A stretch of DNA of 64,000 bases from Branchiostoma floridae (lineage: Eukaryota > Chordata > Leptocardii > Amphioxiformes > Branchiostomatidae): positions 11,347,736 through 11,411,735 of the forward strand of contig NC_049994.1 in the NCBI RefSeq assembly GCF_000003815.2, written 5' to 3'. Each line of letters starts with the position of its first letter. Position 1 is the stretch's first letter. The notes beneath the pieces were generated by a model. That model was not told the DNA's origin, made no database searches, and saw only the letters and a program-made list of their open reading frames with translations. This document shows, one piece after another, positions 1 through 64,000 of the stretch. The position numbers and the translations under genes were made by a program.

Positions 1-248
1 AGCCCAACCCACTGGTAACAAAACTCAAGGGGCAAATTATTCTCCCTATAATAGCGTAGCAAGTCTTGTACTGGTACAAGACTATGTATTTTGCATAAAC
101 GTCTGTGTGTATGTAAGTTGTGCGACAATACAGAAAAAAGCTAGAGGTTTTGTCCAATGTTTGAACTAATTTGTAATTATATATACACATGTTTTAAGAA
201 GAGAGCGCAAGCATGTAAAATATAGTATATGTATAGCTTTTCGTTTTT

Positions 249-463
249 AACATTAGTTCACCTTTATCCATGGGATAACCATTATCCGTTATATCTGAAA
301 ACACGTTACGTAGGGACATCAAATCGACGGTCGGTGGTTTCAAATTGTAATACAATGTATAGTCGAAATATACAAGTTTGTCCCCACATCTGTCCCCACA
401 TACCCTGATTTTTTAAACAACAGATATAGGTTACCCCACGGATAAAAGCAATCTCACGTTACT
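249..463. mobile_element. MITE-like inverted-repeat element, family 'TTCACCTTTATCC'
   Basis: The left end reads AGTTCACCTTTATCC and the right end holds the complementary CACGGATAAA stretch. An internal segment GACGGTCGGTGGTTT is shared with the better preserved copy at 20630-20855 (GATGGACGGTGGTTT). No coding capacity. It lies in an intron just upstream of the first visible Ig exon. It is diverged, so the boundaries are approximate. Confidence 0.5.
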
Positions 464-526
464 GCATTTAGCCCCAACAGGGCATGAATTTACAATAACT
501 TAATTGTCATTCTATCTTTTCCCTAG

Positions 527-853
527 GACAATGTGAGTCGTTATTCGTGAACAGCGAGGTGAATGCAGTGGTGGGAGAGCAGGTCACATTACCCGTCACG
601 GTAGCGAACAACGAGAGGATCCTCAGCCTCGTTTGGAGAAAGGTGGAGGGCGCGCAAAGGGTCATGGTCTACTCCTACATTCCAGCCGAGGACTACAGGG
701 CCTCGCTAGGCCCACTGGAGGGGAGGGCGGAGCTGGTGGGCTTGTCTCTGAAGATTGACAAGTCACAGAGAGGGGACGCCGGCTTGTACGTTATAGAGGC
801 TACACTGGTACAGTCCGGGCCGCAGGAAGCAAACATCAACTTGAACATATTAG
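527..853 (+). CDS. Exon: first visible Ig domain (V-like, cysteine-less)
   Basis: Acceptor ...TTTTCCCTAG, donor G|GTGAGT; phase 1 on both sides. The translation has V-set landmarks: GEQVTLPVTV (B strand), LVWRK (C strand Trp) and the QRGDAGLYVIEA F-strand motif. The two canonical cysteines are replaced: Pro-Val follows VTL, and Ile stands where GLYxC would have Cys. Loss of this disulfide is typical of the N-terminal domain of CD2/SLAM-family receptors; the similarity is structural inference only. Confidence 0.85.
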
Positions 854-3800
854 GTGAGTTATCTAACAGATTTTTTGCATTCGTTACCTCTGTGAAAAAT
901 GGAGGTAATGTTTTGGTTCTCTGTGTGTGTGTGCGTGTGTGTGTCCGTATGTGTTTGTTTTTGTGTATTTGTGGTCAGTATGATTAAGACACTATTGATG
1001 GATTGTGGTGATCTTTGGGATGTGGGAAGGTCCAAGGAAGACAAGTGTCTTCTTCTTCTTTTTTTGGTTTAAGGTAGCCAACATTGACTTGCCGATGGAT
1101 CAAGTTCGATTATGGACCTTCTAGCAGCTTTCCTTGGTATTACAATTAGACCCGATGTCATTTTCGCCGATGGCGTAAATTGTGGCTTTAATTTGAAATG
1201 TAGGTTTTTAAATCGAATTTTGAAATCAGATTTATGTACCATATATTCATTGTTTAATGTTTTCCTTCCATGAAAATTTTGCTGCCAAATTGATGACAAT
1301 CATATTACTGATTCAGCTTGGCCTTGCATAAAAGACGAATATTTCTTGCCAGCCTTCAGATATGGTAGCGCTGAAGCGTGGGGATTTTAATTGGGTTTTC
1401 AGAAGAGATGGTCCAAGGTGTATCCCCTTTGGTTCGTTAGAGTCGTCCACAAGCTTCCTGTGATCACTGCCCAATGGTTTGAGACGTTACACCAAGGCTG
1501 TTCTCTCCCAAGGGCTAGAGGATATGCAGAAATAGTTGCTGAGTCCTTCGAGGATGTAGTGATAGATAATGGGACTACTCCACATTATCGGGTACTCCGC
1601 ACTATCGCTGCAACGGCTGGGGGTAGCAAACAGAGAGGAGATGAACGTATCTCAGACAATAATCGTCATTCTTCAATTATGAATAAGTGAAATGACCAAT
1701 GCACCTTTATCCCATTTACAATCGCTAATTTCTGTTGTTTTTTCCTGAATACGCTGTAAGATTATAATGAGCAAAGTGTAAACATGCAGTATTTACAAAA
1801 GCGTAAACAAACATGCCAGGCAGGTTATTCAATACAGAAAAGGCAATTTTTAAAAACTTTTTGATAATATTATGATTTCACATGCAATCATAGACACTTT
1901 TTCTGTTTGTTTGTTCAGTCAGTTGTGCAACTTTCCTGACCACTGAGATTTTGTAATGAGAGCAATCAATTTTCACTGCTCCCCTTTTTCTTTGTGCGCT
2001 CGCATCAGTTTTGTGGTGCACATCCATATGCAAGTCAGTGTGGCCTAAGCCACATATCGTGACATACGTGCGTTATACCTAAGCCTGTAGTGAGCACGTG
2101 TTCCGTACGCATGTATGTGACGTAGGTACGTGAGGCAATTCTCTACACATCACAACCCACACGGCAACCTACCACGGTGTTTCAGACACGCACATGCCGC
2201 TGAGTACTTCCATCTTCACAAAAGTGGTGTGCATTACCGCCACCTAATCAATTATTCATCCATCCTTATAGTTTTGAATGTTTGGTGCAATGAAATGGTA
2301 GGCTATACTGTAATTATAGTTGTCTGCCTGCCTTGTTATGTCTGAGTCCATGTATTTTATGGAACGGCAATCGGTCGGTTTGAAGTGCGTATTTTCAGTC
2401 GAAGTGACTTGAACGTAACATATTTACAGTAGTCTGTAGTTGTAATATTGCATCCATGTGGAATATATATATAAGTCGAATCTTCACCTGGCCTGTTCTG
2501 ATTTTGACTTAAGATGTAGAAGGTTAGGCTGACTGGTATTTGTCATCTCAAAAACAAAGAATATGCTTTTAGTACCGTTAGCTGGTTTTGCAAACAGGAT
2601 AGTCCAACGTTTTGCATATGTGTATGACTGTTATTTTTAGTTTGTGGGTAGGATTTGCTCTAGCCATTATACGATGGACTTTTTGTCACCCAGCCTCCTC
2701 TTTAAAAAATAACATTCGTATATTATATTCTAAAAGGAACACACATTTTTCCTACATGTTAATAGGACTTCAAATTTTTTTTTTTTCCTGAATAACGTTT
2801 TCAATCTGACATCTGCTGACAAGGACGTTTCGTGAGCTTTACAAAGGAGGGATTAAGACAGTCAATAGGACATAATCCAGTCTAATCTATTCAAAAGGAA
2901 AGCTATTTGCATGTCTAGAATTTTGCAGACAAAGAGAATAGCATGTTATTCACCATACGTTAGTAGAGAAACAAAATAGTGGACAACGCAGATTTGATGT
3001 ATCTTACTAATTACACATGTTGGTAAGAGTAGTAATGTTGAGTTTTTGATTATCGTAAAAAGTCTGGTCGGTAGGTAGTGATACTTTTTTTACAGATTTC
3101 GTCCGAAGTACGAGTACAGTTAAATAATGTACAACTGAAATGTAACTGAGCACAATATGATGTTTTAACACCATTATGCATTTATGGTTTTTAGGTGTTA
3201 ACATAAAGTGGGCCTAAGTTTGGTAGGTCTGTTTATATCTCTTTTTCCATTGTAAAACAAATAAAGATAATGTTTTGGAAAACGTTTCTCTCAGTACTCA
3301 GATAGTAATTTTACTACCCTTGCCGACCAGGGTTTTGAGTAAATGTTAACAGGTGTGTAAGGTCAGCAGACTGAGAATGATTGTCCTTAGTGAATGCAAA
3401 CCGCCAATGCAGCCTAGCCCTGTTACTACAGGGTGCCATTAGTGCACATGTGCAGTCCCGATAGGGAGATGTAAATTAAGGTTACTGTAGCCTTTCTTAC
3501 CACGGAGTACGGGGTCACTATGGATGAAATAGTGCCTATCCACATAGAATATCAAATAATCTGTACGGATATGCATGCTTGTACTGTTCAGTAAGACCTG
3601 GTGTGGTACAGAGCCAGAGGTGGTTTACTGGGCGTATATATACAAACAAGCAAAATATAAATCCCATCACTACTGCAATGGTATACAATGTTGACGTAGT
3701 AACAGAAATAGACCTAACACCTACATGTAATTGTCTCTGACTCGTGGACGTATGACGTAATGTATGAATANNNNNNNNNNNNNNNNNNNNNNNNNNNNNN

Positions 3801-6800
3801 NNNNNNNNNNNNNNNNNNNNNNNNNNNNNNNNNNNNNNNNNNNNNNNNNNNNNNNNNNNNNNNNNNNNNNAAAAAACATGCTCCCAAAAAAAAAAGAGCA
3901 GGCAGCTGCATGCTGAGGTCACTCTAGAGGATCCCAATTTATGGAGTGTTTACGATATGACGCGTATAGTGAACTTGATCGTCACAGGTGACATGGTCCA
4001 AACGTCACAGTCATATTTTCATATCATCGCAGTGCTAGCGACGTTCGTTCTATATGACAATCCCTCTGGTTACACAAAGGCGTAAACAAAACTGTTATGT
4101 TGACCTGTGACCTGTAATATAAGGTCAAAGGTCATAGCTATGCTGACGTCAGATTCTGTTCTTGATGTGTGGCAAAAAGAAAAAGCGAATAAATTGAATG
4201 AAACGTGCATCAGTCAAAACCACAGGAAAAACCGTATACAGCGACCAAAAAAAGCTAAAATACTGCTCTCTTTGAACTCCTATTTTCCTTGTTGTGACGG
4301 CCCCATGAAAAGGACCGTGCAGCTTGGAGAGTCCTGACGGGGAGAAGCAAGGGGCCAGTCCCTGGCTTAAGCACTTAGAAAGTAGGCAGGACGGCTCCAT
4401 ATACGATAGATCAGGCGCACTGTACTCATAGGGACAGTGTTGTTATCATGCTAACAGCTTTCACCCTTACACTCTTACATGGCTCTTGTATCGATATATT
4501 TCTCCTTGAAAATCGATACAGCTGTGGCCTGGTAAGTTGTGCATTAATGTATTTGTAACCATAATTAGAAACAGGAAGAGGTGTGCATCGTATATTAAAC
4601 TAGCTACTCTGTCCTTTGAATGCTAGAAAATTGTTGCAAAACACTTGTTTTGAATCAACAAAAAAACAAAGAGACCACCAGGATATACTGTTAAAAGGGC
4701 TATGATCGCGGCGAACTTAAAATGGTCGTGAACATATTTGTTCTATCTTCTGCTAAAATCGTTCTTACTACTGCTCAATCAAATCCCTGGAAAAATTTGA
4801 ACGTTTACAGTATATTTTAGCGTTTCCTGTATGTTGAATTTTAATAGAATGGTTCCTGTCCCTGGTGCTGAATCCGTAACGACTGTAACTCAACAATCTT
4901 TATTGACAGAACTGCAGTACAGCGACTTTCGTAACGTCTTCTACAACTACATATAAAAAGAAAACAAGCGTTCACATACTAGTACAATCCTTGTACATGA
5001 ATAAATCAACATGTTTAACGTATTACTAACACTACTGGTTCTAAGGTCTAAACGTTCTTTGATGTTTTCTCAAGCCGTGAACAAACCCGACAACGCCTTC
5101 ACCCTATCTACAACATACACGTGTCACGTGACCTGTGTGACCTTTGACCTCTAGGTCACAATACAACCACATTCTGAGTTGTCAAAATTGGTGGATGCTG
5201 TTTGAAAGTCTTATCACCAAGAAATTTATACTCGTGCGTATCAGTGCTAATTCTCAATTCTTTGACGTATTTACCTATTTGTATACAGAAAGGCTTATTT
5301 CTCCCAGAATTTTAAAGAAAGAAGCGGAAAGACAACATAATATTGAGACTAGATCAACTAATCTTCAGTTGAAATCTTGTCCTCGTCCTTCGCTTGGATG
5401 CTGTAATTTTTCGGCGGTGCTGTATGAAATATGCATCGCCTGTAGCAATCCTACGCCGCGTAATTCAAGCTATTGATTTTTCTGTATGCATGCATACACC
5501 GGGCCACATCAACACCCTTTCTACAAGATTCACAGATAGTTGTCGGAGTCATATGACACTTCTTTACACGCGGCATTCATATATAACACTATAAATCATT
5601 AGAGAGGTCCTCATTGTGTTTCCAGTTCACGAAATGCATCTTTATGGTGTAGCTAGATGGAGTAGTAATGTGAAGTATCCACATATTTCACTGTATTCAT
5701 GACAGTTTTCATGCAGATGATAGCACCATTATATTCAGGTCTCGTAAGCAACTATGTGCGCGTGCATATGGGAAATTGTTCCAACTTTTCCTGGTCATAT
5801 TTATCTAAAAAAACAATCGTAATCGATACTTCATAGACTTCAGTGCATGAAAATATATGGCATCTTTCTTTCTGTATATTAAAAACATGGTAGTATATAT
5901 CATCTTTAAATTTATGTTTCAAATGAAATATCGAATCAAAACTTGGATAAAAACTGTCATATGTTTCTTTAAAATCTAATACCAACACCGCTACGCTCTG
6001 ACCGTACCTAGGATAACGTTCCCTTTGAGCTAGGTAAGGGCGCGGTCACATAGGTCGTACGATCGTCGCACGATCGCTGACATCGGGCATTTTGAAAGAC
6101 AATCACATACGTCTCCTGCAAAGTTCAACTGTCTAGGCACACAAATTGCCGTTTTACATCCATTTCAGTTGTTCGTTCAGCCTGCTTGAAAAAATCGTAT
6201 AGTATCAAAATCGTGCGACGCTCAGACGACCTATGTGACCGCACCCAAAGGCTGACGTTGCTTGGGTGAGGTTTAGGGTCAGGGTTAGGGTTTGTTGTGA
6301 GGATTTGTTTAAAAGATTCATATAGGCATTCGCTGCAGTACGCAAGTACTGGATTTTTTCTGCGTCTCACAAGCAAAACTCGATTAACACAGCCGTAAAT
6401 TATCGGACATGTACGAACCGTTCGCCCCTAACGTATGGTTCTGATGTGCACCGGCCTCATGCTTACCGTCACAACCCATTTGGTGCTGGCGTCCTTACCG
6501 AGAAATGACGTCATTCCGGCTTGGTGGCGTTTATCGGTACAGTTCATGCTGGGTCCGCGCTACTTGGAACACATTTATCAACAATACAGCTACAGGCCGT
6601 GCGTTTAATGTGCTCACATGAAAGTGTACCCTTCTTATTTCGCATTTTTGGTATGATGTAGGCATGGCATGCTGACAGTCCAGAATGTTCCAGTAATTTT
6701 TATGATCTGCGTTGAGATCAAGGGGTAATCATTTTAGTTAATATTTCTGTAAATTGGGCTTTTTTAGTATATATGTGTGATGAACTGCTGAAAATTCTTT

Positions 6801-9800
6801 ACTGTTCTTATAGCTTACATTTCAACATATCCACTGCAATGCTGTATAGTATGGTCCGTCCCCCCAAAAATAGCGCAGGAGCCTTATGCGATCACTTTCG
6901 TTAGTATTTCGGCAAATTGGGCTTTTTTAGCATGTGTGAGCTGGTGACAATTCTTTACTGTCCCCATAGGTTACATTTCAGAATACAGCCCCTGTAATGC
7001 TGTATACACGATGGTTCGCCCCCCCCCCCCCCAAAAAAAAAAAATCTCAAAGAGCCTAATGCGATCACATCTGCATGGTAAAATGTCATAGGGTCTACCA
7101 TTCTGCCTTGCGGTACACCACACCTGATACTCAAGGGAGGGAATTTACAAGCGCGTCAGCCTCATTGGCTTGCCATGCTTTTCTTTTTGAATCTGGGGGT
7201 TTCAATGGCGTAGCTATCTTTGCTGTTAAGAAGCACTTTCCTACATCGAATCCATAGCAAATCCACTGCGATTACGAGCACTACAAACGTGTTACCATAG
7301 GGATACTTACTAAGCGTATGCCTTATTTACCTACCTAAATAGCCAAAAAGAACACCGTTAGGCGGGATATTACCTCTGTGTTCTGTAGGCGATTTGAATC
7401 ATACATCACGTACCTTTTTTTTTTTTACCTCCCAGTGGCATTTGCGGATATAGGTACAAATCTAATCCTTAGCAAATCCACTGCGATTACTAGCGCTCCA
7501 AACGTGTTACCCTAAGGATATTTCCTACCACCAAAATAGCCAGAAAGAACACCGTTAGGCGGAATATAACCTCTGTGTTCTGTAGGCGATTTGAATCATA
7601 CAATGCGTACCTTTTTTTACTTCCCAGTGGCATTTGCGGATATAGGTACAAATCTCGGCGTAGGCGGAGCGGGGTTTACTTGATGTCGTGGGGCCGACAA
7701 ACCGCACCAACCGGCAGGAATATGCCCCCAGGCCTCGGTAAAGTCTGTAGCGGCGCGGATTAGAGTTCGTGTTTTCGGTGGTGTTGCCAGGGAAATGTTC
7801 AAACACAGACTAGGGTTGCGGAAGACTCTGATTTCAGTAAAGCATAGCTTAGAGGCAGGCGTAACCATAATCTAATATAACCAAAGATACAGAAATAAAC
7901 CCCACCAACATAGGTCTCCGCCCCCTCACTCTTTACAACCACTCAAGCTAAATTAGAGGTTTTCAAAAACATTTGTTAATCTTGTTCTTTTTTTGTGGTA
8001 TAATTCTTATATGTCAAAAACATTTCAAAACGATTTGATAACACCTAGAGGAAAAGATACAGAAGTCAATGATGATATTAAAATTCAAATGACAGCATTG
8101 TTTCCGTTTTTTGATAATTTTGCATATGGCGCCTAGAATTTCGGGGTACACTTTTGAAGATCAAGATGTTTTAAGGACAATGGATCTTCTAATTGTTCAT
8201 ATATCCTTTCCGCATTTTAGCATGATCATTGAAACTTAAACGACCCTACCCTAGTGCCGTCGTTATGGTCATTCAGTGTAGGATACTGTCGCCGAAATGT
8301 ACCAACACTGTCAATAGGATAGACAGACATATAAAACCCTTCTGTTTAAATTAGGATTGATCAAATATACATGTCTACCATTGGCTTGAATTTGAGACTT
8401 ATCTAGAAAGTGGTTGTCTAAGTAGGATAGCTCATTGACGCTCCATACATACACAATCAATGTAGTTGAAAAAAATACACTGTCTATGGTACTGAAAACC
8501 ATGTTTTAAAACAAATGTACATTTTTGAGCGCACGTCTACCTTACATATTTGCTTGTAGTTACTACGAAAAGCATAGTGTATCAAGAATGTGATTCACTG
8601 TAGTTTTGCTCATTTCACTGTAGTTTTGCTCATTTCAACGCAATAAATAATCTGGTAGCATATCCTCTTACGAATGTACACCTTCCTCCCATTCCTTCAA
8701 ATATAATTGAAGATGTAAACGTTTTTCCTAAATGTGTAGTTGCCTTCTCTTTGAGATTTTTTTTCAAATATATACTTCTCAATATTCTATACGCTCCACC
8801 CGGTTCACAACTGATGTGTTGACCAGAAATCGGGTAGCTTTCTTGGTATCTCAGGTCAATCTGAAATTTCCTTCCTTCGACTTCGATATCTCTATGGGAT
8901 CGAGCTAGCATTGCCATGACGACGGCTTATTTGCACGACGTCTAGGGTTTCCTCGTGACTGGTAATGTGTCTCCGATAGCGCTGAGAGCTCACCAGATGG
9001 ATGTAGTCATAGAACTAGCGGAGTACATAAAGGGGGAGCTCATATTTCACCACCTAGGGGTATAGCAGATGTCTCAAAGGATGAAGGGGTGAACCATTAT
9101 GTTTTTGATGTATGGAGCCCTAGCTACTGTAGGCGACTATTTGCTGTATATAAGGTGGCCACAGTACTGTTTCGCATTCTAATGTACACATGTACGATAA
9201 ATACTCCGTTAGGTTGTAATGTTTATGCGGATACTGTAGAGTGACGGCACCAAATATTGGCATGGGCATCTTATTACATTTTTCGATTATGATAATGGAT
9301 TAGGTGGGCATAATGGTATGTTCTTTTACAGCTACATATATACATTGTATTCGCGGGCGGAGTTAGTTATAAACAATTCTGTGAAGATAGCAGAAATCGC
9401 ATGGATATAGATTCAATCCCAACCCGTTCCCACTATGCTGAACGCAAGAATTAGATGAAGAATCTATCTTTGAATCTATTTCATTCTGATTCACGCAAGT
9501 CAGCCGTAACAAGATGGTTTTTTCATAGATTTTCAATGCCGAGGGCATCAGAACCTCATTAGCATCAAGAATAACTCCCTTGGGAATTCACCAATTCACT
9601 TACCTTTGCTCTCTGTTGCTGGCGGCGGTGCAGTGTTTTGTCTAATCTTACCAAACAGGCTTTAATACACGCACAGGGACGACATATGATCTTACAAGCT
9701 AATGAGGAGGATTGGATTATGCTTGCGCTACTATGTAATTGGATGCTACAAAAGGGTGTTCGGAGGGAACACCTGATACCACAGTGTGTGTGTGATGTTA

Positions 9801-12800
9801 CCGCCTTGTTAACTCCGATTTTCGTTTTCGGTACGTCTGGGTGTTAATGATCTAGTGTTTGTAGTAGTTTCATTACACTTTCAGTAGAGTGGTAGGAAGT
9901 GAGTGGGAAAATCGGGTCTCTCGGGTTGGCAAATGGTGAACAGTTCAGAGGTTGTAGAGCTAGTCGTTAATCGTACCTGACAATCCAGGTCGTGGGGTCA
10001 ATGGGTGAGGCAACTAATTCATGGGGTGATATTAGTTTTGGTTTGCTTGTTTGTCTATGTTTTCGCAGTCATAGATTTTCCAGATGCTATTCGCGTTCAC
10101 CGTAGGAGTACAATGACAGAAATGATAATTTGACACATGTATTGTTAACCAAAACCTTATTTTCATAATGAACTACGAAACTACAATAAGATAACATACT
10201 AAAACTACATACAAGAAATTACAAATATTTTATCGACTCGGAGGCATGATACTTCGAAATCATGATAATAATGTGGTCTACCATATAACCTTGTTTGTGC
10301 ATACCAGAGGGAAAGAATTAGGGATAAAACGTACCATTTGGGTGGTCGAAATGTGAAGTATCCTACATCATTTCGTACACCACGAGTAGATACATATTGT
10401 AGTTTCATAAGGGACATCGGAGATTGATTTTAACGCCCTACGGGGAGAATGAGACGAATGCAGCACAAGTGACTTTCTCTAAGTCACCTTCACAGAGGAA
10501 TTATGATATATCGCTCATACCTATGGCGGTAAAATGAGGCTTCGCACAGCTAATTTGTCAACGAAGCCTGGCCCACAATGCCCTACGTGGGAGATAAAGG
10601 TTGATATCGCCTCTCAATGTAATTCTATCTCCTCATTCAGGTCTTTGCATTGTTTATATTGATGTGTTACTTGCTGTGCTTTGGGGATTAGCAAGATGAT
10701 ACATGCAAATTTAGGTACATAAGTGTATTAGGAAATCTCGTATATATGATTTCCTATGTAAATTATGGCTATTTAAAAAAAATGATGTTCACGTTTACGG
10801 TGAAAGAAACGTCATCTTTGAAATATCAGTCTCCCTAATTTTAAGATGAATAAATAATGATTATAATCAGCATTACCCCCTAGTGTCATTGTTTTTTCAC
10901 GTTTACACTTAAGTGTGCTAAATAATGATTGTTTGATTGATTGGAATTTTAATACACAGATTCTTTTATGTACAACAAAACAAAATTCAGCCCCTGTCTA
11001 CAAGACCCTTGTTTAATCAATAAACTATTTGATTGATTGATTGATTGGTTGGTTGGTTATCGAATGTTACATTATCAATTTCTTGTCTTTAATTTCCTGT
11101 AATATGCTTATCTGTTGGGAGCCAGTGGAAGAATGCATGGGCCAAATCTGCAAGAAATTTACCATAATGAATAAAACGAGAAATTCACACACAAAAATTA
11201 TGTTTCACGAAAACGACGACGCCTGGCCCACAGTGTCCTACATTGTTGATATCACCTCTCAATGTTATTCTATCTCCTCGTTTAGGTCGAAAAAAATTAT
11301 TGACATTCGATTTCTTGTTACTTCTGCAGTGCCTCCTACAGTAACGGTAGGTCCAAGGAACCCGTATGTAGTAAGATGGCGGACCAACATCAGTGTCATC
11401 TGTTCAGTCGGCGACCCCGTCCCAAAGATTAAAGGTTAGTGACGAAACAATCCTCCAAAATACTTTGTTGGTGGGAAACTTTATTCTTTACCCACTGAGG
11501 AAGGTTCTTACAAACCTTCATGTTTTTCATTGTTTGAAAGTTAAAGCTAAGACAAACGAATACATGTATATACTGTATTGGCAAGTCCTTTATGGCTTTC
11601 CTAGGTACGTTCGGAGGTCCAGTTTTGTAGGTAGTAGAGATAGTAGTCTATTACTGTTTTATCTGTTGGATCTATGGTGTTTCTTCATGAAGCATGACAT
11701 GACCACAACCCAGTCATTCGTGCTTGATAACAACTTTGCCGTGAGGCACAATGCAGTTATAACATATGTCGCAAGATGGTGCCTTGTATAAGTGGCAGGC
11801 AAAAGAAAAACATCCAACCTAACCTGTTGTCTTTCTTTCTCCACATAGGATTGTCATGGAAAAAGGATGGGAAGGTTATAGACGTGTCACGAGGAAAGTA
11901 CGGACACGGGGACGTGGAGTCACCGTCGCTTCAAATCAGGAACGTCAGTAAAGCCGATTGGGGGACCTACACATGTGTGGCCGATCACAAGACGGGTATC
12001 AGCTCCGACAGTTTAGAACTACAAGTAGAATGTAAGTACTCAAAATATGATAACTATATTAATATGTTTTGAGTGTGAATTCATCGCTGTACATGTCTGG
12101 ACTTCAAGTTGGACTAAATGCAACCCAGCCCCCCTCCCCACAACACTAGGTCTTCCGTTTCTTCATGCAATTGTTTAACTTGTATTCAAGCAAGGTTTCA
12201 AGCGCAGCTTATGGAAAATATGTTTTCAAGTACCTACCTTAAGTGTTGAACTCGACCATTTTATAAAGTTTGTCACCAAAGCGCTGAAATCTTCTGTGTT
12301 GTGAACTTGCTCAGGCCGAGGTTGTAGGATGGTTGCTTTATGTCGCGGAGCATGGTGGGACTGTGTAGGATGTCGTCATCACAACTTGTCATTTGATTTT
12401 GGATTGTCACAATAAGTCGTCATTTATATTTTACATACATTATGTCCTTTATTTGTCAAGTTAAACAAGAAATTATATTCCATATCACGAACTTGCATTG
12501 TCGTTTGAACAAATTGTCTCATCATAAATACCAAAACGAGACAAAAATGTATTACTAAGTTGACACTTGTGGAAATGGGTGTAAAGGCCTTCAGTTTACA
12601 ATTCACACTTGTTAAGTTTGTGCAGAATGTACTGTATGCATACACACCCAAGTCAGAGATCGCCTAGTATATTTAAAGCGTTACTCCCATGCAATGTGCC
12701 CTAACGCCATCTATCGATCTCTCTAGACCCAGCAATCATCACAGAGATCACAAAGTCCCTCACAGCGAACGCAGGCGACAGGGTCTTGTTGGAGTGCCGC

Positions 12801-15800
12801 GCCGAGGGCAACCCCGAGCCGACCGTGATGTGGTCTCGGGCAGGGTCGCGTGTCCTCCCGGGGACCCAGGCCTTCAGTGACGGTCTGAGCACGCTGACTC
12901 TGGGCAACGTGAAGAAGAACGACAGCGGAGTCTACACGTGTGTGGCCAGTAATAACATTGGGGAAAGTCACACGAGATCGGTCAGACTAAGAGTAGAAGG
13001 TAATTTGAGCATCACACTACATATATAAAAATGAATGTGTTCTTTAAAAATTGAATTTTTGAATGGATTTTTTTCATTAATGTATATTTTTCAACGTGTC
13101 ACTTCAAAAAGCCCAAAGTAGGGGTTCATTTTGTTCATATGCTTTTGATTGGACATCCCTGTTTTGTTCATTTTTTCTGCTCAATCATTTATATATGTTG
13201 TACTATTCATACTATGTATGATTATCAGTTCAATAACTTCATTGTCCTTTCTCAGTTTCCATCTATATATAATGTTCCATGTAATGTCATTCTGTACAGG
13301 GTAAACATATGCATTATATATTAGAGGTAAGTGGCCTCCGATCCGAATGCAATGAGTAGTAAGTAGTATCGCTCTACATGTTAGCAAACAGGAGAAGGGG
13401 ATGGCAACGATTAAAAAACTCTTGTGAAAATTTTGACTTCTGTTTGTTTTCTTGAGGTTCAGAGACGAACAGTTTGACGTTGACAGCCATCATAGCCGGC
13501 GCATGCGCGGGAGGAGCCTGGATCATCCTCTGTCTTGTGCTGTTAATTCTGTGGATAAGAAGGTAAAACTAAAAACCTTACCGTCATTTCCCCCTTACGT
13601 AGGATTGAATAATAACACATATCATCCTCTTTCTCATCGCAACATATTAGCGCAATGCGCTGTTTGTATAATTATTGTATAGCCACATAGAAATGATCAG
13701 TTGCAAACTTTTGAAAAATTAAACTATTGATGTTTGTACTGTCGAATCTTGTGCTATCATTTTGTGCTATGTAGTATATGTATATTGCCGTTAACAGGTG
13801 TAAACGTTGCCTATTCTAAAGCGACCTCTGGCGGATATATAAATCACTGCGTTGGCCTAGTGTCAGTTAACAGCATGGTAGACGTAATCTCCAAGTAGAC
13901 GTGGCGAGGTTTGATCGTATTTGATGTTTTATCCAATCTACTGTAGATCAATTCTACTTGCATAGCGAGGGTTCTTGGTACAAAAACTACGACATACGAG
14001 TAATGTTTTCTCTACAGAGTTGACATTTGATGTGCCAAAAAGCAGTTACTCAAGTAAGTGGATATGCTTTGTCACTGTCATTGACGAAAGACCCTGGATG
14101 GTTGTCTGAAACGTTTGACCGTTTCCAAAATCATATCCAGTTGCTTGAGTAACTGCTTTTTGCGTGTCTTATAACCTAGATGTCTAACCTTCATCGACGG
14201 TTGCTTGACATTTGAATTTTAAACCCACTATAGAAGAAGACGAAGGCGAAATGACGCAGCATACTACTCCGTGGGCTCCAGAGAGTTCCAGTTTCTGGCC
14301 AGCCGGAGACTGGCGGAACTGCAGGCGACAAAACCCATGCCGCCTCCCGCAGCGCCTCCCAAGAGATCCTTAATGACAGGTGCGCCCTCTTTCAGTTTAG
14401 AATCCAAACTGCAAAATGGGACGGATCAACGCAGTTATATATATGGCGTGTCAAAGATAGCAAATTGGTCATTGGCCACCGAGTGATTGTAGAGAAATAC
14501 ATGTCTGCAATTCCCAAAAATATTGGCTTAACAGACTGAGTCATCACTTCTCTTCTGGAAAGTGTGTTGACTTTTTAAACGTGTCGAGGCTTGACAACCG
14601 ATATGGCCTCCCATATACGATACCGATTATAAATACATATTGTAGTCCGTTTCTATAGAAATAGGTCTAAGAACAACATCGTCAAATGATTTTTCTCCCG
14701 TTATGAGAAAGGCTGTGCAGTTCCACAATGCACACCAGCAAACCCTTGCGTATGGCATTATGAAAACCCACAACAACACCAAGAACAGCAATGATGAAAA
14801 CAATCAATGTACTTTGTGTGATATTCTAAGAGAGATGATGTCTATTGTTTCGTAGCCGGAACAACACTTGAATCCTCTCCGCGTCGTCAGGGTACGTATA
14901 GGAACCAGTCTTCTTTGGGCACTTTCTGAATTAACATTCTTTCAAGGGCGGCGTTATGAAACTACTGCGAAAGAAACAAGTGTATTTTATATATGTTTTG
15001 GCGCCAAAAGGTACCGCGATTGGTGATGGAAAAGTACGGTACAATATTGATGTTATATGTGTCACATTGGAACAGACACACGAGGACGAATGTAGATGTG
15101 ACGAGGTATTGATCGTTTCAGATCCTTCCAAGCCGACATGCGAGACTCTGGACAAAAGCCGCATGAGAGCAGCAGAGGGAGGTACGTCGCATTGATGTCT
15201 ATTGATGTACTGGTATATCATACTTTTGATACAATTTAAAAGCTAATAACCGTACCCAAAAATATAGCGCCCACCAACAAGCTTTCGATCAGTCATCTGA
15301 TCCCTCTCAAGTTGTAATGACCCAATTAAAGCCTATGTCACACATCCAGACCGGAAATGTGACGTCAGCAAAGGGCCAAAGGTGCTTGGAAGTCAGTATC
15401 GGCCCCGTCTCGATTGATAGAAGGCTCTGATGTAGATGGTCTCTTCCACTCCCTGGTCTATCATACATCTTATGTCGAGGCACGGCGGGTATCGAATTCG
15501 GGACCTCTAGGTTCCCAAGGCTAGCTCTACCAGTCACGCCACATACAACGCCACGTGTCATCCTTTTTATGCTACTGTTGAACCCACAGGAAGGCGACTC
15601 GCCCGCGTCATCTACAGCTACCATCCGCAGGAGGAGGACGAGTTGGAGCTGAAAGTGGACGACATCCTGGAAGTCGTGAAGGGAGACGACTCCGGAGGCT
15701 GGTGGTACGGTCGTCTGGGCAACAAGCTGGGACTGTTCCCCTCCAACTATGTGGAGATGATGACAGCAGGTGCTGAGAGAATCTTTTTATTACAAACTGA

Positions 15801-16844
15801 GAACAGGCACGTCCAATGGTAACAGACATAGAAGACAACGGATGTACTCGTTAGATTATGGAGGCTGTGATGTGTGGATCAGGAAATCCAGTACAGTCAT
15901 GAACGGGGATATAGACTTAGTCATGTTTGGGACTGCGCCGCATTGCAGCAGCGACTCCTAGCTGCAGTTCGCCTAGGCACCAGCCTGCTTAGCTTTGCTC
16001 CGCTCTCTTGGTTATTTCAGAAGCAACGGAGAGAGCGATTAAAGCTAAACAGGCTGACAGCAGGCTGAGCTAAAATGTGAAACAGAACCAGTCGTATATG
16101 CCCTGAGGAAGGGGACAAACGGTTACCAAAACGTCTGCTGTTGGTTGTTGATAAAGAACATTTTCATTCTGTCATTCAAATTTCGTCCATTTACATTACA
16201 AAACCTAAGTTGTTCTTGTGGTTTCTTTTTTTCTATACAAATGTCAGGTCTTGCCAAGCCCAGTGCACCAAGAGGACCAAGCGGAAGAGGGGAGAAACCA
16301 TCGCCAGGAGCAAAGGTATGACTAGAAAGGCAACATTTTTGTAAAAATGCAGCAAGTTTTTCCTCTAGCCTTGTGTCAGGCTACTGACATACAATACTAT
16401 ACCATACATAAGCCTTGCCCCGAATTGAAAATAAATAATTGGGGCTATAAATGGAGGAATCTGATCATGAGTAGCCTGACGTGATAGCCAACCCGGTACC
16501 CAGGCCTGGTCCACGCCCCAGCCTTATCGTTAGCGTTATCGCCACAGGATTATATAGATTCATTAACGTTACATGTATACGTTAAAATTCTAAGGATTAT
16601 AAAGAAAAGAATGTTTTAATCAATAAAGGTTGCACTTATTGATCAAATGGTGTAATAGACCAATTTTTAACAAATCGATATTAGCAAAGCAATATATTGA
16701 AGATAATGTAGAATTGTAATTTTTTGGCGTTCTAACATGTCCTTTTTTTGTAAACAGGCGGGCAGGCTAGAGGAACTGGTGGAAGATCCCCTACACGTGT
16801 CAACACCGGAGAAGCGCGGAGGAGGACAAAACATGAGTTGGTGA
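527..16844 (+). CDS. Single-pass Ig receptor with cytoplasmic SH3 domain (3' part of gene, 5' end outside window)
   Basis: Eleven exons were read: 527-853, 11330-11434, 11849-12031, 12727-12999, 13457 or 13463-13562, 14234-14379, 14856-14891, 15122-15181, 15590-15769, 16248-16315 and 16758-16844 (stop TGA). All have AG/GT borders and join in one frame, giving about 520 residues. The order is a V-like Ig domain, two C2/I-set Ig domains, a transmembrane helix, an Arg-rich stop-transfer stretch, a Pro-rich linker, an SH3 domain and a basic tail. No signal peptide is visible, so at least one upstream exon lies before base 1. The protein is expected at the plasma membrane, binding a ligand or counter-receptor outside and Pro-rich partners inside. 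No orthologue is recognised. A cytoplasmic SH3 in an Ig receptor is unusual. The gene lies tail-to-tail with the channel gene on the other strand. Confidence 0.88.
917..967. repeat. GT/TG dinucleotide microsatellite (imperfect)
   Basis: A run of TG units interrupted by C and TT, directly downstream of the Ig exon donor site. It produces spurious short reading frames rich in Val-Cys or Thr-His. Confidence 0.85.
3771..3870. other. Assembly gap (100 N)
   Basis: Exactly 100 N, the conventional filler for a gap of unknown size. It is followed by poly-A-like sequence and a cloning-site remnant. Confidence 0.99.
3908..3935. other. Possible cloning-vector polylinker remnant
   Basis: Just right of the gap the sequence contains GCATGC, then AGGTC, then CTCTAGAGGATCCC. 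This is the SphI-PstI-SalI-XbaI-BamHI order of a pUC-type polylinker with a few missing bases, as in a low-quality read end. It is probably untrimmed vector, not genome. Confidence 0.65.
4290..4396 (+). mobile_element. LINE 3'-end fragment (same family as 19190-19420)
   Basis: GAGAAGCAAGGGGCCAGTCC, followed by CTTAAGCACTTAG and a GTAGGCAGG tail, closely matches the end of the LINE fragment at about 19350-19410 (GAGAAGCAAGGAGCCAGTCC, CCTAAGCACTTAG, GGCAGGCAGG). Only the extreme 3' end is preserved. Confidence 0.7.
6038..6247. mobile_element. MITE with about 37-bp terminal inverted repeats
   Basis: The left end GGGCGCGGTCACATAGGTCG and the right end CGACCTATGTGACCGCACCC are inverted complements with one difference, and the match extends inwards through the GTCGCACGAT motif. 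The element is about 210 bp, non-coding and intronic. The GTCGTACGATCGTCGCACGA core is itself palindromic. Confidence 0.8.
6725..7075. repeat. Diverged tandem duplication, unit about 175 bp
   Basis: Two consecutive units share AAATTGGGCTTTTTTAG, ATTCTTTACTGT, TTACATTTCA, CTGTAATGCTGTATA and CCTAATGCGATCAC-type blocks in the same order. A C-run followed by an A-run near 7020 is expanded in the second unit. Confidence 0.75.
7245..7655. repeat. Tandem duplication, unit about 200-216 bp
   Basis: The blocks AGCAAATCCACTGCGATTA, AACACCGTTAGGCGG, CTCTGTGTTCTGTAGGCGAT and GCATTTGCGGATATAGGTAC occur twice in the same order, the first at 7255 and 7470. The copies are highly similar, so the duplication is fairly recent. 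Confidence 0.85.
10556..11290 (+). repeat. Pair of dispersed direct repeats (10556-10645 and 11216-11290)
   Basis: Both copies contain GCCTGGCCCACA, GTTGATATC, CCTCTCAATGT and ATTCTATCTCCTC in order. The second copy lies just upstream of the Ig2 exon acceptor. The intervening DNA is AT-rich and not coding. Confidence 0.65.
11330..12031 (+). CDS. Exons: second Ig domain, split by one intron
   Basis: Exons 11330-11434 and 11849-12031 (phase 1/1/1) encode an Ig fold with Cys in ISVICSV, Trp in LSWKKDG and the F-strand signature ADWGTYTCVAD. The intron falls just before the C strand (KIK|GLSWKK). This is an I-set/C2 domain with an intact disulfide. Confidence 0.88.
12727..12999 (+). CDS. Exon: third Ig domain (I-set)
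   Basis: Acceptor CTCTCTAG, donor GTAATT; phase 1-1. The translation holds VLLECRAEGNPEP, VMWSRAG and NDSGVYTCVASNNIGE, the textbook I-set strand B, C and F/G motifs. The exon is GC-richer than its surroundings. Confidence 0.92.
13457..13562 (+). CDS. Exon: transmembrane segment of the Ig-SH3 receptor
   Basis: Two in-frame acceptors six bases apart are possible (exon start 13457 or 13463). The exon encodes a hydrophobic helix (AIIAGACAGGAWIILCLVLL) followed by ILWIRR and, after splicing, a run of Arg. That gives one helix with a cytoplasmic positive flank, so type I topology. It ends in phase 2 at GTAAAA. Confidence 0.88.
14034..14165. mobile_element. Hairpin element, 'CAAGCAACTGGATATG' family
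   Basis: The ends read AGCAGTTACTCAAG and CTTGAGTAACTGCTTTTT, inverted around a core holding TCATTGACGAAAGACC and AAACGTTTGACCGTTTCC. The same core and ends recur at 22597-22853, 25270-25425, 34902-35190 and 36410-36540. It is a non-autonomous hairpin transposon family. Confidence 0.75.
14234..15181 (+). CDS. Exons: juxtamembrane and proline-rich linker of the Ig-SH3 receptor
   Basis: Three exons are read: 14234-14379, 14856-14891 and 15122-15181. The first carries the Arg-rich stop-transfer, a tyrosine pair in DAAYYSVG and the PMPPPAAPPKR proline stretch, a possible class II SH3 ligand able to meet the protein's own SH3. The two small exons (36 and 60 nt, phase 1-1) are called from splice borders and phase alone, so either could be skipped without breaking frame. 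Confidence 0.7.
15280..15545 (-). mobile_element. tRNA-derived SINE
   Basis: On the minus strand a tRNA-like head is read: TGGTAGAGCTAGC (A-box-like) and GGTCCCGAATTCGATACC (B-box-like), at about 15475-15545. The tail ends in TTGAGAGGGATCAGATGACT near 15280-15310. The body and tail recur at 19780-19915 and 45405-45510. Confidence 0.6.
15590..15769 (+). CDS. Exon: SH3 domain
   Basis: One phase 1-1 exon encodes a complete SH3: ARVIYSYHP (ALYDY position), EEDELELKVDDILEV (RT loop acidic cluster), GGWWYGRL (conserved Trp) and GLFPSNYVE (C-terminal proline/Tyr motif). It most resembles the CD2AP/CIN85 class, whose signature is DELELxxGD. It should bind Pro-rich ligands on the cytoplasmic face. 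Confidence 0.95.
15981..16057. mobile_element. Short hairpin MITE
   Basis: The left arm CAGCCTGCTTAGCTTTGCTC and the right arm ending TTAAAGCTAAACAGGCTG are imperfect inverted complements, also pairing CCGCTCTC with GAGAGCG. About 77 bp, intronic. Confidence 0.65.
16248..16844 (+). CDS. Exons: C-terminal tail of the Ig-SH3 receptor
   Basis: Exons 16248-16315 and 16758-16844 encode a basic, Pro/Gly/Ser-rich tail (APRGPSGRGEKPSPG) followed by GRLEELVEDPLHV and the end NMSW. The stop TGA is at 16842-16844. The last intron is phase 0, with a good pyrimidine tract before the acceptor. Confidence 0.75.
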
Positions 16845-16895
16845 AGAGGACCTACTAAGCACAAGGACCAATGCTACAGAGCGTAGTGATACCGA

Positions 16896-16901
16896 AATAA
16901 A
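16896..16901 (+). promoter_or_regulatory. Polyadenylation signal AATAAA of the Ig-SH3 gene
   Basis: AATAAA lies about 52 bases after the stop codon. A second AATAAA at 17767-17772 could serve a longer 3' UTR. Confidence 0.55.
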
Positions 16902-18286
16902 TGGCGGTGATCAGACCTTCCATCTTGGCAAGCAATTCCTCGTGACCCGTATTTTCGTTTCGATGAATAATTTTATTTCATGAGTCAAATAGAACTTTTT
17001 GATGGAGGAAGGGCCCCGCGGAAAATAGAGACCATAAAAACATTTTGGTTTGTTTTGTTCAAATTCATGGCCTAACGATCCCCAAAGACGTACAAAACGA
17101 CTCCAATGTTTCTTGGTACGTAATATTATGACTCTTACTAGCAAGATGAAGCGATGGGTTTTAGGCATACAGATTTCATCAACTACATTTCAGCGCGTTT
17201 TAGATGCCAAATACATACGTTGACTGGCCATAACATATTAAACGTATGTAAAAACGCGAGAGGTAATGCAACCTGCAACATTGTGTCACCTGTGGTGACA
17301 TATTTCAATTTCTGATATATTTTTATTCATTATTTTCTGCCCACAATACGTGTAAATGTTTATTGTGTAGTTATCCAAGTGAGTAAAGCTGTAATGTGTG
17401 TACAGGATATGTTGGATTTGTCTATCATCTTTTTCAAAACCAAAGAAAAGATTTGATGCCATAGATAAAGAAGTACACGGAAACCTTAAAGATGGTGTAC
17501 TCATACTGTCTTTGTCTTTGTACTCTCTGCTTTAACTTTAAGATCATACCAAGATTAAACACACAGGAAGATTTCTTCCAAGTCAAGATGTTTCAAGGAA
17601 ACTGATTCTACCTAGGCTGGTGACAAAATGTCTTCATTTTTTAAAGAAAACTTCTTACTTCTGTCCGCTGACGAAGTGTCGTGAACTATACAGTTTTGTC
17701 CTACTTTGAAGTTGAGCAGTTTGCTAGTCGTAACTGTCGTATCGTTTGTCAATGCCGATGCTTTACAATAAAAAGTGTCATAACGTATAACAGTTTGACT
17801 GGTTTATGTTTTAGAAATACGTTGATACAATATTCATATTCTTGCATTACGTAGTGAAAGGGATATCATAGTTACATAATTAATCTGCTTGTTTCATCTT
17901 ACTGCACATATTGTTTTCCTAATTTTTCTGATGGCAAAGTTCAAATTTCCTCTAAGTTATTGATCCTAGGTGTATATAAATACACAATTCTTATAAAGAT
18001 ATATATCAAATGCCAACGTATATATAGTCCACAGAGAATGGACGTCTGCACCACTATTTATGATTTATGATATATGATAGTTTACTTAGAACTAACATCT
18101 TTTTGCTGCATGATTTTGACCTTGGTTATGCCGTTTATGTAATATCTTGTTTACGCATGCATTGCTAGATATGGATGCGTATCGTGATCTTGTGTTTATT
18201 TCATGCACGATTATTCTAATGATGTAATGTCAGCTGTTTGTTAAGAAGTAAGACACAGCCATGCGTGCCGTACTCCTGTCTAATAA
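16902..18286. other. Intergenic or 3' UTR region between convergent genes
   Basis: AT-rich sequence between two genes facing each other. No exon, hairpin element or other clear structure was seen apart from the alternative AATAAA at 17767. Confidence 0.5.
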
Positions 18287-18518
18287 TATCTCACTGAACT
18301 TGGGGCACCGGTGCGGCACTGCGGGGTTCGAAGATTACTCGAATTTCAGACATGAAAATGGATTTTCTTACGTTTTGTGTATTTTGGTGTCTTCTAAGTC
18401 ATACTTTTAAGTATTACATAATATCTAAATTATAAAAAAAATCGGCGAAAATTACACTACAGTGCCGCTGTAAACGAACCCTGCAGTGCCGCACCGGTGC
18501 TCTAAGTGCAGTGAGATA
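18287..18518. mobile_element. MITE in the 3' UTR of the channel gene
   Basis: The left end reads TATCTCACTGAACTTGGGGC then ACCGGTGCGGCACTGC. The right end reads GCAGTGCCGCACCGGTGC then TCTAAGTGCAGTGAGATA. The terminal inverted repeats are about 40 bp with few mismatches. The element is about 230 bp and ends about 18 bases from the channel stop codon, so transcripts would carry it. Confidence 0.8.
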
Positions 18519-18536
18519 CCACCTATACCAGAGGCC

Positions 18537-18852
18537 TCACATCAAGAAGGCAATGGGTATCAGAATCATTCCACTGACATACAGAACAAAGCAGATCCTA
18601 TCAAGTACATAGGTGAGCATCATCCATTCACTCCGTTTGTCTGGCTCCTCTTTTATCATGTCCTTGAGGAGTAAGATGCTTGTGGTCAGTGCATCGACTG
18701 TCTTCGACATTTTCTTAGCAATACCTTGCACTGTAGAGGACTTTCTCTCGTTGTCCAACAGGTCGTCTGCTTCGAGGTCGCTTTCGATGGAGGGGTTTTC
18801 GTACATGACGTTGGCCTTCTCCTCTAGTTTTCCAGTATCAGTCTCAGACTCC
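18537..18852 (-). CDS. Last exon: M3-M4 loop, MA helix and M4
   Basis: It encodes a short intracellular loop, an amphipathic helix before M4 ([20 protein letters not shown], equivalent to the nicotinic MA helix), the [10 protein letters not shown] stretch that resembles the W-x-x-VAxVIDR pre-M4 motif, and M4 ([19 protein letters not shown]). The protein ends within a few residues of M4, as in nicotinic subunits. Stop TGA at 18537-18539. Confidence 0.92.
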
Positions 18853-21800
18853 CTAGAAAAACGAATTTTGACAAACTTGTAAATGTAAATGTGTAGGGAC
18901 TATGTATAGATAAAATGGCATAGTGTCTTTCTTTTAGTTCCAAACTAAAGGGTACAAATTCTTTTGAATTCCGAACATCTTTTTTTAGCCCATGTGTTAA
19001 CCATATCGCCCTTACGATTGCGTCCCTGTTATCATCAAGAGCTTTCGCTCAAATATTTTGATAGCCAGAACGTCGCCGAATTTCAAACTTGCTCGAGAAT
19101 TTAGCGCATTGAAATGTTGTTGTCTGTTTTTGGACTGCTTTGTACGCTTTTAGGGTATACATTAAAGAATCATTACATGTAGTAAGAAGACCAGCAAACA
19201 CATTAATACATAAAGCCTACTACCAGGATTCCCAAAAACCAGGACCACGGGGTAGACCCCCGAAGCGCTGGAAGGATCAAATTGCAAAGGAAATTGGACT
19301 GAGTCTCAAGTGTGCGGAAACAAGTGCTAAGGAAAGTGCTGCCCGGAGAGCACTGACGGAGAGAAGCAAGGAGCCAGTCCCTGTCCTAAGCACTTAGGCA
19401 GGCAGGTAGGCAGGCAGGCGTACATTTGTTGATTGTATTTGAATAAACAGATAAAAAAGAAAGAAACCCTTACTTGGTGAGATCTCCAAGTAGAAGAAGG
19501 CGGGAACATCCCCGTAGGAAGAAACTCTTCATCCAGGTGGGCATGTCCTCCTCTCTCGTGTGAAGGTTGATGAGGACCGTTGTGACCAGCATGAAGAAAC
19601 CCATCAACACGATCGCCACAATGTTCAAAATACCTGTTTGGACGGTTCAAACAACAACATGAATTAAGATGTGGCGTAAGTGTGAACGGTTGGCTTGAGG
19701 TTGTCCTTCCCCACATACTAACATGAATTAAGATAGTTAAGATTTAAACATTATTTCTGTACACAGAAACAAAAGATCTGACCAATAAGCTCCTCTGGCC
19801 CTTCTCAAATTGAAATGACCCGAGGCGTCGCTCACGTGACATGAACGGAAGTGTGACGTCAGCAATGAGTCAAAGGTGCCCGCCAATCAAACGACCCGGA
19901 TTGAGAGGAATTCGTGAAAAACGTTGTTGTTGGTTTTGAAATCATTGACTATCTACACAGAAACATTTATTCGATTATTTATACATTCTATCACATCGTC
20001 ATCTTAAGTATGGTAAGAGATGTAATATCTTTTCATGTGAAACTATCTTCAAAATAAAGTACAGTCACTGTGGCTTTCATCAACAAATACATAATAGAAA
20101 TATAAAATAAATCTTAAAATTCTACTTACTAAGCAATATAGGCTAACTGAATCTCTAACATATCTATAGAATCAATTGGGGACAACGTGTCATTGTCATT
20201 GTAATTGATATAAAAATGCATTTATTTACCGAAGAATGGGATCTCTCTGGACCTCGGTAAGAAGTCTGAGATGACCAGTAAGGTGACGAACATGGAGAGG
20301 AGTATCGCCATGCCGAAGGACAGTCTGTCACCATTGTCAATGGGGATGAAGAAGATGATACAAAACAGCAGAGAGAGGAGAACCCCTGGTGCCACAGTCG
20401 TACACATGTGCTGGACGGGACTTCTCTCAAGGTAGAGGTCGAGACAACCCTGTAGAGAGAGAAAGTAACAAGAATCACTTTGATAACCAAGCACCAAGTG
20501 CACTTTTAGGTAAATATGTAGTCCCATAGTCTTTTGAGGCCGTTGGTGCAGAGGGTTGTTATCTAATATGTGTAGGGTAAGGTATCGGGAGGCGGAGCCA
20601 ATCCCTTTCCTCCACTCTTAAGGCCAGCCCTTTAACGCTGGTTCACCTTTATCCGAGGGTGACCTATGTCCGTTGTTTGTAAAAAAAAAGCGTATTTAGG
20701 TAATGCAGTCGATGGACGGTGGTTTAAAATCGGAACAATTTTAAAATATTGCAAATTTAAAATCACAGTCCGCAGACTTGATACCCCTAAATGTGCTGTT
20801 TTTAAAGACAACGGATAAAGGTCACCCCACGGATAAAGGTGAACTAGCGTTATAATGTTACATGTATTTACAGACTTAGCTTTTAGACTAGAGAAAACAC
20901 ATTCTATACTGTTCTACACATTTGTTTGTCTGTCCCCTTTCATGTTACCTGCAATTAGCCCTCCTAATGAACTATTAAGAATATTATAATAGACACGGCT
21001 AATTGGGCGACTTTGGCTTCTTGTAATGTCAGCCGAACGAATAGATAAATAACTGAGTCTCTAACAGAGAGAACTACCTTATCGCTGTCCACCGCCATGC
21101 TGTATGTTGCATACCACTCTCCTGCTACTGACGGCAACACGCTCTCACAGTCCAGGACGTCGAATTGTTTCTTCAGGTGCCGTGTTGGACACTGGAGCAC
21201 CTCGCCAGACGTGTTCCGCACGTGCAGGCACACCGGGCACGTCATGTTGTCGAACGGGAAGAGAAAGTGGTTCAAGTTGCATTGTGTCTCTAGCAGCGTT
21301 TCTGAAAAAGAAAAGAAAAGGAATTCTAAAAACACATTTTGCTATAGTACATAGCCACAACGTGACATCTTGTTTACGTCAAAGACATATGTTGTATATT
21401 AGTTTGCAAAATGTTACAAAATGTCAGAGACGTAAGTTGATTTTATATGTCAACAAACACATGTACACGTAAGCGAGAGAGCAAGCGCGCGAGCTATAGC
21501 ATTTTGCGTCACTGATGTAATATAGCAAGTAAAGTCTATATACTAACCAAAGGCCCAGATGATCTCTCCATCATGATTGACAGTCACGTCTACCTCTGGG
21601 AGTCCAGCAAAGCCTTTATCTGCGCTGTACAACATCATGTAAATCACATGTATTTCATACATATATCATATATATATCATATGTACGTTATCATCATGTG
21701 CAGTAAATTACGTATACATTACATGTAGTATATCATGTTAACAACGTATGTATGACTTTCTATTTGAAGAGCATCATGTAAACACGTGCACATCATTTGT

Positions 21801-24800
21801 AGAACATCATGTAAATCACATCTAAAACACGAGCCTAGCATCGTAACCACGTGTATATGAATATCCATTGGTGAGAAAATCTATGGTGTGCAAAACCATT
21901 GGTCTTACCTTGTACAGCCTTACTACTTCCATGAATCTAGCTCTAAAAGTATTTAACCCAATGCCCAATAATCTCATACCTTGTTAGATATTCTATAACA
22001 ACACAGAACATGAAAGGCAAAGATTTTACCTTCCTGCCAGTGACATATGTGGTGTCCAGACTTTAACGTGGTTCAAAGTGATAGTCGACAGATCATCGTA
22101 TGAGGACGGAGTCCATGATAATCTGGGGTCATACCAGTGCTGTAATAGAAAATACATTATCAATAGTTTAGAGAAAAAACATATATTGGGTTTGGTAAAT
22201 TTTTCCTTCAAGTAATTGTTAAGAATACTTTATTTAACGCCGATTATAAAACGATGTAAAGTCTGACATTAATTCAGCCTAGCCTCTGGGCTGCCATTGT
22301 TGGAGTATGTTTTGTAAAATAAACAATTCATCAACGTTCTTTAGTTTGGTCATAATATGATGTACCATCATGAATTAACTTAATGCTGAAACGTACACAT
22401 GTGGATAATGGCACAGAAACACTCACCAGTTCAATACTGACGTCAGTTAGTATGGAGGGGACCGATTCATCCTGCAAGGGGGTCGAACATGAGTCATTTG
22501 GTGACCTTGACATTCATACAATAGCGTACCTTCTAAGATGGTGAAGACGTGTTGACGTGAAGACATGTGCATTTTGAACTGTTTCGTTTAAAGTCGAAGA
22601 TGGTTAGACATCCAGGTGATAAGATATGCCAAAAATCAGTCACTAGAATAGAAAATTGAGTAACATCAGGGTCATTTCACATGATACTAATGTTAAACGA
22701 AACACGCCCCAAACAGATACTCAAGCAACTGGATATGAATTTGGAAAATGTCAGAGTTTGAACATGAAACATGACCGTTTCCAATATCATATCCAGTTGC
22801 TTGAGTAACTGTTTTGGGCGTGTTTCGTTTAGTACTAGTATCATGTGAAATGATGCAGTATCCTGATGTCACTCAATTCTCATTCCCTCTAATCAATTTG
22901 CCAGTCCGTTTGCGAAACGTAAAACAAGATGATAATCCTAACCAGGCTGATGACGGCGTTGATAGTTCCAGCTATGGTGATGTACACGCCATTGTCGGTA
23001 GGGGGCAGGTCAGCACTGTAAACAGACCTGTTGAACTTGTCCAGCAGCAGCTGAGTACGTTTGTCCTCTGAAACGCCAGGGAAGAGGAAGTCAACCAGCA
23101 TCAGTCAGTCAAGAAGTTCAAACACTTTGCAGTAAATCTTATGATGATATAAAGAAGCCATATGTACCCTATTTTGAAGTCTATGCAGTCAGGAAGGTTG
23201 AAGGAATGACAAAACACAGATTACGGTTGCAGAACGATAGATCTTCTTTCGTATTCTTTCACTTATCTCACTCATTGACTGTGTTGTGTCTATCCGAATC
23301 TGTACGCTTTTCGATATTTTCGTTGCAATTTACAGCATATATTTGCTACTTAAGCAGCTAACTTTGAAGTGTGAACTTCGGAAACGGGCGAATTAAAAAT
23401 CGATGCGCGCGCATCTAACCTTCTACAGACGATTTAGACTTGTACCTATACACTCTGGTAGGTCCACGTCCCAGGCTCCATCTGTGCACTTGGCCATGGA
23501 CTCCCCGCGCAGTGTGTACCCTGTCTCACACGTGTACGTCACAGTCTCTCCTGGCCAGTACCGGGGTCGTATGGGGTTTACACGAACACTTCTGGAGCGT
23601 ACCCGGTCACTGCAGAAAATGACTAGAAAACACAGATAGTATATTTGAAAGGATGATTTTGGATTGCCATGATTCAGAAACGTTTTTCAGTGTTTTGCAG
23701 CCATAGCAACTTAATTCTCATTTTGCAACAGATCGTGAAATGACGTGGAAATGGTAATCACATTATTTGAACCACATGACCACCACCATGTGTCTATATG
23801 TGGGTGTGGGAGTGTGTTGGGAGGGGGGTGCACTATTATTACCTTCGCGTGGAAGGTTATGTTTTCGGTTTAATATGGCATGCTGTTGTGTTTCAATATG
23901 TAGGTCAACAGCATATACTGTAACTCGAGTTATCCGTTGCGAAAAGGAAGGTCAAGTTCGAAAACAGTTGGCGTTGCCGCACCTGCCACCCACTGCCCGC
24001 CACCCCACTGCCCGCCACCCCACTGCCCGCCACCCCACTGCCCGCCACCCCAAGCGACTTTAAAAGGGAATAACTCAAGAAGGGGTTCACGGATTGTTAT
24101 GATTTTTTGTATGTAGATAGCTTAAATGATGCTTCATATAATGACATATTAATTATGCAAATTAGTATCTAATTTGAATAATTAATTATGCAAATTAGTA
24201 TCTAATTTGCATAATTAATTATGACATTTTGTAAACACGCTCAGTTCCATTATGGGACTATTGCAACATGTGACATTTGTAACTGAGAAGGAGAAGAATA
24301 TTTATTTTTGGTAAGGATATGTATTATGCATAATAAAGACCTAATTTTCATAATGAATGAGAAAATGCTATAATTTCATTTTGGTAAAGGAACTTCTTAC
24401 TTGTTGCATTAGGAAGTTATGTACAGGTGAACATCGTTGAACATTAATTATGCAAATGAGATCATAATTTGCATAAATTATTAGAAAATGCGATAAAAGC
24501 CTTCTTTCTTAACATAGACTGTGCACTTCTGTTGTTTGGTGGAGGAGATGATCAACTGATATAAGTTATACAAATGAGAACCTTATTTGCATAATTAATG
24601 ACAAACACACTGAATACAGCAGTTGTAGAGAAAGGTTAGGATCATTTGGCGAAGGTATGGGGTCGTGGATCTCTAGTTTATTTGTGTGTAGAAGACCAGC
24701 ATATATAACTCAAGAACGCCTGAATGGATTGTATTGATATTTGGTAGTAAAGGTTGAAATCATTTTGCGAAGGTATGGGGTCGAGGAACTCTTTGACTAG

Positions 24801-27800
24801 TTGGTTATCGCATTATAGTTGGACTATTTATTTGTTACTGTGTGATGACATGTGTAAAAATTTGGTTGATTTTGTATTATTAATAACTTGATTTCTTATG
24901 ATTGATTGCTTCTAAGGTTGAATGCCCCTTTAAAACTAATCATTTCTTCACCAACTTAACAAAATGCATCACAGTTGTTCATGTAAGTCTAAGGATTTCG
25001 CTCCACTCACCCCTATTTGTACACGGGATAAGGTCGCAGTACTCCCAGTTCCTGGCCTTGTCCGTATAGCACCATGGTCTCAGGGCACCGTCCGGGTTAC
25101 GGCAGTAGTTCTCTTCTAGATTCAGCCACTTGTACCTCTCCCCGGTATAAGCGCTTAGCTGCCAGTCCATGCACACTTTCTCTGATACTGTTGTGTTCTT
25201 CTTTCCTCTGTAGTTTCGGCCATTTCCATGGTAGCATTCTGGTAGGAGGGGGTGGCAATTTGAAATGTGTGAATCAAGGAGACATCCAGGTCATAAGATA
25301 ATCCAAAAATCAGTTACTCATCCGCTGTCTGTCAGTGACGAAAGATCGTGGATGCTATCAGAAACGTCTGACTGTTTCCAAAATCATGTCCATTTGCTTG
25401 AGTAACTGATTTTTGGTGCAAGTGTAACAAGAAAACTAGGAATTTAGGGAAACATGAATGCTTATTTTGAAACAGAATACAACAGAGGATGTAAAATACA
25501 ATTCCGTACCGTCGGAAACCCCTCCATAGACACAGTTGTCGTCTGGAAAGTCTTTACAGGGAGGAATGATCCTCAGCAGTTCTTCATCCACACAGGTTGC
25601 ACGGATCTCAGCGCACCACGATCGGCACGGATGGCGAACGCGTTGGTCGGAAGAACACTCCGGGAGAAGGTTGCAGCACGTGAACTCACGAATCTATAGA
25701 AAAAGGCGAGAGCACTTTGCCTCGATTTCTTCAAATGGTCGATCTGCACTTGTCATAGTACTAAATTTCTTTTTCAGAATTGAAACAAGTACACTGGCGT
25801 TGATGGCTATGTATTGGTTATGTTCTTTGGACAAAAACCTATAGGTTAAAGTTAACGTTGCCCGTGCATCTGTGACAGATGTTTAGGGGTGGCGCCCATC
25901 ACCATTTCTTTAGCCCTTTGGCCACACATTCGTGCAAGCCACTACAGTAGGGGGCTAATCCGCTGGTATGGAGTGATGCGTGTTTAACTCCCATATTCTT
26001 CCTCATTGGTGCTGAGTGCTAAGCAGAGAAAGTAGCATGTACCATTTTTAATGTCATTGGTATGACTCGGCAAAGGATCGAACTCACGACCTACTAGATG
26101 GTAGGTAATGGAGAAAAAGACAACATTCTAACGTTACGTGTATATATGCTACATTCTTATCTGCCATGATGTCTATATCTTGTCTGTATTGCAAAGATTG
26201 CGGTGCAAAGATGTCGGTATCTTGGTGAATGACTTTGCTCTACTTCACCTTGCATGGGCAACGACTTTGCTTCAATGGCTTCCGTTGTCAAGTTCAAATT
26301 GGCGTTCTATCATAGGCAAATGATGTGACCCGAAACAGTAAAAATCTCCCGCTTGTGGCTCACCTGTGGATGACAGGAACTTCCTGTGAGTTCGCTCGCG
26401 TCGGCCAGGTTTTCAGCCTCCTCTAGTTCCGTAGCGTTTCGATGCTGTAGAAAGTTTGGGAACGCCGTCCTGAATGAGCGCGGGCAAACTCTCCTCTCGT
26501 CCAACACTGATGGTATCGCTTCACAAGCTGAAACATCACGTGGCTTACTTTTAGTTGCTGTGTTTTAACTGGTCTGTTTATTGACACCAACGTATATCAT
26601 GTTAATACGATTATGAAGGTTAGATATCCAGGTAAACAATATTCAAATACAATTCTACTCTCCACAAATCAGTGGATATCACTCGAAACGTCCGGAATCT
26701 CTTATTTTGTCCAGTTGCTGTAATGATTGAATGGTATTTCAACACTTATGTTTCTGTTTATGTTTGCGTTTATGTCTACAAAGAAACGCCACTAGTCAAA
26801 CACATGATTGTATACTAATCGTTCTTATACACATACCAAATATAATTTAAAACGTGATGATGTTGATAATGAATTACAATACAATGTGAAACGTCAATGC
26901 TCAATTACTTACGACATTTTAGAAATATTTCTATGATTCATCAGTTTTCTTCTAACGGATGACAGAACTGTAGACAGTGGTTTATGATATTCTTTTCAAG
27001 GTATCTTATAGAAGATTTGATAAAGCATTACGGTATGTGGTAGAGTAACTACTGTGATAATTATTAAGTAAGGCCCATACCACAGTCTTCCTCGTCACTT
27101 CGGTCCCAGCAGTCAATATTCCCATCACATTTCTGGTACAGCCAGATGCACTTCGCCTTGTCACCGCATGGCCACGCTGCTGTGTCACAGGCCACAGACT
27201 CTACAGTTGAAGAAAAAGTCTGTGATTTGTCACAAAACACCAATCTACTGTGCTCTACTAATTATCCAAGTACTGTTTTGGATGAAATTTTGTAACATCA
27301 TTGTTATGAGTGAAATTCAATGTTTACGCGAAAGCATATGGGAGAAACGTCTGTTGATTTCATGGTAGACGCAACTACATCACTTGGACCTTCTGAGAAT
27401 AGAATGCTTGGAGCAAAACATCAATTTGTTGTCCCTATGTAAAGTATGTGCATACTTGTACACAACGGAGCTGTAGAGAGTTGTTATACCGTATGGCAAA
27501 GTAGTGGAACGCTCACCTCTTGGTATTGTTGAGAAAGTCGCGTTAAAATCAGTGATCAAAAGTTCTCCGAATCCTTCGCTTGTGAATAGAGCCGTTAGCT
27601 TATAACTTTCAGTTATGATGGACACGGGCTGGTCATGTCCGCAGTATTTACCTGAATGGAACAAAAATAAATTTGATAAGTGGTGATTCTATGCCGGTTT
27701 ACAGTTTAAACTACAGTTTAAAGGCTCCTAAAACATTTAAAAAATAGAGAAATACGCCTGAAATGGAATTAATGATGGTCTAGACGAGAACTATCTATAG

Positions 27801-30800
27801 ATCAGGGATCTTCACTTTTGACCTAGCGCATTCGCTGTTCAAACCGTTAACTGTTAAATAGCTGATGTTAAAAAAGACCTGATTTATTACTTTCATTGGT
27901 GTAGCTTTATTTTTGTCTCACCCTGCAGTTGTTTCGTTATTATTGATGTAAACATGTGGTAAAGGATAAGTTTACATTGGTTCTGAAAATCATAGAAAAT
28001 ACCAGAGTGATGTAACTATGTTATAGACTTCTATGACGATATATTCTTTACTACATTATTCTGTATCAATTGAAGGGAATACGATATCTGCTCACCCCTG
28101 AATTTGTGAAGTCCGTCTGGGTGGTCTCCATCGAAAACCTCTACATGATCGTACGGACAGTCACGCCGCCACCGCTCCCCACTTATTGAGAAGTGAGTGA
28201 ATGTCAGGTTTATCTTCATGTGTGGCTCAACCTAAGGCAAGGAGAAGAAATAAAAGGTAGGTAAAGCCTTTTGTGCCAGTAGGGGTAGTGAATTGTTATC
28301 CCGAGTCAAGGACATGGTCAGGGAATTTGAAAGAGGAGCTCATTTCTCTCCCCTCTCACTTTCCCAGCCGAAATCGGGTAGCATTTCACATTTGTCTACA
28401 TACTTGAACCGTGAATACTGCATTTTGGGGGTTACACATACATGGTGGCTGTATGTGGACCCCGTATCTTTATTGGTTTGGGTTATTTCTCACCTAAATG
28501 TGGCAAAGCACCAAAATGCACAACAGCAAAGAGCACCGAATGTGGATGTTAATCTGCATCAGCATGTTTTTTTTTTACTGATCTAATAAAATAATCAGGT
28601 CAGCAAGTCTTAATTTGCTAAAAAAAAGTTGCCAACAGGACAGAAAGAAACATAGCATTACCGATATCGTCCATCTGCATTTCCGGCTTCGGGATGTTGC
28701 AGCACTGAAGGACAATGTGCTGTTGGTCAGGGCGTCTTCACAGGCAGAATACTCGGACCATTTGTTTCCTTGAAAAAAAAGCAAATAACTCAATAGAATA
28801 ATTATTCAATCAGTGACTCTTGCGAACACGTAAAATACCTCCAGACTAGGTCATTCCATGATCAAGGTGTATTGAACAGACACCGAAAATTTAGAGGTAC
28901 TTATTTTACGTGTTTTCAAGACCGATGAACCTCTTCGACAACAACAAATAACATACAGCACTTGAGAACAACATCAACGACATCAATATCAGCAACCATT
29001 CCAGATTCGTCCAAGACACATCTTTTGTTGGTCATTTTTACAAACATTTCAGGGTGGCCAACCTCATCTTCAGCAAGTACAATGTAAAAGGACTTGTGAT
29101 TCTAGTAATAGGTTAGCAAAGCTGACATACTGCCACAAGCCGGCACACCACACAAGCTCGGCCTCGGCATGTTGTGACGATCCAGTACATAACACCAGGG
29201 CTCACTGTACTGTCGTGCAGGGTTTCTGCAGAAGTTGTCGTCCAAGTTCCACTTGTTTATGTCGTCTTGTGCCTGCATCAAACCAGTCAGACATCATTGA
29301 GTTATTGACTCCTTTGTGTCTGTTGTGTGTTTGTGTTGGTTTGTGTCCATAGCTATTTGAATACATTGTCAATAGAATGGTAGGAAGTCAGTGAGTGGGA
29401 AAATGACTGCAAAAGTTAGTTGTGCCAGTTTGAACAGCAGGAAGTGGAGGTAAGAGGTGGTGGAACTAGTCCTTCATCAGACATGACAGTCCGGATAAGG
29501 GGGTTAACAGAAGAAGCCACTATTTTATGGGGAGGTGTTGGTTGGACTGTCTGTTATTCAAAATATTCTAAATAATCACACCGTGATTCATAAAATTGAA
29601 GATGATTTTCTGCTTTTGGACGTAAAAGAAAGTTGCATATAATGCTATCATAATTATTAGAGCCTTTCCTCATCCACCCTTTCGAGTACAGCGATTAGTT
29701 TGATTAGTGTAGGCCACATGTGTAACATTACCTACCATGTTTTTAATTTCCTTCCAATCGAGACAGACTTCCCTTTTTGCAGTTCTTTTGCGCAAGCCTC
29801 TGTAGTTTTCTCCCCATCCGTTATAGCTATCTAAAATGGTTAGAAAATAAGCAGCGTTAATTAACAAAAGCTGACTCGCGAGGGATAGATAATGTGTCTG
29901 TTGCTATATGCTGACAAATATCCTAGAAGCTCCCAACCTGACAACACAATATTACAATTATTCATTTCAAACTGACGCCGTAAAAAAAGTGGCCAATGGC
30001 CTACCTTCAGTTTGTGGCGGGTAATAACAGTCGTGCCATGGCAACGGGTTGACGTCATAGATGTCGTCCGTTATCCAGCAATCCCACATGACTTCGCGCC
30101 ACCAGGAGTAACACATCGGAACCATCCTTAGAAAAAAACAAAGACCACAGCTTCTTTCTAGAATACACACTGCTAACAGTGCTAGTAACAGGTGACATAA
30201 GTATGTGTGCAATACATGCCTTATAGGAAAATGTCCAACTGCAGCCTCGTTTTGGTGCGTGACCCTGGGAAATCGAACATGGCCGCCGTAGCTGGAAATA
30301 GGCACTGACGTTCCGGAAGTCGGAAGTTTGATGACGTCAGGAGCGAATCAACAATCGCGAGAAGACGGGGTCTACAACCGTCCCGGTTCAGTGAGGGTTG
30401 ATGGCTAAAACTTGACCCATCAAATTTGAATGTGAAAGAATTACACATTGCCACAAGGGGTAAAATAATGGACACAAACCTTTGATTGACACACTTTGGA
30501 GCGAGAATTGCGCAGTGGAAAGCTATGAGCTCAGGATGAAAGCATCCCGCTCGGTACTGACTTAGCTCGAGGGTGGTGTTGAACGCCACCGACATTACAA
30601 CAGCTGAGACATCAGCGTGTCCCAGCAAGTTGGGTAGAGACATCTCGTCATAGGTGATGCTTCCTTTGCAGAAACCCAACTGTTGTGGTATCTCCTGGCA
30701 TTCTAAGAAGCAGAAACATGTATTAAAGATTGCAGATACATGAAATGCATGCTCCCACCATGTTATCCCAGTATTAAACCATGCCACGGTGAGCTCGCCG

Positions 30801-33800
30801 CCATCTCTACGGTGGCAAAGGTGTTGTCTACCCGCTTAGTTTATTAGCTCATATAAGGAAATTTTTGCAAGGCCGGTTGGAAAGATAAGGTGTCACATAT
30901 TAAAGACCGTTTTCTAACAAGACATTTTCTAAGCCAGCCTGTTACAAATGGTGACCATACAGGCCAGGTATTTGCCATCCTCTCGCTATTGAATGATAAC
31001 GTCATATGAAATTACCGAAGGTAATGCAAATATCGACATCAAAGGACATTTACCGCATCCTCTTTCGTCACTTCCATCAAAGCAGTTTTCCAGTCCGTCA
31101 CAGCGGCTCTTAAAGGGTAAACATCCGGACCAGTCTGCGCAGCGGAATCTTTGATGTTCTTTCCACAACGCGAAATCCCCTTCCAGACAGGGGTCTCCTT
31201 TTCAGGAAAAGAAAAAAATGCATTTATAGAGGGACAATGAAAATATGTATATATCACATTGATAGCAACATCAGATTAACACCAACAACGACTGACTCAA
31301 GAATAGCATTAACAAATGGACAGTGAAAATATATCACAGTGATAGCAACAGCAGATAAACAACGTTAACAACAACAACAACTGTGATACCAGGACGCATC
31401 TGACCTCTGACCCTCAAGGACAGTTCAATGACCTTAATGATTTTATGACCTTCAGTTATCATTGATAAAAATTTGCTATTCTTTTTAGTTTTCCAAAGTT
31501 GTTTGATTTGTTGATCCAAAATAGATGTTTATGACTTATACTTTTGCGAACGTTTCATTCATTCAATCCTATGTTAGTAATTACTAGTATTTTTCTGTAT
31601 CTTGATTGGTTATGATTTTGTTAGGGCTGCCTTGTAAATAAGTTACCAAGGTATCTGAAGTGATCGCGACAAATGAAAGATTCACAAATAAATGCAGAAC
31701 TACAACAAGAAATTACATACCTTTGTACGTGGCGACGAAGGTGGCGTTAAATCCGGATGACGTGATCCATGCGTCAGTGTGAAAAACTACCGTCACTATG
31801 TTCAGCTTGGACGTAATTCGATCCTTCGGATACGTACCTTGGGCAGAAGTACTACCACAAAACTTTCCTCCTCCTATGACACATGAAATATAGATAAATA
31901 CACCTTAGCACAGATAACATATAGACGATTCATCAAACCCTAATTTAATTTCCCCTACAAAGTATCAAATAAAACCGGCCCATGTGCGTCACTTTTTCAT
32001 GAGTTCAGGCTTCGATAAAAATTGCCATTGCATATTTAGAATACGAGATATCAAAACTGGGAGTCCCTCTGTAGTACCATAAAAGGCCAGTAAGGGTCCC
32101 GAAATCTAACTATTCCATCCATGAACCTATAGTCTCCTGATAGAATTATAAGCTATTTTGCAGTCTTCAATACGCATGTGCGGGCGACAGGGATTATGGG
32201 TAATATGTCAAAGGTAAAGGCCCCATGAACATAAACATTGAGCCATTTTGCAGGTGCCATTACGTTCCAGACATTGTTACTCAAATCGAAACAATGGTCG
32301 ACACGACACACGTCTGATGGGCCGTCACCTTTGACATATTACCCAGGATTTCTGTTGCCAACATATGCGTAGTGAAACATCCAAAATGTTTTAATATCAT
32401 GAAATTTATTAGATTCAATGTTAAACACATACTAGTACCTAGAACACGATTGCTTCTGGGACTTCCCTCATACAACAGGACATAGTCATAGTCACAGTCT
32501 TGTTGAAATTCAAGATCGAAATTGTCGAATGTCACGGTTATGGACATGGAGGCGTTCACGACGATGGTCCAGTTGCACCAAAGGTTGCTGTCATAGCTTT
32601 CTGGATAGTTCGGTGAACTAAAAGTCCCCTCGTCTCCAGTTAGGGTGGAGCCACATGACGAAGTACCTGAGACTACGACAAAAGATAATAATGTCAATCA
32701 CTCATGTAGTAGCCCTGACAGTGTTACACAATCTTTCGCTGGCTGGGATAATGACTGGGGCGGCGGCAATATAGAACAGACCGCTAGGAGCGCGATTTTA
32801 GTCAAGCNNNNNNNNNNNNNNNNNNNNNNNNNNNNNNNNNNNNNNNNNNNNNNNNNNNNNNNNNNNNNNNNNNNNNNNNNNNNNNNNNNNNNNNNNNNNN
32901 NNNNNNNCGTTTATGAAGGTTAGACATCCAGATACACAATATTCAAATGTCTAGTTAGATGTACATGTATTGACTTATTCTGCCAGTTCATTCTAGTGAT
33001 GCTGAAGAAGAGTGATGGATGTCACTCGAAACGTACGGAACTAAATCTCCATTTTTATCCAGCTGTAGAGATTGAATTGTATTTGAATACAAATGCCTGT
33101 ATTTCATGACTTTAAAATATATCTTAAAAATGGGACCTGAAATATCTAAACTTGGAAATTGTAATAGGCGGAGGTATATACAGAATATAGTTAAGAATCA
33201 TACTGTATATATGACGTCGACGATCATGTCCCGATCATGTCTCACGAAAACATACATACAAAATCTAAAGACAAAACGGCTACATTATAGTTTGGATTGC
33301 CTGGATGTAGTGGTAATGCATTGTGGAAAAGACTTACGTATACTCCAACTTCTCTCCAATTCATGCATGTCCCTCCTGTAACCGTTCTATTCCGGCTGCC
33401 TCTGTAGTTCTCTCCCCAGCCGTTGAAGCAATCTAAAACATGGTAAAATGTAAGGGGAAAATCATGTTAAAGTTAAGTTCGCGGTAGTGCCATACACTGT
33501 AATCACATACTGTAATGGAAAGTTTTCGCGGTGTTTTTGAATTTGCGGTAAGACTGCTTCGCGAAAACCGCGAACATAAAACCACCGCGAACATTTCTGC
33601 ATTGGAAAGAACACTATTGCCTTTTTCTTGCTAGCTCTAGCAAAGAATTCTATGCACCTTCTTTCTGCTGTGGGTAGTAACAGTCCGTCCATGGCAGAGG
33701 GTTGACGTAATAGAAATCGCTGACAAACCAGCAGTCCCACATGACTTCCCGCCACCAGGAATAGCACATCGGGATCATCCTGGACACGAAGGATACATCA

Positions 33801-34349
33801 ATCTCTTCATGATAGACGAAGTCACTTACCACAATTACGTACAGCAGTATGTACAGCATATGCATAGAAAAAGATCTGGATTATTTCACGTAGGCGTGAG
33901 ATCTTTGAACTCATGTCAACAATTACAAAGACTACCTGTTTCTGCTACACTTCGGAGCCAGAAGCGCACAGTGAAAAGTGACGACTTCAGGATGGGAGCA
34001 GACATCTTGGTTTCTCCAAGAAAGACGTCCTTGGCTTCTCCAGACGTCTTGTGCGGTTGTGAAGACACGGGAAGTGACAATCTCTGAGGAGTTCGTGTGT
34101 CCTACAAGGTTCGGCATAGACATCTTAGAGTAGGAGATGTGTCCTTTGCAAAATCCTAGTTCCTCTGGTATCGTATGGCACTCTAGTGAGGGAAATAAGA
34201 AGCGATGAAATGTTAAAAAACGGCAATGCGTAAAAAGCAAGGTAGGTATGAAGTACTGGGTTTGTATGTTTACCTCCATGAAAAATGGAAATATTGTATC
34301 TGATATGCGTGTGTGTGTGTGTCTATACTCCCCCTCTCTCTATTTATGC

Positions 34350-34389
<40 letters not shown>

Positions 34390-34397
34390 GCGTGTGC

Positions 34398-34440
<43 letters not shown>

Positions 34441-37400
34441 GATGGATTCTGTATCTTTTGTCCTGTCATGGTTTTGTCTTGTCTATTCACGACAAGAGAA
34501 AATCTCCTGTTAATAATAAATGACTTTGAAATCTGTTACAAAACTTACCACAATGCTCTTCGTCACTGCCATCGAAGCAATCTTCCCGCCCGTTACAACG
34601 TTTCACGAAAGGTAAACATTTTGACCAATCATCACAGCGAAACCGTTGCCATGGTTGCCACAGACGGAATTCACCAAGGGAACAGGGATCAACTGGTGAT
34701 AAAAACACAAACATATTTGCTTTTAGTACCATTGAAGCTAAAAATCAGTTGCAGAGACCGCATAAACACTACAGGTTTGGATAACGATATCAAGAATTCG
34801 TTAGCAACAATTACCGACTATTTCGAAATGATGTCAAGATGCGTCAAGAATTTTAACCATCTTATTCTATCCCAGTAAAGTAACCAAATAAAATGGTATG
34901 TCGATGAAGGTTAGGCATACAGGTAACAAGATACGCCAAATAGCAATTACTCATTGACAAGCAACTTTTTGGAAACGGCAAGCTAATTAACTCATTTGTT
35001 TTGTATTGGACTACTAAATAAGTTTCTTCATCTTTTTTTGCATATCAATTCAAAGTTAGCATATTATGGAACCTACTCTCCAACAAGATCTCTCTAGTAT
35101 CACTAACGAAAGATAACGGATGTTATCTGAAACGTCTGACCGTTCCAAAAATTATATCCAGTTGTTTGAATGTGTAATTGCTATTTGGCGCAGAAAATAG
35201 TATCTCCTTTTAATAACACAGAAAACAATTGCAACTTCCCCTACCTTTGTCAACGGCGACGAATGTAGCCTTGAATCCAGTAAATGTCAGCCAAGCGTCA
35301 CTTTGGAACTGCACTTTGACGATGTTGAGCCCAGAAGTGATACGTTTGTCTGGGTAGTTGGCGTCTGTTTTCGCACTTCCGCAAAACTTTCCTTTTCCTG
35401 TTGTCGTTACCATAAACAGATTAGCAAAAAATGCATTTGATGATTCAGTAAGACTATGATACATCATAGCCGGCTATAATTGAGATAAGTGCCCATTTGT
35501 AATATATAGCATGAAATGAGTTTGTTATTGATTTGTTGGTGACCGCAGGGAAGAACCCCTGCTTGACTGCCTGTGCCTACGCTGCAAGTAGAATTCATGT
35601 GAGACAAATTGACAATACAGAAACCAAAGAATAAACAGACTCTTTTTACTTTATTCTAAACTATTGCTTTATTTCCACCGACGTTATGGTGATCGTATTT
35701 TACCTTTCTGAAGGGCAAATCTGACTGGTTCACATTGCACTGCAGCGATAATTGTGAATTACGTTTTGTGACCGCATCTGTAGCAGCGCCACCTGTCGCT
35801 GCAGTACAATGTGAACCAGTCAAAATTGCTTTGAGGAAGGTGACAGAAAACGTCGATGGAAATAAAACAATGGTTGTATAAACTCAGTGACGTACTTGTT
35901 TGTAGCAACCTGGTAAAACTGTTCACGGAATGCAGAAACCAGATAAACAGGGAAAGCAAGTCTCGGAAGTCTCGGACATAGTCTAGTGATCTTGCGAGAC
36001 TAGATCATTCCGTGATCAAGATGTATTGCGCAGACATCGGAAATTTGGAGTTGCGTATTTTACGTGTTTTCAAGAGCCACTGATCGAAGAAGTACTATAA
36101 TAATTAACAGAGAAATATCTTTATCACTCGTATTGTAATAGTTACCCACCTAACTGTCGATTGTATTTCGAATTTCCCTCGTAGACCTGAACGAAGTCAT
36201 AATCACACTGTGGGTGTGCTTCCACGTCAAACCAGTCGAATCCGAGAACTATAGACTTGGACCTGTTGACCCGAATGGTCCATTCACAGAACAGGTTGTT
36301 GTCGTATTTCTCTGGGAAATTTGGTGACGTGAAATCTCCTGCCTCGCCAGATAACGTGGAGCCACATGATGCCTCCGAGGCTGGAGAAGTAACATTATAC
36401 ACAACAATTTGATGAAGGTTAGACATCCAGGTAACAAGACACGCCAAAAGTAGTTATTAAAGCCGCTGGGTATGGTTTTGGAAGTGATTATACGTTTCGG
36501 ATAGAATCCAGTATCTTTCGTCAGTGACAAGTTGCAATGCTGTTATCTTGTACTTCCTACATACCCCGAATGTCAATGGTATTTGTTTGCTGGAAAGGTT
36601 TAAATGTATGTTTAAATGCCTTAAATAATCATCATATCGTTCCGTGCCAGTACTGCAGCCAGGCCACGGCCTTCTCGTTAGCTTCTAGAAGGTCCGTGCA
36701 ATGCCTTAACCCTATTCAGACCGGGCTTTTTTGGTCATCCCTGGACCGGGGGGGGGGGAGCTTTTGAGGCCCTCCACTTCTAAGTCGTATAACTCTAAAA
36801 CGACGTGCCGTAGGGCCACCAAATTTTTAGGACATAATTTCGACATAATATCTGACAAGTATGTGACGTTTGACGTTACGTTGACGTAAAATGACGTAAT
36901 TATGATGTCATCAATTTGATTACATTGGCCAAACCCATGAAAAGTGGGCATTCTCAGAAAACTTCAATTTATGCTACAAAAATGTAACAACAAGTGCAGA
37001 TAACAGAATAATAATGTTTATTACGACTTGTGTTGCCAATAGCAACATCAATGACGTCAATATGACGTCATAAAATGACGTCATGCACATCTAAGATACG
37101 AGTTGGGCTCCGCCATATTATATCCACCACCTTGAATTTTTATATTTCAGCCATACATAGTATGGTGAAATATATTGTATTCGTAATGTTTCTTTCTTTC
37201 TTTCTTTCTTTCTTTCTCCTGTCAAATCTTCAAAGTGATTCATCTCCGCCATTCCTGGACCGAATGACCTGAAATTTGGCACAGGGGTAGAATGGGCCAA
37301 TACCTTGATGCTTTTTTCTCAGTTTTTTCATATCTACCTCTAAAATGATTTTATTGAGATTTTTTGGTCAATTTTAGACCAAAACTGTATATTTTGGCCC

Positions 37401-40400
37401 CTGTACCCTGGTATTACAACCAAATGAGCTGAAATTTGACAGAGATGTGCCTTGATAATGCCCCCATATAAATTCGATAACACTTTTGGTGTACAGTACA
37501 ACAAATGCTTATTTTTGCGATTTTTTTACCAATTTTTGACCAAAAAAGGACACTTTTGGCCCCTGTACCCTGGTATTACAACCAAATGAGCTGAAATTTG
37601 ACAGAGATGTGCCTTGATAATGCCCCAATATAAATTCAATAACACTTTTGGTGTACAGTACAACAAAATGCTTATTTTTGCGATTTTTTTTACCAATTTT
37701 TGACCAAAAAAGGACACTTTTGGCTCCTGTACCTTGGTATTGCAACCGAATGAGCTGAAATTTGACACAGATGTGCCTTGATAATCCCTTCATATAAATT
37801 CAATAACACTTTTGGTGTACAGTGCAACAAAATGCTTATTTTTGCGATTTTTGGCCAATTTTTGACCAAAAAAGGACACTTTTGGCTCCTGTACCCTGGT
37901 ATTACAATTAAATGACCTGAAATTTGGTATAGATAGGCATTAGATACTTGGTAACAAGATTCAAGTAAAATTTTTGACGTAAACAACTTTAAAATGATTA
38001 ATTTTGGCACTTTTCTGAGGGGAAATTTGGCCTCCTGACGTGACCTTCCGTGACCCCGCACAGAGCCACACCTGTGCGCGTCAGCCGGAGAGTTAATTGA
38101 ATCAAAGACCTAGCCAATCAGCGAAGAGGAGGCCAAAGGCTAATTGATATTCATAAGCAGGGCCTCATGATCCCGTATATAGCAGTGTTCCCGCCAGGGG
38201 GAGCGAAGCCCGCCTAAGGCTCTCGCATTTTAGACTATTCAGAAGGCTTTATATTGTATCAGTTCTTAGGGGCATATCTATGATAATCGCAGCAGTCACT
38301 TAACTTCTCTTCAGGAGTTTAGCGTAACACTATTTCAGGTCAAACCGTCAAAGGCAACTAAAAACAAACTTTAACGTTACTGAGTTCAACAGTACTTATA
38401 ACTTGTTATCCGAAGTTGAAACGCTAGCGATGGTATTTTCGCTGCGCTGTTAGCTCCATGCGACTGTTGTTGACGGTCTTATAACGGTATATTTTGCAAC
38501 CCTGTACCCTGGTATGAGTAACATTTGGTATAGATAGGCATAAGATAGTTGGTAAAATGATCCAAGTAAAATTTTTGGCATAAAGTACTGTAAAAGGCTT
38601 AATTACAGCACTTTTTTGAGGGGGAATTGGTTTTCTTTCGTTCTCCATGCCATGACCTTTCGGACGTTCACCCCACAGAGCCGACATCTGCACCTGCGTC
38701 TAGCCGGCAGGAAGAGTTAATTCAATTAATGGTTCAGCCAATCAGCGAAGAGGAAAGCGAAGGCTAATTAATATTCATAAGCGGGACCACACAATACGTT
38801 AACTTGAAGACTCAGGCCGTACAGACTTCTCGCCAGGATTTTTTCAAAGCGTCGGACAGGGGTCCGGGGGCCGCCGAATGTCCCTGGCGGGGTCCAGGGG
38901 CAGGGCCACTGTGGGGGGGACCCAGGTGGGCGAAGCCCCCCGGAAGCTCTTGCATTTTAGACTATTGAGAAGGCTTCTTTTATCAGTTTTTTTAGGGCCA
39001 TATCTACGATAATCGCAGCAGTCACTTACTTCTCTTCAGCAGTTTGACTTTAAAATATTTCGGGTCAAAGCTTCAAAGACAACTAAAACCTCAAAAACAA
39101 CAAACTTTACTTAGCTCAACAGTATACAAAAATATTGTACGGGTTGCCATCCTTAGTTGAAGCGCTTATTTATAGCGCTAGTATCTTCGCTGCGCCGTTA
39201 GCCGCCGTGCGACTTTTGTTGACGGTCTGATATCCCTACGTCGCCGCCTCGCTGATATTCCCACGGACATGTTTCAAGAAAAATACCCAGCAAAAAACGC
39301 TGTTCTGCGTCAAATTCTATTCTATAAAACATGTGGGACTCAGTGTTACAGTCTAAATATTTTGTAGAAGCACCGCTGTAGGAAAGAAGGTCCAAGCAAT
39401 GTAAAACATCACGTAGCATGAAGTTCGCTGTCAACTGGCACACAGCACATGACTGTTTGAAACTCAAAGTCTAATCAACAGCCGTGTTTGATTGATAGCC
39501 GGCGGTCCTTTGATGAAGTCGGCGAAAGGTGCGTTAGTTAGAAAATCTGCGTTTAGTTTTCATACGTAATTATAAGTTAGACAGTGGCGAGAATGATTAT
39601 TTTCTCATCAATATTTCTCTTCAGAATTATTTGAACTTAATTGTACATCTAAACAATTGGCTTACCTGTGCAATGTTTATATGATTAATGATCAGTGTAC
39701 TGAAATCATGTTTAACGTATGGCTCCTAGTCAATAGATCAGCATTTTCTCTATAGTGACCACCTGTCTATAGTGGCCACATTTCCTAGTGCTGTTGTTGT
39801 TTGACATAAACTTTGAACATTTAAATTGTAAGTAACTTTAAACTGCCAGAGTTTCAGCCCAATAAAACACTCTCAGCGCCAGGGTATGAACAGACTGACC
39901 AGACAGACGAAAATAAATCCTCGAACAAGGTTCAATCGTATCTTACGGGTCTGGCAGGAAGTTGTTAAACTAAAATAAGAATAGGCTCGATGGCTGATTG
40001 CATACAAAGTAAAACAGTTTTACAGCTTGAAGAAAACAAACGCTCCTACAGTACATGCACCTGCTTGATAATTATTAAATCGTATGCCCTACTTAAATAA
40101 AAAAAGTTCACTGCAATAATAAATGTACCCACATCACAAGGAGCTTATACTTTTTTAAACTTACACCTAGTTATCGTACTGAAAATTGTTAATGACATTA
40201 CATGAAGTCATTCAACAATTTTCAGTCATGATGAAAATTTTCTGAATGGAAGGTGTGATTATTGTCATTTTCTGAAAAATAGAAGCAAGCTCTGTTTTTA
40301 CCTGGAATCAATTCACAATACCAGTCCACTTTGGGGGATAATGTACTGTTAAGAGGATGTTCCATTTTTGCGCAGGGGTGATTTGGAACAGTCCAATGTT

Positions 40401-41364
40401 GCGTGGGAAGGGGTATGGCTGAAATATGCTGTATTTGCTCTTAAGCAAATGTCGGCCTTTCTAGTTAAAAATACTTTTTTTGCAACAAATAATCACAAAG
40501 GGCAATGGAAATAGACTAAATTCATTCATTTAGATGGTTTTTGATGAAAAAATACCAGGTAGTTACAAATTTTAAGGGAAAATTAGCTTGTTATTATTGA
40601 TTTGGCCATTTGGTCCGCCATCTTGGATTTTGGGCTGATGACGTCATCAAATTAGCATAATTTATGCATATGTAATTATGAAAGATACGTTAAATAATAT
40701 AACATTTTATTTATGTAACAAAATCGCAGTAATATAGCAAATAAATGTGAAAAATACATAGTTACAACCAAAAATAGTGATTTTTGGCAAAACTGCCTGT
40801 CAACAAACGGTTGCCATGGCAACAAGAAATAAGGGAAAATTTGTCAAACTTCGTAAAGTTGTTGCCAACAATATTTTAGGAAAACTCACCAAATTTGGTG
40901 GCTCTAGCGTAAGCCGTTCTGGCGTTATAGGACATCGAAGTTAGCGCGGGCCTCAAAAGCCCCCCCCCCCCGGTCTGAATAGGGTTAAATGACTTAAACT
41001 GGAATAATCTAAGGTAAACAAGGACCACTCATTCATTGCTTGAAAGCTAAGAGGATCTGTAAATTTGTAGATTTTTTGGCACTGTACACCACGCATAACA
41101 GTCTAAAGTCCAAGGACGTATATTCAATTTTCTTCGTAATTTCAACTCTCTTGGTGAGCCCCGTGCAATTATAAAGACTACAATCTTTTGGTCTGAAAAT
41201 AATCTAATACTATCCCATTAAACTCCTAAAAAAACAACCTGTATATATACAGTATAATTATATAGAAGTGGCTAAGATTTGCACTTACCATATATCCAAG
41301 CTCCTGTCAGGTACAGTAAAATACCAAGAAATGTCAGCGTCCGGTACGGAAATGTCCGCCACAT
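18537..41364 (-). CDS. Mosaic Cys-loop ligand-gated ion channel: 3x(CUB-LDLa-Frizzled-Kringle)-Sushi-pLGIC
   Basis: The visible coding exons are 41364-41289, 36380-36150, 35397-35245, 34692-34549, 34182-33936, 33779-33658, 33432-33338, 32666-32439, 31873-31721, 31197-31054, 30702-30480, 30126-30005, 29830-29736, 29272-29131, 28768-28662, 28231-28096, 27651-27517, 27200-27081, 26527-26364, 25693-25510, 25238-25011, 23622-23446, 23067-22943, 22471-22427, 22139-22030, 21624-21548, 21301-21078, 20449-20230, 19633-19474 and 18852-18537. Every junction has GT/AG borders and matching phase except 33338 to 32666, where one half-kringle exon (phase 0 to 1) is missing and the N-gap lies. They sum to 4,703 nt. 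Adding 142 nt, the length of the paralogous exon, gives 1,614 residues. Approximate order: signal peptide 1-25, cassette 1 26-403, cassette 2 404-772, cassette 3 773-1130, Sushi 1131-1189, ligand-binding domain 1190-1383, M1-M4 to the end. It is predicted to be a plasma-membrane, probably cation-selective, channel subunit with a giant adhesive N-terminus. No named orthologue is recognised. Confidence 0.88.
19190..19420 (+). mobile_element. Non-LTR retrotransposon (LINE) 3'-end fragment
   Basis: The plus strand encodes [13 protein letters not shown] followed by an Ala/Arg-rich stretch and a stop. This GRP-x-x-RW motif is typical of the C-terminus of LINE ORF2-type proteins. It ends in GGCAGGCAGG repeats. 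It lies antisense in the intron between the M3 and M4 exons, and the rest of the element is absent. Confidence 0.7.
19474..19633 (-). CDS. Exon: M3 and start of the intracellular loop
   Basis: Phase 1 entry and phase 2 exit. It encodes M3 ([20 protein letters not shown]) followed by [20 protein letters not shown]. The N-x-H-x-R and MPxWxxxxFL motifs are those found right after M3 in nicotinic receptor subunits. Confidence 0.93.
19780..19915 (-). mobile_element. Partial SINE copy
   Basis: It shares AATGACCC, GAAGTGTGACGTCAGCAA and CAAAGGTGC blocks, in order, with the SINE at 15280-15545. The tRNA-like head is not preserved. It lies in an intron of the channel gene. Confidence 0.5.
20230..20449 (-). 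CDS. Exon: M1 and pore-lining M2
   Basis: It encodes the pre-M1 [12 protein letters not shown]1 ([17 protein letters not shown]), the short M1-M2 link DNGDRLS and M2 ([19 protein letters not shown]), then [13 protein letters not shown]. Against nicotinic receptors, position -1' is Asp (usually Glu), 0' Arg, 2' Ser, 9' Leu and 20' Asp. There is no inserted Pro at -2' as in anion channels, so cation selectivity is predicted. The M2-M3 link matches the P-x-S-x-x-x-P-x-x-G pattern. Phase 0 entry, phase 1 exit. Confidence 0.95.
20630..20855. mobile_element. MITE, family 'TTCACCTTTATCC' (well preserved copy)
   Basis: The left end AACGCTGGTTCACCTTTATC and the right end GATAAAGGTGAACTAGCGTT are inverted complements. 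Inner blocks GTGACC...GTCCGTTG and CAACGGATAAAGGTCACC also pair. Related to the diverged copy at 249-463. Confidence 0.8.
21078..21301 (-). CDS. Exon: ligand-binding domain with the Cys loop
   Basis: The Cys loop reads [15 protein letters not shown]: two cysteines separated by exactly 13 residues with the FPFD apex, the hallmark of eukaryotic pentameric ligand-gated channels. Downstream are [11 protein letters not shown] at the loop B position and [10 protein letters not shown] near loop C. Loop B lacks the nicotinic Trp, and no vicinal Cys-Cys pair is present in loop C. Four further cysteines occur. Phase 1 entry, phase 0 exit. Confidence 0.93.
21548..23067 (-). CDS. Four exons: N-terminal part of the ligand-binding domain
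   Basis: Exons are 23067-22943, 22471-22427, 22139-22030 and 21624-21548. In order they give an N-terminal helix-like segment ([18 protein letters not shown]), strands [15 protein letters not shown] and [10 protein letters not shown], the conserved [11 protein letters not shown] (family consensus W-x-D-x-R-L-x-W-x-P), [10 protein letters not shown] (VWxPD position) and HDGEIIWAF (G-x-x-x-W strand before the Cys loop). The tiny 45-nt exon is phase 0-0. The Trp of nicotinic loop D is replaced by Ser (DVSIEL). The 21624 acceptor was chosen because the nearer AG at 21620 would create a stop. Confidence 0.88.
22597..22853. mobile_element. Hairpin element copy with extended terminal inverted repeats
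   Basis: It opens with the family start GGTTAGACATCCAGGTGATA. TCATTTCACATGATACTA with AAACGAAACACGCCCC pairs with GGGCGTGTTTCGTTTAGTAC and ATCATGTGAAATGA. Inside are GATACTCAAGCAACTGGATA and ATATCCAGTTGCTTGAGTAA. Intronic. Confidence 0.75.
23446..23622 (-). CDS. Exon: Sushi (CCP) domain joined to the channel
   Basis: Phase 1-1 exon. It contains the four Sushi cysteines ([25 protein letters not shown]), [15 protein letters not shown] and the conserved Trp in [10 protein letters not shown]. The acceptor at 23623 was preferred over an AG nearer the donor because only the former includes the first Cys and keeps phase. The exon splices directly into the ligand-binding domain (LPECIE|DKRTQ). Confidence 0.92.
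23990..24050. repeat. 15-bp minisatellite, about four copies
   Basis: The unit CCCACTGCCCGCCAC is repeated in perfect or near-perfect tandem in the intron between the Sushi and Kringle 3 exons. Confidence 0.9.
24060..24900. repeat. AT-rich repeated intronic sequence
   Basis: Several copies of ATTATGCAAATTAGTATC with a palindromic TTGCATAATTAATTATG occur at 24140-24230, with looser copies to 24600. Two direct repeats follow with AAGGTATGGGGTCG at about 24652 and 24770. This looks like a decayed transposon; no coding was seen. Confidence 0.6.
25011..25238 (-). CDS. Exon: Kringle 3 (complete in one exon)
   Basis: Phase 1-1, 228 nt. It contains six cysteines in kringle order ([36 protein letters not shown]), GNGRNYRG at the start and the [13 protein letters not shown] core. 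Cassettes 1 and 2 split the kringle over two exons, but this one is uninterrupted. Confidence 0.95.
25270..25425. mobile_element. Hairpin element copy
   Basis: It shares GACATCCAGGTCATAAGATA, AAAAATCAGTTACTCA, GACGAAAGATC, AAACGTCTGACTGTTTCC and TTGCTTGAGTAACTGATTTT with the other copies of the CAAGCAACTGGATATG family. Confidence 0.7.
25510..26527 (-). CDS. Two exons: Frizzled cysteine-rich domain 3
   Basis: Exons 26527-26364 and 25693-25510 (phase 1/0/1). The first gives [12 protein letters not shown] and a PNFLQH motif. The second gives [30 protein letters not shown] and [11 protein letters not shown], matching the FZ pattern C-x-x-F-x-C-x-x-x-x-P-x-C and PCR-x-x-C. The intron lies after CHPQ, a position different from FZ1 and FZ2. 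Confidence 0.87.
25860..26110 (-). mobile_element. Possible tRNA-related SINE
   Basis: On the minus strand GGTCGTGAGTTCGATCC resembles a tRNA B box, followed by a non-coding body. No clear A box was found. Confidence 0.35.
26613..26745. mobile_element. Repeat element, 'GGTTAGATATCCAG' family B
   Basis: It shares GAAGGTTAGAYATCCAG, ACAATATTCAAAT, TCACTCGAAACGT and GATTGAATGGTATTT-like blocks with a copy at 32909-33090. It is related at its start to the hairpin family but has a different interior. Confidence 0.6.
27081..27200 (-). CDS. Exon: LDL receptor class A domain 3
   Basis: One phase 1-1 exon of 120 nt. It contains six cysteines ([28 protein letters not shown]) and the calcium-cage signature [16 protein letters not shown]. 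It joins directly to FZ3 (EDCACEAIP). Confidence 0.95.
27517..28768 (-). CDS. Three exons: CUB domain 3 (divergent)
   Basis: Exons 28768-28662, 28231-28096 and 27651-27517. [18 protein letters not shown] and RKCRWTIS form the first Cys pair. [16 protein letters not shown] follows, then [11 protein letters not shown] (the C-x-Y-D-x-V-x-V-x-D/G motif) and GKYCGHDQP with DFNATFSTI. The SPNYPxxY motif present in CUB1 and CUB2 is lost. An extra phase 0 intron after WTIS distinguishes it from the two-exon CUB1 and CUB2. Confidence 0.82.
28826..28925. mobile_element. Small MITE with ACACGTAAAATA ends
   Basis: GAACACGTAAAATACCTCCA at the left pairs with ACTTATTTTACGTGTT at the right. The interior GGTCATTCCATGATCAAG is shared with the copy at 35985-36075. 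Confidence 0.7.
29131..29830 (-). CDS. Two exons: Kringle 2 (first Cys replaced by Ser)
   Basis: Exons 29830-29736 and 29272-29131 (phase 1/0/1). The first encodes [11 protein letters not shown] and EVCLDWKEI, the second [17 protein letters not shown] and SLCGVPACG. The residue equivalent to kringle Cys1 is Ser (DSYNG against DCFNG in Kringle 1), so the outer Cys1-Cys6 bond cannot form and the last Cys is unpaired. Confidence 0.88.
30005..30702 (-). CDS. Two exons: Frizzled cysteine-rich domain 2
   Basis: Exons 30702-30480 and 30126-30005 (phase 1/2/1). [43 protein letters not shown], then [17 protein letters not shown] and [11 protein letters not shown]. This matches the FZ layout: CxxIP, C-x-x-Y-x-x-x-x-x-PN, FxCxxxxPxC, P-C-x-x-x-C. 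The second exon has the same length (122 nt) as its FZ1 counterpart, with about 32 of 41 residues identical by eye. Confidence 0.93.
31054..31197 (-). CDS. Exon: LDL receptor class A domain 2
   Basis: 144 nt, phase 1-1, the same length as LDLa1. Six cysteines occur, with the calcium motif [16 protein letters not shown]. It has a long first loop ([17 protein letters not shown]). Confidence 0.95.
31721..32666 (-). CDS. Two exons: CUB domain 2
   Basis: Exons 32666-32439 and 31873-31721. [39 protein letters not shown], then [23 protein letters not shown] and GFNATF. All four CUB cysteines are present. Phase 1 throughout. Confidence 0.95.
32808..32907. other. Assembly gap (100 N) where half of Kringle 1 should be
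   Basis: 100 N of unknown true size between the Kringle 1 first-half exon (33338-33432) and CUB2 (starts 32666). The remaining sequence on both sides lacks a YCRNP...WCY-type exon. Confidence 0.97.
32909..33090. mobile_element. Repeat element family B, second copy
   Basis: It begins at the gap edge with GAAGGTTAGACATCCAG and contains ACAATATTCAAATGTCT, GATGTCACTCGAAACGTACG and GATTGAATTGTATTTGAAT, collinear with 26613-26745. Such repeats probably hindered assembly here. Confidence 0.6.
33338..33432 (-). CDS. Exon: first half of Kringle 1
   Basis: 95 nt, phase 1 entry and phase 0 exit, identical in length to the paralogous Kringle 2 exon. It encodes [17 protein letters not shown] and [13 protein letters not shown], holding Cys1 and Cys2. 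The donor is GTAAGT. Its partner exon is missing from the assembly. Confidence 0.92.
33475..33600. repeat. CGCGGT-rich repeat
   Basis: Several inverted or direct TTCGCGGT and CCGCGAA blocks (TTTTCGCGGTG, GCGAAAACCGCGAACATAAA, CCACCGCGAACATTTC) form a palindromic non-coding element in an intron. Confidence 0.55.
33658..34182 (-). CDS. Two exons: Frizzled cysteine-rich domain 1
   Basis: Exons 34182-33936 and 33779-33658 (phase 1/2/1). [42 protein letters not shown], then [17 protein letters not shown] and [11 protein letters not shown]. It has about eight more residues than FZ2 before CSHPE. Confidence 0.93.
34300..34441. repeat. GT/GC microsatellite
   Basis: Long GTGTGT runs with an internal CGCGCG block. 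Spurious Cys-Val reading frames arise from it. It lies in the intron between LDLa1 and FZ1. Confidence 0.95.
34549..34692 (-). CDS. Exon: LDL receptor class A domain 1
   Basis: 144 nt, phase 1-1. [21 protein letters not shown] and the [16 protein letters not shown] signature. Ca2+-binding acidic residues are all present. Confidence 0.95.
34902..35190. mobile_element. Hairpin element copy with internal insertion
   Basis: It begins GATGAAGGTTAGGCATACAG and contains CAATTACTCATTGACAAG, CACTAACGAAAGATAACGG, GAAACGTCTGACCGTTCC and ATATCCAGTTGTTTGA near the end. It is longer than its relatives because of AT-rich intervening sequence. Confidence 0.65.
35245..36380 (-). CDS. Two exons: CUB domain 1
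   Basis: Exons 36380-36150 and 35397-35245. [39 protein letters not shown], then [20 protein letters not shown] and GFKATF. It is phase 1 at every border. The phase 1 entry matches the signal-peptide exon at 41289-41364. Confidence 0.95.
35723..35820. mobile_element. 98-bp MITE with 25-bp terminal inverted repeats
   Basis: ACTGGTTCACATTGCACTGC and GCAGTACAATGTGAACCAGT are inverted complements with one mismatch. The inner CGATAATTG... region is unpaired. Intronic within CUB1. Confidence 0.85.
35985..36075. mobile_element. Small MITE, second copy of the ACACGTAAAATA family
   Basis: It shares CTAGATCATTCCGTGATCAA, CAGACATCGGAAATTTGGAG and TATTTTACGTGTTTTCAAGA with 28826-28925; the left terminal repeat is degraded. 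Confidence 0.6.
36410..36540. mobile_element. Hairpin element copy (partial)
   Basis: GATGAAGGTTAGACATCCAG at the left, and TACGTTTCGGATAGAATCC and CTTTCGTCAGTGACAA at the right, match the hairpin family in both orientation blocks. It starts 30 bases upstream of the CUB1 exon. Confidence 0.65.
37240..37960. repeat. About 162-bp tandem repeats inside the Helentron-like element
   Basis: The block CTGTACCCTGGTATTACAAC recurs at intervals of 162-164 bases (about 37397, 37559, 37723, 37885), with a diverged first unit near 37250. Preceded by a (TTTC)n microsatellite at 37190-37217. The open reading frames seen are repeat artefacts. Confidence 0.9.
37900..39180. repeat. About 600-bp diverged tandem duplication inside the Helentron-like element
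   Basis: Blocks CAATCAGCGAAGAGGA, GGCTAAT(T)GATATTCATAAGC, GCATTTTAGACTATT, ATAATCGCAGCAGTCACTTA and TTCGCTGCGC occur twice in order, at about 38115-38450 and 38740-39200. The matching copy at 47-50 kb has the same internal duplication. Confidence 0.8.
41289..41364 (-). CDS. First coding exon (signal peptide) of the mosaic channel
   Basis: ATG at 41364-41362, 25 codons plus one base, then the donor G|GTAAGT. The peptide begins MWRTFPYR and has the hydrophobic core [17 protein letters not shown], a good signal peptide. Its phase 1 exit fits the phase 1 entry of the CUB1 exon 4.9 kb away, giving IYASEASCG. A splice-acceptor-like TTCTATAG at about 41388 suggests a 5' UTR intron further upstream. 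The assignment rests on phase, signal-peptide character and the absence of a better candidate. Confidence 0.72.
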
Positions 41365-41609
41365 TCTCCAGGATAGGTATGGAATCCCTATAGAACAGAT
41401 TAACAATTTTCAGCCAGGCTACAACTACATAATCAGTCATCAAACGTATTTTAAGATAGATATATGCAGGCGCATTCGAGAACTTCAAATACTTCCTCTA
41501 CCTGTGAAACGTACTGATGTGTTTCGTATCCTTTGTCATGTATTACGCAACAGATACGTCCATAAAGGCAGTAAACAAGGCAAGGAAAACTTTAACATAT
41601 TGCTTTAAG

Positions 41610-42567
41610 TTAACCCTATTCAGACCGGGGGGGAGGGGGGCTTTTGAGGCCTGCGCCAACTTTGATGTTCTATAACGCCAGAACGGCTTACGCTAGAGCC
41701 ACCAAATTTGGTGAATTTTCCTAAAATATTGTTGGCAACAATTTCACGAAGTTTGACAAATTTTCCATTTTTTTCGTGTTGCCATGGCAACCCTTTGTTG
41801 ACAGGCTGTTTTGCCAAAAATCACTATTTTTGGTTCTAATAATGTATTTTTCACATGTATTTGCTATATTACTGCTATTTTGTTACATAAATAAAATCTT
41901 ATATTATTTAGCATATCTTTCATAATTATGTATGCATAAATTATGCTAATTTGATGACGTCATCAGCCCAAAATCCAAGATGGCGGACCGTAGGGCCAGA
42001 TCAAGAATAACAAGCTAATTATCCCTTAAAATTTGTAACTACCTGGTATTTTTTCATCAAAAACCATCTAAATGAATGAATTGAGTCTATTTCCATTGCC
42101 CTTTGTGATTATTTGTTGCAAAAAAAGTATTTTTAAAAATTCATGGTGGTGGATATAATATGGCGGAGCCCAACTGGTATCTTAGATGTGCATGACGTCA
42201 TTTTATGACGTCATTTTGACGTCATTGATGTTGCTATTGGCAACGCAAGTCGTAATAGACATTATTATTCTGTTATCTGCACTTGTTGTTACATTTTTGT
42301 AGAATAACTTGAAGTTTTCTGAGAATACCCTTTTTTCATGGGTCCGGCCAATATAATCAAATTGATGACGTCATAATTACGTCATCTTACGTCAAAGTAA
42401 CGTCAAACGTCAAATACTTGTCAGATATTATGTTGATATCATGTCCTGAAAATTTGGTGGCCCTACAACACGTCGTTTTAGAGTTATAGGACTTCAAAGT
42501 GGAGGGCCTCAAAAGCCCCCCCCCCCGGTCCAGGGATGACCAAAGAAGCCCGGTCTGAATAGGGTTA
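41610..42567 (+). mobile_element. piggyBac-type MITE, uninterrupted copy
   Basis: TTAACCCTATTCAGACCGGG at the left and CCCGGTCTGAATAGGGTTAA at the right, about 950 bp between the TTAA sites. It contains repeated TGACGTCA-like blocks and G/C homopolymer runs near the ends. It lies about 250 bp upstream of the channel's signal-peptide exon, so it is in or near its 5' UTR or promoter. Confidence 0.88.
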
Positions 42568-44212
42568 AAGAAGGAAGTAAAATAAGACTACTATTGTTGA
42601 ATTTTCAACACATTAAGCCACTATGTGAGATGCATGCAAAAAAGGACATATCCTTTCATAGCATAGATTTATTGCAAATTCCTGCCTGAGGGCTAATAAT
42701 TGCAAGTGATATGAAAGGGGATAGCCAAATATTAATGGAGATGGCAATTCTTTACTCTTGCACGCTCTGAATTCTAGTTTGTAGGGTTCGAATTCGTTTT
42801 CTTAGACAGTGGAAGACGAAAGAACCAACTTAACAAACATAACGTACCTGTCGATCAGAACGTAATCCCGAGAGTTTCCGAGAGCATGGCGATGACTTCA
42901 AGCGACCTCCTATTCCTGTCCTTATTTAGCTAACAATCATGGGATTTCACTGTCAAACGCTGACAAATCCCCTTGAGAATAAATCAAAATCCTTACTATA
43001 CTTCGGGTTTTCCCTAAATCTAGTTTTCATATGACAAAGATGTAAAAAAATCAAATTAGTAGGCTTTTAAGGGTGTGCCGTAACCTGACATTAGCCCATT
43101 TGAGAGACCGTTAGGCTAATCTGATTTTGACCTTTCAAGGCCAAAGTGTTTCTTAATAGTGAATAATAGCCACAAACACTAAGTCTATGTCAGGTTCCAG
43201 GCCATATTTCAAGATTGTCATGATGAATATCTTTTTCTTTCATCAACTGTTATTGTAGCGGAAAATAGCCTATGAAAGAGTAGTCTAAATCTGTTGTTAC
43301 TGTTGGTAGTATGCTGATCAAGACAAACTCAGAAGGATTCTAAGCTAATGTTTTGCCCCTTTAATTGACCCTGACTTTCTGCACATCTAAGTGCCTTGTC
43401 TCTAAAACAGCTCGTGGGAAAGTGGCTGTCTTTTAATAATTAATGTCTTTGGATAGGCATGGGGTCAATTCTGTGATCTTTGTATATTTTAGACTTTGGA
43501 TCAGGATCCTGAATATTTGTCATGGCCTCCACACGTCAATCAAAATGGTACTCTTCGGACGACTATCATTCCTGATCTCTTTCATAATCTTTGTCTATCT
43601 AAAGTGAAGTGAAGTTACAAGGCAGCTGTAGAAAGTGTTAGATATATTTGAAAATTTGAAACTTTATAAGATATTAGTGCTTCTTTAAAAAGATTGCTAG
43701 ATTAAACCAGAGTTGCAAACCAGAGTTGCAAAGTTTAGTACTAAAATCTAGTAGCAGGCACATGTTGCAATGTAGACATATCTGGATAAAGCAAACATCA
43801 GTTACTAGTAATTACCTCGAGCTCAGTTAAATGTAAGAGAAGCTGCGAAAGTAACAGGTACATGTATTTGTATGTTATGAAATATAATAATTGTTTGTAG
43901 ATACATTGCTTGTTTCTATGTCTGATATTGGTTATCAAGTTGTTAATAGGGTTGAATACTTATCAAATGCCTAGTAAAATGTATCCAGAGTAATCAGTTG
44001 TAATGTATTTTACACCCACCATCTCAAATTTGTCATACGTTATCTCTAAAAGTACGACTTAATTAGATTTTGATTATTTGGTCAGATTCCTACTATATGC
44101 ACTGTAAATGTTTAGATGGGTGATGCTCCTCAGAACAGCCCTTAAGAAAATGAATCTGATCTGAAAAAGACTGATCTGTTTTACACAGACTTTTATGATC
44201 ATTTGACGTTGT
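42568..44212. other. Intergenic region, nothing recognised
   Basis: AT-rich DNA between the channel gene's 5' side and the C1q gene's 3' end. No exon or structured repeat was seen. It may include the channel gene's promoter and untranslated exons. Confidence 0.5.
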
Positions 44213-46426
44213 CTAATCATCGTCCACCAAGGCATTGAGAACCCCAGAGAAGACGGCTTCCCCGCTGTCATCACTCTCTAGGTACCCGGTAGTGAGCTTC
44301 ACCCACACCTCGTCTGTGGGCCTCAGGAGTAGCACGGCACTGCTGCTTCCCTGACTCTGCACGGCCCGTGCGGTTACAGACAGAATCTTGCCTCCATTCT
44401 TCATCAGCGAGACGGTGCAATGGTTCTGCGCTGCCTCGCTCCTCCTTGCCGTGAATGTAAAGGTGTACACTCCTTGCGTCGGCACCACGAATTTACCAGT
44501 CTTCCTGTCGTACGCTTCGCCCACGTTGGTGTGGATGACATCGTACACTAGCACCGGTACAGCATCAGTGCCCGAGCTCAGTGCCACGAAGAACGCAACA
44601 GGGGGAAGACGTGACCCCAGAGATCCAGGATCACCAGGTGGGCCTTTGTAACCAGGAGGACCTATAAGTCCAGGTGGCCCTGCCAAACCGGGTGCTCCAG
44701 GTGGCCCAGCGACACCAGGTACACCTGGATGCCCAGGGCGGCCCGGAATTCCATCTCTTCCAGGTAGCCCAGGTGGCCCCGGAGGTCCACTCGCTGGCCC
44801 AAGCATATCGGGAATGCAGCCTGGTTTGCATTTTGGACCTTCAGGTGCAAAAACAAAAGATCGAAATGATTAAAGTTATGCAACATTTTGAAAGAAACTT
44901 TACATGTTAATGTTACTCATGAGCTTGTGATTGCATTACCGATATTATGGTATGACAATTGCAGGGTAAAATGGATAATCTAAGGGGTTAATAATCTTAG
45001 GGGTGTTCATAAAGAACGATTTAACATGTAAGAAGGCATGTGGAAGTGACCTCCTTTTCCACCAAGTGGTGCATATGTTGGAATATGGATGGGATGTGTG
45101 ACATGTGCATAGCCAATCCTTACGCACATTGTGTAGCCTCCACATGCCTTCATATGGGAGTGCGGGAATCGTAGAATTCGGAAAATCGACCAGAGAGTCA
45201 ATCCACGCTAGGGTAAATGTTTCCTCGTCGGCCAACTCCTCTGGTAGCAAAACTCCCTGGCAAATTATTATATTGGGTTGGGTTATAATAACAAGCGTAG
45301 TCAGTCTGGTAGAGACTACACATTATGTTACAATTTTGAAAACCATATATAGACCACCAACCTTCCCTCAACCGAGACGGGGGCCGATACCAACTTCCAA
45401 GTATATTTAACCCTTTACTGAAGTCACACTTCCGGTCTGGATGTGTGACTTAGGATTTGGGTCATTTCAACTTGATAAAGATTAGGGGACTGATCGAGAG
45501 CTTGTTGGTAAGCGCTTTATTTTCTGTATGGTTTTCCAAAATTGTAACCTAATGTTGACTACCGTCATAGATGAACTTACATTCACATATGAAACTACAC
45601 ATTGTGCACAGCATGTGTATTTACCGATCCTTACCTGGCTGCCCTCGGGCCCCAGGTGGGCCCATGAAGCCTGGCATTCCATCAGGTCCCGGTGGTCCTG
45701 GGGGACCCGGTGGTCCCGGCGGACCAGGCACAGTGGACCTAGGTAAGTCTGTAGCCTTGCCTACTGGGCCTGGCGGACCTATGCAGAAATATATTGTGTC
45801 AGAAGAATTATCATAAGTTCGAAAAGAAAAGAGTCACGACGTACGTGAAACTTACGTGTACAACTTGTAAACTTACGTGTACAACTACTGGTACAACACG
45901 GTGTATTCCGTATCACCCGAGGTATCAGCCCGACCGCGGGTCGGCTGGGACCGAGGGTGATGCGGAATACACCGTGTTGTATTTTATTTATGTCATACCC
46001 ACCTGAGAAAACTCCTGTTTTGATGCGAAATGAGAAGTTGTACAAATTTGGTGCCCTCGAACAAAAAGTGTTGCAACAGTTATGTTCTAACGTCCGAATC
46101 AGGTATTCGAACTTTCGATGGCGTCGCACTCGGCCCGCTCGAAACAGTTCGATTAATTCGAATGGAGCCCGTGTGATACGACTTTCGAACCTGTGCGATA
46201 CGGAAGTTTTCGCGTCACAGGTATGACATAATATGGCTGGATACCTGGCCAAGACAGAATACCTACCCGGAGGACCTGGGGGCCCTGGTGCAGCAACGAC
46301 CTTGATTTCACAAGGGTTCTTTGGACATGCTCCGTCGTCTTCTGTTCCTTCCTCCCCGCGTACAGAAGTAGAGTAGAAAACAACGCTGAAGGAAAGAAGA
46401 AACAACGCGACGGCGAAGTTTGACAT
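44213..46426 (-). CDS. Secreted collagen-C1q domain protein (C1q/TNF-related type)
   Basis: Three exons are read: 46426-46267, 45778-45635 and 44838-44213, with phase 1 junctions and 309 residues. They give a signal peptide ([17 protein letters not shown]), an acidic Cys-containing segment ([11 protein letters not shown]), a Gly-X-Y region starting APGPPGPPG, interrupted by [10 protein letters not shown] and by a Cys pair (GPKCKPGC), a second Gly-X-Y run of about 17 triplets, and a C-terminal C1q head from VAFFVALSS through [31 protein letters not shown] and the end [13 protein letters not shown]. It is predicted to form secreted trimers, joined by N-terminal disulfides, acting as pattern-recognition or hormone-like ligands. 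An alternative in-frame ATG occurs at 46444. Exon 1 lies on the far side of a palindromic MITE. Confidence 0.93.
45405..45510 (+). mobile_element. Partial SINE copy in the C1q gene intron
   Basis: CACACTTCCGGTCTGGATGT, GTCATTTCAACTTGATA and GGGGACTGATCGAGAGCTTG correspond in inverse to the tail of the SINE at 15280-15350. Confidence 0.55.
45890..45980. mobile_element. Palindromic MITE in C1q intron 1
   Basis: ACAACACGGTGTATTCCG and CGGAATACACCGTGTTGT are perfect inverted complements, extended by TATCACCC/GGGTGATG and CAGCCCGACC/GGTCGGCTG. Nearly the whole element folds into one hairpin. Confidence 0.85.
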
Positions 46427-46499
46427 TCCAAATGGGGACAACATGGCGAAGTTGTTCGCTAGGAGCTCCGAGTTACGCCAGTGCAAATGAAATAGGGCT

Positions 46500-47076
46500 A
46501 AAATAGGGCTTGGATGACGATATGTCGTATGTTTTTATGTTAGATGCAAACTCGGTGATTATCAAATCATCCTCTTCATTGAATTAAAATTTTGATATTT
46601 CATTGAATAGTGTACGCAAGGGCATAATCGCATGTCTTTTACACATTGCGATTTACAGTTAGAAGTGGTTTTGTGTGTTCCGAAAGACCCCTTGCATAAC
46701 CATCTTTCTTGTCAGTCCAACCTTTGTTTTATCACCAGTGTTATTCTGGTGCCCCTACAGGGAAATGCTGAGGCACGCAGTTGATACAAGGCCAACAGCG
46801 GTGCATGTCGCTAGTTGTTGATGTTCCTGGTCTGACATCGCACATCTGGCTTCTACATGTAGCAGCTAGGAGATTAAGGTCAGTTCAACCAAGGCTTAGT
46901 TCAACTAAGGGTCAACAAAGAAAGATACCAGTGCGTCGCCAGCTTTCTGTCGGCGAGAACAGGGTACTTTTTTGTAATAACAAATAGAACTTAGAAGCAA
47001 TGTCCAACCCATTTGGTCTTTGAATGGCAGTTTCTGAGCAAAGGATTTCTGATCGTGAGCAATTCGACTGCAATAC
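46500..47076. other. Region upstream of the C1q gene, nothing recognised
   Basis: It should contain the C1q gene promoter. No TATA box or other convincing element could be singled out. Confidence 0.4.
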
Positions 47077-50000
47077 TAGAAAGGCCGACATTTGCTTAAG
47101 AGCAAATACAGCATATTTCAGCCATACCCCTTCCCACGCAACATTGGACTGTTCCAAATCACCCCTGCGCAAAAATGGAACATCCTCTTAACAGTACATT
47201 ATCCCCCAAAGTGGACTGGTATTGTGAATTGACTCCAGGTAAAAACAGAGCTTGCTTCTATTTTTCAGAAAATGACAATAATCACACCTTCCATTCAGAA
47301 AATTTTCATCATGACTGAAAATTGTTGAATGACTTCATGTAATGTCATTAACAATTTTCAGTACGATAACTAGGTGTAAGTTTAAAAAAGTATAAGCTCC
47401 TTGTGATGTGGGTACATTTATTATTGCAATGAACTTTTTTTATTCAAGTAGGGCATACGATTTAATAATTATCAAGCAGGTGCAGGTACTGTAGGAGCGT
47501 TTGTTTTCTTCAAGCTGTAAAACTGTTAAACTGTTTTACTTTGTATGCAATCAACCATCGAGCCTATTCTTATTTTAGTTTAACAACTTCCTGCCAGACC
47601 CGGAAGATACGATTGAACCTTGTTCGAGGATTTATTTTCGTCTGTCTGGTCAGTCTGTTCATACCCTGGCGCTGAGAGTGTTTTATTGGGCTGAAACTCT
47701 GGCAGTTTAAAGTTACTTACAATTTAAATGTTCAATGTTTATGCCAAACAACAACAGCACTAGGAAATGTGGCCACTATAGACAGGTGGTCACTATAGAG
47801 AAAATGCTGATCTATTGACTAGGAGCCATACGTTACACATGATTTCAGTACACTGATCATTAATCATATAAACATTGCACAGGTAAGCCAATTGTTTAGA
47901 TGTACAATTAAGTTCAAATAATTCTGAAGAGAAATATTGATGAGAAAATAATCATTCTCGCCACTGTCTAACTTATAATTACGTATCAAGACTAAACGCA
48001 GATTTTCTAACTAACGCACCTTTCGCCGACTTCATCATAGGACCGCCGGCTATCAATCAAACACGGCTGTTGATTAGACTTAGAGTTTCAAACAGTCATG
48101 TGCTGTGTGCCAGTTGACAGCGAACTTCATGCTACGTGATGTTTTACATTGCTTGGACCTTCTTTCCTACAGTGGTGCTTCTACAAAATATTTAGACTGT
48201 AACACTGAGTTTTATAGAATAGAATTTGACGCAGAACAGCGTTTTTTGCTGGGTATTTTTTTGAAACATGTCCGTGGGAATATCAGCGAGGCGGCGACGT
48301 AGGGATATCAGACCGTCAACAAAAGTCGCACGGCGGCTAACGGCGCAGCGAGGATACTAGCGCTATAAATAAGCGCTTCAACTAAGGATGGCAACCCGTA
48401 CAATATTTTTGTATACTGTTGAGCTAAGTAAAGTTTGTTGTTTATGAGGTTTTAGTTGTCTTTGAAGCTTTGACCCGAAATATTTTAAAGTCAAACTGCT
48501 GAAGAGAAGTAAGTGACTGCTACGATTATCGTAGATATGGCCCTAAAAAAACTGATAAAAGAAGCCTTCTCAATAGCCTAAAATGCAAGAGCTTCCGGGG
48601 GGGCTTCGCCCACCTGGGTCCCCCCCACAGTGGCCCTGCCCCTGGACCCCGCCAGGGACATTCGGCGGCCCCCGGACCCCTGTCCGACGCTTTGAAAAAA
48701 TCCTGGCGAGAAGTCTGTACGGCCTGAGTCTTCAAGTTAACGTATTGTGTGGTCCCGCTTATGAATATTAATTAGCCTTCGCTTTCCTCTTCGCTGATTG
48801 GCTGAACCATTAATTGAATTAACTCTTCCTGCCGGCTAGACGCAGGTGCAGATGTCGGCTCTGTGGGGTGAACGTCCGAAAGGTCACGGCATGGAGAACG
48901 AAAGAAAACCAATTTCCCCTAAAAAAAGTGCTGTAATTAAGCCTTTTACAGTACTTTATGCCAAAAATTTTACTTGGATCATTTTACCAACTATATTATG
49001 CCTATCTATACCAAATGTTACTCATACCAGGGTACAGGGGTGCAAAATATACCGTTATAAGACCGTCAACAACAGTCGCACGGAGCTAACAGCGCAGCGA
49101 AAATACCATCGCTAGCGTTTCAACTTCGGATAACAAGTTATAAGTACTGTTGAACTCAGTAACGTTAAAGTTTGTTTTTTGTTGCCTTTGACGGTTTGAC
49201 CTGAAACAGTGTTACGCTAAACTCCTGAAGAGAAGTTAAGTGACTGCTGCGATTATCATAGATATGCCCCTAAGAACTGATACAATATAAAGCCTTCTGA
49301 ATAGTCTAAAATGCGAGAGCCTTAGGCGGGCTTTGCTCCCCCTGGCGGGAACACTGCTATATACGGGATCATGAGGCCCCGCTTATGAATATTAATTAGC
49401 CTTTGGCCTCCTCTTCGCTGATTGGCTAGGTCTTTGATTCAATTAACTCTCCGGCTGACGCGCACAGGTGTGGCTCTGTGCGGGGTCACGGAAGGTCACG
49501 TCAGGAGGCCAAAAGAAAACAAATTTCCCCTCAGAAAAGTGCCAAAATTAATCATTTTAAAGTTGTTTATGTCAAAAATTTTACTTGAATCTTGTTACCA
49601 AGTATCTAATGCCTATCTATACCAAATTTCAGGTCATTTAATTGTAATACCAGGGTACAGGAGCCAAAAGTGTCCTTTTTTGGTCAAAAATTGGCCAAAA
49701 AATCGCAAAAATAAGCATTTTGTTGCACTGTACACCAAAAGTGTTATTGAATTTATATGAAGGGATTATCAAGGCACATCTGTGTCAAATTTCAGCTCAT
49801 TCGGTTGCAATACCAAGGTACAGGAGCCAAAAGTGTCCTTTTTTGGTCAAAAATTGGTCAAAAAATCGCAAAAATAAGCATTTTGTTGTACTGTACACCA
49901 AAAGTGTTCTTAAATTTATATGGGGGCATTATCAAGGCACATCTCTGTCAAATTTCAGCTCATTTGGTTGTAATACCAGGGTACAGGGGCCAAAAGTGTC

Positions 50001-50397
50001 CTTTTTTGGTCAAAAATTGGTCAAAAAATCGCAAAAATAAGCATTTTGTTGTACTGTACACCAAAACTGATATTGAATCTATATGGGGGACTTATCAAGG
50101 CACATCTGTGCCAAATTTCAGCTCATTCGGTTATAATACCAGGGTACAGGGGGCCCAAATATACAGTTTTGGTCTTAAGATGACCAAAAAACCTTAATAA
50201 AATCATTTAAGAGACAGATATGGAAAAAATGAAAAAAAAGCCCGAGGGTATTGGCCCACTCTACCCTTGTGCCAAATTTCAAGTCATTCGGTTGAGGAAC
50301 AACGGAGATACCGTGTTCTGAAGATTTGACAGGAGAAAGAAAGAAGAAACATTACGAATACAATATATTTCACCATACCTATGGTATGGCTGAAATA
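47077..50397 (-). mobile_element. Helitron/Helentron-like element, copy 2 (inverted)
   Basis: It begins with the inverse of the CTAG terminus, CTAGAAAGGCCGACATTTGC, and ends GGTATGGCTGAAATA, the inverse of the 5' terminus of copy 1. The length (3,321 bp) equals copy 1 within one base, and the internal tandem repeats are the same. The flanks differ: TGCAATA before, TAATTATTAGG after. It is not embedded in a MITE here, so this is an independent insertion. Confidence 0.75.
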
Positions 50398-50949
50398 TAA
50401 TTATTAGGACCGTTCCAACGTCCAAATATGTTAACAACAATCAAGAGTTTAAGCCAAGAGCAAAGGTATGGGTACTCTTTTATAGTAAGCGACATTCCGC
50501 TTGCAAAGTCTGTATGTCTAATGACCATGACCAGTTTTACAGATCGCGAAACTGACCATTTTCAGTACGTAAGCACGCGTTAGCAAGGAAGGGTTTGATT
50601 TTGGATCTCTAGCGACAATCTTTGGAACTACAGATGACATTCAGTTGTTTGCATTTTTTCAGAAAAAGTTCGTATGTTATTATTTGTTAGAAAAAAGTGT
50701 GTCCCAGGACGTCATCTACAACAACAAAGGTGTCCTGAAAAGATTTTAAAAAATCACCATCGCATGATAACTAAACAAATAAGTTTAGAAAATAGATTTG
50801 AAAAAAAAAATGATCAAACGTTTGTAATTTAAGCAATTATGATTGTCTCGTGCTATGCAAGGTAGAACATTCTTCAAACATCCAACCCTAATTCTTTTTA
50901 CAATATTCTAGAGGACAAACACACAGGGCATTGTGTGCTCTTTACTCAC

Positions 50950-51042
50950 TTTTACGTTTTGCTGTATTCACAGTTCCCGCTACGTCTGGTACTGTGATGA
51001 CGTATTGTACTTCAGAATCTTGTAGATGGTGTGTCGACTCAT
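50950..51042 (-). CDS. Candidate internal exon of an unknown minus-strand gene
   Basis: Strong acceptor (CCTTGCAG) and donor (A|GTGAGT) bracket 93 nt, open in one frame and phase 1-1. The peptide reads STHHLQDSEVQYVITVPDV and then AGTVNTAKRK. No family is recognised, and no partner exon was found nearby. It may belong to a gene whose other exons lie upstream, or it may be fortuitous. Confidence 0.35.
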
Positions 51043-51049
51043 CTGCAAG

Positions 51050-53190
51050 GAACGGAAAAGTATAACAAAAAACAAACAACAACAACAACAAAAAACTTGA
51101 TTTGAGTTGGCGTTCGGCATCATTGGTCAAGCTCAGTCACGTGTATGAACGCACCAATCATACTGCACTACCACTGGATGGCAAATATGGCAGCGGGATT
51201 TCTTGTTTTGAATCATGATCCGGGAGAAAGAAATGGGTAACAGACGGCGGCGCGTTATGGACTTTATATTAGCAGATTTGAAGATCCAACCAACCCACCA
51301 GTGAGCCAGGTAACACTAAGGGAGCCTTTCTACGACTGTGATGAGGGGTACTAATACTGGGCTACTAGTGCTGCATGTACTAGTTATATCGGCGCCCTCC
51401 CAAATCATCACCACAATTAACATTCCCAGTTTTGTAATCAATTGTACAGTTTAGAAACAATGATATCACCCTTTACGCTAACTAAACTCTACACAGAAAC
51501 TCGTAGAATAGTAAACCTTGGTTGGTTCGCAGTCGTCACAACACCTTCCACCGACGCAACCGCCCCGAAGAATGCTTAAATGGCGTATTCTAGTGACATT
51601 CGGATGCGGACTAAAGAAAGCCAGCGTGTCATGCCATTTGTATCATATTCGCACGAGGGCGCTGTCAACGTGTTGTACCTGGCGGTATGTGACTCCCCAG
51701 TATCTCCATATATCTGGAACATTTGTGATCTGAAACGCATGTCTTCAGAATCTCTTTCTCTCTATTGATATGTAATACATAACCTTATACTATAGCTAAG
51801 AGCTTTAGCCGATGAGTAAGCATAACCCAGATGCTGGTACATTGTATACGATATCCAAAAGGACAGTCCCAGAATTAATCTAGTCTTTAAGAGCTATCTA
51901 CCACTAAAAATCACGACCATAGCATGTTCAACTCTAATCGTTTCAAGATCTCATCAAGACCTAACCACGTACCAAATATCAAGACAATCTATCTAGCAGG
52001 CATTCTGGTCAACTACATAATACTTTCTCGAAACAATTGCAAGTACAACAGATTTCAATATCTTCGATGCGACAGACGTAGTCAGATTTGAATATATCTT
52101 TTAAAGCAACAACTCCCACATTGCGAACATAAATGTTACAGACGATACAATGTTCTTCGTGGAACAGCCGATACTTCTTCCCATCCATCCACATTTCGCT
52201 ATGCTTTAAGATACTAGTAAATAGCGTTTTAAATACATTGGACGATCATTTGTATTGCCGCGCTAAGGATAAGGCACGATCACGGCGTTTGCAGTCGGGC
52301 TGAGTTGTGGGCACACCGGTTCAGTACGATAACAAATGTCGGTACAGGTTCCTTGACCCGGGATCGAAAAGGAGCCATTCTTCTTCAGTTTACGATTCGC
52401 GGCGTTTCTTTGATTCCGGACAGCCTTTGTTGAAATGCTACCGGTTGGGTCGCATGGGTGACGGCGACAGGGATGTTGGGAGTTCCAAACTGCCACTTTT
52501 TTCGGCACACTATTCATTATGTAGCATTGTTGCCAATCAATTTTCTTTTAAAAATCCCTATTGTAGATTCTTTTTGCCCAACAATTTTTTATCGTTGGTA
52601 ATGTTGTATACCTATGCGTTATTAGCTCTTTACAAAATCTTGATAGATCTAAACAGTTTACTGGGCAAAATAAAATCAGATCCATATCAAAGTAGAGTTC
52701 ATCGAACACATACCTCCTCCAATACAAAACGTTTAAAACCATTGATTTTGATTGCCTGGCCTGCAATAATTATGAATTCATATGACATTCAAATTCTTAA
52801 TGGTTATATAGGTATCCATTCCATCACGAGGTGCGCTTTCTATTTACAAACCGAAGAAGAAACCACACGCATCTGCGCACGTATCTACACAGTTCTTTCA
52901 CCGTGTACCAAGCATTATTACAATCTATTACGGTCCAAGGTGTCTTGGCATATTGACAACTTAACAACACAGGTAAACAAACACTGGGGACCAAAACACA
53001 AGTAGCAAGTTGCAAGTTTTGTCTTTATTCACTCTTTCAATATGCTATACCAAGAGGTTGCTCTTCTTGCCATTTTTCTCGTATGGAATTGGCAGTTGTT
53101 CATACTTGTTACATAACATGACACAAAAATAATGTACACGTACAAAGTAGAATCGTTTGGTACATGAAAGAAAAATCAAATCTAATACAG
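51050..53190. other. Intergenic region, little recognised
   Basis: On the minus strand at 52517-52263 an 84-codon frame rich in Cys and Pro (HPCRRHPCDPTG, GTCTDICYRTEPVCPQL) is open and more GC-rich than its surroundings. It could be a terminal exon, but no family or splice partner is evident. Nothing else was seen. Confidence 0.3.
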
Positions 53191-53193
53191 CCA

Positions 53194-56100
53194 TCATTTG
53201 TACTTGTATTTCTCTACACAACCTCGGTACAAGCGGGCCACAGCGACACAGCCGTCAGGAGTCAGGGCGATTCCGTAAGAGTATCTTCCCTCAATTGTAG
53301 CAATCTTTTCTTTGAACGTGCCGTCAGGCCCAAACACCTGTAGTCGACCGTCATGGCAGTTCACTACAATGATGTTACCTGCCTGGTCTAGCGCTACACC
53401 TGACGGGTTTTGGAACTCACCGTCATTCCGGCCTTCTTTGCCAAAGGCGAACCTATGGTTTCCCGTAAGGTCAAACGTAAACACTACGTGTGCACTGTTG
53501 TCGGTGACGTAGAACAGGTCACGTGATTCATCCACCGCTATGAAACAATGGTTCCTGTAAAAGTCCCTTCCCAATTTCCCGGATGAGACTACCATCAGAA
53601 CGCAAAAGGAGGCAGGACTTTTGCTGCTTGTCCGCCAAAATCATGCGATCGTCTCCCAGAACGGCTAGACCGAGTGGAATTAATCCCATACAGCCAGGTC
53701 TGAACGTGTTCAAGAGTTTGCCTTCCCCAGCGAAGCATCTTATTCCGTAGCCTTGGCCCCAAGAAGTCACAAGAAACCTTCCATTTGAGTCCGCATCAAT
53801 ACCGAATGGACAATCACCGTCAACAGAGAAACACTTCAAAGAGTGGCCTTTCTCTACGTCAAACACCTGAACTCGCCTGTTCCCTTGCTCCACAACGGCA
53901 ATTTTGCCGCTTTTATCAACCACTACACCTACCGGCTTATTCACTTTCCCCGCCCGCCCAATAGTTAACACTGGCGTGTCCCTTCCTTGCACAGTAATAT
54001 CAACAGGACTACCTGCCACAGGTTGTGATCTTACCTTGACCTCTAACACATAACGACCTATATCCTGTGTCTTGTACGAAATTTCATACACGCCGTTTCC
54101 CGTTTGTTTTAACTGTAGCTGTACCGGCTTTCCTAAAGAGTCCTTTAAGTTGGCTGCGATATCCTCGCGTCTTATGTCACACGGCTTCCCATTCTTGTCA
54201 ATAGTGTTCAGAAGGCAAATATTGACAAATCCTACCACAGCAGGCTTAACAACGACAGAGCACTTCGATGGGTCTACATTACGCATCGCTACTACATCGA
54301 CTAGCTTGGTAAGTTGTTTCTCGAAGTCAGTAACGTTGGTGCTTTTCACGAAGTTGACCTCTCCTAGTCGTGGCGTCATATCAGCTCGCTTGGCAAGTAG
54401 ATCCTCTACTCTCTTCTGGACTTGACCTTCGACCTCCACAATGTGTACGTCACTTCCGTGCTCCACTGCTTGTTTGCAAAACTCGTATGCACTTCTTATT
54501 CCGGTCTCATCAAACTCCAGTTCCGCTTTCTGTGTGTTCAAACTTTTGGCGATCTCCTGACAAGTTGTGTCGATTTGAGCCACAGTCGCTTCTTCTTGTT
54601 TCTTGATAAGGTCGACAAGATGGTTGAAGTATGTTGTGGCTTCGCTGGTAGCTTCTTTCTTTGTAATGGGTAGCTTCGCCTTTTCCTTATCTATCTCTTC
54701 CAAAGCTACATGGATACTATTTAGCCGGGGAGTGAGTTGATCCATAAGACTCTGCAGGCTTTCTTTCTTCGTTTGAGCTACAGGGGAGATTTCGACGGTA
54801 TTGTGATCCTTGCCTGGTCGATGATCAATCACAGTGCAGGCCGTACAAATCAAAGTGTTACAACTTTTGCAGTAGAACGCCAGCTCCTGGTTTTTGTGCT
54901 TACTGCAGTGTTTCTTGCGCCGAAACTTTTCCATGTCGTCCTTTGTCTTTATGGCTTCTTGGGGAACAACTTCATGCTCCTTCAGAGCCGGTATTCTGCA
55001 ATGCATCTTTGCACAAGCCTCGCATAGGAGGACAGCACAATCTGCACACCATGATTTGACCCCGTCTTGACCGCCCTCACACACATCTGCATCTGCATCT
55101 GCATAGGATACCCCCAAATGACCCCGCGAGGGGCAAAAGTAGGGGGGGGGGGGAGCTGAGGCTCCCGGGTTAGGGCGGGCAGGCCGCCTGCCTGGCACGG
55201 AAGTGCTCAACGTTGGGAGCGCTTACAACCGTGCCAGGCAGGGCATTCCACTCGGGAATTGTGCGTGGGAAAAAAGAATGTTTGTAGATATCGGTGCGTG
55301 CAAATATGTGTTGATATTTGAAGTCGTGACTACCCCGGGTGCGCCCTTGGGCAGGCTTCAGAATATTGCTGGCGTCTATGTTAATATTATTGTTGACTAC
55401 TTTATAGAAAAAGGTGAGGCGGGCGTTCCTCCTCCTTTCGGAGAGAGGGCGCCACTGCAGGTCTGAAAGCATTTGTGTCACGCTGCTAGTCTGCCGGTAG
55501 TCATTTAGGGTCACTCGGGCTGCCCTGCGCTGGACGGCCTCCACCGCCTGTATCCCTTTGTTGGTGTACGGGTCCCAGACGATGGCACTATATTCCAAGT
55601 GAGGCCGTACCAGCGCTTTGTAACAAGTGGCCTTGACCCTAGATGGACAATGGGTCAAGTTGCGCCGAATGACTCCTAGGACCTTACCAGCTTTGCTAGT
55701 GGCGTGGTTGATATGGGTGTCCCACCGCAAATCGTCGGACAGTTGTACTCCAAGATAGGGGTGGGACTTAACACCGGTAAGGGCTTCTCCACAGAGGGAG
55801 TACTGAGTTATGATGGGGTGCTTTTTACGGGTGATATGGAGGATGTGACATTTAGAGGGGTTGAACGACATGAGCCAACGATTTTGCTATTCTGTTAGCG
55901 TATCGAGGTCAGACTGTAGCCCTTGTGCGTCAGAAGGCTTGCTGATAGTTCGATAAATCAAGCAATCGTCAGCAAACAGTCGAACATGTGAGTCTACGGA
56001 ATCGGGTAGGTCATTAATGTAGAGCAGGAATAGCAGAGGGCCTAACACAGTACCCTGCGGAACTCCAGAGGTGACCTTGACAGCTTTAGATGTTCCACCG

Positions 56101-57467
56101 TCAAAGACAACCCTCTGGGTTCTCTCCGTAAGGAAGGCCCTAAGCCAAGACTGAAGGAGGCCAGAAATACCATAGTGCTCGAGCTTGCTCAGCAGACGTT
56201 CGTGTGGCACAGTATCGAATGCTTTGCTAAAGTCAAGCACCGCGGCATCGACCTGTTTGTTCTGGTCCATGTTCTTGGCCAGGTCTTGGAGGGTAAGCAC
56301 CAGCTGGCTCTCGCAGGACAGACCCTTCCTGAAGCCGTGTTGCGCAGGGGACAGAATGCCATGAGCGTCTAGATGTTTCATCATGTGGCTGTGCACGATG
56401 TGTTCGAGCACTTTACCACAGACCGATGTCAGAGACACCGGCCTATAGTTTGATGGCAAGGTTCTGTCCCCCTTTTTGAAGATTGGAGCGATGTTAGCTG
56501 TTCTCCAATCTTCAGGAACATCTCCCGTGGATATTGACTGGGAGAATATGACCTGTAATATTGGCGCAATTTGTTCGGCTACGGTCTTCAGGAGGCGAGG
56601 TGGTAATCCGTCTGGTCCTGTGGCCTTGCTGGGGTTAAGACAGGAGAGCTGTTTGGCTACCCCCTCCACTGTGATGTTAAGGGAGGGGATAGTTGGAGCT
56701 TTGGGTTCGCCAAGGGTAGGAACGGTGGTCTTATCCTCCCTGGTAAACACTGACTCAAACTGGGCCCCCAGTGCATCAGCCTTTTCTTTGGGGTCAGATG
56801 TTAGCACCCCCTGATGTCTTAGGGCGGACGCACCAGTAGAGTCTTGTCTGATGGATTTGACATAGCTCCAAAAGGCCTTGGGATTATCCTCGATGTTAGA
56901 CTCCAGGTAATTGGAGACATAATCCCTATGGGCCTTCCTAACTCTCTGCTTAACGCCCTTCCTACACCTCTTGAACTTTGCCCAGGCTTCATTGGAGTTG
57001 GATCTCCTAGCCTTGGAAAAAAGTTCAGACCGCTTACGCATAGCTTTGCGAATCTGGGGAGTTATCCAAGGTTTGTTGGATTGTGGCCTCACTTTTATCC
57101 TGGGGACATGCTTATTGGCAGCACCACTAACGGCTGCCTTAAACAGCTCCCAGTTTTCTGAGGCAGTGTTGTGCACATGGCACGTCACACCCGGCTGTGC
57201 CCCCTTCTTCGCCGCCACGAAATCTAGAAGGTTGTTGACGTAGAAATTGCCCCTAAGACCATCAACACCGTGGTCTGGTAGACTGACCTGAGTGCGGCAG
57301 GTTGGACACTCAAGAGGTTGTTGCTTCGTGGCCCAACGCTGGAGGCATTCCTTGCAAAACGTATGCAGGCATGGCAGAACTCGAGGATCCCGGAAATACA
57401 GCAGGCAGACAGGGCACGTCAGAAACTGCTCGTCAAAGTCGACAGATCCCTCAACCTTACCCGCCAT
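53194..57467 (-). pseudogene. TRIM-NHL E3 ubiquitin ligase gene, disrupted by a LINE and a frameshift
   Basis: The coding sequence runs 57467-57174 (RING), resumes at about 55081 and continues to 53194. In order it encodes a C3HC4 RING (LTCPVCLLYF, CLHTFCKEC, CPTCR), B-box 1 (CHVCEGG joined across the insertion, then SWCADCAVLLCEACAKMH), B-box 2 (HCSKHKNQELAFYCKSC), a coiled coil with KKQEEATVAQI, a filamin-type Ig domain (DIRREDIAANLKD, GVYEISYKTQDIGRYVLEV) and NHL repeats (NKPVGVVVDKSGKIAVVEQG and others). This is the TRIM2/TRIM3/TRIM56-like layout, used in ubiquitin ligation and RNA or target binding. The gene is intronless, as are many TRIMs in expanded families. A 2.1-kb LINE sits inside B-box 1, and a one-base indel near 53545 shifts the last NHL repeats (CFIAVDESRD lies in another frame). 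Confidence 0.85.
55087..57173 (-). mobile_element. 5'-truncated CR1-like LINE inserted in the TRIM gene
   Basis: It encodes the end of an endonuclease-RT linker and a full reverse transcriptase: KATGPDGLPPRLLK, PIFKKGDRTLPSNYRPVSL, VLDFSKAFDTVPHERLLSKL, SGVPQGTVLGPLLFLLYIND, RLFADDCLIYR and the C-terminal thumb region (HPYLGVQLSDDLRWDTHI). A single in-frame TAG at 55887-55889 (expected Trp codon) interrupts an otherwise open frame to 55170. The 3' end is a GATGCA microsatellite. A target duplication ATGTG flanks it. There is no ORF1 and most of the endonuclease is missing. Confidence 0.9.
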
Positions 57468-57469
57468 AG

Positions 57470-59320
57470 CATGGAACGGTCACTCAAAAGGAGTCAAACA
57501 ACAGTTCTGACTGTCTGGGACGTCTTTTCGAAGAGTTTGGGAGTCGCTTCGCTTCCTGATAGTTGGACGTTCCCCACAGCGATTTCGAGAAGTCACTGAG
57601 AGCAAAGGTCACAGACGATGACCTTTGAACTCTGAGACATAAAGTCTCTAAATTACAGTTGGTCCGTCGAAAATACGTTGTCATGATGACATGGTTACAA
57701 AACATCGCCATTTTTATCCCCGGTATAATTCAATCGTTATTTTTTCGGCGCTTTGCGACACAGAACAAAATGGCATCGAATACGACCAGCACGTCTTGCC
57801 CGCTGGCGGTACAAGCGGGAACTGCAGTCGATTAATATTAGTCAGAATATAGAACAGGGTTCCTACAGGATACTTATGGAGTTGTCAAGAACATGTACAT
57901 CATGTAGAGAGTTTACCAGACAAAAAGACACGTCGGTCGTCGTGAAGCGAGTCACATCATGCCTTCTTTGCCTATTAGTAAGCTAGAGCACATTCTTTCA
58001 ATCTTTTACAGTGAAGTGTCATATGCCTGGCAAAAACAACAGCTTCCAATTAATGATCCTCGCCTTAATAATATACGATGTAGAAACGTAAGTTAATCCT
58101 AACAATGCAACCAATCATGTGCACGTGTTGCAAGATTTTCCACCTTAAATCGTCTTGATAGATTTTCATAATTCCAAAGTTCTCGATTGTAGATTTTTTA
58201 TTAATCATGATAATCACTTTCTTTTCTTGTTTTCACCAACAAAACGACACACGAGAATAAAATCTTCATCTTTCATACAAATGTGCAAAAATTATATTCT
58301 ATGATATGATACCGAATCCCAGCAAGCTTATCATCGACATAGTACACCAATGCTAGACTTATATTAAACTCTCTCTATGAAATCTCTTCAGAATATAAGC
58401 TACAGGATTATAAAAAGCAACAATATTCACACACCTCCATTAACATTTAATGACGTTGACGATGATCATAAGCATCCATAGGTAAACATGATATTCTCTT
58501 CTGGACATTTATTGTTTATGAAGACATTTTGAAATGTATACGTCTTTGCTCGACCGGGTAAAAGTGACCTCGCAACTGAAGATACTCTTTCACTAGTCAT
58601 TATAACAGGGAAATTCCCCTAGTTTTTTCGTCAACTTCAATGAACAATGGATCGCGGCTTAACGTCCCGTTCTGAGCATTGCAACCCTTTCCAGTAGCGT
58701 CTTGACGTCTTTACAAAATCTTCACATACTTCACTCAGTGTTAGATATAAATGTAAGTTAATTTACACAGGACCCGCGTGAAGCGTCGTCCTTACATTAA
58801 CCCGTAACGTTGGGTAAAAGTATCACCAAGTATAGCGTTCGTAGTATTCGCCATATGGTATATCCTTTGTCATCATCAAAATACCAGATGCATAGTTCGG
58901 TGTGATATGTTCTATAGGAGCAGTACTTACGCAAGGTGTTCTAATGTCAGCGACTCTACGTATACGTGGGTCTACGTATACGTCGCGTATATAAATGCAT
59001 TTCAAATGCTATATAAATATATTTATATGTCGCAATTGTTACATGTATATACTAATCGGCAATCCATTGCAGTTTCTTTTCCGTTCAATCGATTTCCAAT
59101 GCAGCACTAAAATATATCGTTACTGCAAAATTCCAAATTTCAAGCTTAAAAACGATGTGGATGGGGTGTCTTGACTAACTGGAAGAAGAAAAGACAGTTA
59201 AGCTGTTAGCGAGATAACGATCGTTTGAAAATTCATTGGCTTAATCTGTAGATTACGATTACAAATGGCTATCTGTCTTGTGGCTTGTCAGACCGTTTGG
59301 GTGATTGCAATACTACGCAC
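57470..59320. other. Intergenic region upstream of the TRIM gene, nothing recognised
   Basis: AT-rich sequence without convincing exons. A TACGTATACG-rich palindromic stretch occurs at 58960-58990. The TRIM gene promoter would be at its left end. Confidence 0.45.
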
Positions 59321-59329
59321 ACGTGTTTA

Positions 59330-60110
59330 ATTTTGAACAGCCGAAAGTGACCCCAGGGCCCACGCCCTGTGGTTCTTCAAGGTAGGGAACACTTTCGGAC
59401 AAACTGCCCCAGCAGTCGCCGCTGTCCCCCGCCAGCGAGCCGGGCGTGAAAAACACCGCACCGCCTTCGATTTTACCATAATCGGACTAAATTGGCGCAG
59501 GCGCGTGGTGAATAATTCATGCTCCACACAGGCTTAGGCACCTGCGTGAGGGAGACATTATTAAAAGAGCCGTGTATCGAACCATGTAATAACCGGGAAA
59601 ATATTTTGGCACCCGGCGAGGCGAAGCGTGGCTCCTGCGGCTCGAAAACGTGGCTTAATGCGCTGAGACGTCCGCGTGTTTTGCAGAGATAGCCGTTCCG
59701 CTGATACTCCGACTTATTTTCGCCGCGCAGACGACACTTTTGCTATCAGCAGTGTTCTCCGTCAATTAGAAATACCTTATCTGTTCTGAAAAGGGCTACA
59801 AAATCTCATTTGGACGGCGGGAGATGACTAGGAGGCGAGGCCGTTGGGGGTTCGCTTATAGTCTGTCCGCGGGGCAAAGTCGGTGTTCTACCGACCAGAT
59901 GGACGGGATGGTCCGGTGAAACCATGCCGCTTTCTCAGCTCCGAGGTTTCGGTCATTTCTGAGGGAGGCAGTGGCAGTGGGGTGACGGAGAGCGCGAGGG
60001 AAGGGCCCGGGTGAGCGCCGTACGCCAGGAGGCCGATGAACAAACAAGAGGATAATATGGCTCCGATGACGAGGGTCTTGGGACTCGGCCTTCTTTGTGC
60101 CGCCATAGGA
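59330..60110. promoter_or_regulatory. GC- and CpG-rich island around a candidate first exon
   Basis: Base composition rises sharply against the surrounding AT-rich DNA, with many CG dinucleotides. It coincides with the candidate start exon at 59888-60106 and may be a promoter region. Confidence 0.4.
59888..60106 (-). CDS. Candidate first coding exon with type II signal anchor
   Basis: ATG at 60106-60104. The peptide begins MAAQRRPSPK, followed by the hydrophobic stretch TLVIGAILSSCLFIGLLAYG and a Pro/Ser/Leu-rich stem. A short basic tail, one helix and a Pro-rich stem are typical of Golgi glycosyl- or sulfotransferases, but no catalytic exon is seen. The frame stays open to 59888. Possible donors G|GTCGGT and CG|GTAGAA lie at its end. 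Function unknown. Confidence 0.4.
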   Translation of the reverse strand: MAAQRRPSPKTLVIGAILSSCLFIGLLAYGAHPGPSLALSVTPLPLPPSEMTETSELRKRHGFTGPSRPSGR

Positions 60111-60119
60111 ACAATTCCA

Positions 60120-63100
60120 GGTTAGTTTTACCTTTGATCTACTCCAGCCTGTCTGTCACTGTTTGTCTCCAAGCTTACATATGGTAGAAATTCGATTCCC
60201 GGTCTTTGTTGTTCTGTCGTCCCATATAAAAGGGTAACGCCTTGATTTCGAAAAGCATGTGACATCGCCACATGTTTGTCGGTCACATTTTACGAAATCT
60301 AGAGAAAAAAATACTGCCACAGGACACGCAAACTCTCTAGACTCTACGGCGACCAGTGTCCTAGACGACAAAGGTATTAGAAGACGAAAAAAAGGCAAAA
60401 ATCTCAGTTCGTTGGTTGCACTGGAGGCAGGGAAGGGCTCGTCTCGAATCTAATTTCATTTGCGCTAATCGCACACGGCTATAAAATGACTTAACATCCC
60501 TCAGCGATATCAAAGGTAACAACAAGCGACACCGTATGAATATTCTGATGTCGGGCGTCGATTTCTTTGTGTTTGTAGATTGCAATTACTTAAGGAAACA
60601 AGACAGGAAAAGTTGGGTTTGAAAATGTATCAATTTTCAATTAACATGCAAAATACGACTAATATATGTACTTTTACTTATTGCTAAATGAATATTAATA
60701 ATTTCACGACAGAACATATAGTAGTCACCAAGCTTCCTTAGAGTCTAACAATTCTATGACCGCTACATATGAAAATGGTACACATATGTTTCGAAGAGAC
60801 TTTTGATAACAGAAAAAACTCTTATCAGTTAGATCTTTCTTTCCATTTTTTTTCCAAATTTGTCACCTTTGTACCATTTGATATATTAAAAATTGACAAA
60901 TATCAGCAAAATCGAATGCGTACGATTGACCTCGTCAAAATTGTTGGTTATATTCAAATTCTGATATTTTGCTTCGTTTGCTTTATGTGACCCCTAGGGA
61001 TATGCATACAATAATAATGTCACGGGTATAAACATTAGCATATACCACTGTAATGTATTCATAATAACTCCTGGCATATTCCTTACCATCGTTAAATATT
61101 CCATATGTTTATATAGCAATGTTCGGTGTGATTGAGACCATGATATGTGCGTATTATGCATTTGTAAGTTCACAAATCATCTACGATTTTATCTCTCTGT
61201 CAACTTCTTTGCGACGAATAGTTAAAATATTCAGCTTTGTGTCTCACTGTTTATTGCGCTTTACATTGTTCTCATTTGACGGATTTTACCACTAGAAACA
61301 GAGTCTGACTTGTCCAAAATAGATGATTCTTGTTTTAATGGCTCTGCCCCCCCCCCCATGTATGCACAAACAGATGTCTAACATCAACATTACCAGGGCT
61401 AATGTAATTGACACAAATTCCTCCCTTCAAAAGCTATTTTAGCACACATCAATCATTGTGTTAAGATTGTTGGCGAAGATATAGATTCTCTTAAAGCATA
61501 AGAACACTCACACGCGCTCTTTGAATCATGGTATCTTGACATTTGGGTTGAAAATCACAAAAAGAAGTCGGTGTGTGCATTAAACCCTATTTATCAATGT
61601 GAACGGGCGATTAAAAGCGCCAAACTGTAGTACTAGTAATACCAGTAACGGTGTATTTTTTTAAGGAAAAGTTTAATGTTCGGTATTTATTTATTTCAGA
61701 TTACAGAATTTTAAAACATAATCTTTATTGGCAATTTCACACAACAACAAATCAATACCTTAGACATTAACTTGAGTACAAATAATTAACATGAATTAGA
61801 AATAGCAAAAATGAATTTTTAGTGATCTAGTGTAAGATTTATGATACTATGATACGCAATTTCCCAAGTGTTTCAGCATTTTCTAATAATTCTGTACTAT
61901 AATATATTCAACTTCATGATAATACTGAGGTAAGTCGTTCATCTAATTAAGTCACTGATTTTGAACGTAGCTGTTAACTATTCTTTTGAAAATGTACTTT
62001 TTTGCATTTAACAACTTTGCATTAAGTATGACAGGGCAATTTGCAGACCTACCTAGTATTGTAAATTTAGGTGGAACAAGATATTAACATGCATTTGGTT
62101 CTGCATAATATTAACATGCATATGGTTCTGTATCCAGTCTTCATATCCCCAACATGTTGTGTCCTGTATTCAATATTCCGCTTTGTCCTAGAATTGGTGG
62201 AAGAAGCGGCCTATATTCCGTTTTTCACTCCCCGGCCCCTCAGAATTTTAATAGTGAGGAACAGAAAAGTAAAAATCAAAAATAGGCACAGGAGTTTCAT
62301 CCTCGTTATTGAAAAGATATCAGACAAATTGTATAGATTGTAGACTTTGTTTTTTTCTGCTTACATGTACGTTTTCCCCTCGAGCTCCCCCAGGGTTAGG
62401 CGGTTAGTGGCTCTTTTGATGTATTCCATCTATACCAATTTTCCTAAAATAGAGCGTTACTCACTCGTGAGTCGACATCAATGATCCTAGGACGAGGCCA
62501 GTCTCATGCATTACGGGGGTTCACGTCACCACGGTAGCACAACTGGTCACGGCCTTTCAGTTCAGGTCCTAGTTTCAATTAGATGATGAGTGAGAGAACC
62601 CGGTTCAAGTTCTGGAAAGGGCATCTCGGATGGGGCTGCGCTAGTCTTTCAGAACTGACGTAAAACAAAAGAGGTTCGAAGAGTTGACACGAGCACAAAA
62701 AAGGGGAGGGTTAGGGAACACCTCCCTTTAAAGATATACTCTGCTACTTAGGTACTACAATGGGAACGACAACACATTGGAATCAATGGTTCTTAACATA
62801 TACAAGCTTTGAAACACGCCATGGCTAACTAGCTATACCAGAAGGAATTGAAAGCAAGCTAGGCCTACACAATTCACTGCACAAACGTTTCTGAGTAGGA
62901 GAGTATTTCGAAACAGGGCGGCTGATTATTTCTTGGTCCATTCCTCGCAGTTTTATTTGGATCGCTAACGGAATAACCGAATGAGAGTGGCGTTTTCTGG
63001 GGTAACACACAAAATTATTGACAGATGGAAGTGACAAGACAAAAGTGGTGGAAATGAGCATTGGCCCCAGGCCTTAACAACTAAACGGTGTATTCTATAC

Positions 63101-64000
63101 ATTCAGAACGTTGCTAACTTTGTTGCATGATTAATGATTTGCAATAACTAAATAGGAATGGTTTATTGATACAAAATTAAACATCTCTTGCAAAACATAA
63201 AACTGTATTGAAAGAGCTGCATTGCATTATCTGATTCCATGTTGCTGTGTACGGTAAACCTATTTTGCTTGCAGGCAATTATGCCATTATTGTCCTCTGA
63301 ATGACAATCACACGAATATTTTTCTAGGTAATGTCATAATTACCAAACGTACCCCCCTGTACAACCCTCCCCCTTTCCCCGTACACAGACTTAACTCCGA
63401 ATCCCCTGCGTGATCCCCCAAGTGAATTAACCTTTGAGTACCTGCTGATGGCAAATGGCATGGTATTAACGAGCTTTCCTGTGGGGAGGGGGGCACGCTT
63501 TCATGTGCATATCTATAAGTCGGTGCAGTTTATGTACATTTTGGTGCATGTCGTGAAAAGCGAGCATATCAATTAGAACTATGTTGTAGGATGGTGCGTT
63601 ATATTTCTGTACATCAGTATCTGCTATTTATGTAAATAAACTTAGGAATATAGTGACAGCTGTGGTTGTATGAACCAAAGATAAAAGTTCTATACGGTGT
63701 AAGGGGGCGGGGGCGGCTCTCCGGTTTCGTACTCGGAACACGAATAGATCTTCCTATCTTACATTACAACTGTGACAGGAGTGTCTTTTTCTTTAATATT
63801 ATTTATCAATCTATATCATATCTATGTTTTTTATGGTGATAATAATACCAGTACTGTTCCGAGGTATTCTTAGATATCAAATGATTTGATGGGACATTCG
63901 ACGTGACGAATATTGAACACAAACTTGCCCTGCGCTGAGTTTTTATTTCGTTTTACCTGGCTGTAAGGATAAGATTGAAAAGTTAAAAATAAGCACATGT
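60120..64000. other. Intergenic or intronic region, nothing recognised
   Basis: AT-rich DNA with scattered homopolymer runs. Weak tRNA-like or SINE-like blocks (GGTAGCACAACTGGTCACGG, 62535) may mark an old SINE. No exon with coding character was found. Confidence 0.4.

Follow-up and report, generated by a model that had tools for sequence, protein, structure and literature searches.

An amphioxus Cys-loop channel gene with CUB, LDLa, Frizzled, Kringle and Sushi modules belongs to an expanded family whose transmitter pocket looks dismantled

Metazoan Cys-loop receptors are usually regarded as compact transmitter sensors. In cephalopods, the chemotactile receptors are expanded, nicotinic-derived channels that have lost acetylcholine recognition; they carry no added modules, and small or greasy molecules are bound in a remodelled ligand-binding domain. 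Arrays of extracellular modules are found in other membrane proteins: Frizzled (Fz) adjoins Kringle in ROR and in some MuSK proteins, and MFRP carries CUB, LDLa and Fz. Unlike the subunit described here, the ROR and MuSK kinases and MFRP are without a channel.

CUB, LDLa and Sushi modules are known to act on ionotropic receptors in the LEV-10/LEV-9 and Neto systems, as described in the available part of PMC9083331. There, LEV-10 (five CUBs and one LDLa) and LEV-9 (eight CCP/Sushi) are both required, in trans, for clustering of a nicotinic-type receptor in C. elegans. These are separate polypeptides, whereas in our subunit the modules are fused to a complete channel. DeCLIC and other prokaryotic pLGICs do have, as our subunit does, an extra extracellular domain before the canonical channel domains; from the portion of PMC12664993 available, the DeCLIC N-terminal domain apparently accelerates gating, and its two lobes have been likened to calcium-binding domains. 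By description, the eukaryotic subunit would be set apart from this prokaryotic one: its modules are recognised by Pfam as CUB, LDLa, Fz, Kringle and Sushi. Searches of the open-access literature, judged by titles and abstract openings and with most subscription papers outside this scope, gave no description of modular Cys-loop receptors, and automatic database annotations of such genes may well exist. The words CUB, sushi and kringle are absent from the main text, as far as available, of the pLGIC survey PMC4795631; in that text, genome data are named as the sole evidence for added domains, and terminal parts outside the two channel domains were discarded, which may be part of the reason why such layouts have gone unnoticed. 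Expansions of nAChR genes in amphioxus have been reported in a study of vertebrate nAChRs (PMC6354393, available part).

The window analysed here is a 64,000-nucleotide stretch, C16:11347736-11411735, of the 513 Mb, 431-contig Branchiostoma floridae assembly, in which those of contigs C1-C19 with length shown are chromosome-sized (e.g., C1, 35.3 Mb; C19, 17.1 Mb). A first-pass annotation of this DNA had proposed a gene of thirty exons on one strand, all joined in phase. Rebuilding the gene from the DNA gave 30 exons at the same place, from the start codon at 41364 to the stop codon at 18537 on the minus strand, with GT..AG at 29/29 introns (Table 1). The gene is real. Its first exon has a phase 1 donor that matches the acceptor of the first half of CUB 1 over a 4908-base intron, and the open frame is kept at 28 of the 29 exon junctions; only at the junction from Kringle 1 to CUB 2 did the proposal of matching phases fail. 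The translation comprises 356 residues before and 1212 residues after a single break, with no stop inside.

Table 1. Features of the rebuilt channel gene, with positions counted from the first nucleotide of the window.
Feature	Position	Strand	Basis
Exon 1: start codon, putative signal peptide (hydrophobic core)	41289..41364	-	phase fit, hydropathy
CUB 1, first half	36150..36380	-	exon model, Pfam
CUB 1, second half	35245..35397	-	exon model, Pfam
LDLa 1	34549..34692	-	exon model, Pfam
Fz 1, first half	33936..34182	-	exon model, Pfam 32.4 bits, cut-off 32.1
Fz 1, second half	33658..33779	-	exon model, Pfam
Kringle 1, first half	33338..33432	-	ends phase 0; Pfam Kringle positions 1-27 of 79, under cut-off
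100-N assembly gap, probable place of absent Kringle 1 exon	32808..32907	.	
CUB 2, first half	32439..32672	-	exon model, Pfam; starts phase 1
CUB 2, second half	31721..31873	-	exon model, Pfam
LDLa 2	31054..31197	-	exon model, Pfam
Fz 2, first half	30480..30702	-	exon model, Pfam, genome Fz search
Fz 2, second half	30005..30126	-	exon model, Pfam
Kringle 2, first half, first Cys -> Ser	29736..29830	-	exon model
Kringle 2, second half	29131..29272	-	exon model, genome search
CUB 3, first part	28662..28768	-	exon model
CUB 3, second part	28096..28231	-	exon model
CUB 3, third part	27517..27651	-	exon model
LDLa 3	27081..27200	-	exon model, Pfam
Fz 3, first half	26364..26527	-	exon model, Pfam
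Fz 3, second half	25510..25693	-	exon model, Pfam
Kringle 3, whole, single exon	25011..25238	-	exon model, Pfam, genome Kringle search
Sushi; phase 1 donor one codon and one base past the last Cys	23446..23622	-	exon model, Pfam, paralogues
Ligand-binding domain exon 1 (N-terminal helix, first strand)	22943..23067	-	exon model, Pfam, paralogous loci
Ligand-binding domain exon 2, 45 bases	22427..22471	-	exon model
Ligand-binding domain exon 3 (loop A region)	22030..22139	-	exon model, alignment, paralogous loci
Ligand-binding domain exon 4	21548..21624	-	exon model, paralogous loci
Ligand-binding domain exon 5 (Cys loop C-x13-C; loop B region)	21078..21301	-	exon model, alignment
Pre-M1, M1, M2 (pore)	20230..20449	-	exon model, genome searches, alignment
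M3 + start of intracellular loop	19474..19633	-	exon model, paralogous loci
Intracellular loop, M4, stop codon	18537..18852	-	exon model, paralogous loci

At the off-phase junction, a phase 0 end of the first Kringle 1 half meets a CUB 2 exon that requires phase 1, and no second half of Kringle 1 was found between them; the 100-N assembly gap falls within this interval. When the genome was searched with the second-half exon of Kringle 2 (150 of 197 candidates scored), the exon recovered itself at 100% and the next best match had an E value of 3.9e-6 and 48% identity, so that among the candidates scored the absent half was not found elsewhere in the genome. Because the sister exon retrieves itself and then this distant match, the absent exon probably lies in the gap. 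The absence of half a Kringle, together with a missing cysteine in Kringle 2, where a serine replaces the first Kringle cysteine and sister sequences read DCFNGW or ECYHGNG, might indicate a decaying copy, that is, a pseudogene of the family. We rejected this very unlikely reading, because the 30 exons have no stop and GT-AG splice sites, and because an assembly gap lies where the missing half would be.

The domain content agrees with the layout that had been claimed: three CUB-LDLa-Fz-Kringle units, a Sushi domain and a full channel subunit. In the part of the protein before the break, Pfam recognised a CUB (92.7 bits), Ldl_recept_a, Fz and, of a Kringle, its first third; in the part after it, CUB (152.6 bits over two stretches), two LDLa, two Fz, two Kringles, Sushi, Neur_chan_LBD and Neur_chan_memb, and hydropathy gave four hydrophobic segments in the channel part. 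Fz 1 is barely over its cut-off, and the half Kringle 1 is under it (17.9 vs 34.3 bits). Units 1 and 2 have near-equal exon lengths (231/234, 153/153, 144/144, 247/223, 122/122 and 95/95 bases) and are probably a later duplication; unit 3 has a different exon build with a one-exon Kringle, and matches suggest that a one-exon Kringle beside Sushi also occurs on C4, C2, C19 and C230. CUBs 1 and 2 seem by eye to retain what we take to be the acidic residues of calcium-binding CUBs. A lectin domain was not found in the window gene, and the argument from lectins made below rests on its relatives. A PDB search with Fz 3 and Kringle 3 returned chiefly Kringle-bearing clotting and growth factors and did not indicate a clear parent gene; the ROR2 Kringle was among the matches (E 3.5e-10), but since plasminogen and HGF were the best Kringle matches, descent from ROR is not shown.

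Behind these modules, the channel part shares several features with nicotinic subunits. Both channel domains are above the Pfam cut-off (Neur_chan_LBD, E 1.7e-25; Neur_chan_memb, E 4.3e-18), the nearest PDB sequences are nicotinic subunits (best E 5.2e-32), the Cys loop has the form C-x13-C with FPFD, the hydrophobic segments correspond to M1-M4, and the 45-base exon sits where nicotinic receptor genes have a 45-base exon. M2 carries Asp at -1', Ser at 2', Leu at 9', Val at 13' and Asp at 20', in a numbering, and with a meaning for cation pores, that we assume here. By these features the subunit is a member of the Cys-loop superfamily, and its pore looks cation-type.

A gene read from DNA, with one off-phase junction beside a gap, could in principle be two adjacent genes, or a product of faulty assembly or of exons wrongly chained. 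An in-frame ATG does lie ~33 bases ahead of the first channel exon, where a separate channel gene might begin; however, the stretch that follows it is short, contains an Asp and makes a poor signal peptide by eye, and a start there would cross a good splice acceptor. Other loci of the same genome also bear on this point (100 kb read at C19, C6 and C230, and 16 kb at each of C4 and C2). At C19 and C230, CUB, LDLa, Fz, Kringle, Sushi, ligand-binding and membrane exons follow one another in that order. At C6 there are three copies, not all in the same orientation; their CUB, Fz, Kringle and ligand-binding exons keep the order, Sushi appears in two of the three at the threshold used, and LDLa was not detected. 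Exon identities to the window gene at C19, C6 and C230 range from 24 to 63%. Its closest relatives, on C4 and C2 (64% and 63% over M1-M2), have the layout LDLa-Fz-Kringle-Sushi-channel, with a second Fz-Kringle unit in front at C4; the 16 kb read at each of the two showed no CUB.

In the most numerous branch, read at C16, C17 and C18, LDLa is followed by an Fz-like region, Kringle, Sushi and channel; a C-type lectin lies farther out at the C16 and C17 loci, and the C16 and C18 loci have a long Ser/Thr-rich repeat open in several frames. Pfam Lectin_C recognises the two lectins read (E 7.7e-19 and 8.3e-22). Pfam fails to recognise the Fz-like region of this lectin-side branch, and an Fz function is therefore not necessarily shared by all members. 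At C5:4743573-4749092 (+), a C-type lectin, a family-type Kringle and Sushi stand in order, with no pore behind them among the matches listed; this would be a member that is truncated or soluble, or else a break in the assembly.

In all eight loci examined for the Sushi-end donor (the window and seven paralogues, C6 not included, with paralogue donors predicted from sequence), G|GT lies one codon and one base past the last Sushi cysteine, in phase 1; in the window, on C4 and on C16, the channel exon that follows also begins in this phase. The recurrence of module order, channel and donor codon in diverged loci on several chromosomes excludes, as far as genome data can, transcription units that divide between Sushi and channel, and the proposal of one gene is upheld; chance chaining of exons was likewise rejected, given that 28/29 phases fit and that the layout recurs elsewhere in the genome. 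Taken together, two genes or an artefact are extremely improbable. At the gene level, our models show a single gene for the window subunit and a large family with a shared Kringle-Sushi-channel core. Where loci were read, this core is usually preceded by exons for LDLa and for Fz or an Fz-like region, and the outer end bears either a C-type lectin or CUBs.

The size of this family was estimated from its pore exon. Searching the genome with the 74-aa translation of the M1-M2 exon gave 128 matches: 72 family, 46 classical and 10 second pieces of interrupted exons. With a lectin-side query, the 136 matches comprised 63 uninterrupted and 10 interrupted family exons, 53 classical exons and 10 second pieces. 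The window's own genome thus holds ~73 family pore loci (63 uninterrupted and 10 interrupted), under a split between family and classical that we made by identity and position; these are loci and not necessarily genes, because unplaced contigs may hold haplotype copies. Of the 63 exons, 42 share 82% identity or more with the C18 pore query and 16 share 63-71%; the remaining five, the window exon among them, are at 48-56%. A four-member cluster with two members per strand and an interrupted M1-M2 exon is located at C6:15.63-15.71 Mb.

The Kringle and Sushi queries were taken from C16 and C18, members of the lectin-side branch, and an upstream limit of 26 kb was chosen after the distances had been seen. 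Each search scored 150 candidates: of 639 for Sushi, 448 for Kringle, 157 for M1-M2, 1,040 for lectin and 230 for Fz. On the same strand and within this limit, a Kringle lies upstream of at least 60/63 uninterrupted family loci, and Sushi does likewise (at least 60/63); both are present at 58 or more, with the Kringle first in 58/58, and at the window locus, too, Kringle and then Sushi precede the pore exon on the same strand. For the 10 interrupted loci, Sushi was upstream in at least 7 and both modules in at least 2. Among the matches listed, neither module was upstream of any of the 53 classical pore loci. Conversely, 58 of the best 60 Kringle matches have a family pore downstream. Five of the 63 loci are without one or both matches (C16:2.35 Mb, C11:0.10 Mb, C4:3.96 Mb, C4:18.90 Mb and C2:13.25 Mb), and Sushi was found to be present at C4:3.96 and C2:13.25 once the locus itself was read. 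As controls, among the matches listed, Kringle was found downstream on the same strand at 7/63 loci and Sushi at 6/63, which may be explained by tandem clusters, and on the opposite strand within 13 kb Kringle was found at 2 loci and Sushi at 1. For Fz, again among the matches listed, a Pfam match lay within 15 kb upstream of at least 22/72 family loci vs 0/46 classical loci, with 2/72 downstream and none on the opposite strand. A lectin match lay upstream of at least 16/63 family loci.

We then considered selection, using members of the lectin-side branch on C16, C17 and C18. The dN/dS values were 0.14-0.19 for M1-M2 (three pairs), 0.12-0.37 for the ligand-binding exons (six comparisons), 0.13-0.52 for Kringle (three) and 0.22 for Sushi (one pair); 4 of the 13 dS values exceed 1 and are rough. 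Ectodomain and channel halves both look to be under purifying selection. A heavy ectodomain and a remodelled ligand-binding domain could also be those of a non-conducting adhesion or co-receptor protein, with the channel fold serving merely as a membrane anchor. The low dN/dS of the pore in all three pairs, the conservation of the pore exon (one query matches at least 42 loci with 82% identity or above) and the retention of Leu 9' and the acidic rings argue against such a protein, which we regard as improbable.

While the pore is conserved, the site at which acetylcholine would bind apparently is not. We compared four family rows (window, C2, C19 and C16, two of which were joined at approximate junctions) with six classical channels of the same genome. 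From the conserved Trp to the pre-M1 Arg, there are 20-21 residues in 4/4 family rows, 31 in three alpha-type channels with vicinal cysteines, and 25-27 in three non-alpha-type channels without them. The short loop C is no splicing artefact, because at C19 this stretch is a single uninterrupted exon. Vicinal cysteines (CC) are present in 0/4 family rows, and the SWT of loop B is found in 6/6 classical channels, both alpha- and non-alpha-type, and in 0/4 family rows. In alignment with a PDB alpha chain, Ala stands in place of the loop A Tyr and Ser in place of the loop D Trp; we take these two residues and the loop B Trp to form part of the aromatic box. Unlike the three alpha-type rows, which have none of them, the family has extra cysteines after the Cys loop, two in 4/4 rows and a third in 3/4, and one cysteine of the family rows aligns with the vicinal pair.

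With its short loop C, extra cysteines and no loop B tryptophan, the acetylcholine pocket looks dismantled. The window subunit differs from nicotinic subunits in its chain of modules, cut-back loop C and lack of an aromatic box and, as it also has no vicinal cysteines, on sequence falls outside the acetylcholine-binding (alpha-type) nicotinic class. The finding is thus confirmed and is larger than first noted: modular Cys-loop channels form an expanded family in which the transmitter pocket looks dismantled. The first-pass annotation, whose interpretation otherwise holds, had mentioned neither this pocket nor the ~73-locus family, the C-type lectin sister branch or the absent half-Kringle exon.

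The loss of the pocket would be equally compatible with a subunit that depends on a partner's pocket. In such an arrangement, the modules would cluster the channel at cell contacts in cis, making it a self-anchoring synaptic subunit that is accessory in a heteropentamer whose partner supplies the pocket. Modules of the CUB, LDLa, Fz, Kringle and Sushi kinds often serve only anchoring or clustering, and Fz-Kringle is also found in ROR and some MuSK proteins. Vertebrate non-alpha subunits retain the loop D Trp, however, and the window subunit has Ser there. The three non-alpha-type channels of the same genome, which like the family lack vicinal cysteines and have a shortened loop C, also retain the loop B SWT that is absent from the family rows. 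The module types are the same as those of LEV-10 and LEV-9 in the available part of PMC9083331, yet ~73 loci with varied outer modules, lectins among them, amount to more diversity than an anchor seems to need. We consider a self-anchoring subunit, the main rival reading, possible, though with the odds against it.

The reading that we prefer, to which we assign a probability of about 0.5, is of a cation channel, not a classical acetylcholine receptor, in which ligand recognition has moved to the ectodomain modules. We infer surface expression, a pentamer, a cation current and gating by the modules. The three CUB-LDLa-Fz-Kringle units would form a rod and the Sushi a stalk, atop the ligand-binding domain of a pentameric channel subunit; the figure of up to fifteen copies of each module per pore, given earlier, assumes a homopentamer. 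The outer modules would recognise the stimulus, either a soluble ligand or one displayed by an adjacent surface, of protein, lipoprotein, Wnt-like or glycan nature. Its binding would move the Sushi stalk and the ligand-binding domain so that the pore is opened or tuned. In effect, the system would join a constrained cation-channel effector to a shuffled recognition head. Both lectins read, those of the C16 and C17 relatives, carry EPN and WND, which are mannose-type lectin motifs. Given these lectins and the apparent calcium-type acidic residues of CUBs 1 and 2, calcium-dependent recognition of glycans or proteins by the modules is a reasonable first guess.

More tentatively, and with a likelihood well short of even, the ~73 loci may form an ionotropic recognition system, in which binding of macromolecules, glycans or microbial surfaces is turned directly into membrane current. 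If so, this would be a chemosensory or immune receptor class built on a conserved cation pore with an abandoned transmitter pocket, and to our knowledge no receptor class of this kind is known elsewhere. Provided that the pocket is lost, the welding of Wnt-receptor, complement, clotting and lectin modules to a channel would mean that the superfamily can be rewired for large ligands. The family also offers natural chimeras for asking how binding to an added head opens a pentameric pore.

Several minor observations concern related domains elsewhere in the genome and other frames in the window. About thirty partial matches to the ligand-binding domain profile (positions ~45-120) were observed at C5:24.4-24.7 Mb, C7:22.7-23.0 Mb and C9:6.1-6.8 Mb, and also on C4, C12, C13 and C14; by eye, no M1-M2 is nearby among the matches listed, and they may be soluble binding proteins or an expanded family of their own. 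Half-Fz matches cluster densely at C3:2.02-2.07 Mb, C4:10.19-10.23 Mb and C290, with no nearby family pore by eye among the matches listed, and are perhaps another expanded Fz-bearing family. Within the window, and likewise by eye, an open frame at 44213-44869 (-) has collagen-like Gly-X-Y repeats and then an apparent C1q/TNF-like head. TRIM-like RING, B-box and NHL-like frames lie at 53194-57479 (-), with a reverse transcriptase-like stretch in frame past the RING, which by eye is a retroelement inside or beside a TRIM gene. Finally, an open frame at 499-987 (+) resembles, by eye, an immunoglobulin domain.
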